From Streptomyces sp. PKU-EA00015 (GTDB lineage Bacteria; Actinomycetota; Actinomycetes; Streptomycetales; Streptomycetaceae), in assembly GCF_013387495.1 (NCBI RefSeq), contig NZ_JABZEE010000025.1, forward strand, positions 1 through 64,000: a stretch of 64,000 bases of DNA, written 5' to 3'. Each line of letters opens with the position of its first letter. The stretch's first letter is position 1. Both the position numbers and the translations under genes were made by a program. The notes beneath the pieces were generated by a model that saw only the letters and a program-made list of their open reading frames with translations, did no database searches and had not been told where the DNA came from. Of this stretch, positions 1-64,000 are shown piece by piece.

Positions 1-134
1 CGCCGCAGCGTCGCGGCGCGCGAGGTCCCGCCGTCGCGGCGGGTGCCGCCGCCGTCCTCCGCGGCCGGACGTGACGGTCCCTCGTCGCGGGGCGGCGCCG
101 TGGCGGGCGACGCATCCGTGCCGCCGGCCGTCAC
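1..134 (-). CDS. N-terminal start of an unidentified protein, cut by the window edge
   Basis: A GTG at 134 overlaps the TGA stop of the upstream trypsin/kinase gene in a GTGA arrangement, the usual sign of translational coupling in this genome. The frame stays open to the window edge for 44 codons, and nearly all codons end in G or C, as in real genes here. The visible N-terminus is rich in Gly, Ala, Pro and Arg and looks disordered, so no family can be named. Its position suggests co-expression with the protease-kinase gene, possibly as another part of the same signalling or defence module. No stop is visible. An alternative ATG at 115 lies in another frame. Confidence 0.5.
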   Translation of the reverse strand, partial: MTAGGTDASPATAPPRDEGPSRPAAEDGGGTRRDGGTSRAATLR

Positions 135-3100
135 GCGGACTTCTCCCCGTCCCGGAGCAGGACGCGCCGGGCCCACCGCGGCCAGGGCGCCGAGCGGACG
201 CGGCCCCGGACGTGGCGGACGCCCAGCGGACGGGTGCGGAACGCCCGGTCCAGCAGCGCCTCCGCCAGCGCCGCGTCCTGCGGCCGGTCCGTGCGGGGAA
301 CCTGCTTCGCCAGCCGGCGGTAGCTCGCCGACAGTTCGTCCCGCAGCTGCCGCTCCGTCCTCGGGACCTGCTTCTCCGAGAAGCCGGCCGCCTCCAGCCG
401 CTCCAGGGGGCCGCCGGAACCGGGCTCCTCGCCCGCCTCCTCGACCAGGCCGAGCAGCATCGACAGCAGCTCCGTCCTGATCCGGTCGTGCGCCTGCCCG
501 TCCGTGAGCCCCTCGTCGTTGGTCAGCCGGTGCAGCGCGGCATAGGCGTCCACCGGCGAGCGCCGGTTCACGTGGATGCGCACGACGGCCGTGCGCGCGG
601 CCGTGCGGTGCCGTGAGTCCGGCGGCACGCTGTCCAGGTACGCGCACGCCTTCTGCCACTCGTCCTCCGCGAGGTGGATCCGGGCGAGCCCGAACGCCGC
701 CGCGCCCATCGCGTGGTTGCGCTGGAGCACCGCCTCGTAGAACTTCTTGGCCTGCGCCACGTTCTCCTCCCGGTCCGCCGGGGGCCGTGGCAGCTCCGAC
801 GGTGCGTCCTCCGCCGGCGGCGCGGCGGCCAGCTTCTCGTGGCAGTAGCCGAGCGCGAGCTTGGGCGCGTACTCGCCGGGGATCGCCCGGTACACGGCGT
901 CGAAGCCGCGCCAGGCGTCCGCCGTGCGGCCGGACGCGAGGTCGATGAGCCCCTGGTGCCAGTCCAGCCGCCAGTCGTACCGGGACCTGTCGCCCAGCCG
1001 CTCCTCGGCCATCCCCCGTTCCGTCTCGGCCGCCGCCACGTCCCCGAGCCGGAGACGGAGCCGGCAGCGCAGCAGATGCAGTTCCGGCGAGCGCTCCCAC
1101 TCACGGCTGAGTTGCAACAGACCGGCCGGGTCGTCGTACGACGTGCGCTGCAGCTCCTTCCAGTTGGGGTCCCGCACGTCCGGCTTGGGCTTCGGCAGTG
1201 CCACCGCCGCCTCCGCCGGATCCGGGATGCGCGCGCCGAGGCGGTCCGGCGCGCGGTCCGTACGCCACCGCTCCAGCGGCGGCGCCTTGCCGAGCTGGCC
1301 GTCGAGCGCGGCGGCCGGCGGGTCGAACAGGGTCGACGGCTGGTAGGTCTCCTCGCCCAGCCGCAGCGACCGCAGCTCGCGCAGGACACCGCGCAGCTGC
1401 ACGGCCATCTCGTCGGCGGAGGCGTACCGCAGCTCCGGCTCCTGGGCCATGGCCCGCTCCAGCGCCCGGTTCAGCGACTCCTCGCCGATGTCGGCGGACG
1501 GCTCGGGGTCCCGGGACAGCAGCTCGCGCAGCACGGCGCCGACGGTGTAGAGGTCGCCGGCGGTCGTCATCTCGCCCATCGGCCCGGAGCGCGGCGGCTT
1601 GTGGGTGACCGGCCCCGGCTCGCCGGGCTTGCGCACGCCGGCGACGTCGATCAGCTTGATGCCGTCGCCGCAGTGCAGGACGTTCGTGAGCGACAGGTCG
1701 CCGTAGACGAGCCCCTCCTTGTGCAGATGGCTCAGCGCGTCCAGGATCAGCAGCCCGTACGTGACGACGAACTCGCGCACCCGCGGCCCGGCGAACGGCG
1801 CTCTGCGCTCGGCGATGCGGTCCGCGACCCACGACAGCGGCGCCCCGTCGGCGAACTCCATCACGATGAACTCGTCCGGCGCCGACGGATGCCGCGCGTA
1901 GTTGACCACCCGGATGATGGACGGATGGTTGAGCCGCACCAGCCGCAGCCGCTCCTGGTGCGCCTGGCGGACGGCGACCGGATTGTCGGGGTCGAGGACG
2001 CCCTTGAGCGCCACAGGCCGCCTCTCCAGCAACAGATCACGGGCCAGATACACCTGACCGTGGCTGCCCCGGCCGATCGGTCCCACCACCTCGTACTGCT
2101 GGTGCAGCAGGTCGCCGGCCGCCAGTTTCGCGCCGGAGCGGGCGGTGACCAGCGCGTCCGGCGCGCCGACGGCGACGACCGGCAGATCCGTCAGCCCCTC
2201 GCCCGGCGGCCCGGCGACGAACTCGGGCGGGCCCGCCGTCCGGTGCAGGATCTCCTCCCTGTTCTCGGCCTCCAGCAGCGCCGCCTCGATGTCGACGGCG
2301 ATGCGGAACATCGCGTACGGCAGGGTCCGGCTGTCGTACGACAGGCCGCCGGGGCGCAGTTGTGCGAGCTTCGCCCGTAACCGCTCGACGTGCGCGTGCC
2401 GCTTTGCCGCGTCCTCCGGCCGGGCGGGATGTTCGCGGATGCGCCGTTCGCACACGGCGAGCCGGTCGAGCCGTGGCCGCAGCCGGACGGCACGGCGGTC
2501 CGGCCAGTCGGGCTCCATCAGGCCGGCGCGCACCCGGTCGAGCAGAGGCGAACTGCGGTCGCCGAAGACGAGGAGGAGGCGGGTCCCGCCGCCGGCGCGC
2601 AGGGCGCGCAGCAGGTCCATGATCTCGTCGTCGGAGGACGCGGACCGGTCGACGGCGAGGAACGCGATGTTCAGCGGCGGGCTCTCCTCGGCGATGCGCC
2701 GCAGCAGGGCCTCGAGGGGCTCCGGTCCGGCTTCCTCCGTCGGCACCGGCGCGTCGAGTCCGATACGGTCCGCCGCCTGGCGTGCCAGCTCCTCCGCCGT
2801 GCGGTTCGTCGCGTCCACCGCGATGTCGATGCTGCCCAGCTGAGGCTCGCCTGCCGAAGCGGGCATCGCCGACGGCGCCGGCGGGCTCTGCTCGCGGTCC
2901 GCCAGCGTCAGCACCGACCGGATCGTGTACCGGAGGTCGTGTTCGCCGGCTCCGGCGAAGACGGGCTCCACCGGGTCGGTGTCCGGTTCGCCGTCCAGCC
3001 AGCGGGTCAGCCGTCGTTGCAGTCCGGGCACCCGCCCCGAGACCGTCCGGTCCGGGGCGACCGCGACGTCCCGGGACACGGCCCGCAGTCCGGTGATCTT

Positions 3101-3808
3101 CAGCCCGAGCCGCTCCAGCCGCTCCCGCCGCAGGTGCCGCAGCACCGTCTCCGTCGGGATCATGTACGCGTGGTCCCGGCGCACGCGGGCCTCGGGGGTG
3201 CCGAACTGGTGCACCAGGATGCCGATGACGCGGCGGGAGCGGCTGTGCACGACCCCGCAGCCGCTGTAGCCGTGCCGCACCACGTACGGCGAGTCCTGGG
3301 TGTCGAGCTGCACCCACTCCGGTGTCGGCGCGGGCCCGCCGCGCCCCATCAGCCGGGCGTGCAGGTGCTCGCCGCCCGGCAGGTCGTCCGGGTAGCCCGT
3401 GAAGTGGACCGGCTCGCCGGTGGCCGGGATCTGGCGGTGCAGCACCGCGGCCGGAACGTCGTGCGGCAGACCGGGCCGGTCGTCCAGTTCGAGGAGGGCG
3501 ATGTCGCCGCCGAAGTCGGGGGTGGGTTCGACGAAGAACTTGGGGACCACGCGGGCGCGTACCGGCGTCCGCGCGCCGCCGGACGGCGCGGGGCGCACCA
3601 CGTCGATGTACACCGTGTCCAGCCTGGCGCGGGTGCCCGACCGGTCGGGCGCCGAGAGGACCGTGTGCGCGCAGGTCAGCACCCAGGAACGGGACAGGAG
3701 GACTCCGGCGCCGAGCGGGGTGCCGCCGCGGTCGGGCGTGCGCAGCAGACGGACTCGCCAACCCTCCTCATCAGCTGAGGTGTTGGATGTGCGATACGCA
3801 TCGCTCAT
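131..3808 (-). CDS. Trypsin-like protease / PknG-like kinase / TPR fusion protein
   Basis: A 1225-residue multidomain protein. Residues about 20-225 form a trypsin-like serine protease fold: TCAHTV carries the catalytic His (about residue 47), DIALLELD the Asp (about 102) and YSGCGV the Ser (about 183). A linker domain of unknown type follows (about 240-560). A protein-kinase domain (about 570-830) has the glycine loop IGRGSHGQVYLA and the beta-3 Lys in VALKGVL. Its catalytic loop reads LVYGDLSLTN and its metal loop LIDVAGV, as in PknG-type kinases that lack HRD and DFG, but the catalytic-loop Lys is Ser here, so activity is uncertain. The C-terminus resembles the PknG TPR region (DWRLDWHQGLIDLASG). 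The start is an ATG with no Shine-Dalgarno and TATCGT 8 nt upstream, so it may be leaderless. It is divergent from a Trypco2 gene. Trypsin/Trypco pairs are known from predicted NTP-dependent conflict systems; a role here in defence or stress signalling is inference. Confidence 0.85.
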   Translation of the reverse strand: MSDAYRTSNTSADEEGWRVRLLRTPDRGGTPLGAGVLLSRSWVLTCAHTVLSAPDRSGTRARLDTVYIDVVRPAPSGGARTPVRARVVPKFFVEPTPDFGGDIALLELDDRPGLPHDVPAAVLHRQIPATGEPVHFTGYPDDLPGGEHLHARLMGRGGPAPTPEWVQLDTQDSPYVVRHGYSGCGVVHSRSRRVIGILVHQFGTPEARVRRDHAYMIPTETVLRHLRRERLERLGLKITGLRAVSRDVAVAPDRTVSGRVPGLQRRLTRWLDGEPDTDPVEPVFAGAGEHDLRYTIRSVLTLADREQSPPAPSAMPASAGEPQLGSIDIAVDATNRTAEELARQAADRIGLDAPVPTEEAGPEPLEALLRRIAEESPPLNIAFLAVDRSASSDDEIMDLLRALRAGGGTRLLLVFGDRSSPLLDRVRAGLMEPDWPDRRAVRLRPRLDRLAVCERRIREHPARPEDAAKRHAHVERLRAKLAQLRPGGLSYDSRTLPYAMFRIAVDIEAALLEAENREEILHRTAGPPEFVAGPPGEGLTDLPVVAVGAPDALVTARSGAKLAAGDLLHQQYEVVGPIGRGSHGQVYLARDLLLERRPVALKGVLDPDNPVAVRQAHQERLRLVRLNHPSIIRVVNYARHPSAPDEFIVMEFADGAPLSWVADRIAERRAPFAGPRVREFVVTYGLLILDALSHLHKEGLVYGDLSLTNVLHCGDGIKLIDVAGVRKPGEPGPVTHKPPRSGPMGEMTTAGDLYTVGAVLRELLSRDPEPSADIGEESLNRALERAMAQEPELRYASADEMAVQLRGVLRELRSLRLGEETYQPSTLFDPPAAALDGQLGKAPPLERWRTDRAPDRLGARIPDPAEAAVALPKPKPDVRDPNWKELQRTSYDDPAGLLQLSREWERSPELHLLRCRLRLRLGDVAAAETERGMAEERLGDRSRYDWRLDWHQGLIDLASGRTADAWRGFDAVYRAIPGEYAPKLALGYCHEKLAAAPPAEDAPSELPRPPADREENVAQAKKFYEAVLQRNHAMGAAAFGLARIHLAEDEWQKACAYLDSVPPDSRHRTAARTAVVRIHVNRRSPVDAYAALHRLTNDEGLTDGQAHDRIRTELLSMLLGLVEEAGEEPGSGGPLERLEAAGFSEKQVPRTERQLRDELSASYRRLAKQVPRTDRPQDAALAEALLDRAFRTRPLGVRHVRGRVRSAPWPRWARRVLLRDGEKSA

Positions 3809-3844
3809 ACTGGCCAACGATAACTACGGGAAGCGGGGGGCGCG

Positions 3845-4159
3845 ATGGCTGAGCGTGACGAAACCGCGGTGGCGGGGCTGGCCGAGGTGATCGGGCAGGT
3901 CCGCGACGAGCTGGAGCGGGCCCAGCGCGCCGGCGCCGGCCGCGATCTGCGGTTCAGCGTGGAGAGCGTGCAGCTGGAGTTCGCCGTGCAGGTCAGGCGC
4001 GAGGCCACCGGCAGCGGCGAGCTGCGGATCGGCGTGCTGACGGCGGGCGGGGGCGGCACGAAGGGCCACGACCGCACCCACACCATCCAGATCCAGCTCA
4101 AGCCGCACGGACGCGACGGCAACCCGAACATCAGCGTCGGCGGCCTCGGGCCGCGGTAG
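3845..4159 (+). CDS. Trypco2-family small protein (trypsin-co-occurring domain 2)
   Basis: A 104-residue soluble protein. An N-terminal helix (GLAEVIGQVRDELERAQ) is followed by beta strands with alternating hydrophobic residues (SVESVQLEFAVQV) and a C-terminal segment TIQIQLKPHG. This pattern fits the Trypco2 domain, named because it is found beside trypsin-like proteases in actinobacterial conflict and signalling loci. It is divergent from the protease-kinase gene with only 36 bp between the starts, which supports a functional pair. A purine-rich run before the ATG can serve as ribosome-binding site. Its biochemical role is unknown; it could be an adaptor, inhibitor or activator of the protease. 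Confidence 0.75.
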   Translation: MAERDETAVAGLAEVIGQVRDELERAQRAGAGRDLRFSVESVQLEFAVQVRREATGSGELRIGVLTAGGGGTKGHDRTHTIQIQLKPHGRDGNPNISVGGLGPR

Positions 4160-4185
4160 CGGCTGCCCGCCGCCTCACAGCCGCC

Positions 4186-5646
4186 TCACAGCCGGCTCAG
4201 CGAGGCCGCCGCGAACAGCACGTCCCGGATCGCCTCCCGGTCACCGTCCTGGCCCGCCGCGGCCTCCTCCGGCGACACGTGCCCCGCGACGAGCCGGCAG
4301 AACTCGACGCCCTCGAGCGCCACCTGGGCCACCGAACGGTCGGGCGATCCGACGGCGGCCGGCGAGTCCAGGGCGATGTACCAGTTGCCCCCGCCGGACC
4401 CCTCGACCTCCAGGTGCAGCGAACGCCCCGGTGCCCCGGCCGCCACGAGATCGCGTACGGGCCCCGCGAGACCCGCGCGGCGCCGTTCGGCGAGGGCGGC
4501 CGGCAGCAGGCGCGCGGCGAGGTCGATCATCCGGTTGAGATGGGCGCCGCTCGGCGGCGCGTAGGGGTAGTCGACCGCGTCGGCGATGTCCTCGGCGTGG
4601 ATCCAGCACTCGAAGGCCCGGTCGAGGAGCGAGTCGCGCAGCGGCAGGGCGAACGCCCCGTACGAGACGGACAGTTCGGTGACGTCCCGGCTCGCGAACG
4701 ACACGGTGCGGATGAGGGCGTGGCTCTGGTCGCGCCAGGGCACGCGGATCGTGCGCGTGGGCGGCAGATCGACGCTGCTCCAGAACGCCTCCGTCCGCTC
4801 GGCGGGCCGCACGGGCGCGGCCCGGCCCAGCGGGTCGTCCAGACCGAGCGCGCCGGAGACCAGGCCGTCCACGCTCATCAGGTGCCCGATGACCCCGGCG
4901 ACGGTCGTGCGTCGGTCGACCTGCCGACCGCCCTCGAACCACTTCAGCCGCACGGGCGCGTGCCACTCGGACTCGCCGATGTCGCGCAGCAGCGCATCCA
5001 GTCGGGCGGTCTCGGCGTCGTACGGGTCGGCCCAGTCGGGCACGGGGATACGGGCGGGCCTGCGGCCCAGGCAGTTCTCCAGGACCTGGAAGCGCAGCAG
5101 CGGATCGAGGTCCAGGTCCCGGTCGGTGTGCAGCAGGCCGACGGCGTCGCGCAGCCGCAGCGCCTCGTCGGCGCAGGGGGCGCACTCGCCGAGATGCTCC
5201 TCGACGGTGGCGGTCTCCTCCGCGGAACAGGCGGACAGGGCCCACGCGCCCAGCAGCGATTTGAGCACGCTGTGCGACACGGGGCCTTCGGGCGCCGTCG
5301 GCGCGGTGGTGTGCGCGCCGTGCTCTGGTCCGGGCGCCGCGTCGTCGCTCGCCGCCCCGGCCGCGTCGGGCGACGGTACATGGTCGTCGTGCGCAGCCTG
5401 CGCGTGCGCGCCGGACCGGCCGTCGCCGGCAGGCTCGGCGCCGTGCGCCTTGTCGGGCGCGGCCGCGCCCGGGGTGTCCGCGGTGCCGGAGTCCTCGCGC
5501 GGCTCCGGGCGCGGCGGACGGTACGCGTGCGGCGACAGGTCGTCCGCGGCCGGCCTGGGGGACGGTATGCGAGGAACGCCTCGCATCTCGTCGCCTGCTC
5601 GGTCCCGGTCGCGTCCGTTGCCGCCGCCGTCGAGTGGCCCGCTCAC
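4186..5646 (-). CDS. zf-HC2 anti-sigma-like zinc finger fused to maleylpyruvate-isomerase-like domain
   Basis: 486 residues. The GTG start overlaps the sigma-factor stop (GTGA), so the two are translationally coupled. Residues 1 to about 120 are low-complexity, rich in Pro, Ala, Asp and His. A zf-HC2 segment follows, with the ligand pattern HLGECAPC (HxxxCxxC), the hallmark of zinc-binding anti-sigma factors. The C-terminal two thirds resemble the mycothiol-dependent maleylpyruvate isomerase / DinB fold (ARLDALLRDIGESEW, GVIGHLMSVDGLVSGAL, FECWIHAEDIADAVD). No transmembrane segment is evident, so this would be a cytoplasmic, possibly thiol- or redox-sensing, partner of the ECF sigma factor. 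The fusion occurs in other streptomycetes. Direct anti-sigma activity is inferred from coupling and the zinc motif. Confidence 0.85.
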   Translation of the reverse strand: MSGPLDGGGNGRDRDRAGDEMRGVPRIPSPRPAADDLSPHAYRPPRPEPREDSGTADTPGAAAPDKAHGAEPAGDGRSGAHAQAAHDDHVPSPDAAGAASDDAAPGPEHGAHTTAPTAPEGPVSHSVLKSLLGAWALSACSAEETATVEEHLGECAPCADEALRLRDAVGLLHTDRDLDLDPLLRFQVLENCLGRRPARIPVPDWADPYDAETARLDALLRDIGESEWHAPVRLKWFEGGRQVDRRTTVAGVIGHLMSVDGLVSGALGLDDPLGRAAPVRPAERTEAFWSSVDLPPTRTIRVPWRDQSHALIRTVSFASRDVTELSVSYGAFALPLRDSLLDRAFECWIHAEDIADAVDYPYAPPSGAHLNRMIDLAARLLPAALAERRRAGLAGPVRDLVAAGAPGRSLHLEVEGSGGGNWYIALDSPAAVGSPDRSVAQVALEGVEFCRLVAGHVSPEEAAAGQDGDREAIRDVLFAAASLSRL

Positions 5647-6224
5647 AGTGCGCGTCCGTATCCGGGCGGTGAGGACCCCTCCAGCGGGCGCGTGTGCGCG
5701 GTGGACAGCAGTTGCAGCCCCAGCCGCAGCCTGCGCCGCGCCTCGTCCTCCGTCACCCCGAGGTCGGCCGCGGTCTGCCGGTAGTCCCGGCGCTGGAAGT
5801 ACGCCAGCTCCAGCGCCGCCCGCAGCGGAGCGGGCATCGACGTCACGATGTAGTCGGCGCGGGCGGCGACCGCCGCGCGCCGCACCTTCTGCTCCAGCTC
5901 CTCGGCGGTGCCTCCGCCGCCCCGGGCCAGGGCCGCGGCCTCGCTCCGGCGCAGCCGGTGCACGGCCTGCTTGTTGGTGAGCCGCGCCACCCAGGAGCGC
6001 ATCGAGCCCTGTTTGGGGTCGTAGGCGTCCGGGTTCTCCCAGATGTAGCCGAAGACCTCGCGGGTGACCTGGTCGGCCGCCTCCTCGTCCTCCAGGACCC
6101 GGTGGGCCTGGCTGTGCACCAGCGCGGCGAACCGGTCGTACAACTCCCCGAGCGCCGCGGCCTCGCCCCGCGCGAGCCGCTGCTGCATCTTGCGGTCCCA
6201 GCGCGGTGGTGCGTCCTTCGCCAT
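5643..6224 (-). CDS. ECF-type RNA polymerase sigma factor
   Basis: 193 residues. Region 2 is visible as ALGELYDRFAALVHSQAHRVL ... GYIWENPDAYDP and the arginine-rich end of region 2.4 as SWVARLTNKQAVHRLRR. Region 4 has the helix-turn-helix DYRQTAADLGVTEDEARRRLRLG. The length is typical of sigma-70 family ECF factors, with no extra C-terminal domain. The ATG at 6224 is chosen because it begins the conserved protein and has a G-rich segment upstream; longer in-frame starts add an unconserved extension. The downstream gene is the coupled zf-HC2 partner. A 272-bp gap separates it from the divergent STAS gene and must hold promoters for both. Confidence 0.93.
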   Translation of the reverse strand: MAKDAPPRWDRKMQQRLARGEAAALGELYDRFAALVHSQAHRVLEDEEAADQVTREVFGYIWENPDAYDPKQGSMRSWVARLTNKQAVHRLRRSEAAALARGGGGTAEELEQKVRRAAVAARADYIVTSMPAPLRAALELAYFQRRDYRQTAADLGVTEDEARRRLRLGLQLLSTAHTRPLEGSSPPGYGRAL

Positions 6225-6496
6225 GCGGCCCCCAGCCGTGTCGCCCTCGCAGTCCCCGGTCCGTGCCTCGTTCGAATGTAGTGCGCCTCCTGACGTACGC
6301 ACCCCTCTTTGCACCAAGTACGCCCCTTGGCGCAGCCGTGGATGGCAGGGGCCCGCCGGGCGGGGTGGCGGACACGGGCCGGAGGGCGGAACTCCGGGTG
6401 AGATGCGTCGCGTTTCAGGGAGGGACGGCAGGGCAGTGGCCAGTGGAAGGACGGCTTCCGGTCTCCGGGCCGGCCGGTTCGACGAGAGGTCCGTAC

Positions 6497-6874
6497 GTGA
6501 TGATGCTCAAGGTGGCCGAGACCCGGCAGGGCGCGTGGACCGTGCTGCACGTCTGCGGCGAGCTCGATCTCGTGTCCTCGCCCGTGGTCCGCCAGCGGGT
6601 CCACGACGCGGTCGCGGCGGGCGACCGCGATGTGGTGCTCGACCTCTCCGAGGTCTTCTTCTGCGACTCCAGCGGCGTGGGCGTGCTCGTCGCCGCCCGC
6701 CGGCTGATGCGATCCTGCCAGGGCAGGCTCCGGCTGATACTTCCCGCGCGCGGCGCCGAGGAGGGCTCGCACGTCAACAGGGTGCTGAGCGCGCTCGGCG
6801 TGCGCCGCCTGTTCGAGGTGTACGCGGACGCGCTCTCGGCGACGGACGACGAGGCGCGGCCCCTCTCGGCGTGA
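6497..6874 (+). CDS. STAS-domain anti-anti-sigma factor (RsbV/BldG-like)
   Basis: 125 residues, a single STAS domain. In this family an unphosphorylated antagonist binds an RsbW-type kinase and releases a sigma factor; phosphorylation on a conserved serine blocks this. The phospho-acceptor region is visible as FFCDSSGVGVLV, preceded by the central strand DVVLDLSEV and the N-terminal strand VLHVCGELDLVSSP. GTG 6497 has GAGAGG 7 nt upstream; ATGs at 6500 and 6503 are alternatives. It is divergent from the ECF sigma operon. A cognate kinase could be the RsbW-like protein at 12.8 kb, but that link is a guess. Confidence 0.9.
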   Translation: MMMLKVAETRQGAWTVLHVCGELDLVSSPVVRQRVHDAVAAGDRDVVLDLSEVFFCDSSGVGVLVAARRLMRSCQGRLRLILPARGAEEGSHVNRVLSALGVRRLFEVYADALSATDDEARPLSA

Positions 6875-6984
6875 GCCCGCGCGACGCGACCCCGTTCGGT
6901 CACCGGCCGGTCGTCCCGAAGTCGCCCCCCGGTAATTCACCGGGTGTGTACACGCGTCAGCGCCCGGGGCTCTACGCTCCCGCC

Positions 6985-7503
6985 ATGGACAGCGCAGAGT
7001 ACGAGCGGAAGATCGCTTCCCGCTTCGCCGCTTTCGATCAGGACGGCAACGGCTCCATCGATCGCGAGGACTTCAGCAAGGCCGCGGCCTCGGTCCTCGC
7101 CGAGTTCTCCGTGACGCCACGCTCCGACAAGGGACAGGCCCTCTACAGCGGCGCCGAGGCGTTCTGGCAGGGCATGGCCGGGATCGCCGACGTGGACGGG
7201 GACCAGCGGGTCAGCCGCCAGGAGTTCGTGACCGGCGCGGTGAAGCGGCTGCGCGACAACCCCCAGCGGTTCGGCGAGATCGCCCGCCCGTTCCTGCGCG
7301 CGGTCGTCGCCGTCGCCGACCAGGACGGCGCCGGTGTCACCCCCGAGGCGGCCGCGCGTGTGATGAGAGCCCTCGGCGTCGACGCGCCCGTCGCCGAGCA
7401 GGCCGCGGCGACGCTGGACACGGACGGCGACGGCAGGATCGCCGAGGAGGAGATCCTGACGGCGTTCGCCGCGTACTGCGTCACCCCCGAGCAGCCCAGG
7501 TGA
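6985..7503 (+). CDS. EF-hand calcium-binding protein (calerythrin-like)
   Basis: 172 residues, cytoplasmic, with four EF-hand loops: DQDGNGSIDRED (about 18-29), DVDGDQRVSRQE (about 70-81), a third loop DQDGAGVTPEA that lacks the final Glu ligand, and DTDGDGRIAEEE (about 146-157). The four-hand layout and length match actinobacterial calerythrin/Cab-type calcium sensors. No signal peptide. TACGCT lies 6 nt before the ATG with no Shine-Dalgarno, so translation is probably leaderless. It ends at a strong hairpin shared with the convergent ligase gene. Its partner is unknown. Confidence 0.9.
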   Translation: MDSAEYERKIASRFAAFDQDGNGSIDREDFSKAAASVLAEFSVTPRSDKGQALYSGAEAFWQGMAGIADVDGDQRVSRQEFVTGAVKRLRDNPQRFGEIARPFLRAVVAVADQDGAGVTPEAAARVMRALGVDAPVAEQAAATLDTDGDGRIAEEEILTAFAAYCVTPEQPR

Positions 7504-7514
7504 CAGACGGTCCA

Positions 7515-7540
7515 GGGCCGCCCGGTGCACTGGGCGGCCC
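7515..7540. terminator. Bidirectional hairpin terminator
   Basis: The perfect 9-bp stem GGGCCGCCC / GGGCGGCCC with an 8-nt loop lies between the convergent EF-hand gene and acyl-CoA ligase gene. There is no long U tract, as is common in streptomycetes. Confidence 0.75.
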
Positions 7541-7555
7541 CCGACCCCGCGCCGC

Positions 7556-9046
7556 TCAGGCGTAGCGCTCCCGGAGCCTGTACTTGAGCACCTTCCGCAG
7601 CGTCTCGTTGCGGGGCAGGGCGTCCACCACCTCCAGTTGTTCCGGCAGTTTGTGCACCGCCAGGCCCGATGTCCGCAGGTGGGAACGGAGTTCCCCGAGC
7701 GTGGGGTCGTCCGCGTCCCGGGCCCGTTCGACCACCGCGCAGACGCGCTCGCCGCGTTCCGCGTCGGGCAGTCCGATCACCGCGGCGTCGCCCACCGCCG
7801 GATGCGTGTGCAGCAGGTCCTCGATCTCCTGGGCCGAGATGTTCTCGCCCTTGCGGATGATCACGTCCTTGGCCCGGCCGGTGAGCACGAGGTGGCCGCT
7901 GTCGGTGAGGTGGCCGAGGTCGCCCGTCCGCAGGAAGCCCTCGGAGTCGAACGGGCCCTCCGTGGCCCCCAGATATCCCTGGCAGACGGCCTCGCCGCGG
8001 AGCCGGATCTCGCCGTCGACGATGCGGATCTCCATCCCGGCGGGCGGCCGGCCCTCGGTGCGGGCGAGGTTCTCGGCGGTGTCCTCGGGCGCGTTCATGG
8101 TGATCATGGGGACCTCGGTCATGCCGTAGCCGTGGGTGAGCGCGCAGCCCAGCTCACGGACGACGGCGTGGTACAGCTCCGGCGGCTTGGGCGCGCCGCC
8201 GCCCGCGAGCAGCCGCAGGGTCGGGATGAGCTTCTCGCCGGGCCGCTTGCGCTGTTCGGCGAGGAACATCGCGTAGAACGCGGTGGAGCCGCCGGCCGTC
8301 GTGACGCCGTGCCTACGGTACTCGGCCAGCGCGTCGGGCAGCGCGAACCGCTCGAAGAGGACCGCCGGGAACCCGTACAGCAGCAGCATCACGAGGTAGT
8401 CCGGGCCGCCGATGTGCGCGAAGGGAAAGGCGATCGAGCCGACGTCGTCGGAGGTCAGGCGCAGCGCGTGGGCGAGACACGAGCCGCCCGCGATCAGGGA
8501 GCGGTCCGTGTGCAGGACGCCCTTCGGGTCGGACGTGGTGCCGGAGGTCCAGTAGATCCAGCGCACGTCGGTCCCCGACGAGGGCGGCTCGGGCAGCACC
8601 GCCGGGTCGCCGTCGGGCAGTGTCCCGTACGCCTCGAAGACGCCGCGCGCCCCGAGCCGTCCGGCCATCGCCGTGTGGTCGAAGCCCCGCCACTCGCCGG
8701 GCACGGCGAAGAACTCCGCCTGGGACTCGCGCAGCGCGAAGCCGGTCTCGCGGTCCCGGTAGAAGGGGATCACGGGGCTCTGCACGGCGCCGATCCTGGC
8801 GAGGGCTACGGTCAGCAGCACGGTCTCGATGCGGGTGGGCAGTTGCCAGGCGACGACCGTGCCGGGACGCACCCCCATGCCGTACAGCCCGGCCGCGACC
8901 CGCTCGGCGCGCTCGCGCAGCCCGCCGAAGCTGAGGGTGCGCTCCTCCTGGAGGAGGACGGGGCGGCCCGGGGTCAGCGCGGCGCGCCGGTCGACGAGCT
9001 CCCACAGGGTGCGTGACGCGCCGAGTGCGTGTGCGGTCTCGTTCAT
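7556..9046 (-). CDS. AMP-forming acyl-CoA synthetase (cyclohexanecarboxylate-CoA ligase-like)
   Basis: 496 residues of the ANL superfamily. It should activate a carboxylic acid with ATP to acyl-AMP and then acyl-CoA. The P-loop-like A3 motif is YWTSGTTSDPKGVLH, A5 is THGYGMTEVP, A7 is LRTGDLG, A8 contains GRAKDVIIRKGENISAQEIE, and the C-terminal catalytic Lys lies in LRKVLKYRLRERY. The overall pattern (WQLPTRIE, IPFYRDRE) resembles AliA/short-chain cyclic-acid ligases; the true substrate is unknown. The start has GGAGG 7 nt upstream. A copy of the 15-bp palindrome lies 16 nt upstream of the start, so it belongs to the regulon. It is divergent from the amidohydrolase/dehydrogenase operon. Confidence 0.92.
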   Translation of the reverse strand: MNETAHALGASRTLWELVDRRAALTPGRPVLLQEERTLSFGGLRERAERVAAGLYGMGVRPGTVVAWQLPTRIETVLLTVALARIGAVQSPVIPFYRDRETGFALRESQAEFFAVPGEWRGFDHTAMAGRLGARGVFEAYGTLPDGDPAVLPEPPSSGTDVRWIYWTSGTTSDPKGVLHTDRSLIAGGSCLAHALRLTSDDVGSIAFPFAHIGGPDYLVMLLLYGFPAVLFERFALPDALAEYRRHGVTTAGGSTAFYAMFLAEQRKRPGEKLIPTLRLLAGGGAPKPPELYHAVVRELGCALTHGYGMTEVPMITMNAPEDTAENLARTEGRPPAGMEIRIVDGEIRLRGEAVCQGYLGATEGPFDSEGFLRTGDLGHLTDSGHLVLTGRAKDVIIRKGENISAQEIEDLLHTHPAVGDAAVIGLPDAERGERVCAVVERARDADDPTLGELRSHLRTSGLAVHKLPEQLEVVDALPRNETLRKVLKYRLRERYA

Positions 9047-9062
9047 CGCCGGACCTCCGTAA

Positions 9063-9077
9063 CTGACGCACAGTCAG
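9063..9077. promoter_or_regulatory. Regulon operator copy 1
   Basis: CTGACG-CAC-AGTCAG, one mismatch to CTGACG-N3-CGTCAG. It lies just upstream of the ribosome-binding site of the divergent acyl-CoA ligase gene, so a bound repressor would block that promoter. Confidence 0.75.
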
Positions 9078-9106
9078 ATAGTGCGCAGAGCGTAGGGCTC
9101 CGCGCC

Positions 9107-9135
9107 TTGTCGGTCCAGGGGTGCGGGACTAGCCT
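9107..9135 (+). promoter_or_regulatory. Candidate promoter of the amidohydrolase/dehydrogenase operon
   Basis: TTGTCG (9107-9112) and TAGCCT (9130-9135) are separated by 17 bp, a good vegetative-type spacing. The predicted transcription start, about 9142, falls inside operator copy 2, as expected for repression by steric block. Confidence 0.5.
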
Positions 9136-9140
9136 GGAAG

Positions 9141-9155
9141 CTGACGACCCGTCAG
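9141..9155. promoter_or_regulatory. Regulon operator copy 2
   Basis: CTGACG-ACC-CGTCAG, a perfect 15-bp inverted repeat, 33 nt upstream of the GTG of the first amidohydrolase and over the predicted transcription start. Confidence 0.85.
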
Positions 9156-9188
9156 AAACGGTCGAACCCGTCCGCAGCGGAGGCCCCG

Positions 9189-10382
9189 GTGGAACAGGAA
9201 CTGCCCCGGATCGTGAGCGTCGACGACCATGTGATCGAGCCCGCGCACCTCTTCGAGACCTGGCTGCCGGCCCGGTACCGCGACCGCGGGCCCAAGCCGC
9301 TGACCGCGGGCATCGGCGAGCTCGCCTACGTGGGCGGCAAGTACCGCATCACGATGGACCCGGACGGGCCGCCGGCCGACTGGTGGATCTACGAGGACCT
9401 GAAGTTCCCGTACAAACGCAACATCGCCGCCGTCGGCTTCGACCGCGACGACATGACGCTGGAGGGCATCACACGCGCGGAGATGCGCCCCGGGTGCTGG
9501 GACCCGAAGGAACGGCTCAAGGACATGGATCTCAACCATGTCGAGGCGTCCCTGTGCTTCCCCACCTTCCCCCGCTTCTGCGGGCAGACCTTCGCCGAGG
9601 CCCACGACAAGGAGGTCGCCCTCGCCTGCGTCCGCGCCTACAACGACTGGATGGTCGAGGAGTGGTGCGGCGACAGCGGCGGCCGGCTCGTCCCCCTGTG
9701 CATCGTCCCGCTGTGGGACGTCGGCCTCGCGGTGGCGGAGATCCGGCGGAACGCCGCGCGGGGCGTGAAGGCGGTGACCTTCTCCGAGATCCCGACCCAC
9801 CTCGGGCTCCCGTCCATCCACTCCGGGTACTGGGACCCCTTCTTCGCCGCCTGCCAGGACACCGGCACAGTCGTCAACATGCACATCGGGTCCAGTTCCC
9901 AGATGCCCGCCGCGTCCCCCGACGCCCCGCCCGCCGTCCAGGCGTCGCTCAGCTTCAACAACGCCATGGCCTCGATGACGGACTTCCTCTTCAGCGGCGT
10001 CCTGGTGAGGTTCCCCCGGCTCACGCTCGCCTACAGCGAGGGACAGATGGGCTGGATCCCGTACGCCCTCGAACGGGCCGACGACGTGTGGGAGGAGCAC
10101 CGCGCCTGGGGCGGTGTGCGCGACCTGATCCCCGAACCGCCGTCCACCTACTACTACCGGCAGATCTTCTGCTGCTTCTTCCGTGACAAGCACGGCATCG
10201 CCTCGATCGACACCGTCGGCCGCGACAACGCCACCTTCGAGACCGACTACCCGCACGTCGACTCGACCTTCCCGCACACCAAGGAGGTCGCGCTCGACCA
10301 CGTGAAGGACCTCGACGACGAGACGGTGTACAAGCTCATGCGGGGCAACGCGATCCGCATGCTCGGCCTGGACCTCGTCTGA
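9189..10382 (+). CDS. Amidohydrolase-2 family metal-dependent hydrolase/decarboxylase
   Basis: 397 residues, a TIM-barrel protein of the amidohydrolase-2 group (relatives of ACMSD and gamma-resorcylate decarboxylase). Family landmarks are ISVDDHVIEP-type N-terminal ligands (here VSVDDHVIEP), SLCFPTFPRFCGQTF, RAYNDWMVEEWCG, the metal-binding histidine in VVNMHIGSSS, and the C-terminal ETDYPHVDSTFP Asp/His pair. The start is GTG with GGAGG 5 nt upstream. It is first in an operon: its TGA overlaps the ATG of the next gene by one base. A close paralogue lies at 44.4 kb, also under the palindrome. The reaction is unknown; C-C bond hydrolysis, lactonase or decarboxylase activity on an acyl-CoA-derived ring product are all possible. 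Confidence 0.9.
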   Translation: MEQELPRIVSVDDHVIEPAHLFETWLPARYRDRGPKPLTAGIGELAYVGGKYRITMDPDGPPADWWIYEDLKFPYKRNIAAVGFDRDDMTLEGITRAEMRPGCWDPKERLKDMDLNHVEASLCFPTFPRFCGQTFAEAHDKEVALACVRAYNDWMVEEWCGDSGGRLVPLCIVPLWDVGLAVAEIRRNAARGVKAVTFSEIPTHLGLPSIHSGYWDPFFAACQDTGTVVNMHIGSSSQMPAASPDAPPAVQASLSFNNAMASMTDFLFSGVLVRFPRLTLAYSEGQMGWIPYALERADDVWEEHRAWGGVRDLIPEPPSTYYYRQIFCCFFRDKHGIASIDTVGRDNATFETDYPHVDSTFPHTKEVALDHVKDLDDETVYKLMRGNAIRMLGLDLV

Positions 10383-11515
10383 TGGACCTGGGCAGTACGG
10401 CCGAGGAGGAGGAGTTCCGGGCCCGGCTGCGCGCCTGGCTCGACGTCGCCCTCCCCAAGCTCCCGCCCGCACCGCCGCCGGAGGACTGGCCGGCCCGGCG
10501 CGCGTACGACACCGCCTGGCAGCGCGCGCTGTACGACGCCGGGTACGGGGACGTGCACACGAACGCCCCGCCGGCCCTGCGGCTGGTCTTCCTGGAGGAG
10601 ACGGAGCTCGCCGGCGCCCCCTACGTCGGCGCCAACTTCGTCGGACTGCTCCACGCCGGGCCCACCATCGCCGCCGAGGGCACTCCCGGACAGCGGGAGC
10701 GCTGGCTGACGCCGATCCTGCGCGGCGACGAGATCTGGTGCCAGGGCTTCAGCGAACCGGACGCCGGCTCCGACCTCGCCTCGCTGCGCACCCGCGCCGT
10801 GCGCGACGGCGACGACTATGTCGTGACCGGCTCCAAGATCTGGACCTCGCACGCGGAGGTCGCCGACTGGTGCGAACTCCTCGTCCGCACCGGCTCCGAC
10901 ACCTGCGGACACCGCGGCATCACCTGGCTCGCCATGCCGATGGACGCCCCTGGCATCACCGTGCGGCCGCTGCGCACCCTTGCCGGATCGGCCGAGTTCG
11001 CCGAGGTGTTCCTCGACGAGGTGCGGGTGCCGGCGGACAACCGGGTGGGGGAGGAGAACGACGGCTGGCGGGTCACCATGATCACGCTCTCCTTCGAGCG
11101 CGGCACCGCCTTCGCCGGAGAGGTCGTCGCCTGCCGCCGCACCCTGGCCCGTCTGGCCCGCGCGGCCCGCGACAACGGCCGCTGGGACGACGCCGTGCTG
11201 CGTCGCAGACTCGGCAGGCTGAACGCCGAGTTCGCCGCCCTGTGGAGGCTCGTCCAGTGGAACGTGAGCGAGGCCTCCGCCACCGGCGGCGTCCCGGGCA
11301 CCGGCGGCTCCGTCTTCAAGCTCCGTTACTCGCACGCCCGTCAGGAGCTCTACGACGCGGCCGCCGACGTCCTCGGCCCCGACGCGTTCGACCTCGGCCA
11401 CGACTGGACACGCGACCGGCTCTCCTCCCTGTCGTACACGATCGCCGCCGGCACCTCGCAGATCCAGCGGAACATCGTCGCCGAGCGGATACTCGGCCTG
11501 CCGAAGGGGCGCTGA
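10382..11515 (+). CDS. Acyl-CoA dehydrogenase, large partner of a pair
   Basis: 377 residues. The FAD-dependent acyl-CoA dehydrogenase signatures are EIWCQGFSEPDAGSDLAS and the C-terminal FAD/catalytic loop SYTIAAGTSQIQRNIVAERILGLP. The Glu that is the catalytic base in many MCAD-type enzymes at the GTSQIQ segment is Ala here, so the base must come from elsewhere in the fold or from the partner subunit. It starts 1 nt into the amidohydrolase stop and itself overlaps the next dehydrogenase gene by one base (TGATG). Adjacent unlike dehydrogenase genes are typical of the alpha2beta2 enzymes of actinobacterial steroid side-chain degradation (FadE26/27 and FadE28/29 type), so a heterotetramer is likely. 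Confidence 0.92.
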   Translation: MDLGSTAEEEEFRARLRAWLDVALPKLPPAPPPEDWPARRAYDTAWQRALYDAGYGDVHTNAPPALRLVFLEETELAGAPYVGANFVGLLHAGPTIAAEGTPGQRERWLTPILRGDEIWCQGFSEPDAGSDLASLRTRAVRDGDDYVVTGSKIWTSHAEVADWCELLVRTGSDTCGHRGITWLAMPMDAPGITVRPLRTLAGSAEFAEVFLDEVRVPADNRVGEENDGWRVTMITLSFERGTAFAGEVVACRRTLARLARAARDNGRWDDAVLRRRLGRLNAEFAALWRLVQWNVSEASATGGVPGTGGSVFKLRYSHARQELYDAAADVLGPDAFDLGHDWTRDRLSSLSYTIAAGTSQIQRNIVAERILGLPKGR

Positions 11516-12390
11516 TGGACTTCCGGCTCACCGACGACCAGCGGGCCCTGCGCGCGGGCGTGCGTGCCCTGCTGTCGGCCCGCTTCGGGCGCGATGCGCT
11601 GCGCGCCGCCGTGGCGGAGCCCCGGCTCGACCGCGGGCTGTGGCGGGAGTTGGGGGCCGCCGGATTCTTCTCCCTGCGGCTTCCGGAGGCGGACGGCGGC
11701 GTCGGACTGGGCCTTGCGGAGGCGGTTCTCGCCTTCGAGGAGGCCGGCCGGGCCCTGCTGCCGGGCCCGTTGGTCGCCACGCACCTCGCGGCGGGCCGGA
11801 TCCCCGGCGCCGCCACCGGCGAGACGGTCGTCACCGCGTCCGACGGCGCGCTCGTGCCCTGGCTGGACGCCGCCGACGCCGTTCTCGGGGAACTCACCGA
11901 CCCCGTGCCCGTGCGGTCCCTCGACCCGCTGACGCCCCTGCACCGGGACACCGGCGGGCGCGGCGGGCCGCCCGATCCCGTCGCGGTGCTGCTCACCGCC
12001 GCCGAACAGCTCGGTTCGGCTGCCGGCACGACGGACACGGCCGCTCGATACGCCCGCGAACGCACCCAGTTCGGCCGGCCCATCGGCTCCTTCCAGGCCG
12101 TGGCGCACCTGTGCGCCGGCATGCTCGTCCGCACGGAGGTCGCCCGCTGCGCCGTCTACGCCGCGGCCGTCACCGCCGACCCCGTCGACATCGGCGGAGC
12201 CAAACTCCTCGCCGACGACGCGGCCGTGCAGGGGGCCCGGGACTGTCTCCAGGTCTTCGGCGGGATGGGCTTCACCTGGGAGTCGGACGTCCATCTCCAC
12301 CTCAAGCGTGCCTGGTTGCGGGCCGGGACGTGGCTCACGGCGGCGGAGGCGGAGGAGACGCAGGCGCAGGCATTGGCCTCAGCACTGTGA
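11515..12390 (+). CDS. Acyl-CoA dehydrogenase, short partner of a pair
   Basis: 291 residues, about 90 shorter than a complete acyl-CoA dehydrogenase. The N-terminal helical domain (FRLTDDQRALRAGVRALL) and the C-terminal helical domain (ARERTQFGRPIGSFQAVAH, QVFGGMGFTWESDVHLHLKRA) are present. The middle beta domain is strongly reduced, to about residues 90-150. Such short partners are known in heteromeric dehydrogenases, where only one subunit builds the full FAD and active site. It is translationally coupled to the previous gene by a TGATG overlap. It is the last gene of the operon; the next gene is separated by 377 bp. Confidence 0.9.
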   Translation: MDFRLTDDQRALRAGVRALLSARFGRDALRAAVAEPRLDRGLWRELGAAGFFSLRLPEADGGVGLGLAEAVLAFEEAGRALLPGPLVATHLAAGRIPGAATGETVVTASDGALVPWLDAADAVLGELTDPVPVRSLDPLTPLHRDTGGRGGPPDPVAVLLTAAEQLGSAAGTTDTAARYARERTQFGRPIGSFQAVAHLCAGMLVRTEVARCAVYAAAVTADPVDIGGAKLLADDAAVQGARDCLQVFGGMGFTWESDVHLHLKRAWLRAGTWLTAAEAEETQAQALASAL

Positions 12391-12767
12391 AGAGTCACCG
12401 AGCGTCGATATCGGGTTGTGTCCTTCGGGCGACTCGTCACGGCCCGGAGTCGTCGTGCCGCTCCGGTACGCTCCATCAGATGCGAGTCGCTGCGAGGACG
12501 AGGCGTCACGGTGCGGCCGGCCCGGCCGGTCCGGTCCTGCCGATGCGCGCTGATCGGCCGGTGCGTGTGCGGACTGCGAGCCTGTGTTCGACTCCCCGCG
12601 AGGTGCGTCGCACAGTATGCACCATGGGTACTCCGTCACGCTGGAATATGCCCGAAGCGCTTGTTGTGGTGACAGAACGTCAACGATGCTGTGCTGCAAG
12701 GGAATCACGTTCCGTGATGGCTGTGAGGCGCAAGGCGATGTGTCCGCCGGTTCGGATGGTGTGAGCG
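12391..12767. other. Intergenic stretch of 377 bp
   Basis: No convincing coding frame: the open frames lack the strong G/C third-position bias of neighbours and resemble nothing known. The only structured element I see is the palindrome at 12704-12718. A promoter for the RsbW-like gene should lie here. Confidence 0.6.
12704..12718. promoter_or_regulatory. 15-bp palindrome upstream of the RsbW-like gene
   Basis: ATCACG-TTC-CGTGAT is a perfect inverted repeat, 49 nt upstream of the GTG. It has the 6-3-6 layout of the regulon operator but a different sequence, so it would bind another regulator. No regulator is known for it. Confidence 0.4.
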
Positions 12768-13271
12768 GTGCAGGTGCTTCAGGTGCAGTTGGAGGTCGGG
12801 CCCGATCCCGCGGAGGTGGGGCGGGCGCGCAGGTGGGCCCGTTCACGCCTCGTGCGGTCAGGGGTGGGTGACGACGAGGCGCTGGCCGAGACGTTGATCC
12901 TGCTGATCTCGGAGCTCGTGACCAACGCCGTGGTGCACACGGGGTGTCCGGCGGTGCTGCGGATGCTGTTCGGCGGCAGTCCTGCGGAGGTGGGGACCGT
13001 GCGGGTCGAGGTCGCGGACAGCAGCGCCTGCCCGCCCCTCCGCCGGCGCGCGGAGGGTGAGGACACGAACGGCCGCGGGCTCGAACTCGTCGACGGGCTC
13101 GCGGATCGCTGGGGCTGGCGTGCGGAGGGCGCAGGCAAGTCCATCTGGTGCGAGGTGGACCGATGTCCCCATCCCGTACGGGAGGCGCCGCACGCGGGGC
13201 CGCGCGTGCACGAGGTGGCGTACGGGATCGAGTCGTACGGCACGCTGCGCGCGACGGCGCGCGGTGCCTGA
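12768..13271 (+). CDS. RsbW-like ATP-binding anti-sigma kinase (HATPase_c_2)
   Basis: 167 residues. The N box of the GHKL ATPase fold is visible as ILLISELVTNAVVHTG, the G1 box region as VRVEVADSS and the G2 region as TNGRGLELVDGLADRWGW. Streptomycetes carry dozens of these single-domain kinases, which bind and phosphorylate STAS proteins or hold sigma factors. GTG 12768 is chosen as the start because the preceding frame lacks coding character. It is a lone transcription unit ending in a hairpin shared with the convergent cyclase gene. Its target cannot be read from sequence. Confidence 0.88.
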   Translation: MQVLQVQLEVGPDPAEVGRARRWARSRLVRSGVGDDEALAETLILLISELVTNAVVHTGCPAVLRMLFGGSPAEVGTVRVEVADSSACPPLRRRAEGEDTNGRGLELVDGLADRWGWRAEGAGKSIWCEVDRCPHPVREAPHAGPRVHEVAYGIESYGTLRATARGA

Positions 13272-13282
13272 CGCCTGAGGCC

Positions 13283-13301
13283 GGCCGTCTAGAGGACGGC
13301 C
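13283..13301. terminator. Hairpin between convergent genes
   Basis: GGCCGTC-TAGAG-GACGGCC, a 7-bp stem. It contains the TAG stop of the cyclase gene in its loop and lies 12 nt after the stop of the RsbW-like gene, so it can serve both strands. Confidence 0.55.
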
Positions 13302-14215
13302 ACCGGAGCGACGGGCGTGCCGGTGCCGCCGACGAACGGTTCCGGCATGGCGCACAGCAGGAAGGCGTGACGCCCCTGCTCCGCGCAGGCCGCGGACAGC
13401 TCCTCCAGGTTCCAGTTCTGGCCCTGGAGCAGGCCCATCTCCACCAGGTGGAGCGCGTGCACGGGCAGCCAGAGGTCCTCGATCTCCGGCGGGAAGATCT
13501 CGAAGGCGAGCGTGTCGTTGGCGACGGCCGCGACGTCACGGGCGTGGAACCACTCGGGCGTGCGGACGGACAGGCCGGGCGAGGGGTAGCCGTAGCCGTG
13601 CCTGTCCCCCTCCAGCAGGCGTCGCATCTGTCCCGTCCGTACGAGGACGATGTCACCGGACCGGACCGTGACCCCGCCGAACTCCGCGGCCTCGTTCAGG
13701 TCCTCGGGCGTGACGGCGTGGTCGCCGGGCAGCGCGTCCACGCCCTTCGCGCGGGCCACGTCCAGCAGGACGCCCCGTGAGACGACCGGCGGGACGGTGC
13801 CGATGCCGCTGAAGCCGGCGCCGCCGTGGGGAGTGATGGAGGCGGCGGGGCGGCCGTTGTAGAGCACGCCCGAGTGCGAGACGTGGGGGAGCGCGTCCCA
13901 GTGCGTCGCGCACTGCAGCCCCATCGTCACCACGTCGTCGCTAGTGGCGACGGTGCCGGGCCCGAAGAGCTCCTGGTTGATCTGCACCATGGTGTGCAGG
14001 GGGTTGACGCGCCCCGGAATGACGCCGGTCTGGACGCCGTCCTGCCGGAGCGGGAGCGCGAGTGGGATGCGCAGCCCCTGCGTGACGGTGGCGACGGCGT
14101 CCCGCACGACGGCCGGGGTGATCAGGTTCAGTGTGCCGATCTCGTCGTCGGCCCCCCACCGACCCCAGTTGTTGACGCGTTTCGCGATCTCGTGGAACGC
14201 GGCCGGCAGGGACAT
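13289..14215 (-). CDS. Cyclase-family (kynurenine-formamidase-like) metal hydrolase
   Basis: 308 residues of the cyclase family (PF04199), metal-dependent hydrolases that include kynurenine formamidase and isatin hydrolase. The metal-binding motif usually written HxGTHxDxPxH appears as LQCATHWDALPHV, with the second His and the Asp kept but the first His and the Gly not visible. SRGVLLDVAR and GDIVLVRTGQ are further family landmarks. The start faces the SDR gene; operator copy 3 lies 45 nt upstream, so both directions are probably controlled. Ring-lactone or amide hydrolysis within the catabolic pathway is plausible but unproven. Confidence 0.88.
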   Translation of the reverse strand: MSLPAAFHEIAKRVNNWGRWGADDEIGTLNLITPAVVRDAVATVTQGLRIPLALPLRQDGVQTGVIPGRVNPLHTMVQINQELFGPGTVATSDDVVTMGLQCATHWDALPHVSHSGVLYNGRPAASITPHGGAGFSGIGTVPPVVSRGVLLDVARAKGVDALPGDHAVTPEDLNEAAEFGGVTVRSGDIVLVRTGQMRRLLEGDRHGYGYPSPGLSVRTPEWFHARDVAAVANDTLAFEIFPPEIEDLWLPVHALHLVEMGLLQGQNWNLEELSAACAEQGRHAFLLCAMPEPFVGGTGTPVAPVAVL

Positions 14216-14260
14216 GGCGCCTCCGGGGGCTTGTGCTCGGGTGTCCGACGGGCCAAGAAT

Positions 14261-14275
14261 CTAACGGTCCGTCAG
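14261..14275. promoter_or_regulatory. Regulon operator copy 3
   Basis: CTAACG-GTC-CGTCAG, one mismatch. The symmetry extends outward (AAT before, ATT after), making 21 bp. It lies between the divergent cyclase and SDR genes, 21 nt before the SDR start. Confidence 0.8.
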
Positions 14276-14296
14276 ATTATGCGGGAAGGGGCCGGC

Positions 14297-15211
14297 GTGG
14301 GGAACTTCTTGGCAGGCAAGGTGGTTGCCGTGACCGGCGCGGGACGCGGCATCGGCCGCGCGGTCGCCCGCGCCGCCGCGGCCGAGGGCGCGAGGGTCGT
14401 CGTCAACGACTACGGCGTCTCCGTCGCGGGCGGCGAACCGACGAGCGAGATAGCGGCGGGCGTCGTCAAGGAGATCGAGGCGGCGGGCGGCGACGCGGTC
14501 GCGGTCGCCGACGACATCTCCACGATGGCGGGCGGGCAGCGGGTCGTCGACGTCGCGCTGGAGCGGTACGGGCGGCTCGACGGGGTCGTGTGCGTGGCCG
14601 GGATCCTGCGCGAGCGGATGCTGTTCCACATGACCGAGGAGGAGTGGGACCCGGTGGTCGCCACCCATCTCAAGGGGACGTTCACCGTCTTCCGGGCGGC
14701 GTCCGCGGTGATGCGGCGGCAGGGAGCGGGCACGCTGATCGGCTTCACCAGCGGCAACCACCAGGGATCGGTGTCCCAGGCCAACTACGCGGCGGCGAAG
14801 GGCGGCGTCATTTCGCTGGTCCGCAGCGCGGCGCTCGGCCTCCACAAGTACGGCGTCACGGCGAACGCGGTGGCTCCCGTCGCCCGCACCCGCATGTCCG
14901 CGAACGTCCCCCTGGAACTCACCGAGATCGGCGACCCGGAGGACGTGGCGGCGCTCGTGGTCTACCTGCTCTCCGACGCCGCGCACGCGGAGGGCATCAC
15001 GGGCCAGGTGTACACGGTGGCCGGCCCCAAGATCGCGGTCTGGGCCCAGCCGAGAGAACTTCGCGCGGCGTACGCGGAGGGCGGCGCCTGGACGCCGGAA
15101 CGGATCGCGCGCACCCTCCCGGGCACGGTGGGCACGGACCCGATGCCGCTGCTGTCGCAGGTCGCCGCCATGTCCGCAGCGGCGGCGCAGGGAGCCCGCC
15201 CGAACGCGTGA
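14297..15211 (+). CDS. SDR oxidoreductase (HSD17B4/hydroxyacyl-CoA dehydrogenase-like)
   Basis: 304 residues. Classical short-chain dehydrogenase: NAD(P)-binding TGAGRGIGRAVA, active-site FTSGNH region and catalytic NYAAAKG (YxxxK). The segment GILRERMLFHMTEEEWDPV is typical of the (3R)-hydroxyacyl-CoA dehydrogenases of peroxisomal MFE-2 type and mycobacterial steroid-side-chain enzymes. A roughly 50-residue C-terminal extension follows the usual end. GTG 14297 has GGAAGGGG 5 nt upstream, so it is preferred over ATG 14279, which would overlap the operator. It is controlled by operator copy 3. Confidence 0.88.
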   Translation: MGNFLAGKVVAVTGAGRGIGRAVARAAAAEGARVVVNDYGVSVAGGEPTSEIAAGVVKEIEAAGGDAVAVADDISTMAGGQRVVDVALERYGRLDGVVCVAGILRERMLFHMTEEEWDPVVATHLKGTFTVFRAASAVMRRQGAGTLIGFTSGNHQGSVSQANYAAAKGGVISLVRSAALGLHKYGVTANAVAPVARTRMSANVPLELTEIGDPEDVAALVVYLLSDAAHAEGITGQVYTVAGPKIAVWAQPRELRAAYAEGGAWTPERIARTLPGTVGTDPMPLLSQVAAMSAAAAQGARPNA

Positions 15212-15366
15212 CCCCGGCGGCCGTGCCGAGGCCCGCCGGCGCAGGCCGGCACCTCCCGTGCATGGCCCGGCGGGCGTACGGGTGCGGTGGCTGTCCGCGC
15301 GAGCGCCGTACCCGCGGCGGAAAGGGCGGGCGGGAAGGACCCGAGTCAATGACAGGAGTACACCCC

Positions 15367-15807
15367 ATGGACGTCGGCGCCGGCAGCAGTGACCCCGGCT
15401 TCGCGCAGGAACCGAGGGACGTCGTACGCGCCGCTGTGGACAGCGGTGCCTTCGCCCGTGACCCCGTCCTGCGGCACCGCCTCGGCCGGCAGTGGGCCGA
15501 GTTGCGCACCTTGCGCTGGAACGCGCTGCGCACGTTGGGCAGTCCACCGGCGCAGGACTGCGGGGCGCCGAACGTCGCCAAGCGCCTGTGGGCCCGCCGG
15601 CGGCTCGGCGGGCTCGCCGTCGATGCGCGCGGCGCCGCCGCCACCGCCGGGCCGGGGCCGCGGGCCCCGGACGCGTACGAACTCCACGACCACGAGCGCC
15701 TGTTCCTCTTCGGCCGGGCCGACACCGTCCAAGGCGGCTCGGACGAGATCCGGCGCCCCGTCGTCGCCGAGCGCGTGCTCGGCCTGCCCAAGGAGCCGAG
15801 GCCATGA
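15367..15807 (+). pseudogene. C-terminal fragment of an acyl-CoA dehydrogenase
   Basis: 146 residues that match only the C-terminal helical domain of acyl-CoA dehydrogenases: RLGRQWAELRTLRWNALRTLG, the NVAKRLWARRRLGGLAVD helix and the terminal DTVQGGSDEIRRPVVAERVLG loop. About 250 residues carrying the N-terminal and FAD-binding beta domains are missing, and nothing upstream restores them. Yet it has a good start (AGGAG 9 nt before ATG 15367), strong codon bias and a four-base ATGA overlap with the next gene, so it is still translated in an operon. It may be a remnant, or a cut-down partner subunit. The Glu of the usual GTSEIQR loop is changed to GGSDEIR. Confidence 0.75.
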
Positions 15808-16853
15808 GAGGCGTGGTGTTCGACGGCACGCGGGCGCAGGTCGTCGACGATCTGGAGATACGCGAGCCCGGCCCCGGCGAGGTCCTCGTCGCGATCGCGG
15901 CCGCCGGGCTGTGCCACAGCGACCTGTCGGTGGTCGACGGAACGATCCCCTTCCCTTCCCCCGTCGTCCTCGGCCACGAGGGCGCGGGGATCGTCGAGGC
16001 GGTCGGCCCCGGTGTCGGCCATGTCGCGCCCGGTGACCACGTCTGCCTGTCGACCCTCGCGAACTGCGGGACGTGCGCCGACTGCGACCGGGGACGCCCG
16101 ACCATGTGCCGGCGTGCGATCGGCCGCCCCGGCCGGCCGTTCTCGCGCGGCGGCACGCCGGTGTTCCAGTTCGCCGCCAACTCCGCCTTCGCCGAGCGCA
16201 CGGTCGTCAAGGCCGTGCAGGCGGTGAGGATCCCCGCCGACATCCCCTTCGCCTCCGCCGCGCTCATCGGCTGCGCGGTCCTCACCGGCGTCGGCGCCGT
16301 ACTGAACCGGGCCGGGACCGGACGCGGCGAGACCGTCGTCGTGATCGGCGCCGGCGGCATCGGGCTCAATGTCGTCCAGGGGGCCCGGATCGCGGGCGCG
16401 TCCGCGATCGTCGCGGTCGACGCCAACCCGGCGAAGGAGGCCATGGCACGCCGGTTCGGCGCGACGGACTTCCTCACCTCCGCCGGCGCCGTGCGTGACG
16501 TCCTGCCGACCGGCGCCGACCACGTCTTCGAGTGCGTCGGGAGCCCCGCGCTGGTCAGACAGGCGATCGACCTCCTCGACCGCCGCGGACAGGCGGTCCT
16601 GCTGGGCATGACCCCGCCCACGGCGGAGGCCGCGTTCCTGCCGGCGTCCCTGTTCCTGGACAAGTCGGTCCTCGGCTGCCGTTACGGGTCGTCGCGGCCG
16701 CAGCACGACATCGCGCTCTACGCCGAGCTGTACCGGCGGGGTGAGCTGCTGCTCGACGAACTCGTCACCGAGACCTACCCGGTCGAGGACTTCGCGAAGG
16801 CGGCGGACGACGCGCACCACGGGCGGGTGGCGCGCGGGGTGCTGACCTTCTGA
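15804..16853 (+). CDS. Zinc-dependent alcohol dehydrogenase (class III-like MDR)
   Basis: 349 residues of the zinc MDR family. Catalytic-zinc ligands are in GLCHSDL and LGHEGAG; the four structural-zinc cysteines are in CGTCADCDRGRPTMC. The Rossmann motif is VVIGAGGIGLNVVQGARIAGA, and the cofactor is probably NAD because an acidic Asp (VAVDAN) ends the second strand. The size and the FSRGGTPVFQFAANSAFAE loop resemble NDMA/mycothiol-type alcohol dehydrogenases. ATG overlaps the stop of the dehydrogenase fragment. It would oxidise an alcohol to an aldehyde or ketone in the same pathway; the aldehyde dehydrogenase at 51.8 kb could follow. Confidence 0.92.
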   Translation: MRGVVFDGTRAQVVDDLEIREPGPGEVLVAIAAAGLCHSDLSVVDGTIPFPSPVVLGHEGAGIVEAVGPGVGHVAPGDHVCLSTLANCGTCADCDRGRPTMCRRAIGRPGRPFSRGGTPVFQFAANSAFAERTVVKAVQAVRIPADIPFASAALIGCAVLTGVGAVLNRAGTGRGETVVVIGAGGIGLNVVQGARIAGASAIVAVDANPAKEAMARRFGATDFLTSAGAVRDVLPTGADHVFECVGSPALVRQAIDLLDRRGQAVLLGMTPPTAEAAFLPASLFLDKSVLGCRYGSSRPQHDIALYAELYRRGELLLDELVTETYPVEDFAKAADDAHHGRVARGVLTF

Positions 16854-16860
16854 GCCGGAC

Positions 16861-16896
16861 GCGCCCCCGCCGTGCGCCGCGCCCCCGCCGTGCGCC
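16861..16896. repeat. 18-bp perfect tandem duplication
   Basis: GCGCCCCCGCCGTGCGCC occurs twice in direct succession just after the alcohol-dehydrogenase stop. It probably arose by slippage in GC-rich DNA; a partial hairpin GGCGCC...GGCGCC follows and could end transcription from both convergent genes. Confidence 0.7.
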
Positions 16897-16944
16897 GCAT
16901 AGGCGCCGTCCGGCGGCGGGCGCCGCACCCCGCGGACGGCCCGG

Positions 16945-17931
16945 TCAGTTGTTCCCCGCCGCCGCGCGGAACGTCCGGCGGTAGACCGTCGGAGGCACCC
17001 CCAGCGCCGACTGCAGGTGCTGGCGCATCGACTGGGCCGTGCCGAAGCCCGCGTCCCGCGCCACCTGGTCCACCGACAGGTCCGTGGACTCCAGCAGGTG
17101 CCGGGCCCGCTCCACGCGCTGCTGGGTGATCCACTGGCCGGGGCTGACGCCGGCCTCCTCGCGGAAGCGCCGCGTGAAGGTCCGTACGGACATCGACTCC
17201 TGCGCGGCCATGTCACGCAGCTGGATCGGCTCGTGGAGGCGGGCGAGCGCCCAGGCGCGGGCCGCGGTGGTGGTCGCCATCTGCGGTTCGGGGAGGGGGC
17301 GGTGGATGAACTGGGCCTGGCCGCCGTCCCGGTGCGGAGGGACCACCGTGCGGCGCGCGACCTCGTTGGCGACGGCCGTGCCGTGGTCGCGGCGCACGAT
17401 GTGCAGGCACAGGTCGATCCCGGCCGCGACGCCCGCCGAGGTGAGCACGTCCCCGTCGTCGATGAACAGGACGTCGGCGTCGACCCGTACGGACGGGAAC
17501 AGCCGCTGGAAGTGCTCGGCCGACGACCAGTGCGTGGTGGCGGGCCGGCCGTCGAGGTAGCCCGCCGAGGCGAGGACGTAGCCGCCGGTGCAGATCGAGA
17601 CCATGCGGGTGCCCGGCCGGATGTACGCGAGGGCCGCGGCCAGCTCGTCGGTGAGGCGTCCCTCCTCGTAGACGGGCCCGAGCTCGTACGAGGCGGGGAC
17701 CACGACCGTGTCGGCGGTGGCCAGCACCTCGGGGCCGTGCTCGACGGTCACCGCGAAGTCGGCGTCCGTCCGGACCGGGCCCGCGCTGAGAGCGCACGTG
17801 AGGATCTCGTACAGGAGACGGCCCTCGGCGTCCTTGGCGCGGCCGAAGATGCGGTGCGGAATGCCCAGCTCGAAGGGGAGCAGCCCGGTCAGCGCCAGGA
17901 CCACCACCCGATGCCTTCTCACCTCGGTCAT
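16945..17931 (-). CDS. GlxA-type AraC-family regulator with DJ-1/PfpI domain
   Basis: 328 residues. The N-terminal amidase-like domain (about 8-190) has the strand-nucleophile elbow MVSICTGGYVLASAG, with Cys in the PfpI-type position. The C-terminal AraC DNA-binding domain (about 215-320) has two helix-turn-helices, IQLRDMAAQESMSVRTFTRRF and VDQVARDAGFGTAQSMRQHL. TAGGAT lies 6 nt before ATG 17931 with no ribosome-binding site, so it is likely leaderless. It is divergent from the MFS transporter, 71 bp away, which is a natural target. The ligand is unknown. No copy of the 15-bp operator is present. Confidence 0.9.
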   Translation of the reverse strand: MTEVRRHRVVVLALTGLLPFELGIPHRIFGRAKDAEGRLLYEILTCALSAGPVRTDADFAVTVEHGPEVLATADTVVVPASYELGPVYEEGRLTDELAAALAYIRPGTRMVSICTGGYVLASAGYLDGRPATTHWSSAEHFQRLFPSVRVDADVLFIDDGDVLTSAGVAAGIDLCLHIVRRDHGTAVANEVARRTVVPPHRDGGQAQFIHRPLPEPQMATTTAARAWALARLHEPIQLRDMAAQESMSVRTFTRRFREEAGVSPGQWITQQRVERARHLLESTDLSVDQVARDAGFGTAQSMRQHLQSALGVPPTVYRRTFRAAAGNN

Positions 17932-18002
17932 GGCCCGATCCTAGCGAATGCTGTCCTCCGGGCCACTCGTTGCGCGCGGTACGAACGCCGAAGCTGAGTG
18001 AC

Positions 18003-19310
18003 GTGACCCAGACAACCGCCCCGCGCACCGGCTCCCAGCAGCCCCTTCGCCGTCCTCCTCGTGTCCACCGCGCGTGGTTCGTCGCCGCCGTCACCTTCGT
18101 GACGATCATCGGCGCCGCTGCCTTCGCCTCCCTGCCGGGCCTGCTGATCGAGCCGCTGCACTCGGAGTTCGACTGGTCGCGCGGGACGATCGGGTTCGCC
18201 GTCTCGGTGAACCTCGCGCTGTACGGGCTCACCGCACCGTTCGCCGCGGCGCTGATGGACCGGTTCGGTATCCGCCGGGTCGTCGCGGTCGCCCTCTCCG
18301 TGATCGCGGCGGGCTCCGTCCTCACGGTGTGGATGACCGAGCCGTGGCAGCTCGTCCTGTACTGGGGCATCCTCGTCGGCCTCGGCTCCGGCTCGATGGC
18401 GCTCGCGTTCGCCGCGACCGTCACCAACCGCTGGTTCGTCAAGCGCCGCGGCCTGGTCACCGGCATCCTCACCGCGGCGGGCGCGTCCGGACAGCTCGTC
18501 TTCCTGCCCCTGCTGTCGTGGCTCGTGGAGCACCACGAGTGGCGGCCCGCGGCGGTCACCGTCGCGCTCGCGGCGCTCGCCGTCGTCCCGTTCGTATGGC
18601 TGCTGCTGCGTGACCACCCGGCCGACGTGGGCCTCGCGGCATACGGCGCCGAGGGCTTCACGCCCAAGCCCGACCCCGTGCCGGGCGCGGCCCGCCGCGC
18701 GCTCGCCGTCCTGTTCAAGGCGGCCCGCACCGGCCCGTTCTGGCTGCTCGCCGGCACCTTCGCGATCTGCGGCGCCTCGACGAACGGGCTGGTCAAGACC
18801 CACTTCGTGCCGGCGGCCCACGACCACGGCATGCCGATCACGGCGGCCGCGTCGCTGCTCGCGGTCATCGGCGTCTTCGACGTCGTCGGCACCATCGCCT
18901 CCGGCTGGTTCACGGACCGCTTCGAGGCGCGCCGGCTGCTCGCGGTCTACTACGCGCTGCGCGGCGTCTCGCTCCTTTTCCTGCCGATGCTGCTGGCGCC
19001 GTCCGTGCAGCCGCCGATGATCTTCTTCATCGTCTTCTACGGCCTGGACTGGGTGGCCACGGTTCCGCCGACCATCGCCCTGTGCCGCGAGCACTACGGC
19101 GAGGACAGCGCGATCGTCTTCGGCTGGGTCCTCGCCTCCCACCAGGTGGGCGCGGCGGTGGTGGCGTTCGCCGGGGGCGTTGCGCGCGACGTGTTCGGCT
19201 CGTACGACGTGGTCTGGTACGCCTCGGGGGCGCTGTGCGCGGCGGCGGCGCTGATGGCCCTCGTCATCCGCCGCAGGCCGCTGCCGAAGGTGACGCCGGC
19301 GGCCGCGTAG
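18003..19310 (+). CDS. MFS transporter, 12-TM
   Basis: 435 residues of the major facilitator superfamily. The loop-2 signature is seen as DRFGIRRVVAVALSV and its repeat in the second half as GWFTDRFEARRLL. About twelve hydrophobic segments are visible. It resembles the monocarboxylate/oxalate-formate-like branch (short N-terminus, EFDWSRGTIGFAVS). The GTG start is chosen because the upstream in-frame ATG adds unconserved sequence. It lies head-to-head with the GlxA-like regulator, which probably controls it. It could import an acid substrate, though a link to the catabolic genes rests on position only. Confidence 0.9.
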   Translation: MTQTTAPRTGSQQPLRRPPRVHRAWFVAAVTFVTIIGAAAFASLPGLLIEPLHSEFDWSRGTIGFAVSVNLALYGLTAPFAAALMDRFGIRRVVAVALSVIAAGSVLTVWMTEPWQLVLYWGILVGLGSGSMALAFAATVTNRWFVKRRGLVTGILTAAGASGQLVFLPLLSWLVEHHEWRPAAVTVALAALAVVPFVWLLLRDHPADVGLAAYGAEGFTPKPDPVPGAARRALAVLFKAARTGPFWLLAGTFAICGASTNGLVKTHFVPAAHDHGMPITAAASLLAVIGVFDVVGTIASGWFTDRFEARRLLAVYYALRGVSLLFLPMLLAPSVQPPMIFFIVFYGLDWVATVPPTIALCREHYGEDSAIVFGWVLASHQVGAAVVAFAGGVARDVFGSYDVVWYASGALCAAAALMALVIRRRPLPKVTPAAA

Positions 19311-19320
19311 CAAACCTGTT

Positions 19321-19343
19321 GCCGCGGGCCCGGCGCCCGCGGC
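19321..19343 (+). terminator. Hairpin after the MFS gene
   Basis: GCCGCGGGC-CCGGC-GCCCGCGGC, a 9-bp perfect stem starting 11 nt after the stop codon and ending shortly before the next gene. Confidence 0.6.
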
Positions 19344-19356
19344 GATACTCCGCCCC

Positions 19357-19827
19357 ATGAGCAGATACGCGGAAGTCCTGGTGCTTGCGCCGTACATGGA
19401 CGAGGTCATGGAGCCGCTGACCCGCGAGGACGACGGCTCGGACCCGGGCCGCACCTGGTCCGGGGCCTTCACTCCCGTCCGCCTCGACTGGGGCGGACCG
19501 CTTCTCGGGCACGTCCGGGCCGCGGAGTTCGAGCGCGTACGGAGCCGGACCGGGCTGCTGAAGCACCTGGAGTCGCTGCCCTGGCCGTATCCGGAGAGCC
19601 TCCAGGTGATGATCCGCGACCAGGACGACGAGTGCTTCGGCCTGTGGATGATGCAGGACGGCCGGCTGGTGGAGATCGCCCTGCCGCGCACGCGCCGTTT
19701 CCACGAACCGGCGCCGCCCGCGAACGAGTTCCCGCCGGACCCGGGGTATCTGCTGCGCACGGACACGGGCCGGCCCCTGCCGGAGCAGACCCCGCCCGAG
19801 CGGCGCGATCCGCGCCCGGCCTGGTGA
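19357..19827 (+). CDS. Uncharacterised actinobacterial protein
   Basis: 156 residues. I do not recognise a named domain. It is acidic, soluble, without signal peptide or membrane segment, with a central block LLKHLESLPWPYPESLQVMIRDQDDECFGLWMMQDG and a proline-rich C-terminus. Codon bias is strong, so the gene is real. It lies between the MFS gene and the convergent flavin reductase gene, with its own short upstream region. Confidence 0.75.
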   Translation: MSRYAEVLVLAPYMDEVMEPLTREDDGSDPGRTWSGAFTPVRLDWGGPLLGHVRAAEFERVRSRTGLLKHLESLPWPYPESLQVMIRDQDDECFGLWMMQDGRLVEIALPRTRRFHEPAPPANEFPPDPGYLLRTDTGRPLPEQTPPERRDPRPAW

Positions 19828-19910
19828 CGTGTCCGCTCAGCGGCGGCGGACCTCGACCATGAAGCAGCCGAACTCCACTGGTCCATGCGCCCAGCATCCG
19901 CCGGCGGGAT

Positions 19911-20522
19911 TCAGACGTCGAGCCGCCCGAACCGTCCCCGGTGGAACAACAGCGGCATGGCGTCGTCCCGGGCGTCCAGGGCCTCGACCCGGCCCACCAC
20001 GACGAGGTGGTCTCCACCGGTGTGGACGGCCTGGACCGTGCAGTCGATCCACGCCGCCACGCCGACCAGCAGCGGGGACCCGGTCACCGGGGCCGGACCG
20101 TGTCCGACCCCTGCGAACTTGTCGGCGCCGCTCACCGCGAAGCCCCGGCACAGCGCCCCCTGTTCCTCGGCGAGGACGTTGACGCAGAAGACCCCGGCGC
20201 GGGCGATGCGCGGCCAGGTCGTGGAGGTGCGCCCGACCATGAAGACGACGAGGGGCGGGTCGAGCGACAGCGAGGCGAAGGACTGGCACGCGAACCCGGC
20301 GGGCCCGTCCGCGTCGCACGCCGTGACGACGGTGACGCCGCTCGCGAAGTGCCCGAGCACCCGCCGGAACTCACGTCCGTCGACGCCGGCCCGCTCGTCC
20401 TCCCCGACGGCCCGCAACCGCGGCCGCGGCGTCACCTCGTAGGCCCCGGGCGAGGCGGTCGCGGCCCCGACGGACCGGAGGTAGCGGACGGCGGTGGCGG
20501 CCATGGCCGCGTGTCCCATCAT
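19911..20522 (-). CDS. Flavin reductase-like protein (HpaC/HsaB type)
   Basis: 203 residues, FMN-binding split-barrel of the flavin-reductase family. FRRVLGHFASGVTVVTA, FACQSFASLSLDPPLVVF and GVFCVNVLAEEQ are the usual landmarks, and HTGGDHLVVVGRVEAL holds the GDH motif. These proteins supply reduced flavin to a two-component monooxygenase; HsaB does this in steroid ring degradation. No two-component oxygenase is adjacent, but LLM proteins lie elsewhere in the regulon. ATGs at 20522, 20519 and 20504 are possible starts because the GGGAG is very close to the first. Operator copy 4 lies 13 nt upstream. Confidence 0.88.
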   Translation of the reverse strand: MMGHAAMAATAVRYLRSVGAATASPGAYEVTPRPRLRAVGEDERAGVDGREFRRVLGHFASGVTVVTACDADGPAGFACQSFASLSLDPPLVVFMVGRTSTTWPRIARAGVFCVNVLAEEQGALCRGFAVSGADKFAGVGHGPAPVTGSPLLVGVAAWIDCTVQAVHTGGDHLVVVGRVEALDARDDAMPLLFHRGRFGRLDV

Positions 20523-20535
20523 GCTCCCATTGAAC

Positions 20536-20550
20536 CTGACGGAACGTCAG
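20536..20550. promoter_or_regulatory. Regulon operator copy 4
   Basis: CTGACG-GAA-CGTCAG, perfect, with AC/GT extending the symmetry to 19 bp. It lies immediately upstream of the flavin reductase gene. Confidence 0.85.
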
Positions 20551-20584
20551 GTGAGAATGCCCGGTGCGCGACCTGGACGGGCGC

Positions 20585-21379
20585 CTACCGCCCCTCGAAC
20601 CCCGGCGTCCGCCGCTCCCTGAAGCTCGTGACGCCCTCCGCCGCGTCCCGCGTCGTCATGGTGATCTCCTGGGCCCACGCCTCCGCCGCGAACGACGTCG
20701 CCCGGTCCGTGTCCAGGGAGGCGTTCACCAGCTGCTTCGTCAGGGCCAGCGCCCGCGTCGGGCCCGACGCCAGGCGGTTCGCCCAGGTGCGGGCCGTCTG
20801 CTCCAGGACGTCCGCCGGGACCACCCGGTTCACCAGGCCGAGGCGCTCCGCGTCGTGCGCCGGGAGCGCGTCGCCGAAGAACATCAGCTCCTTCGTGCGC
20901 TGCGGGCCGATCAGGCGGGGGAGTAGGTAGGCCCCGCCGCCGTCGGGCACGAGCCCGCGCCGGACGAACACCTCGACGAAGCGCGCGTCCCGTGACGCCA
21001 GCACCAGGTCGCACGCGAACGCCAGATGCGCCCCGATACCGGCCGCCGTCCCGTTCACCGCCGCGATCACCGGCTTCTCGCAGTCCAGTACGGCCCCGAT
21101 CAGCCGTTGCGCGCCCACCCGGATCATCCGGGCCACGTCGCCCGGCAGCCGGTCGCCGGCCGACGCAGCCGACGGGCCGCGCAGGTCCGCCCCCGCGCAG
21201 AAGCCCCGCCCCGTGGCCGTCAGCACCACGACCCGTACGGCCGGATCCTCGGACGCCGAGCCCAGCAGGCCGATGATCCGCTCCCGCTGCTCCCACGTCA
21301 CCGCGTTCATCGCCTCGGGCCGGTTCAGCGTGATCCACGAGACGCCGTCCCCGCACGCGTGCAGCACGTCCGTCGTCAC
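20585..21379 (-). CDS. Crotonase-fold enoyl-CoA hydratase/isomerase
   Basis: 264 residues. The oxyanion-hole regions are FCAGADLRG and NGTAAGIGAHLAFACDLVLAS. Aligned by eye to rat mitochondrial crotonase, the two catalytic glutamates (GGCE and QPE) are replaced by His and Phe. An Asp is present in GLVPDGGGAYLLPRLIG, the position used by PaaG-like isomerases. Isomerase or other crotonase chemistry is therefore more likely than plain hydration. GTG overlaps the stop of the ADP-forming ligase gene (GTGA), so the two are co-translated under operator copies 5 and 6. Confidence 0.88.
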   Translation of the reverse strand: MTTDVLHACGDGVSWITLNRPEAMNAVTWEQRERIIGLLGSASEDPAVRVVVLTATGRGFCAGADLRGPSAASAGDRLPGDVARMIRVGAQRLIGAVLDCEKPVIAAVNGTAAGIGAHLAFACDLVLASRDARFVEVFVRRGLVPDGGGAYLLPRLIGPQRTKELMFFGDALPAHDAERLGLVNRVVPADVLEQTARTWANRLASGPTRALALTKQLVNASLDTDRATSFAAEAWAQEITMTTRDAAEGVTSFRERRTPGFEGR

Positions 21380-23607
21380 CGGCACACCGCCAGCGCGTCC
21401 AGCGCCACCGCGCCCTGTCCCCGCGGCAGGACCATCAGCGGATTGATGTCCAGTTCGGACAGCACCCCGCCCAGTTCGAGCGCCATCCGCTGCACCCGCA
21501 GCACCACCTCCACGAGCGCGTCCACATCCACCGGCGGCCCGCCGCGCACCCCCTCCAGCAGGGCCCGGCCGCGCAGTTCGGCGAGCATCGCGCGCGCCTG
21601 GTCCTCGCCGAACGGAGGGACGCGTACGGCCACGTCGTTCAGTACCTCCACCAGCACGCCCCCCAGTCCCGCCGTCACCGTGGGCCCGAACAGCTCGTCC
21701 TGGGTGACGCCGACGACCATCTCCACTCCCCGCTCGACCATCTGGCACACCAGCACCCCGTCCAGCCCGATGTCCTCGTAGCGGGCGATGTCGGTCAGCT
21801 CGCGGTACGCGTCGCGCACCTGGCTCGCCGAGGTGAGGCCGATCCTGACCAGACCCAGCTCGGTCTTGTGCGCGAGGCGCGGCGCGGACGCCTTCATCAC
21901 GACCGGGTACCCGACCAGACCCGCCGCCCGCACCGCCGCGGCCGCGCTCGTCACCAGCTGCTCGCGCGGCACCCGGATCCCGTACGCCCGCAGCAGCTGC
22001 TTGGCCGCGTGCTCGCTCAGCTGCTCGCCCGGTCGCACCAGCGCCTGCGCCTTGCGGAAGGATGGGGACGGGGTGCGCGGCGCCTCGTCGAACGGCGAGA
22101 CGTACCCGGCGGTGAAGCGGTGGTGCGCCAGGTGGGCCCGTACGGCCGTGATGCAGTTGGCGAACGTGCGGAACGTCGCCACACGCGAGGACCCGAGCAG
22201 GGTCGACCGGTACGCCTCCTCCGTCCCGACCGGCGACCCCCACACCACGCACACCAGCTTGTCCGTGGTCTCCGCCGCGTCCACCAGGTCCTGCGCGAGC
22301 CGGTCGCTCATCGGCGGGAACGGGCCGGTGATCGGACAGATCAGCACCCCGATCGCGGGGTCGGCGAGGATCGCGTCGATGATCTTCCGGCCCCGTTCGT
22401 CGCCGACGGGGTGGCCGCCGTTGTCGACCGGGTTCGCCACGTTCAGATACGGCGGTATCCACTGGTGCAGCTCCGCCTGCCGCGCCTCGGAGAGCCGCGG
22501 GATGCGCAGCCCCGCGGCCGTCGCCAGATCCGCGAAGTGCGCGCCCGTGCCGCCGGAGATCGCGTACACGGCGACCCCGTCGGCGAGCGGGGGCCGGGCG
22601 CGCGCCAGCAGGGCGGCGGTGTCCTGGAGTTCGTCGAGTCCGTCGACGCGGATCACTCCGTACTGGCGCATCGCCGCGTCCACCACCGCGTCCGTCCCGG
22701 TGAGCTTGCCGGTGTGCGAGGCGGCCGTGCGCGCGCCCGCCTCGGTGCGGCCCACCTTGACCGCGACGACCGGCACCTTGCGGCGCGCGGCGCGATCGGC
22801 GGCGAGCAGGAAGGAACGCCCGTCCTTCAGCCCCTCCAGGTAGCACGCGACGGCCCCGACCTCCGGCTGCTCGGTGAAGTACGAGAGGAAGTCCGCGCTC
22901 TCCAGGTCCGCCTCGTTCCCGGTGGGCGCCCAGTGCGAGAGGCGTACGCCCAGTTCCTGGAGGGCGAACACGGGCCGGCCCTGGTGCCCGGACTGGGTGA
23001 TCAGCGCGACGGCCGGTCCTTCGAGGTCGTCGCGGAAGCGCTCGAAGGCGTTGAGGTTGGTGTTGGGTCCGAGCAGCCGGACGCCCGCCCGCTCGGCGGC
23101 CCCGGCGAGCCGCGCCTGGGCGGCCGCGCCCTCGGGGCCGGTCTCGGCGTATCCGGACGCGAAGGCCACGGCGAACCGCACCTTGGCCTCGGCCAGCTCC
23201 TCGATCACGGGCAGCGGGTCGGAGACCAGGAGGACGGCCAGGTCGACCGGTGCGGGCAGATCCCGTACGGTCCGCACGCAGGCGCGCCCGCAGACGGACG
23301 CGCGCGACGGGTGGACGGGGTGCAGCCGTGCCCCGACGCGCTCGGCCCACGCGACGAGTTGGCGGGTGATGCCGGCGTTCGGGCGGCCCGCGGTGTCGGA
23401 CGCGCCGACGACGGCGACGGACGCGGGCCGGAAGAACCGGTCGAGGTCGGGCACGGGCGCGTACAACGGCCGTCCGCTGACGTCGGTGTCGCCTGCCGCC
23501 ACGGTGACGGCGGCGGTTTCGTGGACGGCGTCCCCGGTCTGCTCGCCGCAGGCGACGACGCGCGCGCGGAGGTCGGAGGTGAGGGTGCCGTGAGTTGATC
23601 CGAGCAT
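21376..23607 (-). CDS. ADP-forming acyl-CoA synthetase, fused alpha-beta type
   Basis: 743 residues. The N-terminal half is the CoA-binding/succinyl-CoA-synthetase alpha-like part (FFRPASVAVVGASD, VRLLGPNTNLNAFER) with the phospho-His loop near AASHTGKLTGTD. The C-terminal half is an ATP-grasp domain (SEHAAKQLLRAYGIRVP, YPVVMKASAPRLAHKTELG, LSELDINPLMV). The reaction is acyl-CoA + ADP + Pi with acid + CoA + ATP, reversible. ATG 23607 has GGGAG and GGGGAC upstream; a longer in-frame start at 23664 would overlap an operator. It is the first gene of a two-gene operon with the crotonase. Confidence 0.9.
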   Translation of the reverse strand: MLGSTHGTLTSDLRARVVACGEQTGDAVHETAAVTVAAGDTDVSGRPLYAPVPDLDRFFRPASVAVVGASDTAGRPNAGITRQLVAWAERVGARLHPVHPSRASVCGRACVRTVRDLPAPVDLAVLLVSDPLPVIEELAEAKVRFAVAFASGYAETGPEGAAAQARLAGAAERAGVRLLGPNTNLNAFERFRDDLEGPAVALITQSGHQGRPVFALQELGVRLSHWAPTGNEADLESADFLSYFTEQPEVGAVACYLEGLKDGRSFLLAADRAARRKVPVVAVKVGRTEAGARTAASHTGKLTGTDAVVDAAMRQYGVIRVDGLDELQDTAALLARARPPLADGVAVYAISGGTGAHFADLATAAGLRIPRLSEARQAELHQWIPPYLNVANPVDNGGHPVGDERGRKIIDAILADPAIGVLICPITGPFPPMSDRLAQDLVDAAETTDKLVCVVWGSPVGTEEAYRSTLLGSSRVATFRTFANCITAVRAHLAHHRFTAGYVSPFDEAPRTPSPSFRKAQALVRPGEQLSEHAAKQLLRAYGIRVPREQLVTSAAAAVRAAGLVGYPVVMKASAPRLAHKTELGLVRIGLTSASQVRDAYRELTDIARYEDIGLDGVLVCQMVERGVEMVVGVTQDELFGPTVTAGLGGVLVEVLNDVAVRVPPFGEDQARAMLAELRGRALLEGVRGGPPVDVDALVEVVLRVQRMALELGGVLSELDINPLMVLPRGQGAVALDALAVCR

Positions 23608-23655
23608 CGCAGGTCCCCGCTCCCGCTCGACGGTGCGGGCCGACTGGCCCGATAA

Positions 23656-23670
23656 CTGACGCACAGTCAG
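23656..23670. promoter_or_regulatory. Regulon operator copy 5
   Basis: CTGACG-CAC-AGTCAG, one mismatch and identical to copy 1. It overlaps a TAACCT -10-like hexamer on the minus strand, 48 nt upstream of the ligase start. Confidence 0.75.
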
Positions 23671-23679
23671 GTTAGCGAA

Positions 23680-23694
23680 CTGACGAAGCGTCAG
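23680..23694. promoter_or_regulatory. Regulon operator copy 6
   Basis: CTGACG-AAG-CGTCAG, perfect. Its centre is 24 bp from copy 5, so the two dimers could bind the same promoter side by side. Confidence 0.85.
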
Positions 23695-23877
23695 GAACAG
23701 CCCGTGCGGAAAGAGTGCCGATCCGCCGGGCCGGCCCCGCCACGCCGCCGATGCGCGACGAGGCGTGCACGCCGGCCGCGAGTCGGCCCCGCGACGCCGC
23801 GTTCAGGCCGTCGAACGGTCCGGGGCCCCGCGTGCAGGTCGCCGGCCGAGTCCCCCACCGGCCCCGGCACCCCGTGG

Positions 23878-25059
23878 TCAGGCCGTCGGCCTGGCGGGTG
23901 TGCGGGCCACCGCTCTCGCGATCCGTTCCGCGTCCTTCGCCAGCTCCCGCAGCATCCCGCTGATCGGGTTCGTGAAGCCGGTGAAGTACAGGCCAGGCGC
24001 CTGAGCCGGGCAGCGTCCGCCGCGCACCAGCGGGCGGCCGACGGCGTCCAGTACGCCGAGATGGCCGACCAGGTCCTCCAGACCGCGCCGGTAGCCCGTC
24101 GCCGCGATGACCGCGTCCGCGGTCAGCCGGGTGCCGTCCGCGAGGACCACCTTGCGGTCGTCGAACGACTCCACCGCCGCGACCACTTCGACCCGGCCCG
24201 AACGCACCGCGTCGGTCAGCCCCATGTCCAGCACCGGGGTCGCGCCGGCCCGCGCCCGCGCGTGCAGACCGGTGTCCGGGCGCGGCAGACCGTGTTCCGC
24301 CAGGTCGGGCAGGGTCAGCCGGCACAGCAGCGCGGTCGCGGGGTCCGTCAGCCGCACCGGCAGGCGGCGTACGAGGATGCCCGTGCGCTGGGCGGGCCAG
24401 CCGGCCACGGAGCGGGGCAGGATGTGCGGGACCGTACGGATCGCGAGGCGGACGCGCGCCGCCCCGCCCGCCGCGAGGTCGACCGCGATCTCCGCGCCGG
24501 TGTTGCCCGCGCCCACGACCAGGACGTCCTTGCCCGCGTAGGGCGCGGCGTCGCGGTACCGCGAGGCGTGGACCAGCCCGTCCCCGTACCCCTCCAGACC
24601 CGCCCAGGCGGGCAGGTACGGGGTGTGGTTGTGGCCGGTGGCCACCACGACCGCGCGGCCGGTCAGTTCACGGCCGCCGCTCGCCCGCAGCAGCCAGCCC
24701 GCGTCCGCCCGCTCGATGCGGGACGCCTCGACCCCCGTGACGATCTCCAACTCGTGGTGCTCGGCGTACTTCTCCAGGTAGCGGATGACGTCGTCGCGCG
24801 CGACCCAGCGCCCGAACGAGCGCGGCATCGCAAGGCCCGGCAGTCCGGACAGGGTGCGGGTGGTGTGCAGGCGCAGCCGGTCGTAGTGGCCGCGCCAGGA
24901 GGTGCCGACGGAGCCGGACCTCTCCAGCACCACGGCCCGTACGCCGCGCTTGCGCAGCGCGGCCGCGGCGGCGAGTCCGCCCGGGCCCCCGCCGACGACG
25001 TAGACGGGCCGGTCGTCCGTGCGGTCGATGCCCTTGATCCTGCCTATTTCGTCGGCCAT
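23878..25059 (-). CDS. FMO-like FAD/NADPH flavoprotein monooxygenase
   Basis: 393 residues. The first dinucleotide fold is VYVVGGGPGGLAAAAALRKRG and the second is VLVVGAGNTGAEIAVDLA; an ATG-motif ATGHNHTPYLP precedes the NADPH fold and ATGYRRGLEDL follows. This layout matches YUCCA/flavin-containing monooxygenase relatives that oxygenate carbon, nitrogen or carbonyl groups. The ATG has no Shine-Dalgarno; TACGCT lies 8 nt upstream, suggesting a leaderless start. It is divergent from the DoxX/DUF35 pair, with operator copy 7 between them but 113 nt from this start, so regulation of this side is less certain. Confidence 0.88.
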   Translation of the reverse strand: MADEIGRIKGIDRTDDRPVYVVGGGPGGLAAAAALRKRGVRAVVLERSGSVGTSWRGHYDRLRLHTTRTLSGLPGLAMPRSFGRWVARDDVIRYLEKYAEHHELEIVTGVEASRIERADAGWLLRASGGRELTGRAVVVATGHNHTPYLPAWAGLEGYGDGLVHASRYRDAAPYAGKDVLVVGAGNTGAEIAVDLAAGGAARVRLAIRTVPHILPRSVAGWPAQRTGILVRRLPVRLTDPATALLCRLTLPDLAEHGLPRPDTGLHARARAGATPVLDMGLTDAVRSGRVEVVAAVESFDDRKVVLADGTRLTADAVIAATGYRRGLEDLVGHLGVLDAVGRPLVRGGRCPAQAPGLYFTGFTNPISGMLRELAKDAERIARAVARTPARPTA

Positions 25060-25172
25060 GAACGGTGAGCGTAAAACTTCCCTTTTATTGATGGGTCTCG
25101 GTCAAGACCTTGTTCGGTTGCGAATGGGTCACGCCTGTGGAGGTCTTGCGCCCAGCGGCCCGATCGGCTCAA

Positions 25173-25187
25173 CTGACGTACTGTCAG
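25173..25187. promoter_or_regulatory. Regulon operator copy 7
   Basis: CTGACG-TAC-TGTCAG, one mismatch. It contains a TANNNT hexamer (TACTGT, 25179-25184) usable as the -10 box of the DoxX gene 26 nt downstream. Confidence 0.75.
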
Positions 25188-25213
25188 ATTCCATTCGGGG
25201 AGAGGGAACGGCC

Positions 25214-25666
25214 ATGCGGACCGTCTGGCTCACCGGCGCCGAATGGGCCGCCGTCCTGCGCATCGGTCTCGGCCTGTGGTGGCTGGAGAGCTGGCGCCAC
25301 AAGGACCGGAAGGGCTGGTTCGAGCGCGGCACCGGCATCGCCTGGGCCGCCGGCGTCGCGCGGGAGCACCGCTGGCAGGCCGTGCGCACCGGCTTCGAGA
25401 AGGTGGTCGCCCCGCGCCCCAGGCTGATGGCGTACATCGTCGTGTATGCCGAACTCGCCCTGGGTCTGGGTCTGGTGACGGGCCTGCTCACCCCGGTCGC
25501 CCTCGTCGGCGGGCTGCTCCTCAACCTGCTCTATCTCGTGCTGATGATCCACGACTGGGCGGAGCAGGGGCAGAACGCCATGATGGCGCTCGTCTCCGTC
25601 GTCGCCCTGTTCGCCATGTCCTGGCAGACCTGGTCCCTCGACCGCGCGATCGGACTCCTCCTGTGA
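25214..25666 (+). CDS. DoxX-family membrane protein
   Basis: 150 residues with about four transmembrane helices, including LMAYIVVYAELALGLGLVTGLL and the helix VALVGGLLLNLLYLVLMIHD. The N-terminal EWAAVLRIGLGLWWLESW is typical of the DoxX/DoxD group, linked in other organisms to thiosulfate or quinone redox chemistry. It starts after GGGGAGAGGG. Its stop overlaps the DUF35 gene start (GTGA). Pairing a DoxX protein with an acyl-CoA-handling DUF35 protein under the catabolic operator is unusual; a role in electron transfer to the membrane is only a guess. Confidence 0.85.
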   Translation: MRTVWLTGAEWAAVLRIGLGLWWLESWRHKDRKGWFERGTGIAWAAGVAREHRWQAVRTGFEKVVAPRPRLMAYIVVYAELALGLGLVTGLLTPVALVGGLLLNLLYLVLMIHDWAEQGQNAMMALVSVVALFAMSWQTWSLDRAIGLLL

Positions 25667-26061
25667 CCGCCACCCCCGAAGCCGACGACTTCACCCGCCC
25701 CTTCTGGGACGCGGCCGCGGCCGGGGCCCTGCTGATCCGCCGCTGTGGCGACTGCGGCAGGGCGCACCACTACCCGCGCGAGTTCTGCCCGCACTGCTGG
25801 AGCGAGAACGTCGCCTGGGAGCGGGCGAGCGGGCGGGCCGTGCTCCACACCTGGTCCGTCGTCCACCGCAACGACCTGCCGCCGTTCGGCGACCGGGTCC
25901 CGTACACGGCCGCCGTCGTGGAACTCGCCGAAGGGCCGCGGATGATGACCGAGGTCGTCGCCTGCGCGGCGGCGGACCTCGCCGTCGGAATGCGGCTGGT
26001 CGTGGCGTTCCGCACGGGGGAGGACGACGGTGTCACGGTCCCGGTCTTCCGGCCGGCGTGA
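25663..26061 (+). CDS. DUF35 Zn-ribbon/OB-fold protein 1
   Basis: 132 residues. The rubredoxin-like zinc knuckle is CGDCGRAHHYPREFCPHC (CxxC...CxxC), followed by an OB fold (VLHTWSVVHR, VPYTAAVVELAEGPRMMTEV). DUF35 proteins bind SCP-x-type thiolases or act inside ChsH2-like hydratases; with Ltp2 they form retro-aldolases that cleave steroid side chains. The matching thiolase is probably the one at 26.8 kb, in the opposite direction, rather than an operon neighbour. GTG start, coupled to the DoxX gene. Confidence 0.9.
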   Translation: MTATPEADDFTRPFWDAAAAGALLIRRCGDCGRAHHYPREFCPHCWSENVAWERASGRAVLHTWSVVHRNDLPPFGDRVPYTAAVVELAEGPRMMTEVVACAAADLAVGMRLVVAFRTGEDDGVTVPVFRPA

Positions 26062-26064
26062 GGG

Positions 26065-26745
26065 TCAGGGCCAGAGCAGCTCCCGCTCCCAGCCGTTCTC
26101 GGTGCGCCGGTACCGCAGCCGTACGTGCCTGCGCCGGGCGTCCCCCTGGAAGAACTCGACCTCGCGCGGCCGGAGCACGTACAGCGTCCAGGTCGGCACG
26201 GGCGCGTCGGGCTCCGCCTCGGCCCGCTCCCACGCGGCCTCCGACGCCCGCGCCAGCTCGGCCCGCGAGGACAGCACCTCGCTCTGGCGCCCGGTGAGCG
26301 CGGCGGCGAGCGCTCCCGTCGAGCGGGCGTGCAGATCGGCCTGTCCCTCCGTCGCCGTGCCCGTGGTGACCGTGCCGCGCACCCTCACCTGGCGGCCCTG
26401 CGCGGCCCAGTAGAAGCCGAGCGCGGCCTCCGGACGGGCGGCCAGTTGCCTGCCCTTGGCACTCGTGGAGTGCGAGGCGAAGTGCCAGCCGCGCGCGTCG
26501 GCGTCGTGCAGCATCAGCGTCCGCAGGTCGGGACGGCCCTCGTCGTCCACGGTCGCGAGCGTCATCGTGTGCGGTTCGCGCTGCCCGGCCGCGGCGGCCT
26601 CACCGAACCAGTGGTGGAACAGTTCCAGCGGTGTGTCCGGTGCCGCGTCCGGGTCGAAGGAGGGCAGGGACGGCAGGTCCCACACGCGCTGGGCGCGCAG
26701 GAGGGCTCGGAACGTCTCCTGGCGGGCGGTCTGGTCGTCGCTCAT
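26065..26745 (-). CDS. Pyridoxamine 5'-phosphate oxidase-like FMN protein
   Basis: 226 residues. PdxH-family features: EPHTMTLATVDDEGRPDLRTLMLH for the first strands, the FMN-binding SHSTSAKGRQLAARPEAAL segment, and the C-terminal FFQGDARRRHVRLRYRR...W. The length matches PdxH, so vitamin B6 salvage is possible, but several members of this family use other substrates, including F420. ATG 26745 is preferred; the longer frame to 26784 adds 13 unconserved residues. No operator of the regulon is upstream, so it is probably a bystander between the DUF35 and thiolase genes. Confidence 0.8.
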   Translation of the reverse strand: MSDDQTARQETFRALLRAQRVWDLPSLPSFDPDAAPDTPLELFHHWFGEAAAAGQREPHTMTLATVDDEGRPDLRTLMLHDADARGWHFASHSTSAKGRQLAARPEAALGFYWAAQGRQVRVRGTVTTGTATEGQADLHARSTGALAAALTGRQSEVLSSRAELARASEAAWERAEAEPDAPVPTWTLYVLRPREVEFFQGDARRRHVRLRYRRTENGWERELLWP

Positions 26746-26814
26746 GGGGTCATTCAACGCCCCCACGGCGAGGGCCATGTCCACGGGCCCGGCGTCCGTG
26801 GGGCGGGGTGCATC

Positions 26815-27984
26815 TCACCCCCGCCCCAGCACCACCGTCCCGGACGCGCAGAACCAGCCCCCGGTCCCCGACGCCACCGCCAGCCGGGGCGCCGACCCTC
26901 CCACGCCGCCGACCTGGTGCGCCCCTGCCTCGCCGCGCAGCTGGCGCACCGCCTCCACCAGCAGGAACAGGCCCCGCATTCCGGGGTGGCACGCCGACAG
27001 CCCGCCGCCGTCCGTGTTCACCGGAAGCCCCCCGTCCCGCAGCAGCCGGCCCTTCTCCACGAACGCGCCGCCCTCGCCCTTCGCGCAGAAGCCCAGGTCC
27101 TCCAGCGTCACCAGCGTCATGTACGTGAAGGCGTCGTAGATCTCGGCGATGTCGATTTCGTCGGGCCGCACCCCGGCCCGTTCGAAGGCGAGCCGGCCGC
27201 TCACCGCCGCCGGCGAGACGGTGAAGTCGTCCCACTCCGACATCGTGGTGTGCGAGACGTGCTCACCGGTGCCGAGGATCCACACCGGCTCCTTCGCCGT
27301 GTCCGGCACGTACTCCTCCGCGGCCAGCAGCACCGCGCAGCCTCCGTCGCTGCGGATGCAGCAGTGCAGCTTGGTGAACGGGTCCGCGATCACCGGTCCG
27401 CCCAGCACGTCGTCCACGGTGATCGGGTCGCGGAACATGGCGTCCGGGTTCGCGCCGGCGTTCGCACGGGCCTGGACGGCGACCGCGGCGAGCTGCTCCG
27501 GGGTCGTGCCGTACCGGTGCATGTGGCGGCGCGCGGCCATCGCGTACTTGGCGACCAGTGTGTGCCCGTACGGCACCTCGAACTGCAGTGGGCCGCGGGC
27601 CCCGAAGGAGAGGCTGGAGGTCCGGCGGCCCGCCCTGATGTCGGCACGGGCGGTCGATCCGTAGACGAGGAGGACCGCGTTCGCGTGCCCCGCGGCGATC
27701 GCATCGGCCGCGTGCGCGGCCATGACCTCCCAGGTCGCGCCGCCGACAGCCGTGGAGTCCACCCAGGTCGGGCGCAGGCCGAGGTATTCCGCGACGTCGA
27801 TCGGGGCCAGCGTGCCGAGGCCGGCCGAGCACAGGCCGTCGACGACGGACCGGTCGAGGCCGGAGTCGGCGAGCGCGCGCCGCGCGGCCTGGGCGTGGAG
27901 GGTGTAGGGGGTGGGGCCGTCGACGCGTCCGCAGTCCGAGAGGGCTATGCCGACGACGGCGGCCTTGCGCGATGGGGAAGGCAT
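26815..27984 (-). CDS. SCP-x/Ltp-type thiolase-fold protein 1 (probable aldolase subunit)
   Basis: 389 residues with the thiolase fold. The nucleophile region reads DSTAVGGATWEVMAAHAADAI, with Ala/Gly where a thiolase has its active Cys. The C-terminal half has EIYDAFTYMTLVTLEDLGFC and PVNTDGGGLSACHPGMRG, typical of sterol-carrier/Ltp2-like proteins. Ltp2 with a DUF35 partner performs retro-aldol cleavage instead of thiolysis, so an aldolase role is likely. The ATG has no Shine-Dalgarno; TACCGT lies 7 nt before it inside operator copy 8, so the message should be leaderless and directly blocked by the repressor. Confidence 0.88.
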   Translation of the reverse strand: MPSPSRKAAVVGIALSDCGRVDGPTPYTLHAQAARRALADSGLDRSVVDGLCSAGLGTLAPIDVAEYLGLRPTWVDSTAVGGATWEVMAAHAADAIAAGHANAVLLVYGSTARADIRAGRRTSSLSFGARGPLQFEVPYGHTLVAKYAMAARRHMHRYGTTPEQLAAVAVQARANAGANPDAMFRDPITVDDVLGGPVIADPFTKLHCCIRSDGGCAVLLAAEEYVPDTAKEPVWILGTGEHVSHTTMSEWDDFTVSPAAVSGRLAFERAGVRPDEIDIAEIYDAFTYMTLVTLEDLGFCAKGEGGAFVEKGRLLRDGGLPVNTDGGGLSACHPGMRGLFLLVEAVRQLRGEAGAHQVGGVGGSAPRLAVASGTGGWFCASGTVVLGRG

Positions 27985-27988
27985 GTTT

Positions 27989-28003
27989 CTGACGGTACAT
28001 CAG
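27989..28003. promoter_or_regulatory. Regulon operator copy 8
   Basis: CTGACG-GTA-CATCAG, one mismatch, with TTT/AAA extending the symmetry to 21 bp. It starts 4 nt from the thiolase ATG and contains that gene's probable -10 box. Confidence 0.8.
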
Positions 28004-28039
28004 AAAGTGCTCTGGGCATCCGGTGGTGCCGGCCCTAAC

Positions 28040-28054
28040 ATGACGATCCGTCAG
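28040..28054. promoter_or_regulatory. Regulon operator copy 9
   Basis: ATGACG-ATC-CGTCAG, one mismatch. TAACAT (28036-28041) just before it can be the -10 box of the downstream dehydrogenase gene, placing the site over the transcription start. Confidence 0.75.
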
Positions 28055-28079
28055 GTCAGGTCCGTGGGAGGAGCTCCGG

Positions 28080-29291
28080 ATGGACGCCGAGGTCCCCGAC
28101 TTCACCGGTTTCACCGCCTTCACCCCCGAGCAGGACGGGATCCGCCGCACCCTGCGCGACCTGCTCGCCGAGCGGTCCACCCCCGAGGACGTCCGGGCCG
28201 CCGTGCGCACGGCCGCCGGATACGACACCGAGCTGTGGAGGCGGCTCGCCGACCGCCTCGGCCTGCCCGGCCTCGCGCTGCCCGCCGCGTACGGGGGCGC
28301 TGGCCGCACCCTCACCGAGCTCGCCCTCGCCTGCGAGGAGACAGGCCGGGTGCTGCTGCCGTCCCCTCTGCCCGCCACCGTGGGGATCGCGGCGCCGCTG
28401 ATCGACGCGCTGGGCACCCCCGACCAGCGTCAGCGGCTGCTGCCGCACATCGCCGACGGCTCGCTGACCTGCACACTCGCCGTCCCCGGCGGCGCCCTCG
28501 CCACGGCGCTCGCCCTGACGTGCGGCGCGTCGGCCCGCGGTGAATGGGCCGGGGGAGGGCGCGCCGGAGGCATCCAGGCGCGGCCCGCGGGCGACGGGCG
28601 CTGGCTGCTGTACGGGGAGGCCGCCCAGGTCCTCGACGGCCACAGCGCCGGCCTGCTGCTGGTCGCCGCGCACACGGGGGGCTTCCCCCGGAGCCGTGCG
28701 CTCCTGTTCCTGGTGCGCCCGGAGGCGGCCGGTGCGACCCGGATCCGGCAGAGCGCGCTGGACGAGACCCGGCCGCAGGCGCGTGTCGAACTGCGGGAGG
28801 TCGAGGGGGAGTTGCTCGGCGCCGACGACGCGGCAGCGGTGGCGGACGCGCTCGCGGCGGCCGGAACGCAGGTCGCGGTGATGCTGGCGGCCGAGGCGGC
28901 GGGCGCCGCGGCGAGCGCGCTGGAGCGGACCGTCGGGTACGTCACGATGCGCGAGCGGTCCGGGCGGGCGATCGGTTCGTTCCAGGCGGTCAAGCAGCGG
29001 CTGGCCGACGCGTACGTGCACGTCCAGACGGCCCGCTCGGCGGCGTACTGCGCGGCCCGGGACCAGGAGGCGGGCCCGCTCGCGCTCGCCCAGTGCCTCC
29101 AGTCGCTGCGCGCGGTCGCGGCCGAGGCCGCGCACCTGCACGGCGGCATCGGCTTCACGGGGGAGCACGAGGTGCACCTGTACGTCAAGCGGGCGGCGGC
29201 CGACGAGCTGCTCTTCGGGCCGGTCCACCTGCTGCGCGACGCCGCGGCCGAACGCGCGGGTCTCTTCGCGCCGTGCCCGGCCGGCGGGTGA
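28080..29291 (+). CDS. Acyl-CoA dehydrogenase
   Basis: 403 residues. N-terminal helices (FTPEQDGIRRTLRDLLAE, GLPGLALPAAYGGAGRTLTELALACEE), a weakly conserved beta domain (about 125-235) and the C-terminal domain with RSGRAIGSFQAVKQRLADAYVH and HLHGGIGFTGEHEVHLYVKRAAADELLFG. The beta-domain FAD motif is poorly kept, as in one half of heteromeric dehydrogenases. GGGAGGAGC precedes the ATG. It is a single-gene unit under operator copy 9, ending at a strong hairpin. A full-length partner is not adjacent; the large subunit at 10.4 kb is a candidate. Confidence 0.88.
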   Translation: MDAEVPDFTGFTAFTPEQDGIRRTLRDLLAERSTPEDVRAAVRTAAGYDTELWRRLADRLGLPGLALPAAYGGAGRTLTELALACEETGRVLLPSPLPATVGIAAPLIDALGTPDQRQRLLPHIADGSLTCTLAVPGGALATALALTCGASARGEWAGGGRAGGIQARPAGDGRWLLYGEAAQVLDGHSAGLLLVAAHTGGFPRSRALLFLVRPEAAGATRIRQSALDETRPQARVELREVEGELLGADDAAAVADALAAAGTQVAVMLAAEAAGAAASALERTVGYVTMRERSGRAIGSFQAVKQRLADAYVHVQTARSAAYCAARDQEAGPLALAQCLQSLRAVAAEAAHLHGGIGFTGEHEVHLYVKRAAADELLFGPVHLLRDAAAERAGLFAPCPAGG

Positions 29292-29314
29292 GCGGAGAGC
29301 GGGGGCGGAACGCG

Positions 29315-29347
29315 CGACGGCGGTCACCTCGTGGGTGACCGCCGTCG
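29315..29347. terminator. Strong bidirectional hairpin terminator
   Basis: A perfect 14-bp stem (left arm CGACGGCGGTCACC) with a 5-nt loop lies between the convergent dehydrogenase and TetR genes. Confidence 0.85.
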
Positions 29348-29381
29348 GCGTGACAGGACTTCGGGTGGTGCCGGAGCGACG

Positions 29382-30029
29382 CTATCTCGTCGGCTTCTTG
29401 CCGGTGATGCCCAGGTGCACCAACAGCGCGAGGTTCGGCTTCAGTTCGGCCTGCTTCACGCCCCAGGTGGTGAAGCCCTTCTGGTGCGAGGCCACCGCGG
29501 CGAGCATCGCCACGAGTGATCCGGCCATGGCCGCGGGGCTCACGTCCTTGTCGACCTTGCCCTTGGACTGGAGCTCCTGCACCGCTTCGGTGAGGGAGTT
29601 GGTGACGGAGTTCAGGATCTTCATGCGGATCTTGTAGAACCGCTTGTCGCCCTCCGCCGCGCCGAGGTCGACCACGCGCAGGATCGCGTCGTTGCGGCGC
29701 CAGAAGTCGAGGAAACCCTCGACCAGTTCCTCCGAGGACTGCCAGCCGGCCTTGCCGACCCAGGAGCGCCCGGAGACCAGATCGGTCAACGATGCGCCTT
29801 CCTTGGCCATTTCCTCGGCGATCTCGAGGACGGCGCCCTCCACGTCCGGGAAGTACTGATAGAACGTCGCGGGCGAAGTGCCCGCTTTCCGGGCCACGTC
29901 GATGACCTTGACGTCCCGGTACGGCGAGGAGCTGAGCATCTCGCTGAGGCAGTCGAGCAGCTTCTGCCGCGTCGCCTGGCCGCGTCGTCCGGCCACTCGG
30001 CCGTCGACGGTGCGTACTTGTCCTGTCAT
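29382..30029 (-). CDS. TetR-family regulator, candidate controller of the CTGACG-N3-CGTCAG regulon
   Basis: 215 residues. The N-terminal TetR DNA-binding domain begins RGQATRQKLLDCLSEML and has the helix-turn-helix VKVIDVARKAGTSPATFYQYFPDVEG (about 40-65). The remaining helices (about 75-205) form a ligand-binding domain with FLDFWRRNDAILRVVDLGAAEGD. TAAGCT lies 6 nt before the ATG with no Shine-Dalgarno, indicating a leaderless message. A weaker copy of the regulon palindrome covers this start. It is central to the scattered catabolic genes and is the only TetR protein in the window, so I infer it is their repressor, released by a CoA thioester or the parent compound. It could instead act on afsK-region genes. 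Confidence 0.93.
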   Translation of the reverse strand: MTGQVRTVDGRVAGRRGQATRQKLLDCLSEMLSSSPYRDVKVIDVARKAGTSPATFYQYFPDVEGAVLEIAEEMAKEGASLTDLVSGRSWVGKAGWQSSEELVEGFLDFWRRNDAILRVVDLGAAEGDKRFYKIRMKILNSVTNSLTEAVQELQSKGKVDKDVSPAAMAGSLVAMLAAVASHQKGFTTWGVKQAELKPNLALLVHLGITGKKPTR

Positions 30030-30037
30030 GCCGTCAG
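30023..30037. promoter_or_regulatory. Degenerate regulon operator over the TetR start codon
   Basis: On the minus strand CTGACG-GCA-TGACAG: one perfect half-site and two mismatches in the other. It overlaps the ATG and lies directly after the TAAGCT -10 box, a suitable place for autorepression. Two-mismatch matches are much weaker evidence than the other copies. Confidence 0.45.
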
Positions 30038-30108
30038 CTTACCGAGGGGTGATCGGGGCGCGATTCGGCCGACTGCAAATGGGGTGCGGGCGCGCGACGG
30101 CAATAGTG

Positions 30109-30142
30109 TTATCAACAGCCTGTGGACAACTTCGGTGGACAA
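30109..30142. promoter_or_regulatory. Cluster of three DnaA-box-like 9-mers
   Basis: TTATCAACA (30109), TGTGGACAA (30121) and GGTGGACAA (30134). The middle one is the exact reverse complement of the Streptomyces consensus TTGTCCACA; the others differ by one position from known boxes. They lie in the TetR-VOC intergenic gap. No dnaA, dnaN or dense box array is near, so this is not oriC. Confidence 0.5.
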
Positions 30143-30284
30143 CTCGCCGAGACGGGTCGTCGCGGACCGTGACACCTGGCCCTCACTGTCCCCCTTTGGG
30201 GCTTTTGTTCGATTTTCTTCCGCGCGCCCAAGGTGTGGCGACGTTAGCTTGATGTGACGGGCACCACACGGAAGGGACCGGTCC

Positions 30285-31400
30285 ATGGCCGTATTCACAG
30301 AGGGCACACCCTGCTGGACGGACGCGTCCCTCCCCGACGTCGAGGCGGGCAAGCGCTTCTACGGGGAGCTCTTCGGATGGACCTTCACCGAGGGCGGCGG
30401 GGATCCGCTCCTCGGCGGCGGCACGCGCGGCCGGTACGCCGAGGCCTACAGCGACGGCCGTCTCGTCGCCGCCCTCATCCCCAAGCGCGACGGGCGCATG
30501 CCCACCGTATGGAACGTCTACCTGGCCACCCCCGACGCCGCCGGGCTCGCGCGCCGCGTCGCCGCGGGCGGCGGCCAGGTGATCAACGACCCGCTGCCCG
30601 TGGGCCGGGCGGGCACGGCCGCCGTCGTGGCGGACCCGGGCGGCGCGGTCTTCGGGCTGTGGCAGGCGGGGGAGCGCACGGGTTTCGAGAAGCGCGGCGA
30701 GCCCGGCTCGTTCTGCTGGACCGAGGTCTACACGCGGGACAAGGAGCGCGTCGACGCCTTCTACGAGGGGGTCCTCGGCTTCCAGGGCACCGACCTGCCC
30801 GGCATCACGTCCGAGGACTTCCGCATGTGGTCGCCCGCGGGCACGGAACCGGGCGAGAGCACGGCGGTGGGCGGGCGCAGCGTGATCGACGACTCCCTGC
30901 CGGCGGAAATGCCCGGCCACTTCCTCGTCTACTTCTGCGTCGAGGACTGCGACGCGGCGGCGGAGACGGTCGTCCGGCTCGGCGGCCGCGTGCGGACATC
31001 GCCGTCCGACATCCCGTACGGGCGTATCGCGGTCCTCACGGACGACCAGGGCGCGACGTTCGCGATCCTGGCGGAGACCGCGCCCCCGGAGCCCGTCCTG
31101 CCGGAAGGCCCCCTGGCCCACCGCGCCCCGGAACCGACCACGTCGCCGGGTCCCCGCCTGGACCCCGAACTCCACCCGGACACGGAGTGGGACCGCGTGC
31201 GGGGCGCGGAACCGGAGGAACGAGAGCCCGGTTCCGCCCGCGAGCCGAAGTCCGCCGACGAGCCGGGTCCCGCCCGCAAGCCGGGTTCCGGTCCTGAGCC
31301 GGGCCCCCGGCCTGAGCCGGCGGCCGGACCTGAGCCGCATGCAGAGCCACGGCCCGGCGGGGCCGGCGCCTCGGGGAGCGGCGGAACCACCGGCGGGTGA
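30285..31400 (+). CDS. Two-domain VOC/glyoxalase-fold protein with disordered tail
   Basis: 371 residues. Two vicinal-oxygen-chelate domains are visible, about 5-130 (CWTDASLPDVEAGKRFYGELFGW) and about 140-265 (FCWTEVYTRDKERVDAFYEGVLGF), as in the CFP-30B/hydroxylase group common near antibiotic-regulatory genes. The usual protein ends near residue 270. Here about 100 residues rich in Pro, Glu, Gly and Ala follow (EPGPARKPGSGPEPGP), with an imperfect EPG/PEP repeat. GAAGGGA precedes the ATG. Substrate unknown. It stands just upstream of afsK but 642 bp away. Confidence 0.85.
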   Translation: MAVFTEGTPCWTDASLPDVEAGKRFYGELFGWTFTEGGGDPLLGGGTRGRYAEAYSDGRLVAALIPKRDGRMPTVWNVYLATPDAAGLARRVAAGGGQVINDPLPVGRAGTAAVVADPGGAVFGLWQAGERTGFEKRGEPGSFCWTEVYTRDKERVDAFYEGVLGFQGTDLPGITSEDFRMWSPAGTEPGESTAVGGRSVIDDSLPAEMPGHFLVYFCVEDCDAAAETVVRLGGRVRTSPSDIPYGRIAVLTDDQGATFAILAETAPPEPVLPEGPLAHRAPEPTTSPGPRLDPELHPDTEWDRVRGAEPEEREPGSAREPKSADEPGPARKPGSGPEPGPRPEPAAGPEPHAEPRPGGAGASGSGGTTGG

Positions 31401-32042
31401 GCGCGATGGCTCCGCCCGGGGCCGGGCGGCCACCCCGGGGCGCAGGCGGCGGCCCCGTCCGGGGCGGTGGGTCCATGCCCGCAAGGGCGGCCGGGCCCTC
31501 GGGGACGGCCGGGGTGAGCAAGCCGCGCTCTCACCGGAGCCGGGACACCGGGCGAGCGGGGTTCTGCCCCGCGAACCGGGCCGCTTGCCCCGGGCCGGCG
31601 GGCCACTCTGCGGGGGCGTCGCCCCAAGTGAGGCGGTGCCTCCAGCGCGACCGACAGTCACCGCTCCAGCCGCGCGCGGGCGCGATCGGCGGCCCTCCCC
31701 GAGGGGTGCCTCACGGCGGCGAACGCGCCGGGCCGCCGGCGCGGCGCGCCCGGACAGGGCGGTGGCCCCTGCGCGGCAGGCGGCTCCGGGCGGTGGGCAA
31801 CCGCGGGAGCGGTGGACAACCGCGGGAGGGGCCAGGCGTCCCCACGAGAGGCGCGGCCCGGGTGCCCGACGTGTCCGAAACCGGGTGAGACACCCCGATC
31901 CGCCCCCGGGTTCGCAACCGTCGCCCCGGACAGGAAGAATCAGGGTGCTCACCGCAGAGGGGCTTGAGGGTGAGACCCTGCACGGGGCTGTAGATGACGG
32001 GCTCCTTCAGACGGAGCCCGTACGGGGAGGTGGCACGCAAGT
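31401..32042. other. Intergenic stretch of 642 bp upstream of afsK
   Basis: No convincing gene on either strand: the open frames are low-complexity Pro/Gly/Arg translations without the regional codon bias or recognisable domains. The last 120 bp presumably hold the afsK promoter, and a hairpin lies just before the ribosome-binding site. The rest is GC-rich sequence with many short inverted repeats, possibly decayed coding sequence. Confidence 0.55.
31997..32021 (+). promoter_or_regulatory. Leader hairpin before the afsK ribosome-binding site
   Basis: ACGGGCTCC-TTCAGAC-GGAGCCCGT, a perfect 9-bp stem, ends 2 nt before GGGGAGG. It could modulate translation or be the end of an upstream transcript. 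Confidence 0.45.
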
Positions 32043-34424
32043 ATGGAGCAGCTGACGCAGCACGACCCGAGACGGATCGGTCCGTTCGAGGTGCTGGGCC
32101 GGCTCGGTGCCGGCGGCATGGGACTGGTCTATCTCGCCCGGTCGGCGTCCGGCCGCCGGGTCGCGATCAAGACTGTGCGCACCGAGCTCGCCGAGGACCA
32201 GCTGTTCCGCGTCCGCTTCACGCGCGAGGTGGAGGCCGCCCGCGCGGTCAGCGGCTTCTACACGGCCGCCGTCGTGGACGCCGACCCGCGCGCCGCCGTG
32301 CCCTGGCTCGCCACCGCCTACGTGCCCGCGCCCTCCCTCGAGGAGATCGTCAACGAGTGCGGGCCGCTGCCCGCGCAGGCGGTGCGCTGGCTCGCGGCCG
32401 GGATCGCGGAGGCCCTCCAGTCCATCCACGGCGCGGGCCTCGTCCATCGCGACCTCAAGCCGTCCAACGTCCTCGTCGTCGAGGACGGCCCCCGCGTCAT
32501 CGACTTCGGTATCGCGTCCGGCGTCTCCAACACCCGCCTGACCATGACCAACGTCGCCGTCGGTACGCCCGCCTACATGTCGCCCGAGCAGGCCCGCGAC
32601 TCGCGCAGCGTCACCGGCGCCAGCGACGTGTTCTCCCTCGGCTCCACCCTCGTCTTCGCCGCCACCGGCCACGCCCCCTTCCACGGCGCGAACCCGGTGG
32701 AGACCGTCTTCATGCTGCTGCGCGAGGGCCCTGACCTGGAGGGCCTCCCCGACGAACTGCGGCCGCTGATCGACTCGTGCATGCAGATGGAGGCCGGGCT
32801 GCGGCCGACCCCCGAGGACCTGCAGGCACAGCTCGCACCTCACCTGTTCTCCGCCGGCGGCGACGACAGCGGTACCGCCTCCGCGTGGCTGCCCGGTCTC
32901 GCCACCGCCATGATCGAGGCCCGCCGTGGCGGCGGCCGCGCCCCCGTGCCGCGCCCGGCCGAGCCCTCACGCCCCGCACCCCATGCGCCCCCGCCGCCTT
33001 CCGTGCCGCCCGCTCCCGACCGTGAGCCCGCCTGGCACGGCGCGAGTGATCCCCGTACCGGCCACGCCCCCGCCCACTCCGGCGGCGGACCCGTGCGGCT
33101 GGCGGGCTCCGCCGTGCCCATCGGCCCCGGGCTGCGCGCGGTCGGCGCCGGCCACGCCCCGGTCGCCGACGCCGGCCCGGCCACCGGCTGGATCCGCCCG
33201 CCCGGCGGGCTGAACGGTTCCGATGCCGCCACCAACGCCGTCCCCGCGCCGGTGCCCGCCCCTGCCCCGCCCCCGCCGGAGACCGGCCCCGGGCACTGGC
33301 GCCCGTGGCGTTTTCGCATGTCGAACGACGTGTGGGGGACGCCGGTCGTCTCCGGCGATCTGCTGTACGTGACCTCGTTCGAGGTCCACGCGCTCGACGT
33401 CGGCACCGGCCGCCGCCAGTTCAAGACCCGCGACGTCGCCTGGTCCATGGCCGTGGCGGGGGGCCGTATCCACGCCTCCGACGGTCCGACGCTCTACGCG
33501 CTCGACGCCGCGAGCGGCGGCGAGCGCTGGCGGCTGCAGACCGATGCCTGGGTGTACTCCCTCATGGTGGACCGCGGCACCGTCCTCACCGGCACCCGCG
33601 GCGGCGGCGTGCAGGCATGGGAGGCGTCCAACGGCGAGAAGCTGTGGGAGATCACCGGCGCCCAGACGGACTTCGAGACACCCGAGGCGGGGCCGGCGAT
33701 CTTCGGCGACACCGTCTACGTGTGGAAGGACGCCCGCCTGCGCGCGCTGGAGGCCCGCACCGGCGAGGAGCGCTGGTCCTACCCCGTGGGCGACGCAGCG
33801 TCCTGCGGGAACGTGCCCGTGCGCGTACAGCCGGCGCCCGACGGCTACGTCTACGTCTCCGCCGGCACGCGCGTCCTCGCCGTCGACATCGCCTCCGGTC
33901 TGGTGCGCTGGCACTTCGAGGCGCCGGCCGTCTTCCTCTCGCCGCCCGCCTTCGCGCCGGGCCCGGCCGTGACGGGCGGCGGCGTCTACCTCGCCGACTA
34001 CCTCGGCACCGTGTACGCACTGGACGCCACCACCGGCAAGGACCGCTGGCGCATCGCCACCGAGTCCCGCCAGTCCATCGAGCCCGTGCTCGTCACCGCC
34101 GGCAACATCCACGTCGGCAGCGGCAGCGCGCTCTACACCCTCGACGCCGTGACCGGGACGCCGATGTGGCGGTTCGCGGCGGGCGGCGAGGTCGTCGGCA
34201 CACCGGTGGTCGCGGACGGCCGCGTGCACTTCGGGTCGGCCGACCACGTGCTCTACACCCTCGACGCCGGCGGCGGCCAGCTGCGCTGGAAGCTCGCCAC
34301 GGGAGGCGAGATCACCGGCTCCCCGGTCGCCCAGAACGGTGTCGTGTACGCGTGCAGCAAGGACCGCTGCGTCTACGCGCTCGACGCGGAGAAGGGCACG
34401 GCCACGGGCCGCGGGCCGCGGTAG
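32043..34424 (+). CDS. afsK: AfsK-type membrane-associated Ser/Thr protein kinase with PQQ beta-propeller
   Basis: 793 residues, close to the S. coelicolor AfsK length. The kinase domain spans about 12-275: glycine loop [11 protein letters not shown], Lys in VAIKTVR, catalytic HRDLKPSN (about 135), DFGIASG (about 154) and activation segment [11 protein letters not shown] Pro/Ala-rich linker (about 290-420) leads to a C-terminal PQQ-like propeller with repeats such as [17 protein letters not shown] and [15 protein letters not shown]. AfsK autophosphorylates and phosphorylates AfsR, which switches on afsS and antibiotic production; it also acts at hyphal tips. The N-terminal sequence [13 protein letters not shown] is nearly diagnostic. 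GGGGAGG precedes the ATG after a leader hairpin. Confidence 0.96.
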
Positions 34425-34588
34425 GACGCGGGCCCGCACCCGCGCCCGGCCGGGTCCCGTGCGTCCGGCGTCGGGGTCCCGTACGTCCGGCGGAGGCGTA
34501 CGACGCTCATGGCGGGGTACCCGCGCCGGGCGTAGCGTCATGACCGGGAGCGGTCACGACCGGAGCGGCTGACCCAAGGAGGCCGGCG

Positions 34589-35185
34589 ATGATCCGCAAC
34601 GTCATCGGCTCGATTCTCGCTCTCGCCGGAGCGGCGGCCGCCGTATGGAGCCCCTTCCGTGCCTGGTACGACGGCCGTCACGGGCGCGACTACCGCGTCC
34701 AGGACCTCTTCATCGGCATCACCGGCACCGGCGGCCCGCTTCCGACGTCGGTCCTGCTGCCGCTCGCCTTCGGCGCGCTGATCGCGCTGCTCGGCGTGCT
34801 GCTGCGCTCCCGCCTGCTCGTCGCGCTGTCCGGACTGGTCGTGCTCGGCTTCACCGCCCTGTGGATGGTCCGCCAGGGCCTGGCGGCCGGCAGTCTGACC
34901 GTCGGCGGTGACGGGGCCCGCCTCGGCACCGGCGTCGCGCTCGCGGTGGGCGGCGGCGTCCTGCTGCTCGTCGCCGCCGTGGTCATGAGCGGACGCCCGA
35001 GCAGGGGGGAGATCGACGAGGGGAGGCACGCCCCGCAGGAGGAGGACTGGGGGCCGTACGGGTCCGACCCCGGCGGAACCGTCCCGTACCGCGAGGGCCC
35101 CTACCGGCCGGGCCCCCACGACGAAGGGCACGGCCCCGAGGGCCCGCCCACGCGTCCCTGGCCGGGGCCGCGCAACGAGCGCTGA
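34589..35185 (+). CDS. Four-helix membrane protein next to afsK
   Basis: 198 residues. Four hydrophobic segments are visible: near residues 5-22, 48-70, 74-92 and 110-133, with a short periplasmic-type loop rich in charged residues between the first two. The cytosolic C-terminus is long, acidic and Pro/Gly-rich (YREGPYRPGPHDEGHG). AAGGAGG stands 6 nt before the ATG. No family name comes to mind. Its place directly after afsK may mean a shared role at the membrane, but this is only positional. Confidence 0.82.
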   Translation: MIRNVIGSILALAGAAAAVWSPFRAWYDGRHGRDYRVQDLFIGITGTGGPLPTSVLLPLAFGALIALLGVLLRSRLLVALSGLVVLGFTALWMVRQGLAAGSLTVGGDGARLGTGVALAVGGGVLLLVAAVVMSGRPSRGEIDEGRHAPQEEDWGPYGSDPGGTVPYREGPYRPGPHDEGHGPEGPPTRPWPGPRNER

Positions 35186-35296
35186 GGCGGTCGCGGGCGG
35201 CGGGTGAGCGGGACGAGCGGGGTCCCGAGCGCTGCTAGGGTGACGTGCGCTCGTCAACCGAGCCCATCTGCCGACACTTTCAACGGGGGTTGAAAC

Positions 35297-35782
35297 GTGA
35301 AGATCCGTCATGTCCGCGCGCTCGCCGTCTTCGGGATCGCGCTCGTCGCCCTGACCGGAGCCCGTGGTTCCGGAGGCGGCGGCTGTGACAACCACAGTAG
35401 CTCCAGCAGCAGTGGCGGCAGCAGCCACCGCGACGACGACAGCTCCGGCAGCAGCGGCGGTTCGCTGCCCGGCGGCGGTTCCAGCGCCGACAAGGCCGCA
35501 CGCGACATCACCATCGACGAGTGCAAGTACGACACCGCGACCAAGAACCTCACCGCGAGGATCACCGTCACCAACAGCGGTGCGCTGGACTACGACTACG
35601 ACGTCACCATGAAGTTCATCGGTGCCGCCGGCGGCACCGCCGTCCCGGCGACCGCCACCAAGACGGCCATCGCCGTCGCCGCGGGCGCCTCCGAGAGCGC
35701 CGTTCTCACCACCCCGTACACCGGTTCCGGCGACGGCTCCGAGTACACCAAGTGCGAGGTCTCCCGCGCGTCCCGCAGCTGA
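35297..35782 (+). CDS. Secreted Ser/Gly-rich protein with FxLYD-like domain
   Basis: 161 residues. A signal peptide (MKIRHVRALAVFGIALVALTG) is followed by a Gly/Ser/Asp-rich linker (about 25-65) and a beta domain (ITIDECKYDTATKNLTARITV) like FxLYD domains of cell-wall or extracellular proteins. Streptomyces relatives are usually lipoproteins with LTGC; here the position after LTG is Ala and a Cys occurs only seven residues later in GGGGCDN, so lipid anchoring is doubtful. It lies downstream of the membrane protein with its own promoter region and converges on the crotonase gene. Confidence 0.78.
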   Translation: MKIRHVRALAVFGIALVALTGARGSGGGGCDNHSSSSSSGGSSHRDDDSSGSSGGSLPGGGSSADKAARDITIDECKYDTATKNLTARITVTNSGALDYDYDVTMKFIGAAGGTAVPATATKTAIAVAAGASESAVLTTPYTGSGDGSEYTKCEVSRASRS

Positions 35783-35802
35783 ACGGGCCGAACCGCCGCC
35801 CC

Positions 35803-36594
35803 TCAGCGCAGCCTGAAGCCGGCCTTGCCCCGCCCGCCCCTGCCCCGCCCCTGCGTGAACAGCTCGGCCTGCCGCTCCGGCGGCAGGTTCCCGAGCACGA
35901 CCAGGTGCGGGGCGAGGGCGAGCGCCCCCGCTCGCGCCGACTCCGTCGCCGACCAGACCGCCCGTACGGTGCCCTGCACCGCCTCCGGCGGATACGAGGC
36001 GATCACCGCGGCGGCCCGCAGCGCCGCCGCGACGGCCCCGCCCGGCTCGGTCAGCTCCGAGACCAGACCGGTCTCGTACGCGCGCCGGGCCGACAGCCGC
36101 TCCGCCGTCCCCATCAGCGCCATCCGCGCCACCTCGCCCGGCGGCATCCGCAGCGCCATGTACGCCGACTCGTACGCGCTGACCATTCCGTACGAGGTGT
36201 GCGGATCGAAGAACGTCGCCTCGCGCGAGGCCACCACGAACTCGCTCTCCCCGAGCAGGTAGAACGCCCCTCCGCCGGCCATGCCCTCCACCGCCGAGAC
36301 GACCGGCTTCCACAGGTCGTTGGCCTTGGGGCCGATCCGCAGCAGCGGATCGTCCACCGAATACGGGGACGAGGGCTGCGGCACCTCGGCCGAGCGGTCG
36401 ATGCCCGTGCAGAACGCCGCGGCGCCCGCGCCCGTCACGACCGCCGCGCGCACCGTGTCGTCGAAGCGGAAACGCCGCCAGACGGCGGTGAGTTCACCGG
36501 CCATGGCGAGGTCGATCGCGTTGTGCCTCGCCGGCCGGTCGAGGGTGACCAGCGCGACGCCCGTGTCCTCGTCCGTCTCCACCCGGATGCTCAC
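35803..36594 (-). CDS. Crotonase-fold enoyl-CoA hydratase-like protein
   Basis: 263 residues. GVALVTLDRPARHNAIDLAM and FCTGIDRSAEV mark the crotonase fold; EGMAGGGAFYLLGESEFVVAS forms the second oxyanion-hole region. The positions of both catalytic glutamates of classical hydratases are Phe and His (GGAF, FDPH), so simple hydration is unlikely. FFDPHTSYGMVS is typical of a mycobacterial EchA subgroup of unknown activity. GTG overlaps the stop of the DUF35 gene, making a thiolase-DUF35-crotonase operon under operator copy 10. Confidence 0.87.
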   Translation of the reverse strand: MSIRVETDEDTGVALVTLDRPARHNAIDLAMAGELTAVWRRFRFDDTVRAAVVTGAGAAAFCTGIDRSAEVPQPSSPYSVDDPLLRIGPKANDLWKPVVSAVEGMAGGGAFYLLGESEFVVASREATFFDPHTSYGMVSAYESAYMALRMPPGEVARMALMGTAERLSARRAYETGLVSELTEPGGAVAAALRAAAVIASYPPEAVQGTVRAVWSATESARAGALALAPHLVVLGNLPPERQAELFTQGRGRGGRGKAGFRLR

Positions 36595-37013
36595 GGCCGC
36601 TCCAGGAGCCAGCGGGGAAGGCCGGTGCGGTCGAACACGGCCCTCACCGGCGCCCCGATCCGCAGCCGCGCGGGGTCGAGCGAGTTCAGCGGGGCGTCGG
36701 GAGAGGTGACGACATTGCCGACGAGGCGGATGCGGGGGGCGTCGGCGAGTTCGACGACGACCACGTTGTACGGGGCCTGGGCGGCGTAGTCGGGCAGCAG
36801 CGGCGGATGGGGGACCACGTACGACCAGATGCGCCCGCGACCGGACATCGGGCGCCACGCGCTGTCGAAGGACCCGCAGTGCGGACAGCACGGGCGGGGC
36901 GGGAAGCGCGGCTCACCGCAGGCGGGCCGGGCGCAGCACTGGACGCGGAGCTCTCCGCGGGCGGCGTACTCCCAGAAGGGGGCACCGTCGTCGTCGGCCA
37001 CCGGTACGAGCAT
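36591..37013 (-). CDS. DUF35 Zn-ribbon/OB-fold protein 2
   Basis: 140 residues. The knuckle cysteines are in CCARPACGEPRFPPRPCCPHC, followed by the OB fold (GRIWSYVVPHPPLLPDY, APYNVVVVELADAPRIRLVGNV). It lies directly after an SCP-x-type thiolase, the classical partner, and before a crotonase. ATG 37013 has GAGGAG 7 nt upstream; GTG 37028, overlapping the thiolase stop, is the alternative start. It probably forms an acyl-CoA C-C cleaving complex with the thiolase-fold protein. Confidence 0.9.
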   Translation of the reverse strand: MLVPVADDDGAPFWEYAARGELRVQCCARPACGEPRFPPRPCCPHCGSFDSAWRPMSGRGRIWSYVVPHPPLLPDYAAQAPYNVVVVELADAPRIRLVGNVVTSPDAPLNSLDPARLRIGAPVRAVFDRTGLPRWLLERP

Positions 37014-37024
37014 CTCCACACTCC

Positions 37025-38173
37025 TCACGTACGCAGCAGAAGGGCCGATGTGGGCACGCCCTCGCCCGCGGTGACCAGGCACGTCGCCGCGCCCGGCACC
37101 TGGGCCGTCGACGTGCCGCGCAGTTGCTTCACGCCCTCGTTGATCAGGTTGAAGCCGTGCACGTACGCCTCGCTCAGCCCGCCCCCGCCGGTGTTGAGCG
37201 GCAGCCGTCCGCCGATCTCCAGTGCCCCGCCCTCCGTGAAGGCGCCGCCCTCGCCCCTCCCGCAGAAGCCGTAGCCCTCCAGGGACAGGGGGACGAGCGG
37301 TGTGAACGCGTCGTAGATCTGGGCCACGTCGACGTCATCGGGGCCGAAGTCGGCGTGCTTCCACAGCTGCCGGGCCGCCGTCCAGGCCGGGCCGGTGAGC
37401 GGGTCGTCGTTCCAGTAGTTGACCATGCCGTGGTGCTGGGCGGGCAGGCCCTGGGCGGCCGAGTGGACGTAGACGGGCCGCCGGCGGCAGTCGCGGGCCC
37501 GTTCGGCGGAGACGACCACGCAGGCGAGGGCGCCGTCGGTCTCCAGGCAGTTGTCGAACAGGCACAGCGGTTCGCTGATCCAGCGGGCCGTCATGTACAT
37601 CTCGCGGGTCAGCGGCCGGTCGTACATGATCGCGGCCGGGTTCTGGTTGGCCCTGTTCCTGCACGCCAGGGCGACGTTGAAGAAGTGGTCGCGGGTCGCG
37701 CCGTGCTCGTGCATGTAGCGGCGGGCGAGCATGCCGATCTCGTCGGCGGGCCGCAGCAGCCCGAAGGGGCGTGTCCACTGGGCGGGTGTGGGCAGTTGGG
37801 CCGTCGTGTTCCTCCAGGGGCGTGGGCCCGAGCCGCGTTTGCGGGAGCGCCAGGCGACGCCGACGGTCGCCTGTCCGGTGGCTATCGCGGTGGCGAGGTG
37901 CGCGACGGTGGCGCAGGAGCCCCCGCCGCCGAAGCCCACCCGGGAGAGGAACGTGACGTCCCCGGCGCCGATCGCCTTCGCGAGCTCGACCTCGTCCGTC
38001 TCCTCCATCGTGTACGAGGCGAAGGCATCGACCTCCGACGGTGCGATGCCGGCGTCGTCGAGTGCGGCGAGCACCGCCCGGCAGGCCAGGGCCTTCTCGG
38101 ATTCCGGCAGGTGTTTCGCGAAGGCGGTCTGTCCTGTGCCGGCTATCGCCGCCCGGTCCTTGAGGGTCGCCAT
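37025..38173 (-). CDS. SCP-x/Ltp-type thiolase-fold protein 2
   Basis: 382 residues. It begins KDRAAIAGTGQTAFAKHLPESE, typical of the lipid-transfer (Ltp) thiolase group. Active-site landmarks are SRVGFGGGGSCATVAHLATA, DVAQIYDAFTPLVPLSLEGYGFC and PLNTGGGGLSEAYVHGFNLI. It is paired in an operon with DUF35 protein 2. The promoter looks exact: CTGACG (-35, half of operator copy 10), 17 bp, TACGCT (-10), 7 nt, ATG, so the message is leaderless and the repressor would sit on the -35 box. Confidence 0.9.
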   Translation of the reverse strand: MATLKDRAAIAGTGQTAFAKHLPESEKALACRAVLAALDDAGIAPSEVDAFASYTMEETDEVELAKAIGAGDVTFLSRVGFGGGGSCATVAHLATAIATGQATVGVAWRSRKRGSGPRPWRNTTAQLPTPAQWTRPFGLLRPADEIGMLARRYMHEHGATRDHFFNVALACRNRANQNPAAIMYDRPLTREMYMTARWISEPLCLFDNCLETDGALACVVVSAERARDCRRRPVYVHSAAQGLPAQHHGMVNYWNDDPLTGPAWTAARQLWKHADFGPDDVDVAQIYDAFTPLVPLSLEGYGFCGRGEGGAFTEGGALEIGGRLPLNTGGGGLSEAYVHGFNLINEGVKQLRGTSTAQVPGAATCLVTAGEGVPTSALLLRT

Positions 38174-38194
38174 GCCGGGCAGCGTACAGCTAAT

Positions 38195-38209
38195 CTGACG
38201 TACCGTCAG
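38195..38209. promoter_or_regulatory. Regulon operator copy 10
   Basis: CTGACG-TAC-CGTCAG, perfect. It lies between the divergent thiolase and FadD3-like ligase genes, 21 and 19 nt from their starts, and probably controls both. Confidence 0.88.
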
Positions 38210-38228
38210 CTAACGAGAGGGGCTTGCG

Positions 38229-39800
38229 ATGCGACGCGGCGACCTGGAGTGGGGCTCCGTCCCGGGGCTGGTGCGGGACGCGGCCGAGCGGTACGGGCAA
38301 CGGGAGGCCGTCGTCGACGGCCGCACCCGCGTCACCTACGCCGAACTCGGCGACCGCGTCGAACGCGCCGCCGCCGCGTGCATCGCCTCCGGCGTCGCCA
38401 AGGGGGACCGGGTCGCGATCTGGGCGCCCAACACCCTCGACTGGATCGTCTCCGCGCTCGGCGCGGTCACCGCGGGTGCCGTCCTCGTCCCCCTCAACAC
38501 CCGCTTCAAGGGCGCCGAGGCCGCCGACGTCCTGCGGCGCTCCCGCGTCCGGCTCCTGTTCGTCACCGGGACCTTCCTCGGCACCTCGTACGTCGCCTCG
38601 CTGCGCCGCGCCGACCAGGAACTGCCCGACCTGGAACAGATCGTGGTCCTCGCCGACAGCGCGCCCGACGACCCCCGCTACCGCACCTGGAAGGACTTCC
38701 TCGCGGGCGGCGACTTTGTCACCGGCGGCGAGGTCCGGGCCCGCGCGGACACCGTCACCGGTGCCGACCCGTCCGACATCGTGTACACGTCGGGCACCAC
38801 CGGCCGCCCCAAGGGCGCGGTCATCACCCACGCCCAGACGCTGCGCTGCTACGACCTGTGGAGCGAACTCGCCGGGCTGCGCGCGGGCGACCGCTATCTG
38901 ATCGTGAACCCGTTCTTCCACACCTTCGGCTACAAGGCGGGCGTGATCGCCTGCCTCACCCGCGGCGCGACGATGGTGCCGCAGCCCGTCTTCGACGTGG
39001 ACACGGTCCTCGCCAACATCGCCGCCGAACGGATCTCGGTCCTGCCCGGACCGCCGACCCTGCACCAGTCGCTGCTCGACCACCCCGCCCGCGACCGGCA
39101 CGACCTGTCGGCCCTGCGCCTCGTGGTGACCGGGGCCGCGGTCGTGCCCCTCCGCCTCGTCGAACGCCTCCGCGGCGAACTCGGCGTGCCCACCGTGCTG
39201 ACCGCCTACGGCCTGTCCGAGGCGAGCGGCATCGTCACCATGTGCCGTCGCGGCGACGCCCCGTCGGTGATCGCCGCGACCTCGGGCCGCGCGATCCCCG
39301 GCACGGAGGTGAGGGTCCTCGCCGCGCCCGGCGAACCGGGCGAGATCCTGGTCCGCGGGCACAACGTGATGACGGGCTACTTCGAGGACCCGGCCGAGAC
39401 GTCCCGGGCCCTCACCCCGGACGGCTGGCTGCACACGGGCGACGTGGGCGTCCTCGACGCGGACGGCAACCTGCGCATCACCGACCGGATCAAGGACATG
39501 TTCATCGTCGGCGGCTTCAACGCCTATCCCGCGGAGATCGAGCAACTGCTCGGCCTGCACCCCGACATCGCGGACGTGGCGGTGATCGGCGTCCCGGACC
39601 CCCGCCTCGGCGAGGCCGGCAAGGCGTACGCGGTCCGCCGCCCGGGCACGACGCTCACGGCGGACGACCTGGTCGCCTGGTCGAGGCGGGAGATGGCGAA
39701 CTACAAGGTGCCGCGGCAGGTGGAGTTCGTGGACGAACTCCCGAGGAACGCGAGCGGGAAGGTGCTCAAGGCCGAACTGCGGTCGCGGCACGCCGGCTGA
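38229..39800 (+). CDS. FadD3-like acyl-CoA ligase
   Basis: 523 residues of the AMP-forming ligase family. Motifs: VYTSGTTGRPKGAVITH, LTAYGLSEASG, LHTGDVGVLD, RIKDMFIVGGFNAYPAEIEQ and the terminal Lys in NASGKVLKAEL. Long stretches such as VLPGPPTLHQSLLDHPARD and NPFFHTFGYKAGVIACLTRG closely follow, from memory, mycobacterial FadD3, the HIP-CoA synthetase that activates the C/D-ring remnant of steroids. Substrate identity is not proven. GAGAGGGG precedes the ATG. It is divergent from the thiolase/DUF35/crotonase operon under the shared operator copy 10. Confidence 0.9.
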   Translation: MRRGDLEWGSVPGLVRDAAERYGQREAVVDGRTRVTYAELGDRVERAAAACIASGVAKGDRVAIWAPNTLDWIVSALGAVTAGAVLVPLNTRFKGAEAADVLRRSRVRLLFVTGTFLGTSYVASLRRADQELPDLEQIVVLADSAPDDPRYRTWKDFLAGGDFVTGGEVRARADTVTGADPSDIVYTSGTTGRPKGAVITHAQTLRCYDLWSELAGLRAGDRYLIVNPFFHTFGYKAGVIACLTRGATMVPQPVFDVDTVLANIAAERISVLPGPPTLHQSLLDHPARDRHDLSALRLVVTGAAVVPLRLVERLRGELGVPTVLTAYGLSEASGIVTMCRRGDAPSVIAATSGRAIPGTEVRVLAAPGEPGEILVRGHNVMTGYFEDPAETSRALTPDGWLHTGDVGVLDADGNLRITDRIKDMFIVGGFNAYPAEIEQLLGLHPDIADVAVIGVPDPRLGEAGKAYAVRRPGTTLTADDLVAWSRREMANYKVPRQVEFVDELPRNASGKVLKAELRSRHAG

Positions 39801-39817
39801 CCGCGCCCGGACACACC

Positions 39818-39856
39818 ACGGCCGCGGCGGCTCCCCCTCCGCGCCGCCGCGGCCGT
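39818..39856. terminator. Strong hairpin between ligase and afsS
   Basis: A perfect 14-bp stem (left arm ACGGCCGCGGCGGC) with an 11-nt loop separates the convergent FadD3-like ligase and afsS genes. Confidence 0.82.
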
Positions 39857-39873
39857 TCCCCGTCGTGTGTGGC

Positions 39874-40107
39874 TCAGTCGCGCGGAGGCACGGGTGAGTG
39901 GTGGTCACCCATGGTGGTGATGCCGCCGTCGGCGGGCGGAAGGGGCGAGTGGTGGTCTCCGAGAGTCGTCACCGTACCGTCGGCGGGCGGGATCGGTGAG
40001 TGGTGGTCACCCATGGTCGTGAAGCCGCCGTCGGCCGGCGGCGCCGGCGAGTGGTGGTCGCCCATCGTGGTGATCTCTTCGCTCTTCTTCTTCTCGGTGC
40101 TGCTCAT
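39874..40107 (-). CDS. afsS: AfsS, small antibiotic-synthesis activator with four repeats
   Basis: 77 residues. After a charged N-terminus (MSSTEKKKSEEI) come four near-identical repeats, three of 17 residues and a shorter last one, each beginning TTMGDHHSP or TTLGDHHSP and followed by PPADG. This repeat is diagnostic for AfsS, whose transcription is activated by phosphorylated AfsR and which raises antibiotic production by an unknown mechanism. The S. coelicolor protein, from memory, has 63 residues and three repeats. GGGGGA lies 6 nt before the ATG. It is downstream of afsR on the same strand, with an AfsR-type binding site between them. Confidence 0.95.
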   Translation of the reverse strand: MSSTEKKKSEEITTMGDHHSPAPPADGGFTTMGDHHSPIPPADGTVTTLGDHHSPLPPADGGITTMGDHHSPVPPRD

Positions 40108-40265
40108 GTTTCGTCCCCCATGGGATTGACCGATGAGACTGGGGTCGGCCCTCCGCCCGGAGACTCCCCCGAGTACCGCCGGACGGAAGGCCAGTGGACC
40201 TTTCGGTCCCGGTGATCCGTCTGCCCCCCGACGCGACGGATCGACTGCCGTTGAGCATGTCGGAC

Positions 40266-40287
40266 GAGCATAAACATTCGATGAACG
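40266..40287 (-). promoter_or_regulatory. Candidate AfsR binding site in the afsS promoter
   Basis: On the minus strand two adjacent 11-mers, CGTTCATCGAA and TGTTTATGCTC, share the GTT(C/T)AT core. An 11-bp direct repeat of GTTCA type is the known layout of AfsR and PhoP boxes. It lies 159 nt upstream of the afsS ATG, which requires a long leader or a more proximal -35 box. Confidence 0.55.
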
Positions 40288-40303
40288 CCCTCGCTCAGCC
40301 TTT

Positions 40304-43261
40304 TCAGGCGGCGCTCAGCGGAGTGGTGAGCAGTTGCCGGGCCTCCTCGGCCTCCACAGCGCCGGACTGCTCGTGCAGGGCCAGCGCCTCACGCCAGCAG
40401 GCACGGGCACGGTCCGACTGGCCGAGAGCTTCGAGCGCCCGGCCGAGCGTGATCAGTACCTTGCCCCGTGTGCGGTCTCCGCCGATGCAGCCGATGGCCA
40501 GTGCTTGCTCGGCATGCTGTGCAGCTCCTGCGGGGCGACGGGCGGACAAGTGGGCCTCGGCGATGCGGAAGTGAGTGGTCCCCTCCCACAGCCGCTGGCG
40601 GTTGGCCTCGAACTGGGCCAAGGCCTCCGTCAGTTGCTTCAACGCCTCGGAATGCTTGCCTGCCGCCGTGAGTGCGATGCCCAGCGCGAATCGCGCATTG
40701 GCCAGGCGCAGCTTGTGCCCGATCCTGTCGTATATGGCGAGGCCCTCCCGGGCCAGCGTGATGGCTTGCGAGGCCCGGCCCGTGACGACGTGCACGCGTG
40801 AGAGGTTGCACAGCGCACTGGCTTCGCCGGGCAGATTGCCGTCGGCGCGCGAGCCCTCCATGGCGTTGCGCAGGTGTTCCTCGGCCTGCGCGTTGCGCCC
40901 CTGGTTGAACGCGATGATGCCGCGATCGTTGTCCGACCAGTACACCGGAGCCGGATCGTCAGAGGCCTTCGCCAGCGCGGCCGCCTGTGCGGCCTCCTCG
41001 TCCGCCTCCGCGTAACGGCCTGCCACCAGATGGACATTGGTGAGGGAAGTCCTCGCGCGGGCTTCCGTACGCCTGTCACCGGCGGCTCGCGCAGCATCGA
41101 AAGCAAGGAAGGCCGTCGCCTCGTACGTCTTGGAGTTGGCCCCGGACTCGGCCAGATTCTGGGCTGCCCACAGCAGGTCCACCGCCCGCCGGAGTTGCTT
41201 CCCGCTGGACGCCTGGCGCGCGCATGCCAGCAGGCAGTGCGCCTCGGCGTAGAGCCAGTCCTGGGCCTCCTGCCGGTCGGCGAACGACAGCCCGGCATCC
41301 CCGGTCGGCTCCAGATGGTCCACCAGCCGGTCGCCGGGGCGCTCCATGGCGAACACCCGCGCCGCCGTCCCCAGATAGAAGTCCAGCAGCCGCGACAGCG
41401 CCGCCTCCCGCTCCTGCGGCGGATGTTCGTCGCGCTCCGCGCATGCACGCGCGTAGAGCCTCACGAGGTCGTGGTAGCGGTAGCGGCCCGGCGCCGCCGA
41501 CTCCAGCAGGGACGTGTCGACCACAGCCTCGAGCAGGTCCTCCGTCTCGTGGAGGGGGAGGTCCAGCACCGCCGCGGCCGCCGCCAGCGAGATGTCCGGG
41601 CCGTCCGCCAGGCCCAGCAGGCGGAAGGCGCGGGCCTGGGCCGGTTCCAGCTGGCCGTAGCCCAGCTCGAACGTCGCCTTCACCGCCAGGTCGCCCGCCT
41701 GGAGCTCGTCCAGTCTGCGGCGTTCGTCCGCGAGCTTGGCCGCCAGGACCGAGACGGTCCACGTCCGGCGCGACGCGAGGCGGGACGCGGCGATACGGAT
41801 CGCCAGCGGCAGGAACCCGCACGCCGCGACCACGTCCAGTGCCGACTCCCGCTCCGCACGCACCCGTTCCTCGCCCACGATCCGCGTGAAGAGCTGCAGC
41901 GCCTCCTCCGGCGACATCACGTCCAGGTCCACCAGGTGCGCTCCCGCGAGGTCCACCATCCGCACCCGGCTGGTGATCAGCGCCGCGCATCCGGCCGTGC
42001 CCGGCAGCAGGGGCCGGATCTGGGCCGCGTCGCGTGCGTTGTCCAGCAGGACGAGCACCCGGCGCCCGTCCAGCGTCGAGCGGTACAGCGCGGCCCGCTC
42101 GTCCAGGGTGTCCGGGATCGCGGAGTCCGCCGCGCCCAGGGCGCGCAGGAACGCGCCGAGCACGGTCTCCGGCTCGGCGGCCCGGTTGCCCGCGCCCTGG
42201 AGGTCCACGTACAGCTGTCCGTCCGGGAAGTGCTTGCGCGCCTGGTGGGCGACGTGCACCGCCAGCGTCGTCTTGCCGACGCCGCCGATGCCCGCGAGGG
42301 CGGAGACCGCCATCACCGAGCCCTCGGCGGCGGCGAGCTGGTCGCCCAGCTCCCGTACGAAGGAGGAACGGCCGGTGAAGTCCGAGACGGTGGCCGGAAG
42401 TTGTGCGGGGCGCGTGACCTGCGGCGCGGGTGACGGCTCCTCTACCGGCCGCGCCAGCTCCGCGTCCGCCTGGAGGATGCGCTGCTGGAGGCGGGCCAGC
42501 TCGGGCCGCGGGTCGACGCCCAGTTCGTCGGCGAGCAGACGCCGTGTGTCGGCGTAGACGGCCAGGGCCTCCGCCTGCCGTCCGCTGCGGTACAGCGCGA
42601 GCATCAGCAGTTCCCGCAGCCGCTCACGCAGCGGATGCGCGGCGGTGAGCGCGGTCAGTTCCGAGACGGCCTCGGCGTGGCAGCCGAGCTCCAGGTCCAG
42701 GTCGAGGCGGGTCTCCAGCAGTTGCAGCCGCCACTCCTCCAGCCGCGTGCGCTGGTTCTCCGCGTACGGCCCGGGGACGTTGGCCAGCGGCTCGCCGTCC
42801 CACAGGCCCAGCGACTTGTTGATCAGCGTCCGGGCCTGGGAACGGTCGCCGGCGGAGCGCGCCTTGTCCGCCTCCGCGGCGAGTTCCTCCGCCACGGCGA
42901 GGTCGAGCGCGCCGCGCCCCACCCGCAGGGCGTAACCGCCCGACTCGGTCACGAGCGCGGCGGCGGGCAGGGACTTGCGCAGCCGGGAGGCGTACGTGCG
43001 AACGGCGGCGAGGGCCTGCGAGGGCGGTTCCTCGCCCCAGATCGCGTCGATCAGCTCCGACGCCGTCGCGGTCCGGCCGTCGCGCAGCAACAGCGCGGCG
43101 AGCAGGGCTCGTTGCTGTGGCGAGCCGGGCGGCAGGGTCTCCGCGCCCCGCCTGACCCGGACCGGCCCGAGCACGCTGAAGTGGAGCCGGGCCGCGTCGT
43201 CCGCTCCGCTGTGCAGCGGAGCGCGCTGATTCGGTACGCGTGGCCCGCTGTCACGGTCCAT
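40304..43261 (-). CDS. afsR: AfsR, SARP-STAND global regulator of antibiotic synthesis
   Basis: 985 residues. The N-terminal OmpR-type winged helix (FSVLGPVRVRRGAETLPPGSPQQRALLAALLLRDG) and BTAD domain (about 125-270) make the SARP part. A STAND NTPase follows with the Walker A motif GIGGVGKTTLAVH near residue 324 and a Walker B-like RRVLVLLDNARDA. TPR-like helices fill about 640-985. AfsR, phosphorylated by AfsK and other kinases, binds the afsS promoter. The RALLAALLLRDGRTATASE stretch is almost identical to S. coelicolor AfsR as I recall it. GGGGGC lies before the ATG. Its distance from afsK, about 6 kb with other genes between, differs from a compact cluster. Confidence 0.96.
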   Translation of the reverse strand: MDRDSGPRVPNQRAPLHSGADDAARLHFSVLGPVRVRRGAETLPPGSPQQRALLAALLLRDGRTATASELIDAIWGEEPPSQALAAVRTYASRLRKSLPAAALVTESGGYALRVGRGALDLAVAEELAAEADKARSAGDRSQARTLINKSLGLWDGEPLANVPGPYAENQRTRLEEWRLQLLETRLDLDLELGCHAEAVSELTALTAAHPLRERLRELLMLALYRSGRQAEALAVYADTRRLLADELGVDPRPELARLQQRILQADAELARPVEEPSPAPQVTRPAQLPATVSDFTGRSSFVRELGDQLAAAEGSVMAVSALAGIGGVGKTTLAVHVAHQARKHFPDGQLYVDLQGAGNRAAEPETVLGAFLRALGAADSAIPDTLDERAALYRSTLDGRRVLVLLDNARDAAQIRPLLPGTAGCAALITSRVRMVDLAGAHLVDLDVMSPEEALQLFTRIVGEERVRAERESALDVVAACGFLPLAIRIAASRLASRRTWTVSVLAAKLADERRRLDELQAGDLAVKATFELGYGQLEPAQARAFRLLGLADGPDISLAAAAAVLDLPLHETEDLLEAVVDTSLLESAAPGRYRYHDLVRLYARACAERDEHPPQEREAALSRLLDFYLGTAARVFAMERPGDRLVDHLEPTGDAGLSFADRQEAQDWLYAEAHCLLACARQASSGKQLRRAVDLLWAAQNLAESGANSKTYEATAFLAFDAARAAGDRRTEARARTSLTNVHLVAGRYAEADEEAAQAAALAKASDDPAPVYWSDNDRGIIAFNQGRNAQAEEHLRNAMEGSRADGNLPGEASALCNLSRVHVVTGRASQAITLAREGLAIYDRIGHKLRLANARFALGIALTAAGKHSEALKQLTEALAQFEANRQRLWEGTTHFRIAEAHLSARRPAGAAQHAEQALAIGCIGGDRTRGKVLITLGRALEALGQSDRARACWREALALHEQSGAVEAEEARQLLTTPLSAA

Positions 43262-43321
43262 TGGCTGCCCCCTGCCCGTACTGCCGGAAATCGCCCTCGA
43301 CAGTCTGCCCTGTAGGGGGCG

Positions 43322-43340
43322 GCCCCGTCAGCAGCGGGGC
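43322..43340 (-). terminator. Hairpin after the deacetylase gene
   Basis: GCCCCG-TCAGCAG-CGGGGC, a 6-bp stem 46 nt downstream of the deacetylase stop and upstream of afsR, so it could keep the two transcripts apart. Confidence 0.45.
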
Positions 43341-43385
43341 ACCTCCGTCTCCCGCCTGCCCGTGTGAGCCTCGTCCCACACCTGA

Positions 43386-44201
43386 TCAGGGACGATAGAC
43401 CGTTCCGGGCTGCGGTTCGGCGGGTGCGAGGAGCTCGGGGACCGTGACGAAGGTGTAACCGCGTTTCTTCAGCTCCTCGATGATGCCGGGGACGGCGGGC
43501 ACCGTTCCGTCGTAGATGTCGTGGAGCAGGATGATTCCGTCGCGGTCGGCCTGGTCGAGGATGCGCTGCTCGATGAGCGCGGAGTCGGTGGTCGAGTAGT
43601 CCTTGGCCGTGGCGCTCCACAGCACCTGGGAGAGGCCGAGTTCCTTGCTGACGGCGGTGACGTCGTCGTCGGTACGGCCCTGGGGCGGGCGCATCAGTGT
43701 GGGCTTCGTGCCGGTGATGTCGGCGATGGCGTCCTGGGTGCGGCCCAGTTCGTCGCGTATCTCCTCCTTGCTCAGTTGGTCCAGACGCTGGTGCGTCCAG
43801 GTGTGGTTGGCGACCTCGTGGCCCTCGGCGGCGAGGCGCCGGACGACGTCCGGGTGCTTGAGGACGTGGTTCTTTCCGAGGAGGAAGAAGGTGGCGTGCA
43901 CCTTCTCCTTCGCGAGCATGTCGAGCAGGCGTGGAGTGTCCTTGCCGGGGCCCGCGTCGAAGGTCAGGGCGATGCACTTGGCCTTCTCGCAGTCCGCGGC
44001 CGGTCGGGCCTCCGCCCCGACGCCCTTGCCGCTGCCGGGCTGCTTGCCGTCGGAGAGCGCCGCCCCGTCGGCGCGGGCGTCCGCGCGGGCGTCGGCGGGC
44101 GAGGTGGTGTCCGCCGAGCAGCCGGCGAGGACGAGCGCGAGCGAGGCGGCGGCGAGGGCGGAGACAACCCGCGCCCCGCGTATGTGCGTCTTGACGGGCA
44201 T
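43386..44201 (-). CDS. Lipoprotein polysaccharide deacetylase (NodB homology)
   Basis: 271 residues. A lipoprotein signal (VSALAAASLALVLAGC) places it outside the membrane. The NodB domain has motif 1 as ALTFDAGPG, where Ala replaces the second Asp of TFDDGP, motif 2 as NHTWTHQRL (both His present), motif 3 as MRPPQGRTDDDV and the late motif ILLHDIYDG. Peptidoglycan or chitin-type N-deacetylation is expected if the altered motif 1 still binds metal. GGGGGA lies before ATG 44201; a longer in-frame start at 44276 is less likely because it would bury the signal peptide. A perfect palindrome lies 75 nt upstream. Confidence 0.9.
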   Translation of the reverse strand: MPVKTHIRGARVVSALAAASLALVLAGCSADTTSPADARADARADGAALSDGKQPGSGKGVGAEARPAADCEKAKCIALTFDAGPGKDTPRLLDMLAKEKVHATFFLLGKNHVLKHPDVVRRLAAEGHEVANHTWTHQRLDQLSKEEIRDELGRTQDAIADITGTKPTLMRPPQGRTDDDVTAVSKELGLSQVLWSATAKDYSTTDSALIEQRILDQADRDGIILLHDIYDGTVPAVPGIIEELKKRGYTFVTVPELLAPAEPQPGTVYRP

Positions 44202-44276
44202 GACGGTGTTCCCCCTGTGTGGTGGTCGCGGCGCGCGGCGGTGTGCCGCGGTGGTCTGCCGCGTGCGTGAGCGCAC

Positions 44277-44293
44277 TATACACAGGGTGTATA
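44277..44293. promoter_or_regulatory. 17-bp palindrome upstream of the deacetylase gene
   Basis: TATACAC-AGG-GTGTATA is a perfect inverted repeat in the divergent promoter region. It differs from the regulon operator and probably binds another regulator, perhaps of GntR type. It lies 75 nt upstream of the deacetylase start. Confidence 0.5.
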
Positions 44294-44331
44294 CGTGGAG
44301 TTCATGGTGACTTCGGGGCGGTCGCCGCTAG

Positions 44332-44346
44332 CTGACGAACCGTCAG
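44332..44346. promoter_or_regulatory. Regulon operator copy 11
   Basis: CTGACG-AAC-CGTCAG, perfect. Its first half can serve as -35 box: 17 bp later comes TACCGT (44355-44360), then 7 nt to ATG 44368, the same geometry as at the thiolase gene at 38.2 kb. Confidence 0.88.
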
Positions 44347-44367
44347 ATAAGCGCTACCGTGAGGGGA

Positions 44368-45588
44368 ATGGAGACCTTCCCCAAGATCATCTCGGTGGAC
44401 GACCACACGGTGGAGCCCCCCCATGTCTGGCGGGACCGGCTCCCGTCGAAGTACCGCGACACCGGCCCGCGCGTCGTCAGGGCCCCGCTGAAGGACATGA
44501 CCTTCCTCGGCGGAAAGTTCTCGCCGGTCATGGGGGCGCCCGGCGACGACGGCCCGATCGGCGACTGGTGGGTGTACGAGGACCTGCATCGCCCCCTGAC
44601 CCGGCTCGACACGGCCGTCGGGTACGACAGGGACGAGATCAAGCTGGAGATCATCACCTACGAGCAGATGCGCCCGGGGTCGTACTCCGTGCCCGACCGG
44701 CTCGCCGACATGGACGTCAACCACGTCCAGTCCGCGCTCTGCTTCCCGACCTTCCCCCGCTTCTGCGGCCAGACCTTCACCGAGGCCGCCGACCGGGAGC
44801 TCGGCCTGCTGGGCGTGCGGGCGTACAACGACTGGATGGTGGAGGAGTGGTGCGGCCCCGAGGCCCGCGGCCGGCTGATCCCGCTCACCCTCGTCCCGCT
44901 GTGGGACGCCCGCCTCGCCGCCGACGAGGTCCGGCGCAACGCGGCACGCGGGGTGCGCGCGGTCGCCTTCTCCGAGATACCCCCGCACCTCGGACTGCCG
45001 TCCATCCACACCGACGCGTGGGACCCGTTCCTCGCGGCGTGCGACGAGACCGGCACGGTCGTCGCCATGCACATCGGCTCGTCCTCGAAGATGCCCTCGA
45101 CGTCGGCGGACGCCCCGCCGGCCGTGGGGTCGACCATCACCTTCGCCAACTGCTGCTTCTCGATGGTGGACTGGCTGATGAGCGGAAAGTTCGAACGCTT
45201 CCCGAACCTGCGGATCATGTACGCCGAGGGCCAGATCGGCTGGATCCCCTACATCCTGGAACGGGCCGACGTGGTCTGGGAGGAGAACCGCGCCTGGGGC
45301 GGCGTCGCCGACAAGGTCACCCGCCCGCCCTCCGAGCTGTTCGCCGAGCATGTGTACGGCTGCTTCTTCGACGACGCCTTCGGCCTGCGGAACCTGCACG
45401 CGATCGGCGCGGGCAACGTGCTGTACGAGACGGACTACCCGCACTCGGACTCGACGTGGCCGAAGTCGAAGGAGGTCGGCGAGTCCCAGATGGCCCACCT
45501 CCCCCCGGACGTGGTGAACCGCATCGTGCGCGGCAACGCGATCGACCTGCTGGGCCTGACGGAGGACGGTTTGTGGGCGGGGGCGTGA
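44368..45588 (+). CDS. Amidohydrolase-2 family protein, paralogue of the 9.2-kb gene
   Basis: 406 residues. Same family and landmarks as the 9.2-kb protein: IISVDDHTVEP, ALCFPTFPRFCGQTF, RAYNDWMVEEWCG, VVAMHIGSSS and ETDYPHSDSTWP. The two share most conserved blocks and probably act on related substrates. I choose ATG 44368, not GTG 44359: the operator-linked promoter predicts a leaderless transcript starting there, and the protein then begins METFPK like its paralogue's MEQELP. It is a single-gene unit under operator copy 11. Confidence 0.92.
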   Translation: METFPKIISVDDHTVEPPHVWRDRLPSKYRDTGPRVVRAPLKDMTFLGGKFSPVMGAPGDDGPIGDWWVYEDLHRPLTRLDTAVGYDRDEIKLEIITYEQMRPGSYSVPDRLADMDVNHVQSALCFPTFPRFCGQTFTEAADRELGLLGVRAYNDWMVEEWCGPEARGRLIPLTLVPLWDARLAADEVRRNAARGVRAVAFSEIPPHLGLPSIHTDAWDPFLAACDETGTVVAMHIGSSSKMPSTSADAPPAVGSTITFANCCFSMVDWLMSGKFERFPNLRIMYAEGQIGWIPYILERADVVWEENRAWGGVADKVTRPPSELFAEHVYGCFFDDAFGLRNLHAIGAGNVLYETDYPHSDSTWPKSKEVGESQMAHLPPDVVNRIVRGNAIDLLGLTEDGLWAGA

Positions 45589-45625
45589 GCCCTGGAACGG
45601 GCCGGCCGGGGGCCGGTTCCAGGCG

Positions 45626-46225
45626 TCAGCCTTCGCTGGGCGCCTGGAATCCCGTCGTGTCGAGGTGACAGTCGAACGGCGCGGGGATGTGGATCTTCTC
45701 GCCGAAGGGCACGGTGAGGTGGGAGGCGTACCCCTTGGCGGTCGGCGACCAGAAGACGGTGGCACTGTCCTCCTGCATGTCGAGCAGGAGGTAGACAGGA
45801 ACGCCGGCCTTGCCGTAGCGCTCGGCCTTGTCGGTGAAATCGTCGTCTCGCGTCGAGGGGGAGGTCAACTCGGCGACGAAGGAGAGCCCTTCCCCGTCCA
45901 GGTGGCGGCTTGTCGTCCGGCGGGTCTGACGGTGAGCCGCGTGGACGTCCGGTCCGTACGCCCGCTCCACGCCGGGGAACACGTAGAGGGCGGGAGCCGA
46001 GCTGATCCGGTGTCCTTCCGGAAGGCGGGGGCGCAACTGATCGCAGACCAGATCCATGACGTCGAGGTAGTACGCCTTCGACCACGGCGACACGACGATG
46101 TTCCCCCTGATGATCTCGGCGTTGAAGCCGTCGGGCACATTCAGCTCGTCGAGGGCTTCGCAGAGCTCCTCGAAGCGGCGGGGGTCGGCGCCGTCTGTCG
46201 TCGGACGTTCCAGCATCACTGTCAT
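45626..46225 (-). CDS. Uma2-family (DUF820) putative restriction-fold endonuclease
   Basis: 199 residues. The PD-(D/E)xK-like core is recognisable: EIIRGNIVVSPWS at the N-terminus, YGPDVHAAH for the Asp, FVAELTSPSTRDDDFTDKAERYGKAGVPVYLLLD for the Glu and Lys. Uma2 proteins are abundant in streptomycetes and cyanobacteria; their role is unknown, and both defence and mobile-element functions have been proposed. GGGAG precedes ATG 46225. It sits alone between regulon genes without an operator copy, suggesting later insertion. Confidence 0.87.
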   Translation of the reverse strand: MTVMLERPTTDGADPRRFEELCEALDELNVPDGFNAEIIRGNIVVSPWSKAYYLDVMDLVCDQLRPRLPEGHRISSAPALYVFPGVERAYGPDVHAAHRQTRRTTSRHLDGEGLSFVAELTSPSTRDDDFTDKAERYGKAGVPVYLLLDMQEDSATVFWSPTAKGYASHLTVPFGEKIHIPAPFDCHLDTTGFQAPSEG

Positions 46226-46368
46226 GATGCGTCTCCCTCGCGGTGCGGACCAGTCGATACTCAGCGTAGCCCCCCGCGCCGACACGAGTGGCCGAATGCA
46301 TCGGTGGAAAAGCCCTTGTCCCCCGGGCCCGCTACCTCGCCGCCCCCCACCACGGCACCATGCTCCGC

Positions 46369-46782
46369 ATGACACTCTCACTCGCCGAAGCCGACAAGAT
46401 CCTCTCCGAGAACTTCGCGCCCTGGGTGCTCGACCTCGGGCTGACCGTCCACGAGGCGGGCGAGCTGCACGCGGTGCTGCGCCTGCCGTGGTCCGAGCGG
46501 CTTGCGCGAGAGGGCGGGGCCCTGTCCGGGCAGGCGCTGATGGCCGCGGCCGACACCACCACCGTGATCGCCGTGTCGTCGGCGCGCGGCGGCTTCGTCC
46601 CCATGACCACGGTCCAGCAGTCCACCAGCTTCCTGCGCGCCGTCACGGGCGCGGACGTCCTCGTCGACGCGCGGATCACCAAGCTGGGCCGGCGCATGGC
46701 GTTCGCCGACATCACCATGACGCCCGACGGCGCGGACGCTCCAGCGGCCCGCGCCTCCACGGTGTACGCGCTGCTGGGGTAG
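46369..46782 (+). CDS. Hotdog-fold PaaI-type thioesterase
   Basis: 137 residues. The hotdog helix and following strands are seen as REGGALSGQALMAAADTTTVIAVSS, with FVPMTTVQQSTSFLRAVTGADVLVDARITKLGRRMAFADITM. Members hydrolyse acyl-CoA thioesters, and the neighbouring catabolic genes make a CoA-recycling role plausible. No clear ribosome-binding site; ATG 46360 is an alternative start. No copy of the operator lies upstream, though one follows before the next gene. Confidence 0.82.
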   Translation: MTLSLAEADKILSENFAPWVLDLGLTVHEAGELHAVLRLPWSERLAREGGALSGQALMAAADTTTVIAVSSARGGFVPMTTVQQSTSFLRAVTGADVLVDARITKLGRRMAFADITMTPDGADAPAARASTVYALLG

Positions 46783-46841
46783 GCGGCGCAGGGGCCTTGC
46801 CTCATGGACCGCTGGGCAAGACCATGGGCGGGCCGTCGTTT

Positions 46842-46856
46842 GTGACGGTCCGTCAG
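46842..46856. promoter_or_regulatory. Regulon operator copy 12
   Basis: GTGACG-GTC-CGTCAG, one mismatch, 17 nt upstream of the LLM oxidoreductase start and partly preceding its GAGGAG ribosome-binding site. Confidence 0.78.
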
Positions 46857-46873
46857 ATACGAGGAGTTCCTCC

Positions 46874-47794
46874 ATGGTCGCGTACGGGATGCAGCTCCCG
46901 GTCCAGTCCCAGAGCGCCCTCTACGCCGAGGCCTGGGAGGCCGACGCCGGGCCGGGCGCGCTCGTCGAGATCGCCCGCGCCGCCGACCGCGCCGGTTTCG
47001 CGTACATCGCCGTCTGCGATCACGTCGCGATCCCGCGCCGTCTCGCCGATGCCATGTCCACCGTCTGGTACGACCCCGTCGCCACGCTCTCCCACCTCGC
47101 GGCGGTCACCGAACGCGTCCGCCTCCTGAGCCATGTCGCCGTCGTCGGACTGAGGCATCCCCTGCTGACCGCCAAGCAGTTCGCGACCCTCGACCACCTC
47201 TCCGGCGGGCGGCTGATCCTCGGGGTCGGCGCGGGGCATGTGCGTGAGGAGTTCGACGCGCTCGGCGTCGGCTTCGACGACCGCGGACCCGTGCTGGACG
47301 AGACCGTCGACGCGCTGCGGGCGGCGCTCGGCCCGGAGGATTTCCCCGAGTTCACCGGGGAGCGGTACTCCTTCAAGGACCTGGGGCAACGGCCCCGGCC
47401 CGCCCAGGAGCGCGTACCCCTCTGGGTCGGCGGCTCCTCGCCCGCCGCCGTCCGCCGCGCCGCGCTCAAGGGTGACGGCTGGCTGCCGCAGGGCGACCCG
47501 CGCGACCGGCTGCCCGCGCAGATCGCCCGCATCAGGACGCTGCGCGAGAAGGCCGGGATCGAGGCGCCCTGCGTGATCGGCGCCATCACCGAACCGCTCT
47601 ACGTCGGCGAACCCGCCTGGCACACCGGCCGCAGGACCCTCACCGGCGGGCCGCAGGCCCTCGCCGATGCGTTGCGCGCCTACACGGTGATGGGCGTGGA
47701 CCAGATCCAGGTCCGCTTCCGCAGTCGCGGCGTGGCCGAACTGACGGACCAGATGGCGGCGTTCGCCGCCGACGTGGCCCCCCGGCTCGGATGA
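46874..47794 (+). CDS. LLM-class (luciferase-like) oxidoreductase 1, probably F420-dependent
   Basis: 306 residues, TIM-barrel luciferase-like monooxygenase fold. FAYIAVCDHVAIPRRL, LSHVAVVGLRHPLLTAKQFATLDHLSGGRLILGVGAGH and RVPLWVGGSSPAAVRRAAL are family landmarks; the size and the GVGAGHVREEFDALG block fit F420-using members. It is first in an operon with an SDR gene 37 nt downstream, under operator copy 12. It could reduce or oxygenate a ring intermediate. FbiC at the right end of the window would help supply F420. Confidence 0.88.
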   Translation: MVAYGMQLPVQSQSALYAEAWEADAGPGALVEIARAADRAGFAYIAVCDHVAIPRRLADAMSTVWYDPVATLSHLAAVTERVRLLSHVAVVGLRHPLLTAKQFATLDHLSGGRLILGVGAGHVREEFDALGVGFDDRGPVLDETVDALRAALGPEDFPEFTGERYSFKDLGQRPRPAQERVPLWVGGSSPAAVRRAALKGDGWLPQGDPRDRLPAQIARIRTLREKAGIEAPCVIGAITEPLYVGEPAWHTGRRTLTGGPQALADALRAYTVMGVDQIQVRFRSRGVAELTDQMAAFAADVAPRLG

Positions 47795-47831
47795 CCCTCG
47801 AACCATCCTCCAACGACCAGGGAGACTCGGC

Positions 47832-48584
47832 ATGGGCAAGCTGGACGGACGCGTCGTGTTCATCACCGGCGCGGCACGCGGGCAAGGCGAGGCCGAGGCC
47901 CGGCTCTTCACGGCGGAGGGCGCACACGTGGTCCTCGCCGACGTCCTCGACGAGCAGGGCGGGAAGCTCGCCGAGGAACTGGGGGCCCTGTACGTCCACC
48001 TGGACGTGAGCCGGGAGGACGACTGGACCGCCGCGGTCGCCGCCGCGAAGGACGCCTTCGGACGCGTCGACGGCCTGGTCAACAACGCGGGCATCCTGCG
48101 CTTCAACGAGCTGGTCGGCACGCCGCTGGAGGAGTTCCAGCTCATCACCCAGGTGAACCAGGTCGGCGCGTTCCTCGGGATCAAGACGCTCGCCCCGGAG
48201 ATCGAGGCCGCCGGCGGCGGGACGATCGTCAACACCGCCTCGTACACGGCGCTGACGGGCATGGCGTACGTCGGCGCGTACACCGCGTCCAAGCACGCCG
48301 TCCTCGGCCTGACCAGGGTCGCCGCGCTGGAGCTCGCCGGGCGGGGGATCCGGGTCAACGCCGTGTGCCCGGGCGCGGTGGACACCCCGATGAGCAATCC
48401 GGAGGGCGCGGACCCCGGAGCGATCGAGGAGCTGTACCGCACGCTCGTGCCGCTCGGCCGGGTCGGGCGGCCGGAGGAGGTCGCGCGGCTCGCGCTCTTC
48501 CTGACCGGTGAGGACTCCTCGTACATCACGGGTCAGCCGTTCGTCATCGACGGGGGATGGCTCGCCGGGGTCAGCGTGCTGTGA
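47832..48584 (+). CDS. SDR oxidoreductase (3-alpha/20-beta-hydroxysteroid dehydrogenase-like)
   Basis: 250 residues. Cofactor loop TGAARGQGEAEA, NNAG motif LVNNAGILRFNE, catalytic NTASYTAL Ser and YTASKHAV Tyr/Lys, and the terminal VTG-DGGW type end ITGQPFVIDGGW. Asp in VVLADVLDEQG favours NAD(H). The pattern follows Streptomyces 3-alpha,20-beta-hydroxysteroid dehydrogenase and related FabG3 proteins, consistent with oxidation of a ring or side-chain hydroxyl group. It is probably in one operon with the preceding LLM gene. Confidence 0.9.
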   Translation: MGKLDGRVVFITGAARGQGEAEARLFTAEGAHVVLADVLDEQGGKLAEELGALYVHLDVSREDDWTAAVAAAKDAFGRVDGLVNNAGILRFNELVGTPLEEFQLITQVNQVGAFLGIKTLAPEIEAAGGGTIVNTASYTALTGMAYVGAYTASKHAVLGLTRVAALELAGRGIRVNAVCPGAVDTPMSNPEGADPGAIEELYRTLVPLGRVGRPEEVARLALFLTGEDSSYITGQPFVIDGGWLAGVSVL

Positions 48585-48601
48585 CACGGCCGGGGCCAGG
48601 G

Positions 48602-48616
48602 CTGACGGATCGTCAG
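48602..48616. promoter_or_regulatory. Regulon operator copy 13
   Basis: CTGACG-GAT-CGTCAG, perfect, just after the SDR stop and 85 nt before the next LLM gene. Confidence 0.85.
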
Positions 48617-48663
48617 GTATTGCGTTCCCGTCCGGGCGGTGGAACAGTCGGAGCCATCCTCAT

Positions 48664-48678
48664 CTGACGAAGCGTCAG
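48664..48678. promoter_or_regulatory. Regulon operator copy 14
   Basis: CTGACG-AAG-CGTCAG, perfect, identical to copy 6. Its centre is 62 bp from copy 13 (about six helical turns), so two dimers could lie on the same face or loop the promoter. Confidence 0.87.
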
Positions 48679-48701
48679 GAATGATTGGGCGGTGAACTCC
48701 C

Positions 48702-49823
48702 GTGGAATTCGGCATCTTCGTACAGGGATACCTCGGCAAGCGCGCCGCGACCGACCCGCTCGCCGAGCACAAGGCGCTCATGGAGGAGACCGAGTACGTC
48801 ATCCAGGCGGACCGGTCCGGGTTCAAGTACGCCTGGGCCTCCGAACACCACTTCCTGGAGGAGTACTCCCACCTGTCGGCCAACGACGTCTTCCTCGGCT
48901 ACCTCGCGCACGCGACGGAACGGATCCACCTGGGATCGGGGATCTTCAACCCCCTCGCGCCCGTCAACCACCCCGTCAAGGTCGCCGAGAAGGTCGCGAT
49001 GCTCGACCACCTGTCGGAGGGCCGCTTCGAGTTCGGCTCGGGCCGCGGCGCGGGATCGCACGAGATCCTCGGATTCATGCCGGGCATCACCGACATGAAC
49101 CACACCAAGGAGATCTGGGAAGAGACGATCGCCGAGTTCCCGAGGATGTGGCTCCAGGACGAGTACGCGGGCTTCCAGGGCAAGCACTGGTCCCTTCCGC
49201 CGCGGAAGGTCCTCCCCAAGCCGTACGGGAAGGCCCACCCCGCCATGTGGTACGCGGCCGGCTCCCCGTCCTCGTACGCCATGGCGGGCCGGAAGGGCCT
49301 CGGCGTGCTGGGCTTCAGCGTGCAGAAGGTCTCCGACATGGAGTGGGTCGTCGAGTCGTACAAGACGGCGGTGAAGGAGGCAAAGGCGGTCGGCGCGTTC
49401 GTCAACGACAACGTCATGGTGACGTCGACGGCGATCTGCGCGGAGACACACGAGAAGGCGGTCGAGATCGCGGCCGGCGGCGGACTGAACTACCTCCAGT
49501 CGCTGCTCTTCCGCTACCACGACACCTTCCCGCGGCCGGAGGGCATCCCGGAGTGGCCGGAGCTGCTGCCGGAGTACACGGCGGAGATCATCGAGCTGCT
49601 GATAGCGGAGGAACTGATGATCTGCGGCGACCCGGGGGAGGTGCTGCAGCAGTGCAAGCGGTGGGAGCAGGCGGGGGCGGACCAGTTGTCGTTCGGGCTG
49701 CCGATCGGGGTGTCGTACGAGGACACGATGACGACGATCCGGCTGATCGGCGAGCAGGTGATCCCCCACATCGACACGGACCCGATCCACCGCACGACGC
49801 GCTTCCGGGAGTCGGCGGGCTGA
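48702..49823 (+). CDS. LLM-class flavin-dependent oxidoreductase 2
   Basis: 373 residues, longer than the first LLM protein and closer to bacterial luciferase alpha-chain relatives. FKYAWASEHHFLEEYSHLS carries the EHHF motif, followed by RIHLGSGIFNPLAPVNHPVKVAEKVAMLDHLSEGRFEFGSGRGAG. A two-component monooxygenase using the reduced flavin made by the 20-kb flavin reductase is plausible. Start at GTG 48702 is set by the conserved N-terminus MEFGIFVQGYL. It has two operator copies upstream, the strongest control region of the set. Confidence 0.9.
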   Translation: MEFGIFVQGYLGKRAATDPLAEHKALMEETEYVIQADRSGFKYAWASEHHFLEEYSHLSANDVFLGYLAHATERIHLGSGIFNPLAPVNHPVKVAEKVAMLDHLSEGRFEFGSGRGAGSHEILGFMPGITDMNHTKEIWEETIAEFPRMWLQDEYAGFQGKHWSLPPRKVLPKPYGKAHPAMWYAAGSPSSYAMAGRKGLGVLGFSVQKVSDMEWVVESYKTAVKEAKAVGAFVNDNVMVTSTAICAETHEKAVEIAAGGGLNYLQSLLFRYHDTFPRPEGIPEWPELLPEYTAEIIELLIAEELMICGDPGEVLQQCKRWEQAGADQLSFGLPIGVSYEDTMTTIRLIGEQVIPHIDTDPIHRTTRFRESAG

Positions 49824-50029
49824 GGGGCGGGGTGGGGGAAGGCCCGCCGCAGGCGCCACCCGCCCTCGCCCCGTCCCCCCACCCACGCGGGTGGCGTCTT
49901 CCCGGACCGCCACCCGTACCGGCCCGGCCGGCGCGCCCCCGTTCGCGGCCGAACGCGGCGCCCCCGGCCGGGCCACACACCGCCCGCGCGTGCAGGGCGA
50001 CCGCCCATCCGCACGAGAAGGGACGCCCC

Positions 50030-51769
50030 ATGCTCGACCACCTCATACGGCGCGCGACCGTCGTCGACGGCAGCGGCGGGCCCGCCTTCCCCGCCGACGT
50101 CGGCATCCGCGACGGCCGCATCGCCGTCATCGCCCCGCCGGGCAGCGTCACCCAGCAGACCCGCACCGCCGAGGACGCCACCGGTCTCGTTCTCGCGCCC
50201 GGCTTCGTCGACCCGCACACCCACTACGACGCCCAGCTGTTCTGGGACCCGTACGCCACGCCCTCCCTCAACCACGGTGTCACCACCGTCGCGGGCGGCA
50301 ACTGCGGCTTCACCCTCGCCCCGCTGAACCCCGGCCGGCCCGAGGACGCCGACTACACGCGGCGCATGATGTCCAAGGTCGAGGGCATGTCGCTGGTCGC
50401 CCTGGAACAGGGTGCTCCCTGGACCTGGCACACCTTCGGCGAGTACCTGGACGCGCTCGACGGCCGGACGGCCGTCAACGCCGGCTTCATGGTCGGGCAC
50501 TGTGCCCTGCGCCGCCATGTCATGGGGCCGGACGCCGTCGGCGGGCAGCCCACGCCCGCGCAGCTCCGGCAGATGACCGGCCTCCTCCACGACGCCATGG
50601 ACGCGGGCGCCTGGGGCCTGTCCACGACCCAGTCGTCGACGCACTCCGACGGCGACGGGCGGCCCGTCGCCTCGCGGCACGCCCGGCCCGACGAGCTGAT
50701 CGCCCTGTCGAGGGCCGTGGGCGAGCACGAGGGCACCCAGCTCGAAGCCATCGTCGCGGGCTGCCTCGACCGGTTCGCGGACGAGGAGATCGACCTGCTC
50801 GTCGCGATGAGCGCCGCCGCCGGGCGGCCCCTCAACTGGAATGTGCTCACCATCGACGCCGCCGTTCCCGAGCGCGTGCCGCGCCAGCTCCTACCGAGCG
50901 AGCGCGCCCGGAGGGCCGGCGGCCGGATCGTCGCCCTCACCATGCCGATCCTGACCCCCATGAACATGTCGCTCGGCACGTTCTGCGCGCTCAACCTGAT
51001 CCCCGGCTGGGGCGAGATCCTCGCCCTCCCGGTCCCCGAGCGGATCGCGAAGCTCCGTGACCCGGCGGTCCGGGCGGAGATGCTGCGCCGCGCGGAGGCG
51101 AAGGAGGCCGGCGTCTTCCGCCGCCTCGCCGACTTCGGCCGGTACGTCATAGGCGACACGTACGCGAAGGAGAACGAGGGCCTGACCGGACGGGTCGTGC
51201 GCGACATCGCCGCCGAGCGCGGCCAGGACCCCTTCGGGTGCCTTGTCGAGATCTGCGCGGAGGACGAGCTGCGGACGGTTCTGTGGCCCATGCCCACCGA
51301 CAACGACTCGGCCTCCTGGGCGCTGCGGGCCGAGACGTGGCAGCACGAGGACGTCATGCTCGGCGGCTCCGACGCGGGCGCGCACCTGGACCGCATGTGC
51401 GGGGCGCCGTACACGACGCGGTTCCTCGGGGACTGCCTGCGCGGCCGCGGCCTGGTCGGCCTGGAACAGGCGGTCAGGATGCTCACGGACGAGCCGGCTC
51501 GGCTGTTCGGCCTGCGCGAGCGCGGACGGGTCCAGGAGGGCTGGCACGCGGACCTGGTGCTGTTCGACCCGGAGCGGATCGACGCCGGCCCCGCGCGGCT
51601 GGTGCACGACCTGCCCGGTGACAGCCCCCGCCTGGACGCGCCGGCGATCGGCATCGTCTCCGTCCGTGTCAACGGCGTCGAGACGATCAGGGACGACCGG
51701 GTCACCGGGGCCGTGCCGGGCGTCGTGCTGCGCTCGGGACGGGACACCGGGACGGTGTCGACCCGATGA
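50030..51769 (+). CDS. N-acyl-D-amino-acid deacylase-like amidohydrolase
   Basis: 579 residues of the amidohydrolase superfamily (D-aminoacylase group). Metal-site landmarks are GFVDPHTHYDAQLFWDP near residue 60, the VGHCALRRHVMG His and GGSDAGAHLDRM near residue 445, with a beta-sandwich formed by the N- and C-termini (IRRATVVDGSGGPAF). GAGAAGGG precedes the ATG. The ATGA overlap couples it to the aldehyde dehydrogenase. There is no operator copy in the 206-bp gap upstream, so it is transcribed either by read-through from the LLM gene or from its own promoter. The substrate may be an amide or N-acyl compound. Confidence 0.9.
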   Translation: MLDHLIRRATVVDGSGGPAFPADVGIRDGRIAVIAPPGSVTQQTRTAEDATGLVLAPGFVDPHTHYDAQLFWDPYATPSLNHGVTTVAGGNCGFTLAPLNPGRPEDADYTRRMMSKVEGMSLVALEQGAPWTWHTFGEYLDALDGRTAVNAGFMVGHCALRRHVMGPDAVGGQPTPAQLRQMTGLLHDAMDAGAWGLSTTQSSTHSDGDGRPVASRHARPDELIALSRAVGEHEGTQLEAIVAGCLDRFADEEIDLLVAMSAAAGRPLNWNVLTIDAAVPERVPRQLLPSERARRAGGRIVALTMPILTPMNMSLGTFCALNLIPGWGEILALPVPERIAKLRDPAVRAEMLRRAEAKEAGVFRRLADFGRYVIGDTYAKENEGLTGRVVRDIAAERGQDPFGCLVEICAEDELRTVLWPMPTDNDSASWALRAETWQHEDVMLGGSDAGAHLDRMCGAPYTTRFLGDCLRGRGLVGLEQAVRMLTDEPARLFGLRERGRVQEGWHADLVLFDPERIDAGPARLVHDLPGDSPRLDAPAIGIVSVRVNGVETIRDDRVTGAVPGVVLRSGRDTGTVSTR

Positions 51770-53220
51770 GGCCGCAGAAGTTGTTCATCGGCGGCGCGTG
51801 GGTCGAGCCGGACCTCGGCCACTACGAGGTGGTCGACCCGGCCACGGAGGAGGTCGTCGGGCTCGCGCCCGAGGCGAGCCGCGCCCAGGTGCACCAGGCG
51901 GCCGCGGCGGCCCGGGAGGCGTTCGCGGCCTGGTCGCGTACGAAACCGGAGGAGCGGGCGGCGATCCTGGACCGGGCCGCGGACCTCGTCCAGCGGGACG
52001 CGGAGGCCCACACGGTGCTCGCCCGCGCCGAGACGGGAGCGACCACCGCCACCGCCCGCGGCATGCAGGTCGCCGTCGGCGCGGCCCGCTTCCGCCGTTA
52101 CGCCCGGGGTGCGCTGGAACCCGTGGAGCAGGCGGTGCCGCCGCAGATCAACGCGGCGGGCCCCATGGGGAGGGCCGGCGTGTTCGGTGCGGTCGCCGTG
52201 CGCCGCCCGGTCGGTGTCGTCACCTGCATCACCTCGTACAACAACCCGTGGGCCAACGCGGCCGGCAAGGTCGCGCCCGCACTGGCGGCGGGCAACACGG
52301 TCGTCGTCAAGCCCGCCCCCCAGGACCCGCTGTCGGTCTACCGGATGGCCCAGGCGCTTCACGAGGCCGGTGCCCCGCCCGGCACGGTGAACATCGTGAC
52401 GGGTTCCGCGTCCGCGGCAGGGGAGGCAGCCGTCGACTCGCCGGACGTCGACATGGTGAGCTTCACCGGCTCGACGGCGGTCGGACAGCGCATCGCCGAG
52501 GTGTGCGGCCGGACGATGAAACGCCAGCTGATGGAGCTCGGCGGCAAGGGGGCGGCGCTCGTCTACGACGACGCGGACGTGGAATCCGCAGTGCGCGGGA
52601 TCGGGACGACGTTCTCGTTCTACAGCGGCCAGATCTGTACGGCGCCGACGCGCGTGCTCGCGCAGCGCGGCGTCTACGAGCGGGTGGTGGCGGGCCTTGC
52701 CGCGTACGCCGGGCGGCTGCGGGTCGGCGATCCGGCCGACCCGGCGACGGTGGTCGGCCCGCTGATCTCGGCCGCGCAGCGCGACCGGGTCGAGTCGTAC
52801 GTGGAGCTGGGCCGCAAGGAGGGGGCGCGGCTGGTGGCGGGCGGTGAGCGCCCGGCGTTCGAGCGGGGCTTCCACGTCGCGCCGACGCTGTTCGCGGACT
52901 GCACCAACGACATGCGCGTGGTGCGGGAGGAGATCTTCGGGCCGGTGGTGGTCGTGGTCCCGTTCGACGACGAGGAGGAGGGTGTGGCGCTCGCGAACGA
53001 CAGCGACTACGGCCTGATCGACTACGTCTGGTCGGGCGATGTGGCCCGCGCGTTCCGGGTGGCGGGGGAGCTGCGGGCGGGCGGGGTCGGGGTGAACACG
53101 GTCGGCCGGAACATGGAGGCACCGTTCGGCGGGTTCAAGCGGAGCGGGGTGGGACGGGACGTGGGGTCGTATGCGCTGCATGCGTACAGCGAGCTGCAGG
53201 CAGTGGTGTGGCCGGGGTGA
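51766..53220 (+). CDS. NAD(P)-dependent aldehyde dehydrogenase
   Basis: 484 residues. Catalytic Cys lies in FYSGQICTAPTRV, the general-base Glu in MELGGKGAAL, and cofactor loops in FTGSTAVGQRIAE and VVVKPAPQDPLS. The C-terminal NTVGRNMEAPFGGFKRSGVGRD is standard. It is complete and typical in length. It is coupled by ATGA to the amidohydrolase and would oxidise an aldehyde released by the pathway, for example that made by the zinc alcohol dehydrogenase at 15.8 kb. Confidence 0.93.
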   Translation: MRPQKLFIGGAWVEPDLGHYEVVDPATEEVVGLAPEASRAQVHQAAAAAREAFAAWSRTKPEERAAILDRAADLVQRDAEAHTVLARAETGATTATARGMQVAVGAARFRRYARGALEPVEQAVPPQINAAGPMGRAGVFGAVAVRRPVGVVTCITSYNNPWANAAGKVAPALAAGNTVVVKPAPQDPLSVYRMAQALHEAGAPPGTVNIVTGSASAAGEAAVDSPDVDMVSFTGSTAVGQRIAEVCGRTMKRQLMELGGKGAALVYDDADVESAVRGIGTTFSFYSGQICTAPTRVLAQRGVYERVVAGLAAYAGRLRVGDPADPATVVGPLISAAQRDRVESYVELGRKEGARLVAGGERPAFERGFHVAPTLFADCTNDMRVVREEIFGPVVVVVPFDDEEEGVALANDSDYGLIDYVWSGDVARAFRVAGELRAGGVGVNTVGRNMEAPFGGFKRSGVGRDVGSYALHAYSELQAVVWPG

Positions 53221-53453
53221 GGACGGCCGCCGAACCTGCGGGAAAAAGGTGTCCGAAAATCGCCGTGGGAAATTTTGAAGCCCGACAAATCGGACATGGC
53301 TGCGGTTCTCGCAATCGAGAGCGGGTCGGCCGTTGCCTGGCAAAGTGCGCCTCCTGGTCCGTGATGGTCTTTCAAAGATGAACAGACTCGCCGATATGAC
53401 CTTCGAATCCAAAGGGCTAGATCCGGACTTCGATCCTCCGGATGTGGAAACCG

Positions 53454-53470
53454 CAGGACTTAACGTCCTG
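53454..53470 (+). promoter_or_regulatory. Inverted repeat directly before the permease start
   Basis: CAGGAC-TTAAC-GTCCTG ends 3 nt before the ATG and occupies the position of a ribosome-binding site. It may be an operator or an initiation-blocking hairpin. The surrounding gap from 53221 is noticeably AT-richer than the genes. Confidence 0.4.
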
Positions 53471-53473
53471 TTC

Positions 53474-55039
53474 ATGACCCAGATCGATGCGCGGCCGCAG
53501 GCCGGAGATGCAGTACGGGGCGCGGCCGCCCCCGAAGACGCCGGAGGCGTCCGCGAGAAAGGCCTCGGCGGAAACTCCGTCGGCCTGATGGGCGGAGCCG
53601 TCATCGGCGTCTCGACGGTCGCCCCCGTCTACTGCCTGACCTCGACACTCGGACCCACCGTCGGGGAGGTCGGCCTCCAGATGCCGGCGATCTTCCTGGC
53701 CGGCTTCCTCCCGATGCTCCTCGTCGCCTTCGCCTACCGTGAGCTCAACAAGGCGGTCCCGGACTGCGGCACCTCCTTCACCTGGACGGTGAAGGCCTTC
53801 GGCCCGCGGATCGGCTGGATGTGCGGCTGGGGCCTGCTGGTGGCCACCGTCGTCGTCCTCTCCAACCTCGCCGGAGTGGCCACGTCCTTCTTCTGGCTCA
53901 CCGCCGGAGAGATCAGCGGCAGCGAGAGCGTTGCCGCGCTCGACGGCAACAAGGCCGTCCACATCCTCACCACGCTCGCCTTCATCGGCGTCGCCACGGC
54001 GATCAGCTACCGCGGCATCACCGCGACCAAGTGGGTCCAGTACGCCCTGGTCGGTCTCCAGCTCGCCGTCCTCGCGATCTTCGCCGTCATGGCCATCGCC
54101 AAGGCGGACCAGGTCGCCGGCTCCCTGGACTTCTCCCTGTCCTGGATGAACCCGTTCGGTGTCGAGTCCTTCTCCGCCTTCACCGCCGGACTCTCCCTGT
54201 CGATCTTCATCTACTGGGGCTGGGACGCCTGCCTGTCCATCAACGAGGAGAGCGTCGGCAGCACCCGCACCCCCGGCCGCTCCGCCATGCTCGCCATGGT
54301 GATCATCGTCGTCTCGTACCTGATGGTCGCCATCGCCGTGCAGATGTACGCCGGCATCGGCGAGAAGGGCACCGGCCTCGGCAACCCGGACACCTCCGAC
54401 AACGTGTTCGCGGTCCTGGCCGACCCGATCATGGGCTCGGGCCTCGGCATCCTGCTCTTCGTCGCCGTCCTGGCCTCCGCCGCGGCGAGCCTCCAGACGA
54501 CCTTCATCCCCGTCGCCCGGACCGCCCTCGCGATGAGCTCGTACGAGGCCATGCCCAAGGCGTTCGCGAAGGTCCACCCCCGCTTCAAGACCCCCGGTCT
54601 CGCCACCGTCGCCGCGGGCGTCGCCACCGGCCTCTTCTACACGGTGATGAGCCTCGTCAGCGAGAACGTCCTGGTCGACACCATCTACGCGCTCGGCCTG
54701 ATGATCTGCTTCTACTACTCGATCACGGCCTTCGCCTGCGTGTGGTTCTTCCGCAAGGAGCTCTCGCGCTCGGCGGCCAACCTGATGATCAAGGGAGTGC
54801 TCCCCGGCGTCGGCGGCCTGATGCTCACCGCCGTCTTCGCCAAGACCCTGTACGACATGTGGGACCCGGCCTACGGCTCGGGCTCCTCCGTCCTCGGCAT
54901 GGGGTCGGTGTTCGTGATCGGCGTCGGCCTGCTGCTCCTCGGCGTCGTGCTGATGCTCGTGATGCAGCGCCGCAGCCCGGCGTTCTTCCGCGGCGAGGTG
55001 CTGACGAAGGAGACGCCGGCCCTGGTGATGGCCGACTGA
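53474..55039 (+). CDS. APC-family amino acid/amine permease
   Basis: 521 residues with about twelve to thirteen hydrophobic helices. The N-terminal block GGNSVGLMGGAVIGVSTVAPVYCLTSTLG corresponds to the substrate-binding unwound helix 1 of APC transporters; SWMNPFGVESFSAFTAGLSLSIFIYWGWD is helix 6. The ATG is chosen because upstream in-frame codons lack the G/C third-position bias. It probably imports an amino acid, polyamine or amine with H+ or Na+. It follows the aldehyde dehydrogenase by 253 bp, a neighbour often seen in amine use, but it has no regulon operator. Confidence 0.88.
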   Translation: MTQIDARPQAGDAVRGAAAPEDAGGVREKGLGGNSVGLMGGAVIGVSTVAPVYCLTSTLGPTVGEVGLQMPAIFLAGFLPMLLVAFAYRELNKAVPDCGTSFTWTVKAFGPRIGWMCGWGLLVATVVVLSNLAGVATSFFWLTAGEISGSESVAALDGNKAVHILTTLAFIGVATAISYRGITATKWVQYALVGLQLAVLAIFAVMAIAKADQVAGSLDFSLSWMNPFGVESFSAFTAGLSLSIFIYWGWDACLSINEESVGSTRTPGRSAMLAMVIIVVSYLMVAIAVQMYAGIGEKGTGLGNPDTSDNVFAVLADPIMGSGLGILLFVAVLASAAASLQTTFIPVARTALAMSSYEAMPKAFAKVHPRFKTPGLATVAAGVATGLFYTVMSLVSENVLVDTIYALGLMICFYYSITAFACVWFFRKELSRSAANLMIKGVLPGVGGLMLTAVFAKTLYDMWDPAYGSGSSVLGMGSVFVIGVGLLLLGVVLMLVMQRRSPAFFRGEVLTKETPALVMAD

Positions 55040-55048
55040 CGGCAACCG

Positions 55049-55669
55049 TCACACGGCGGCGGGGCGCAGCCGCAGGTGGGTCACGGAGGGTGAGTCGATC
55101 ACCCGGGTCGTCTCGAACTCGATCGTCCGGTCACCCTCCTCGGTGAACAGCCGCACCCCGCCGCCGAGCAGCACCGGCACCAGATGCAGCTGGAGCTCGT
55201 CGAGCAGCCCGGCCGCCAGCACGCCACGGATCAGCTGCCCGCCGCCGGCGAGGGCCACGTCCTTGTCACCGGCGGCGCGGCGGGCCCGTTCGACGGCCTC
55301 CCCGACCCCGCCCGTGACGAAGGCGAACGTCGTCCCGCCCTGCTTCACCAGCGGCTCACGCTCCTCGTGCGTGACGACGAACACCTGGGCGCGGAACGGC
55401 GGCTCGTCCCCCCAAGGCTCCTCGCCGCAGTCGAACATCCGCCGGCCCATGACGTAGGCCCCGGCACGCTGCACCGTCTCCTTCACCAGGTCGGCGTCGG
55501 GCCCCGTGGTTCCCCCGTCGAGACCGTGCATCTCCCGCCAGCTCGCGAGCGGATACACCCACTCGTGCAGGCGCTCCCCACGGTCGCCGAGCGGGTTTCC
55601 GGGGCCGTCGTTCGGTCCGGCGATGAATCCGTCCAGTGACACGGAGATGTCCGCGACGACCTTGCCCAT
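55049..55669 (-). CDS. Dihydrofolate-reductase-like (RibD C-terminal) protein
   Basis: 206 residues. VADISVSLDGFIAGPND, AYVMGRRMFDCGE and VALAGGGQLIRGVLAAGLLDELQLHLVPVLLGGGVRLF are the hallmarks of the RibD/DHFR-like NADPH reductases common in actinobacteria, most of unknown substrate. AAGGAG lies 6 nt before the ATG. Convergent with the permease. Confidence 0.9.
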   Translation of the reverse strand: MGKVVADISVSLDGFIAGPNDGPGNPLGDRGERLHEWVYPLASWREMHGLDGGTTGPDADLVKETVQRAGAYVMGRRMFDCGEEPWGDEPPFRAQVFVVTHEEREPLVKQGGTTFAFVTGGVGEAVERARRAAGDKDVALAGGGQLIRGVLAAGLLDELQLHLVPVLLGGGVRLFTEEGDRTIEFETTRVIDSPSVTHLRLRPAAV

Positions 55670-55833
55670 GACGTGCTCCTTCGGTCGGTGTCCGGCACCG
55701 ACTCTGCCGCCGCCGGACGCGGGAGTCTCGACGCCTCGCCGTCGGCCGCCTCCAGCGGTGCAAGCCGTGCGCCTGTGACCCGCTGTGGGGCGCGGCCCTT
55801 GCGCTGTCGGACCCGGCCCGTACAGTCGCCCGC

Positions 55834-56199
55834 ATGACGAAGCCGTTGATCCGGGCGAGCGAGGCGGGCGGGAAGTCGATCGACGACCCCACCTACGTCG
55901 AAGTGCACGACCTGCTCGCCGACATGAACCTCTCCCACCCCTACGTGATCGTCGAACGGCGTGACAGGGAGCCGGTGGACCAGCACTACATGCAGGTGGG
56001 TCTCAACGACGACCTCAGCTACCAGGTCGAGTACCGCGAGGGACGCGAGGAGCTGCACTTCCAGGCCCATGTGCCCTCGCAGGGCCCCGTGATCGGCCCC
56101 GAGCCGGTGGCGAAGGTGATCGACGACTGGATGCGCGACGGCGAGGCGTGGCGCACGGCGCTGCCGTGGACCCCGCTGTTCCCGCAGAAGAAGGGCTAG
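55834..56199 (+). CDS. Small conserved actinobacterial protein
   Basis: 121 residues, acidic, soluble. Built around DLLADMNLSHPYVIVERRD and YMQVGLNDDLSYQVEYREGREELHFQAHV; I do not recognise a named family with certainty, though the pattern recalls immunity-type or uncharacterised Streptomyces proteins. TACAGT stands 7 nt before the ATG without a ribosome-binding site, suggesting leaderless expression. Its TAG stop shares the CTAG with the TAG of the convergent ABM gene. Confidence 0.78.
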   Translation: MTKPLIRASEAGGKSIDDPTYVEVHDLLADMNLSHPYVIVERRDREPVDQHYMQVGLNDDLSYQVEYREGREELHFQAHVPSQGPVIGPEPVAKVIDDWMRDGEAWRTALPWTPLFPQKKG

Positions 56200-56528
56200 T
56201 GCCGCGCGGCGGGCTCGAGCTCGGCCATCTCGTTCCAGCCCTGTCCCGGCACCTCGACGTTGATGATCTCGGGCTTGGTCGCGATCGCGGTGGCCATCGC
56301 CTCCATGCCGGCCTTGAAGTGGTCGGACGCGACGTGGGCCGCACCCGCCTCCGCGTCGGCGAAGGCCTCCAGCAGCGTGAACTTGTGCGGATCGTCGACG
56401 CTGCGCGACCAGTCGTAGAAGAGATTCCCGGGCTCCGCGCGGGTGGCGCGCGTGAAGTCGTCGACGATGTCGAGCCAGCGGTCGCTGTACTCGGGGCGGA
56501 CGGTGAACCTGACGGCGATGAAGATCAT
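56196..56528 (-). CDS. Antibiotic-biosynthesis-monooxygenase (ABM) domain protein
   Basis: 110 residues, a single ferredoxin-like ABM domain: FIAVRFTVRPEYSDRWLDIV, NLFYDWSRSVDDPHKFTLLEAF and VASDHFKAGMEAM. Such dimers act as cofactor-free oxygenases or quinone-handling proteins. GGAGG is only 1 nt before the ATG, which is unusually close. Its stop overlaps the convergent gene through a shared CTAG. Its partner could be the IclR-family regulator upstream, but there is no sequence evidence. Confidence 0.87.
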   Translation of the reverse strand: MIFIAVRFTVRPEYSDRWLDIVDDFTRATRAEPGNLFYDWSRSVDDPHKFTLLEAFADAEAGAAHVASDHFKAGMEAMATAIATKPEIINVEVPGQGWNEMAELEPAARH

Positions 56529-56614
56529 GCCTCCAGGGTCGGCCGCGCGGCGGACCGGCACCACTGGGGCGGCCCCGCATTCCGACGCCGTCGGAAACCG
56601 GGGCCGGCGTACGG

Positions 56615-57367
56615 TCAGCCGGCCGGTGGCAGATGCCGTGCCGTGCGTACCAGCGCCGCCCGCAGCTCGCCGTGCCGGCGCCGGAAGTCCGCCGTCGGCA
56701 ACGACAACGACAGCGCGTGCACCACACCGTCCGCGCCCTGCTCCGGAAGCGCCGCCGCGAGGCAGGTGTACGCCGGGTCGGCCTCGCCCACGGACACCGC
56801 GTACCCCCGGCCCCGCACCCGCTCGACCTCCGCCTCGAAGCGTTCCGCGCCGGTGATCGTACGGTCGGTGAAGCGGGCCATCCCGTACTCGGCCAGGTAC
56901 CGCCGGCGCGCCGCCCTCGGCAGCGCGGCGAGCAGCACCTTGCCGTGCGCGGTCGCGTGTGCCCGCGTCTCGGGGCCGGGCACGAAGGGGTGCTCGCTGT
57001 CCGTGACCGGCACCGTGCTGTCGAGCATGACGATCCGGCCGTCCCGGTACGCCGTGACGTACGCCTCCGCGCCGGTCGCCCGCCGCAGCCGCGGCAGCAG
57101 TTCGGCGAGATGCGGCCCGAGTCCGAGATGCCGCTGGAACGACCGGTGCAGGACGGCCACGCGCGGTCCCGGTGCGTACCCGTCGCCGGTCCTGACCAGA
57201 TGCCCGCGCGCGGTGAGCGGCCCCAGCAGGTGGTACACGGTCGACAGAGAGCACCCCAGCCGCCGCGCGAGCGCCTTGGCCCCGAGGGGGCCGGGCGCGT
57301 CGGCGACGGCGTCGAGGATCTCCAGCGCGCGGTCGACGGACTGCGGCCCGGAGGCGGGGCTGCGCAT
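56615..57367 (-). CDS. IclR-family transcriptional regulator
   Basis: 250 residues. An N-terminal winged helix (SVDRALEILDAVADA, GAKALARRLGCSLSTVYHLLGPLTARGHL) is followed by an effector-binding GAF-like domain (AYVTAYRDGRIVMLDS, ATAHGKVLLAALP, YAVSVGEADPAYTCLAA). ATG 57367 is preferred because AGGA is 8 nt upstream; GTG 57373 is an alternative. Targets are probably neighbours such as the PHP-domain gene or itself. Effectors of this family are commonly aromatic or carboxylic acids. Confidence 0.92.
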   Translation of the reverse strand: MRSPASGPQSVDRALEILDAVADAPGPLGAKALARRLGCSLSTVYHLLGPLTARGHLVRTGDGYAPGPRVAVLHRSFQRHLGLGPHLAELLPRLRRATGAEAYVTAYRDGRIVMLDSTVPVTDSEHPFVPGPETRAHATAHGKVLLAALPRAARRRYLAEYGMARFTDRTITGAERFEAEVERVRGRGYAVSVGEADPAYTCLAAALPEQGADGVVHALSLSLPTADFRRRHGELRAALVRTARHLPPAG

Positions 57368-57427
57368 GATCACGTTCCTTCCACGGTCTCTCGGGTTCCC
57401 CCGAGCGTACGTGGGCGGAACGCCCGG

Positions 57428-58936
57428 TCAGCCGCCCAGGAAGATCGGATTGGTGAAGGCGGCCAGCGGCCCCGGGAGCCCGGGGACGACCGGCGCGTGC
57501 CGCACCTCGGCGCGTACGTATGTGGCGTACTGCGCCGTCGTACGCCACTCCACCGTGCCCGCCCCTGAGGCCGAGACCGCCGCCGTGTGCAGGACACCCT
57601 GGTCGGTGACGATGCGGACCGTGCAGTCGGGCACGCCCGCCACCTCCACCCGTACGGTCACCGGGTCGTCGTCGTCCACGGACAGCCGCCCGCCGATCCC
57701 CGCGTGCTGCCCCCGCCCGCCGGCCGCCGAGAAGGCCACGGTCACGTCCTTGTTCTCGGCGACATAGCTGCGCCCGGCCCTGATCCCCTCGAGGATCGCC
57801 TCGCGCGTCAGATCGTCGGCGAGGACGACCGTCTGCGGAGTGCCGATCGGGTCGGGGTGGCGATGGGCGTCGCTGTTGCCCATGGCCGGGGTCCAGCGCT
57901 TCCCGGTGCGCGCGGCGACGGCCAGCGCGCTGTCCCAGTCGGCGAGGGACACCTCGTCGTCGGGGGTGTAGGGCCCGTTCCAGACCTCCACCGCGTCCGC
58001 GTCGCCGAAGCCGAACTTCCAGTTGCAGCCGATGCAGGTGGCGTGCGGGTGGGCCGGGACGACGAGGCCCCCGGCCCGGCGGATCGCGCGGGCGTAGTGC
58101 CCGAAGCGGTTGTCGCGGGCGCGGTAGCGCCAGTCGACGAACGTCCCCGGGTCGGTGCCGAGCGCCACCACGTGCCCGTTGCGGGTCGTGACCTCCTCCC
58201 CGAGCAGGACCAGCAGGTCGTCACCGGCCTGGTCGGCCCAATGGGCATGTGCCGAATGGGTGTTGTGCTCGGAGGAGTTGATGAAGTCGAGCCCGGCGGC
58301 GCGGGCGAGGGCGGCGATCTCGGCGGGGGTGCGCCTGCCGTCCGAGTACCACGAGTGCAGGTGGCAGTCGCCCCGGTACCAGGCGCGCCCGCGCCCCTTG
58401 GCCCGCTCCGGCGGGTACACCGCCGGGCGGGGCTCGGCCTGCTCCCCGTAGGTGAGCGTGACACGGACCTCGTACGTCAGGCCCTGCGGCGCGACGGTGT
58501 ACGGCCCGAGGGCGATGTGCCACAGGCCGGGCCGGACGGGTCCGGGGATGTAGCCCGGGGTCGCGTCGTCCGCCTGGATGAAGAACTCCGCCCTGGCACC
58601 GCCCGACCAGCCGCGGAACCCCTTGCTGCCGAGGGCGGTTCCGCGCTCGTCGAAGATGCCGATGTCGAGGGCGTTGCCCGCGGTGCCGGCGGGCTGGGGC
58701 GGCTTCTCGTAGCTGTACGAGACGTGGATCCGGTTGACGCCCGCCGGGATCTCCACAGGGAGGTACACGAAGTCGGGTGCGCCGGGCGGCAGTGTGCCGC
58801 GTACGACCTCCGTCGCCCCTTCGCCGGTGCGTGGTGCCGCGTTCGCGAAGCTCACGGTGCCCAAGGTAAGGGCGGCGGCGGCTCCCGTCACGAGTAGACC
58901 GCGTCTGCCCAGGGCGTGTTCGTCGTCGTTGCACAT
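57428..58936 (-). CDS. Tat-exported PHP-domain metallohydrolase (CehA/McbA family)
   Basis: 502 residues. The N-terminus ALGRRGLLVTGAAAALTLGTVSFANAAP is a twin-arginine signal with a signal-peptidase site. A beta domain (about 40-190) is followed by the PHP domain, with metal ligands in GDCHLHSWYSDGRRTP, NSSEHNTHSAHAH, VVPAHPHA and MGNSDAHRHPDP. CehA/McbA-type proteins hydrolyse carbamates, phosphoesters or related esters; the substrate here is unknown. GGGAG lies 8 nt before the ATG. It lies upstream of the IclR gene on the same strand, 60 bp away. Confidence 0.9.
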   Translation of the reverse strand: MCNDDEHALGRRGLLVTGAAAALTLGTVSFANAAPRTGEGATEVVRGTLPPGAPDFVYLPVEIPAGVNRIHVSYSYEKPPQPAGTAGNALDIGIFDERGTALGSKGFRGWSGGARAEFFIQADDATPGYIPGPVRPGLWHIALGPYTVAPQGLTYEVRVTLTYGEQAEPRPAVYPPERAKGRGRAWYRGDCHLHSWYSDGRRTPAEIAALARAAGLDFINSSEHNTHSAHAHWADQAGDDLLVLLGEEVTTRNGHVVALGTDPGTFVDWRYRARDNRFGHYARAIRRAGGLVVPAHPHATCIGCNWKFGFGDADAVEVWNGPYTPDDEVSLADWDSALAVAARTGKRWTPAMGNSDAHRHPDPIGTPQTVVLADDLTREAILEGIRAGRSYVAENKDVTVAFSAAGGRGQHAGIGGRLSVDDDDPVTVRVEVAGVPDCTVRIVTDQGVLHTAAVSASGAGTVEWRTTAQYATYVRAEVRHAPVVPGLPGPLAAFTNPIFLGG

Positions 58937-59110
58937 GCCGTCGGCTCCCGGGATGTCGAGGGACAGGAGGGGTGCGGTGGCGCGTCGGTGCAGTCGAACC
59001 CTGGTATTGAGCCGTGAACGCGGGTGCAAGGGAAGGGGGTTGGCAGGAGATCGGCGGATGACGCGGCCATGACGACGACGCGGCCTGTCGTTTGGGCCTA
59101 CCTTGTCCCC

Positions 59111-59938
59111 ATGCGGATCGCGACCACGATCTTCCTCACCGACGAGACGATCACCCCTGTGCGGCTGGCCCGCGAACTCGAACAGCGCGGCTACGCCGGG
59201 CTCTACCTCCCCGAACACACCCATATCCCGGTGGCGCGGACCACCCCGTACGGCGCGGGCGGCGAACTCCCGCCCGAGTACGGCCGCATGCTGGACCCCT
59301 TCGTGGCGCTGGCCCAGGCGGCGGCGGTCACGTCGACCCTGCGGCTGGGCACGGGCGTGACGCTGGTGGCCCAGCACGACCCGATCGCCCTGGCGAAGCG
59401 GATCGCGACCCTGGACCACGTGTCCGGGGGCCGGTTCACGCTGGGCGTCGGCTTCGGCTGGAACGTCGAGGAGGCGGCGGACCACGGTGTCGATTGGTCG
59501 ACGCGCCGGGAACTGGTCCGGGACAGGATGCGCCTGATGCGGGCACTGTGGTCGCCGGAGCCGCGCGCCTTCGAGGGCGAACACGCGTCGGTCAGCGCCT
59601 CCTTCGCTCACCCCAAACCTCGGGACGGAGCCCCGCGCACGCTGGTGGGCGGCGCGGCGGGCCCGAAGCTGTTCGCGCACATTGCGGAGTACGGGGACGG
59701 CTGGATGCCGGTCGGCGGCCGCGGGATGGGGGAGTCGGTCCCGAAGCTGCGCGACGCGTGGACGGCGGCGGGCCGCGACCCGAAGTCCCTGGAAGTGGTC
59801 CCGTACGCGGTCCGCCCGTCACCGGGCAAGCTGGCGCACTACGAGGACCAGGGGGTGACGGAGGTGGTGCTGCAACTGCCGCCGGGGGGCGAGCTGGAGG
59901 TACTGCGGGCGTTGGACGAGTACGCGCGGTATTTGTGA
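59111..59938 (+). CDS. LLM-class oxidoreductase 3, probably F420-dependent
   Basis: 275 residues, TIM-barrel luciferase-like fold of F420-dependent type: YAGLYLPEHTHIPVARTTPY, TLRLGTGVTLVAQHDPIALAKRIATLDHVSGGRFTLGVGFGWN and RTLVGGAAGPKLF. TACCTT lies 6 nt before the ATG without a ribosome-binding site, a leaderless start. Unlike the two other LLM genes it has no copy of the 15-bp palindrome and lies outside the regulon region. Confidence 0.88.
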   Translation: MRIATTIFLTDETITPVRLARELEQRGYAGLYLPEHTHIPVARTTPYGAGGELPPEYGRMLDPFVALAQAAAVTSTLRLGTGVTLVAQHDPIALAKRIATLDHVSGGRFTLGVGFGWNVEEAADHGVDWSTRRELVRDRMRLMRALWSPEPRAFEGEHASVSASFAHPKPRDGAPRTLVGGAAGPKLFAHIAEYGDGWMPVGGRGMGESVPKLRDAWTAAGRDPKSLEVVPYAVRPSPGKLAHYEDQGVTEVVLQLPPGGELEVLRALDEYARYL

Positions 59939-60027
59939 GCCACTGCGGGCGCCGGTTACGGCCCGGGCCCAGCGCAGGATCCTCACTCGTCCGCGACGCT
60001 GCGTCCTCAGGTCGGACTATTGCGCGC

Positions 60028-60552
60028 CTACGGAAGTCTGGGGATCAAGGTTAACCACTCGGTGATGTCCTGCTGAATCGGATCCTCTTCACGCAAAAGG
60101 TCCTGGATCCCCGCCAACGGTGTAAGCATGTTCTTGATACGCCTCAAGTGAAGTACCTGCTCACGTGGAGCGCCCCGCCACTCTGAAGCTAGTTGAAGCG
60201 CCTCTTCGCGTGTCATGCCGAGATGTGCCTCCACATCCGCGCAGAGTTCACCAATCCGCCGGGCTTCGTCCGTCTCACTCTCGCCGAACTCCCGGATCAT
60301 GAAGGAGCGCACATGAGCCGATTCAGCCACCGGCTTCTTCGGATCTTCAAGGGGTGACGCGTACTTGCCCGCGATGGCAGCCAAGGCGAGGTGTGCCCAT
60401 CGGATCCGTATTTCCTGAGGGTATGCGGCAGATTGCATCCTGCCCACACTCAGTTCGCGAATCTGTTCCCAGTCCTCCACTCCGTCTGCAGCACCACCCT
60501 CGTGGACGCGCCGCTCCAGACCTTCCAGCGACCACCCCGAGAGGTCACTCAT
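60028..60552 (-). CDS. Uncharacterised protein of lower GC content
   Basis: 174 residues, acidic, alpha-helical, without signal or membrane segments. LEGLERRVHEGGAADGVEDW and MTREEALQLASEWRGAPREQVLHL are its main blocks; no family is recognised. Its codons use more A and T than all its neighbours, suggesting recent transfer. GGAG precedes ATG 60552; a longer start at 60567 has none. Flanked by gaps of about 90 and 217 bp. Confidence 0.7.
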   Translation of the reverse strand: MSDLSGWSLEGLERRVHEGGAADGVEDWEQIRELSVGRMQSAAYPQEIRIRWAHLALAAIAGKYASPLEDPKKPVAESAHVRSFMIREFGESETDEARRIGELCADVEAHLGMTREEALQLASEWRGAPREQVLHLRRIKNMLTPLAGIQDLLREEDPIQQDITEWLTLIPRLP

Positions 60553-60769
60553 GGCCACAATCTCCATCCGTGGTCACAGCCCATTTGACGGCGCCCGAGT
60601 TCACCCGCCGACTCATCCGGTTACACAGACTCCCGGGCGCGTCTAACGGCACCAGCACCGCCGTGTGCCGGCACCATGAAGGCTGCCACGCACACAGGTG
60701 GTGGATTCCGGCAGAATCCCCTGCGGGCCGGGACTGGGCTTGGTCGAGCAGCCCGGGCCGATCACAACG

Positions 60770-61630
60770 TCAGTTGATCGGCTGCCGAATCTCTTCCCGG
60801 ACCTTCACGACCTGTTGTGCGATCGCGTCGAGGTCGACCGAGTCGGGGTCCTGCGCGGCGTCCGCCGGGGTCAGGAAGGCGACGTACGCGGCCGTGTTTG
60901 CGTCGCCCCAGGCGCACACCGGGACAGTGGCGGTGCCGTCCTCGTCCTTCGACAGCATCACGGTGCACTCGAGGTCGACGTCGGAGCCCGGGGGCGTGAT
61001 GGTCCTTGCCGGCTTGGGCTCGCTCATGCCCTCCGCCTTGCGCATCCCGTCCAGGAGGCTGTCCCGGGGCTGCGCCGGATTCCGGAACTCTCCGTACATG
61101 CCGGTGACGACGAGCCCGCTGTTGCCTGTTGTGCTGGTGCCGTTGTAGGAGCCGAGGACCGCCTTGACGTTGCGGGCGTCCGGTCCGGCGCCGTAGCCGC
61201 TCTTCTCCGCATCGGCGTTCGCCTCGGAGGAGCCGTCCTTGATCAGGTCGTACTCGCCGTCCAGCAGCGTCTTCGGCACCGTCAGCCGGTACTCGGCCGC
61301 GGGGAACGGATTCGCGGCCTCCCTGGCGGCTTCGTCGGCGGCGTCACTACCCCGGTTGCCGAAGTAGACCAGGGCGAGGAGGGCGGCCATCGAGCCGAAG
61401 CAAATGCCGAGGACGAGACCGGTCCGGTTCTTGCGCGGCGGCGGTCCTGACGGCGGCTGCCCCCAGGGTCCGGGGGCTCCGGAATACGCCGAGTACGGCT
61501 GCGGAGGCGCGGACGGCTGCCCGTAATAAGGCTGGGGGTGACTCTGCGGATACGGCTGCCCGTACGGGTTCGGCTGGGTCGGCGGCGATCCGTACGGCCC
61601 GGCCGGCTGCTGAGGCGGAGGCATGGTCAT
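60770..61630 (-). CDS. Proline-rich single-pass membrane protein
   Basis: 286 residues. Residues 1-65 are rich in Pro, Tyr, Gly and Gln (PNPYGQPYPQSHPQPYYGQP) and lie in the cytosol. One transmembrane helix, TGLVLGICFGSMAALLALVYFG, is followed by an extracellular domain (about 95-286) without a recognised family. The layout is common for Streptomyces membrane proteins with DUF4190- or MmpS-like topology. TAGCGT lies 6 nt before ATG 61630, a leaderless start; an ATG at 61624 is a close alternative. Function unknown. Confidence 0.75.
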   Translation of the reverse strand: MTMPPPQQPAGPYGSPPTQPNPYGQPYPQSHPQPYYGQPSAPPQPYSAYSGAPGPWGQPPSGPPPRKNRTGLVLGICFGSMAALLALVYFGNRGSDAADEAAREAANPFPAAEYRLTVPKTLLDGEYDLIKDGSSEANADAEKSGYGAGPDARNVKAVLGSYNGTSTTGNSGLVVTGMYGEFRNPAQPRDSLLDGMRKAEGMSEPKPARTITPPGSDVDLECTVMLSKDEDGTATVPVCAWGDANTAAYVAFLTPADAAQDPDSVDLDAIAQQVVKVREEIRQPIN

Positions 61631-61722
61631 GATCACACGCTACGTCAGCGTGCAGTGGCCCAGGTGGGAAACCAGTCGCGGGCACAGGCCGCACGGGCGG
61701 GCCCCGGCCCGCCGTCCGACCC

Positions 61723-62349
61723 TCACGCCCCCGCCCCCAGTGCCGGCGGCACCAGCTCCGTCTCCACGTCCCCCTCCTCGCCCGCCGGCGCGTACGCGCA
61801 CTCCATGTGCACGCCCCCCAAGAAGCGGCCGCCCTGCGACATCCACTCGTAGACCTGGCGTTCACCGTTGCCGCGCTCCGTGCGCAGGATCCAGTCCTCG
61901 GACGCCTGTTGCTGCTCGTACGACGTGATGTCCCAGCCGTCCGCCTGCAGCCGGTCCCGCAGCCGGGCCAGCGCCGGCAGTGCCTCGTCGCGCGGGACGT
62001 CGTTCAGCTGCCAGCTGTGGGAGAGCGCGTACGCGTTCTCCACCGGAGTGTCCGCCATGCCCTCCAGGCCGCCGGGGTAGCACGAGCCGGCGGAGTAGCC
62101 GTTGTCCCGGCCCGCAGGCAGCACCGCGTCGAAGCCGGCCACCTCGTACGCCTCCCGCGAGCGCGTCGCCGCCCGGTCCGCCATCTCCTGCGGGGCCACG
62201 TCCGGGTAGTCCTCCGGGGTCGCGCTCTCGATCCCGTACGTCACGAAAAGGCCCAGCACGAACAGCACCGGCGCGCCGATCAGGAGGGCCAGGGTGATCC
62301 CCAGCCACCGGAGCAGGGGGACGCGAGGGCGTTCGAGGTCGTCGATCAT
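61723..62349 (-). CDS. Single-pass membrane protein, secreted domain
   Basis: 208 residues. A short cytosolic start ([15 protein letters not shown]) leads to one hydrophobic helix ([24 protein letters not shown]) and an extracytoplasmic domain with [25 protein letters not shown] and an acidic C-terminus. No family recognised. TAGCGT lies 7 nt before ATG 62349, indicating leaderless expression. Neighbouring genes on the same strand share this architecture, so both may be cell-surface proteins. Confidence 0.75.
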
Positions 62350-62469
62350 GGACCGGACGCTACGCGCGGCCCGCACCCGCGCGTATCCGCAGACGACCCC
62401 AGGCCGAACAGGCGCTGGTACTCAGCCGCCCCGGCCGGCCCGCTAGCCCGCGCTCGTATGCTCGCAGCT

Positions 62470-64000
62470 ATGACCGATCACCAGGGCGGACACGACGCGG
62501 GACGGCCCACCGCGAACGCCATGCGGCGCGCGCTCAAGCGGGCCAGGGACGGGGTGGCCCTCGACGTCGCCGAAGCCGCCGTGCTGTTGCAGGCGAGGGG
62601 GAGCGACCTTGAGGACCTGGCCGCCTCGGCGGGGCGCGTGCGGGACGCGGGGCTCCAAGCCGCCGGGCGCCCCGGGGTCATCACGTACTCGAAGAGCGTC
62701 TTCGTCCCGCTCACCCGCCTCTGCCGCGACAAGTGCCACTACTGCACCTTCGCCACCGTCCCCGGCAAGCTCCGCCGCGCAGGCCACGGAATGTTCATGT
62801 CCCCGGACGAGGTCCTGGAGATCGCCCGGCGCGGGGCCGAACTCGGCTGCAAGGAGGCGCTGATCACCCTCGGGGACAAGCCCGAGGACCGCTGGCCCGA
62901 GGCCCGGGAGTGGCTGGACGCCCACGGGTACGACGACACGATCGCGTACCTGCGCGCCATGTCGATCCGGATCCTGGAGGAGACCGGGCTGCTGCCCCAC
63001 CTCAACCCCGGGGTCATGTCCTGGACCGACTTCCAGCGGCTCAAGCCCGTCGCCCCGTCCATGGGCATGATGCTGGAGACGACGGCCACCCGCCTGTGGT
63101 CGGAGCCGGGCGGGCCCCACCACGGCTCCCCCGACAAGGAGCCCGCCGTGCGGCTGCGCGTCCTGGAGGACGCCGGCCGGTCGAACGTGCCGTTCACCAG
63201 CGGCCTGCTCATCGGCATCGGCGAGACGTACGAGGAGCGCGCCGAGTCGCTGTTCGCGCTGCGCCGCGTCTCCCGCGCCTACCACGGCATCCAGGAGCTC
63301 ATCCTGCAGAACTTCCGCGCCAAGCCGGACACGGCCATGCGCGGGATGCCCGACGCCGAGCTGGACGAGCTCGTCGCCACCGTCGCCGTCGCCCGGCACA
63401 TCATGGGGCCGTCCGCCTGCCTGCAGGCTCCGCCGAACCTGGTGGACGCCGAGTACGCACGGCTCATCCGCGCCGGGATCGACGACTGGGGCGGGGTCTC
63501 CCCGCTGACCCCCGACCACGTGAACCCGGAGCGGCCCTGGCCACAGATCGACGAGCTTGCGGAGAAGTCGGCGGTCGAAGGGTTCGAGCTGCGTGAACGA
63601 CTCTGCGTGTACCCGGAGTTCGTGCAGCGCGGCGAGCCGTGGCTCGACCCCCGGCTGTTCCCGCACGTCCAGGCGCTGGCCGACCCCCGCACCGGGCTCG
63701 CGCGCGAGGACGCGATCCCCGCCGGCCTGCCCTGGCAGGAGCCCGACGAAGGGTTCACCGCCACCGGGCGCACGGACCTGCACCGGACCATCGACTCCGA
63801 GGGCCGCACGCACGACCGGCGCGACGACTTCGACCACGTCTACGGGGACTGGGACGCGCTGCGCGAGGCTGCGGCGCCCGGCATGGCGCCGCAGCGCGTT
63901 GACACGGATGTGCGCCGGGCACTGAGCCGGGCGGCGGGCGATCCGACGAAGCTCACCGACGACGAGGCACTCGCCCTCCTCCACGCCGACGGGCCCGCTC
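62470..64000 (+). CDS. fbiC: FbiC, F420 precursor (FO) synthase, 5' part
   Basis: The visible 510 codons are the N-terminal part of a protein of about 860 residues; the frame is open to the window end. The CofG half carries the radical-SAM motif CRDKCHYC (Cys 85, 89 and 92) in [18 protein letters not shown], followed by [17 protein letters not shown] and [21 protein letters not shown]. The start of the CofH half ([16 protein letters not shown]) is reached at the edge. The enzyme joins tyrosine and the flavin precursor to give FO, the deazaflavin chromophore of F420. TATGCT lies 7 nt before the ATG, so it is leaderless. Several LLM enzymes in the window may use its product. Confidence 0.95.

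Follow-up and report, generated by a model that had tools for sequence, protein, structure and literature searches.

A 19-bp palindrome at promoters of predicted acyl-CoA catabolism genes in Streptomyces is probably the operator of a conserved TetR_C_38 regulator

Results

A mirrored DNA signal marks the promoters of many predicted lipid-degradation genes in Streptomyces and is probably the site of one conserved switch protein. It is very likely that this signal, a 19-bp dyad, is the operator of a TetR_C_38 protein of the SCO4421 family, which would act as an autoregulated, acyl-CoA-released repressor of polycyclic or isoprenoid acid catabolism. In several actinobacterial families, catabolic genes have sites shortly upstream of their start codons, and the tetR promoter has one in it or nearby. 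As the sequence-only reading had claimed, CTGACG-N3-CGTCAG occurs 14 times in the window, the 64-kb stretch of DNA analyzed here, with seven perfect copies (operators 2, 4, 6, 10, 11, 13, and 14) and seven copies with one mismatch (operators 1, 3, 5, 7, 8, 9, and 12), each where that reading had placed it. In 100 dinucleotide shuffles of the window the mean was 0.76 copies and the largest number 3, and 14 was reached in none. Independent gene calls place all 14 copies between genes, again as claimed, in ten distinct gaps (8 copies divergent, 6 tandem), four of which hold paired sites. The core of 12 fixed positions proved real but too short, as A at -2 (11/14 sites) and T at +2 (10/14) are also conserved against a base frequency of 0.136, at positions that were unused in finding the sites. 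The full dyad is thus read as 19 bp, A-N-CTGACG-N3-CGTCAG-N-T, and the consensus over 243 distinct sites is ATCTGACGNNNCGTCAGAT-like. A regulon of 14 members was likewise an underestimate; the 14 copies stand, but a two-mismatch copy covers the tetR start codon and promoter-type copies also occur outside the window in the same genome.

The predicted operators adjoin genes for acyl-CoA metabolism and associated oxidoreductases. Operator 1 (9061-9079, core 9063-9077) lies 16 bp before the start of FadD_A, an AMP-dependent acyl-CoA ligase (7556-9046, minus strand; Pfam AMP-binding), and operator 2 (9139-9157, core 9141-9155) lies in the divergent promoter of FadD_A and Amidohydro_2 protein A (9189-10382, plus), whose top PDB sequence match is DitZ (8uyr), followed by PtmU3. 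Acyl-CoA dehydrogenase A (10382-11515, plus) comes next, with a second acyl-CoA-dehydrogenase-like protein (11515-12390, plus) that, judged by eye from its sequence, is likely the partner in a heteromeric pair. Operator 3 (14259-14277, core 14261-14275) is in the divergent promoter of a putative cyclase (13289-14215, minus) and SDR oxidoreductase A (14297-15211, plus; start by the gene caller, 14279). Operator 4 (20534-20552, core 20536-20550), in which the extended match is perfect too, adjoins a flavin reductase (19911-20522, minus) whose nearest NCBIfam model is HsaB at 203 bits, below the cut-off of 230. Operators 5 (23654-23672, core 23656-23670) and 6 (23678-23696, core 23680-23694), 24 bp apart, adjoin an ADP-forming acyl-CoA synthetase (21376-23607, minus), which is followed by an enoyl-CoA hydratase (20585-21385, minus). 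The divergent promoter of a flavin-binding monooxygenase (23878-25059, minus) and a DoxX-like protein (25214-25666, plus; weak match) contains operator 7 (25171-25189, core 25173-25187), with a DUF35/ChsH2-type OB protein (25663-26061, plus) next on the plus strand. Between the SCP-x thiolase/Ltp2-like protein A (26815-27984, minus) and acyl-CoA dehydrogenase B (28080-29291, plus; top PDB match Tcur3481) are operators 8 (27987-28005, core 27989-28003) and 9 (28038-28056, core 28040-28054).

In the second half of the interval, operator 10 (38193-38211, core 38195-38209, extended match also perfect) occupies the divergent promoter of the Ltp2-like retro-aldolase candidate B (37025-38173, minus; top match 6ok1_A, E 1e-98) and the acyl-CoA ligase FadD_B (38229-39800, plus). 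DUF35 partner B (36591-37019, minus; top match 6ok1_B, ChsH2 DUF35) is encoded side by side with candidate B, followed by enoyl-CoA hydratase B (35803-36594, minus). Operator 11 (44330-44348, core 44332-44346, extended match perfect) lies 21 bp from the start of Amidohydro_2 protein B, which is DitZ/PtmU3-like (44368-45588, plus). Operator 12 (46840-46858, core 46842-46856) precedes luciferase-like oxidoreductase A (46874-47794, plus) and SDR B (47832-48584, plus), and operators 13 (48600-48618, core 48602-48616) and 14 (48662-48680, core 48664-48678) precede luciferase-like oxidoreductase B (48702-49823, plus), a possible operon with 50030-51769 and an aldehyde dehydrogenase (51766-53220). 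That genes of other kinds lack the motif is true of the window, where the AraC-type, AfsR-like, and MFS genes have no site of their own, except that the gap holding operator 11 is shared with a deacetylase gene whose called start is 130 bp away.

The product of 29382-30029 (minus strand), the proposed repressor, scores 26.8 bits with TetR_N and 243 bits with TetR_C_38, and thus has the N-terminal HTH and C-terminal ligand domain of the TetR family. Within the order, 118 of 119 genomes carry TetR_C_38. The genes for TetR, a glyoxalase-domain protein, and an AfsK-like kinase follow in succession, and by this gene order the regulator is the orthologue of S. coelicolor SCO4421. The recognition-helix stretch ATFYQYF is identical across all homologues compared. 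The predicted structure (pLDDT 71.9) has a TetR-like fold nearest to EthR (TM about 0.71 by query); acyl-CoA-binding FadR structures are among its best 50 fold matches, scoring below EthR, as are SlmA structures. The degenerate predicted operator over the tetR start codon (30021-30039, core 30023-30037, 2 mismatches) recurs with the same place and mismatch number in 80/80 related Streptomyces loci. This TetR protein is the likely and best-supported binder, by the sites at tetR promoters in several families, the recurrence of the target gene kinds in a second family, and a motif number that tracks tetR within two families.

The genome-wide scan that had been suggested earlier, over 7.70 Mb, gave 12 perfect copies, 7 of them in the window, versus 1 for the reversed pattern. 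At up to one mismatch the whole genome holds 105 copies versus 17 for the reversed pattern, so single-mismatch copies outside the window are mixed with noise. Three perfect copies have no recognizable catabolic neighbor (C15:871, C74:14673, and C82:10561), and a set of 21 sites elsewhere in the genome, chosen partly by their flanks, includes 7 in coding sequence and 1 at a gene edge.

The loci around 80 Streptomyces tetR orthologues, taken with up to 10 kb per side and covering 1.46 Mb, hold 53 perfect sites and 218 with one mismatch; the reversed pattern gives 0 and 8. Copies lie close to tetR in 71 of the loci; the other nine, four of them full-length, are without any site. Divergent or tandem gaps contain 255/271 sites, whereas 29/36 matches to three control patterns are coding. 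The promoter of operators 8 and 9 has a site in 63/80 loci on the acyl-CoA dehydrogenase B side and in up to 66/80 on the Ltp2-like protein A side. At promoter sites of the 80 loci the extension is strong (A(-2) 160/212, T(+2) 186/212), and it recurs in two further Streptomyces (22/38 and 26/38); coding or convergent sites of the loci are also partly extended (A 5/11, T 4/11). Streptomyces genomes with tetR carry 1 to 20 perfect copies per genome.

Beyond Streptomyces, the span from -420 to +40 was searched at 23 tetR genes of seven further families. Thirteen of these genes have sites with no more than one mismatch, 17 in all, and four control patterns gave 0 matches; a narrower span tried first (-200 to +60) gave 7/23 genes with a site. 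Upstream sites were found in families f16 (5/5), f20 (6/6), f14 (1/1), and f15 (1/5), versus f3 (0/4), f24 (0/1), and f6 (0/1); of the four f3 tetR starts, one has a copy with two mismatches, two have a copy with three, and one has no clear copy. Inside f16 and f20 the motif number tracks tetR presence. The f16 genomes with tetR carry 14, 14, 13, 14, 7, 10, and 6 copies versus 10, 0, 0, 0, and 1 in those lacking it, the tetR-negative genome with 10 being 68% complete; for f20 the counts are 1, 3, 6, 4, 9, and 6 versus 0-5 in 14 tetR-negative genomes. Family f16 has 42 perfect sites, of which 25 were examined, in stretches picked for site clustering plus single loci; 23 of these 25 are promoter-type. 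These sites adjoin genes for acyl-CoA dehydrogenases, LLM enzymes, SDRs (63%), amidohydrolases (65-66%), aldehyde dehydrogenases (63%), and ligases, and two operator-side genes have Amidohydro_2 protein B as their top window match, at 65-66% identity. The extension is present in f16 as well (A(-2) 18/32, T(+2) 21/32).

Discussion

The motif could be a regulon operator bound by a different regulator, with tetR merely one more target. The degenerate state of the Streptomyces tetR-start copy, the 10 copies in one incomplete tetR-negative f16 genome, and a site outside the window (C1:71051) that has an AraC/DJ-1-type regulator gene 177 bp away are in its favor. We regard it as improbable, in view of the copy numbers that follow tetR within f16 and f20, the motif upstream of tetR in f14, f16, and f20, the conserved recognition helix, and the window AraC-type, AfsR-like, and MFS genes that have no own site. 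There is a very remote chance that the palindrome represents a hairpin terminator of transcription or some dispersed repeat. Such a role would suit f15, where there are 109-218 copies per genome in a non-promoter pattern and 11/36 sites examined are between convergent genes and 16/36 coding; this family is a misfit to the regulon reading and was set aside. Convergent gaps, however, hold only 1/271 sites in the Streptomyces loci and 0/36 in f16, and the A/T extension, strong in both, is nearly absent in f15 (A 8/36, T 10/36; P 0.013, optimistic because related genomes are not independent, as are the other P values). An SlmA-type nucleoid occlusion factor was rejected, as dispersed promoter-independent sites are not seen in Streptomyces or f16; the TetR protein scores 30.5 bits with NCBIfam SlmA against a cut-off of 120. 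The f15 site pattern is itself SlmA-like, but with the extended dyad largely missing.

It is also unlikely that TetR binds the dyad as an activator, or that the regulon serves steroid degradation proper. Ltp2/ChsH2-like and HsaB-like proteins in the target set speak for these readings. Against them, 271/475 distances from site to start codon across the 80 loci are <60 bp, a repressor-like position. KshA_C (PF19298) has no match in this genome, in a search with no strong positive control (1/14 control genomes matched, below cut-off). PMC4810484 gives 55 of 57 Streptomyces genomes as lacking a steroid pathway.

In the favored mechanism, repression by the TetR_C_38 protein, a TetR dimer would bind the 19-bp dyad and keep both the catabolic genes and its own gene from being transcribed, and a pathway acyl-CoA intermediate would bind the helical ligand domain and release it. 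The substrate may be a bulky carboxylic acid, polycyclic or isoprenoid, and not a complete steroid; FadD and the ADP-forming synthetase would activate it, acyl-CoA dehydrogenases, hydratases, SDR, flavin enzymes, and amidohydrolase-fold enzymes would oxidize it, and Ltp2-ChsH2-type retro-aldol cleavage would shorten it. The acyl-CoA catabolism regulon of the sequence-only reading is supported by the comparative evidence, but the predicted pathway is more specific, with Ltp2/ChsH2-type, paired acyl-CoA-dehydrogenase-type, and DitZ/PtmU3-type enzymes. Its target genes point to what may be an undescribed route by which bulky isoprenoid or polycyclic acids are degraded. A wider reading, which we hold only as a speculation with a low probability, is a Streptomyces-wide pathway for such an acid, perhaps the organism's own lipid, using steroid-side-chain-type retro-aldol chemistry without steroid degradation; its repressor would be SCO4421, expressed in spores and located among the afsK-afsR genes, and would couple lipid turnover and development, and an f15 relative sharing the recognition helix may have switched to dispersed non-promoter binding. 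A near-universal Streptomyces regulator with a reported spore-specific promoter gains a predicted operator, a target list, and a testable pathway, and candidate Ltp2-type aldolases and amidohydrolase-fold oxygenases are supplied from outside the steroid degraders.

In mycobacteria and rhodococci, the TetR repressors KstR and KstR2 control cholesterol catabolism, with operators before acyl-CoA, SCP-x, acyl-CoA dehydrogenase, and SDR operons. Their operator consensus appears to differ from CTGACG-N3-CGTCAG. The likeness lies in a TetR regulator, palindromic operators, and side-chain-type enzymes among the targets; a further difference is the ring-degradation gene kshA, not found here by the KshA_C search. 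By the PDB search the regulator does not look like a KstR/KstR2 orthologue: KstR matches it no better than E 0.076-0.094, across the HTH, and KstR2 is not among the best 60 matches listed. EthR and FadR share the predicted fold, at low sequence identity. MftR, according to PMC8728441, is a TetR repressor with long-chain acyl-CoAs as effectors and an operator, T-N2-GGCA-N5-TGCC-N2-A, unlike the window dyad. The excerpt of PMC3878966 places SCO4421 close to afsK in S. coelicolor, as the AfsK-like kinase gene is nearby here, and describes whiA-dependent expression in spores and a deletion without detected phenotype; targets and operator are not given in that excerpt. Literature hits among open-licence PMC papers are consistent with the earlier claim that no described regulon has such an operator.

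Both chains of the Ltp2-ChsH2(DUF35) steroid side-chain aldolase from Thermomonospora curvata (6ok1) are matched by window proteins. The catalytic tyrosines of TcLtp2 are given as Tyr294 (YDHF) and Tyr344 (PMC12329534). Counted on the alignment, Ltp2-like protein B has Tyr at both positions; YDAF replaces YDHF in both window thiolase-like proteins, a change from His to Ala. By eye, protein A has Cys at the second tyrosine position. DitZ and PtmU3 (6omp), enzymes of diterpenoid pathways, are the nearest solved sequence relatives of both Amidohydro_2 proteins, at only about 128-196 bits. By sequence, the window enzymes resemble both Ltp2-ChsH2 of steroid side-chain breakdown and the diterpenoid enzymes DitZ and PtmU3.

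Operator sites in the window and the genome

The sequence-only reading had described 14 copies of CTGACG-N3-CGTCAG, and each lies where it was placed, seven of them perfect and seven with one mismatch. A number this far above expectation, which that reading had also claimed, is borne out by 100 dinucleotide shuffles of the window, which gave a mean of 0.76 and a maximum of 3 sites; as no shuffle exceeded three, a chance origin is ruled out. The claimed intergenic placement likewise holds for all 14, which occupy promoter-type gaps (8 divergent, 6 tandem) as classed with a purpose-made codon-based gene caller. The distance from site to gene start is below 30 bp in 11 of 22 cases, and four gaps carry paired sites, such as 23656/23680 with a spacing of 24 bp. 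AfsK-like kinase, glyoxalase-domain and AfsR-like genes are interleaved with the regulon (30285–34424 and 40304–43261). In another genome (G014, locus L244, position 5651) an operator lies in the gap common to the homologues of amidohydrolase B (44368–45588 in the window) and AfsR, so that AfsR expression might be affected. An ARAGORN tRNA-His of 103 bases at 26427–26529 overlaps the PNPOx gene on the opposite strand and is probably a false positive.

In an alignment of 243 distinct promoter sites the symmetry reaches farther out, with A in 77% at −2 and T in 87% at +2, giving the 19-bp dyad A-N-CTGACG-N3-CGTCAG-N-T. These two positions were unused in the site search and thus provide an independent check on the motif. 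They are present, respectively, in 11 and 10 of the 14 window sites, in 22 and 26 of 38 sites from two other Streptomyces, and in 18 and 21 of 32 sites from a second actinobacterial family (f16), at a base frequency of 0.136–0.159 across the sets. The sites around 80 Streptomyces tetR loci are not an independent set because many are orthologous, and the few coding or convergent sites there are also partly extended (5/11 and 4/11).

The excess extends to the whole genome (7.70 Mb), which contains 12 perfect copies, seven of them in the window, compared with one for the reversed control. With up to two mismatches, the 19-bp pattern gives 102 matches against 27 for the control, a level at which two-mismatch sites outside the window are not interpretable singly. 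With at most one mismatch it gives 19 sites, 12 in the window and seven outside, the latter comprising five promoter-type sites and two in called coding sequence. A set of 21 outside sites, selected partly by their flanks, contains 13 promoter-type, seven coding and one at an edge. Fitting neighbors are an SDR farther along contig C78 (at 70378), of which positions 1–64000 are the window, a dehydratase-DUF35 fusion and also an ACAD (contig C13), PNPOx, isochorismatase and polyketide-cyclase-like genes (C111), a P450 (C73), and ALDH and metallo-hydrolase genes (C74). The neighbors do not fit at the perfect copies C15:871, C74:14673 and C82:10561, and at C1:71051, near an AraC-type regulator. 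Non-catabolic genes beside sites include an AraC-type regulator, a PDZ/Lon-type protease and a type III polyketide synthase; EamA transporter and histidine kinase genes also adjoin sites, each opposite a better-fitting divergent partner. Three identical one-mismatch copies at C78:74211, 74346 and 74616 (intervals of 135 and 270 bp) all fall within a single long gene call and are probably an internal repeat, not operators.

The proposed regulator and its own promoter

Among the scanned genes of the regulon interval there is one TetR gene, at 29382–30029 on the minus strand, encoding a TetR_C_38 protein. This family is present in 118 of 119 genomes of the order, nearly always in single copy, and the position beside the AfsK-like kinase gene makes tetR the likely counterpart of S. 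coelicolor SCO4421 (accessible text of PMC3878966). From 507 reported relatives, 80 named loci were retained, all from Streptomyces and 91–97% identical; the identity of 97% to named proteins is the basis for placing the window in this genus. Around the 80 tetR genes, copies occur in 71 loci, 53 of them perfect and 218 with one mismatch, whereas the reversed motif gives 0 and 8. The 271 sites are placed as 220 divergent, 35 tandem, nine coding, two gene-edge and one convergent, with four unplaced; site-to-start distances are below 60 bp in 271 of 475 cases. The commonest targets are the promoters of ACAD_B/Thiolase_A (28080–29291 and 26815–27984) and FadD_B/Thiolase_B (38229–39800 and 37025–38173).

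A two-mismatch copy covers the tetR ATG in all 80 loci. Upstream of tetR, L016–L095 share a strongly conserved block (CCCCATTTGCA and GGTAAGCTGACGGCATG), and a −10-like TAAGCT immediately ahead of the start codon would be compatible with a leaderless mRNA. Of 23 tetR genes from seven other families (f3, f6, f14, f15, f16, f20 and f24), seven have a site with no more than one mismatch between −200 and +60, counted from where the Streptomyces start aligns. The f20 proteins begin farther upstream, and the interval was therefore widened to −420 to +40, which contains 17 such sites at 13 of the 23 genes (f16 5/5, f20 6/6, f14 1/1, f15 1/5, the rest 0/6); reversed, spacer-2, spacer-4 and spacer-5 patterns have no match in this interval of the same genes. 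Among four f3 genes, the start-site copy has two mismatches in one and three mismatches in two.

Co-occurrence with tetR and alternative readings

Motif copies and tetR were compared inside families, using 246 genomes of the class. The f16 genomes with tetR contain 14, 14, 13, 14, 7, 10 and 6 copies and those without it 10, 0, 0, 0 and 1, the genome with 10 being 68% complete. In f20, genomes with tetR contain 1, 3, 6, 4, 9 and 6 copies and 14 genomes without it 0–5. One-sided Mann-Whitney values of 0.008 (f16) and 0.006 (f20) are indicative, as the species are related. For placement, 25 of 42 perfect sites from three f16 genomes, drawn from site-rich stretches and single loci, comprise 15 divergent, eight tandem and two coding. 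Their neighbors include homologues of SDR_A (14297–15211 in the window; 63% identical), amidohydrolase B (65–66%) and ALDH (63%), LLM, ACAD and ligase genes, and thiolase, P450, wax-ester-synthase-type and esterase genes. In two additional Streptomyces, 24 of the 27 perfect sites looked at (37 in total) are promoter-type.

This placement in promoter-type gaps led to rejection, for Streptomyces and f16, of a reading of the palindromes as terminators. Family f15 presents a different picture. Five genomes (G130, G152, G169, G184 and G199; loci L126–L140 and L161–L180) have 109–218 perfect copies each, with controls at 0–1, and also carry a TetR_C_38 relative; 160 kb chosen blind hold two perfect and 19 one-mismatch copies and no reversed or spacer-4 matches. 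Yet the 36 sites looked at in G130 (135 in total) are mainly coding (16) or convergent (11), with eight tandem and one divergent, and the A/T extension is largely missing (8/36 and 10/36), so f15, which had looked like the strongest support for the regulon, was dropped. These G130 copies are dispersed, many of them in coding sequence or in convergent gaps where TGA stops fall in the arms, and palindrome counts by stem gave no explanation. The f15 excess is treated as a separate matter from the regulon, and the family was left out of the within-family statistics.

Proposed mechanism and relation to known systems

The structure, placement and conservation of the operator and the distribution of the regulator are established at the level of sequence. 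The TetR protein would bind the operator and thereby repress the target genes, and an acyl-CoA would release it. The predicted TetR structure (pLDDT 71.9) is closest in fold to EthR, with FadR structures containing acyl-CoA and SlmA structures among the first 50 matches; at this pLDDT, from an input of 20 near-identical rows, these matches are weak evidence.

The best match of Thiolase_B is the T. curvata enzyme Ltp2 (6ok1_A, E 1e-98), and the adjoining gene matches the DUF35 partner of that enzyme. ACAD_B matches Tcur3481, and both Amidohydro_2 proteins match DitZ best and PtmU3 second. A steroid pathway is made less plausible by KshA_C, which has no match in the genome (controls were weak), and by a survey in which the pathway is absent from 55 of 57 Streptomyces genomes (available part of PMC4810484). 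Together these observations suggest that the substrate is a bulky isoprenoid or polycyclic acid other than a whole steroid.

A text search for the operator in open-licence PMC gave no match, and related searches there brought up no such regulon, in agreement with the sequence-only reading; the regulon is new, of a familiar type. Both thiolase-like proteins of the window differ from Ltp2 in having YDAF in place of YDHF; Thiolase_B retains both catalytic tyrosines, as counted on the alignment with residues from the accessible text of PMC12329534.
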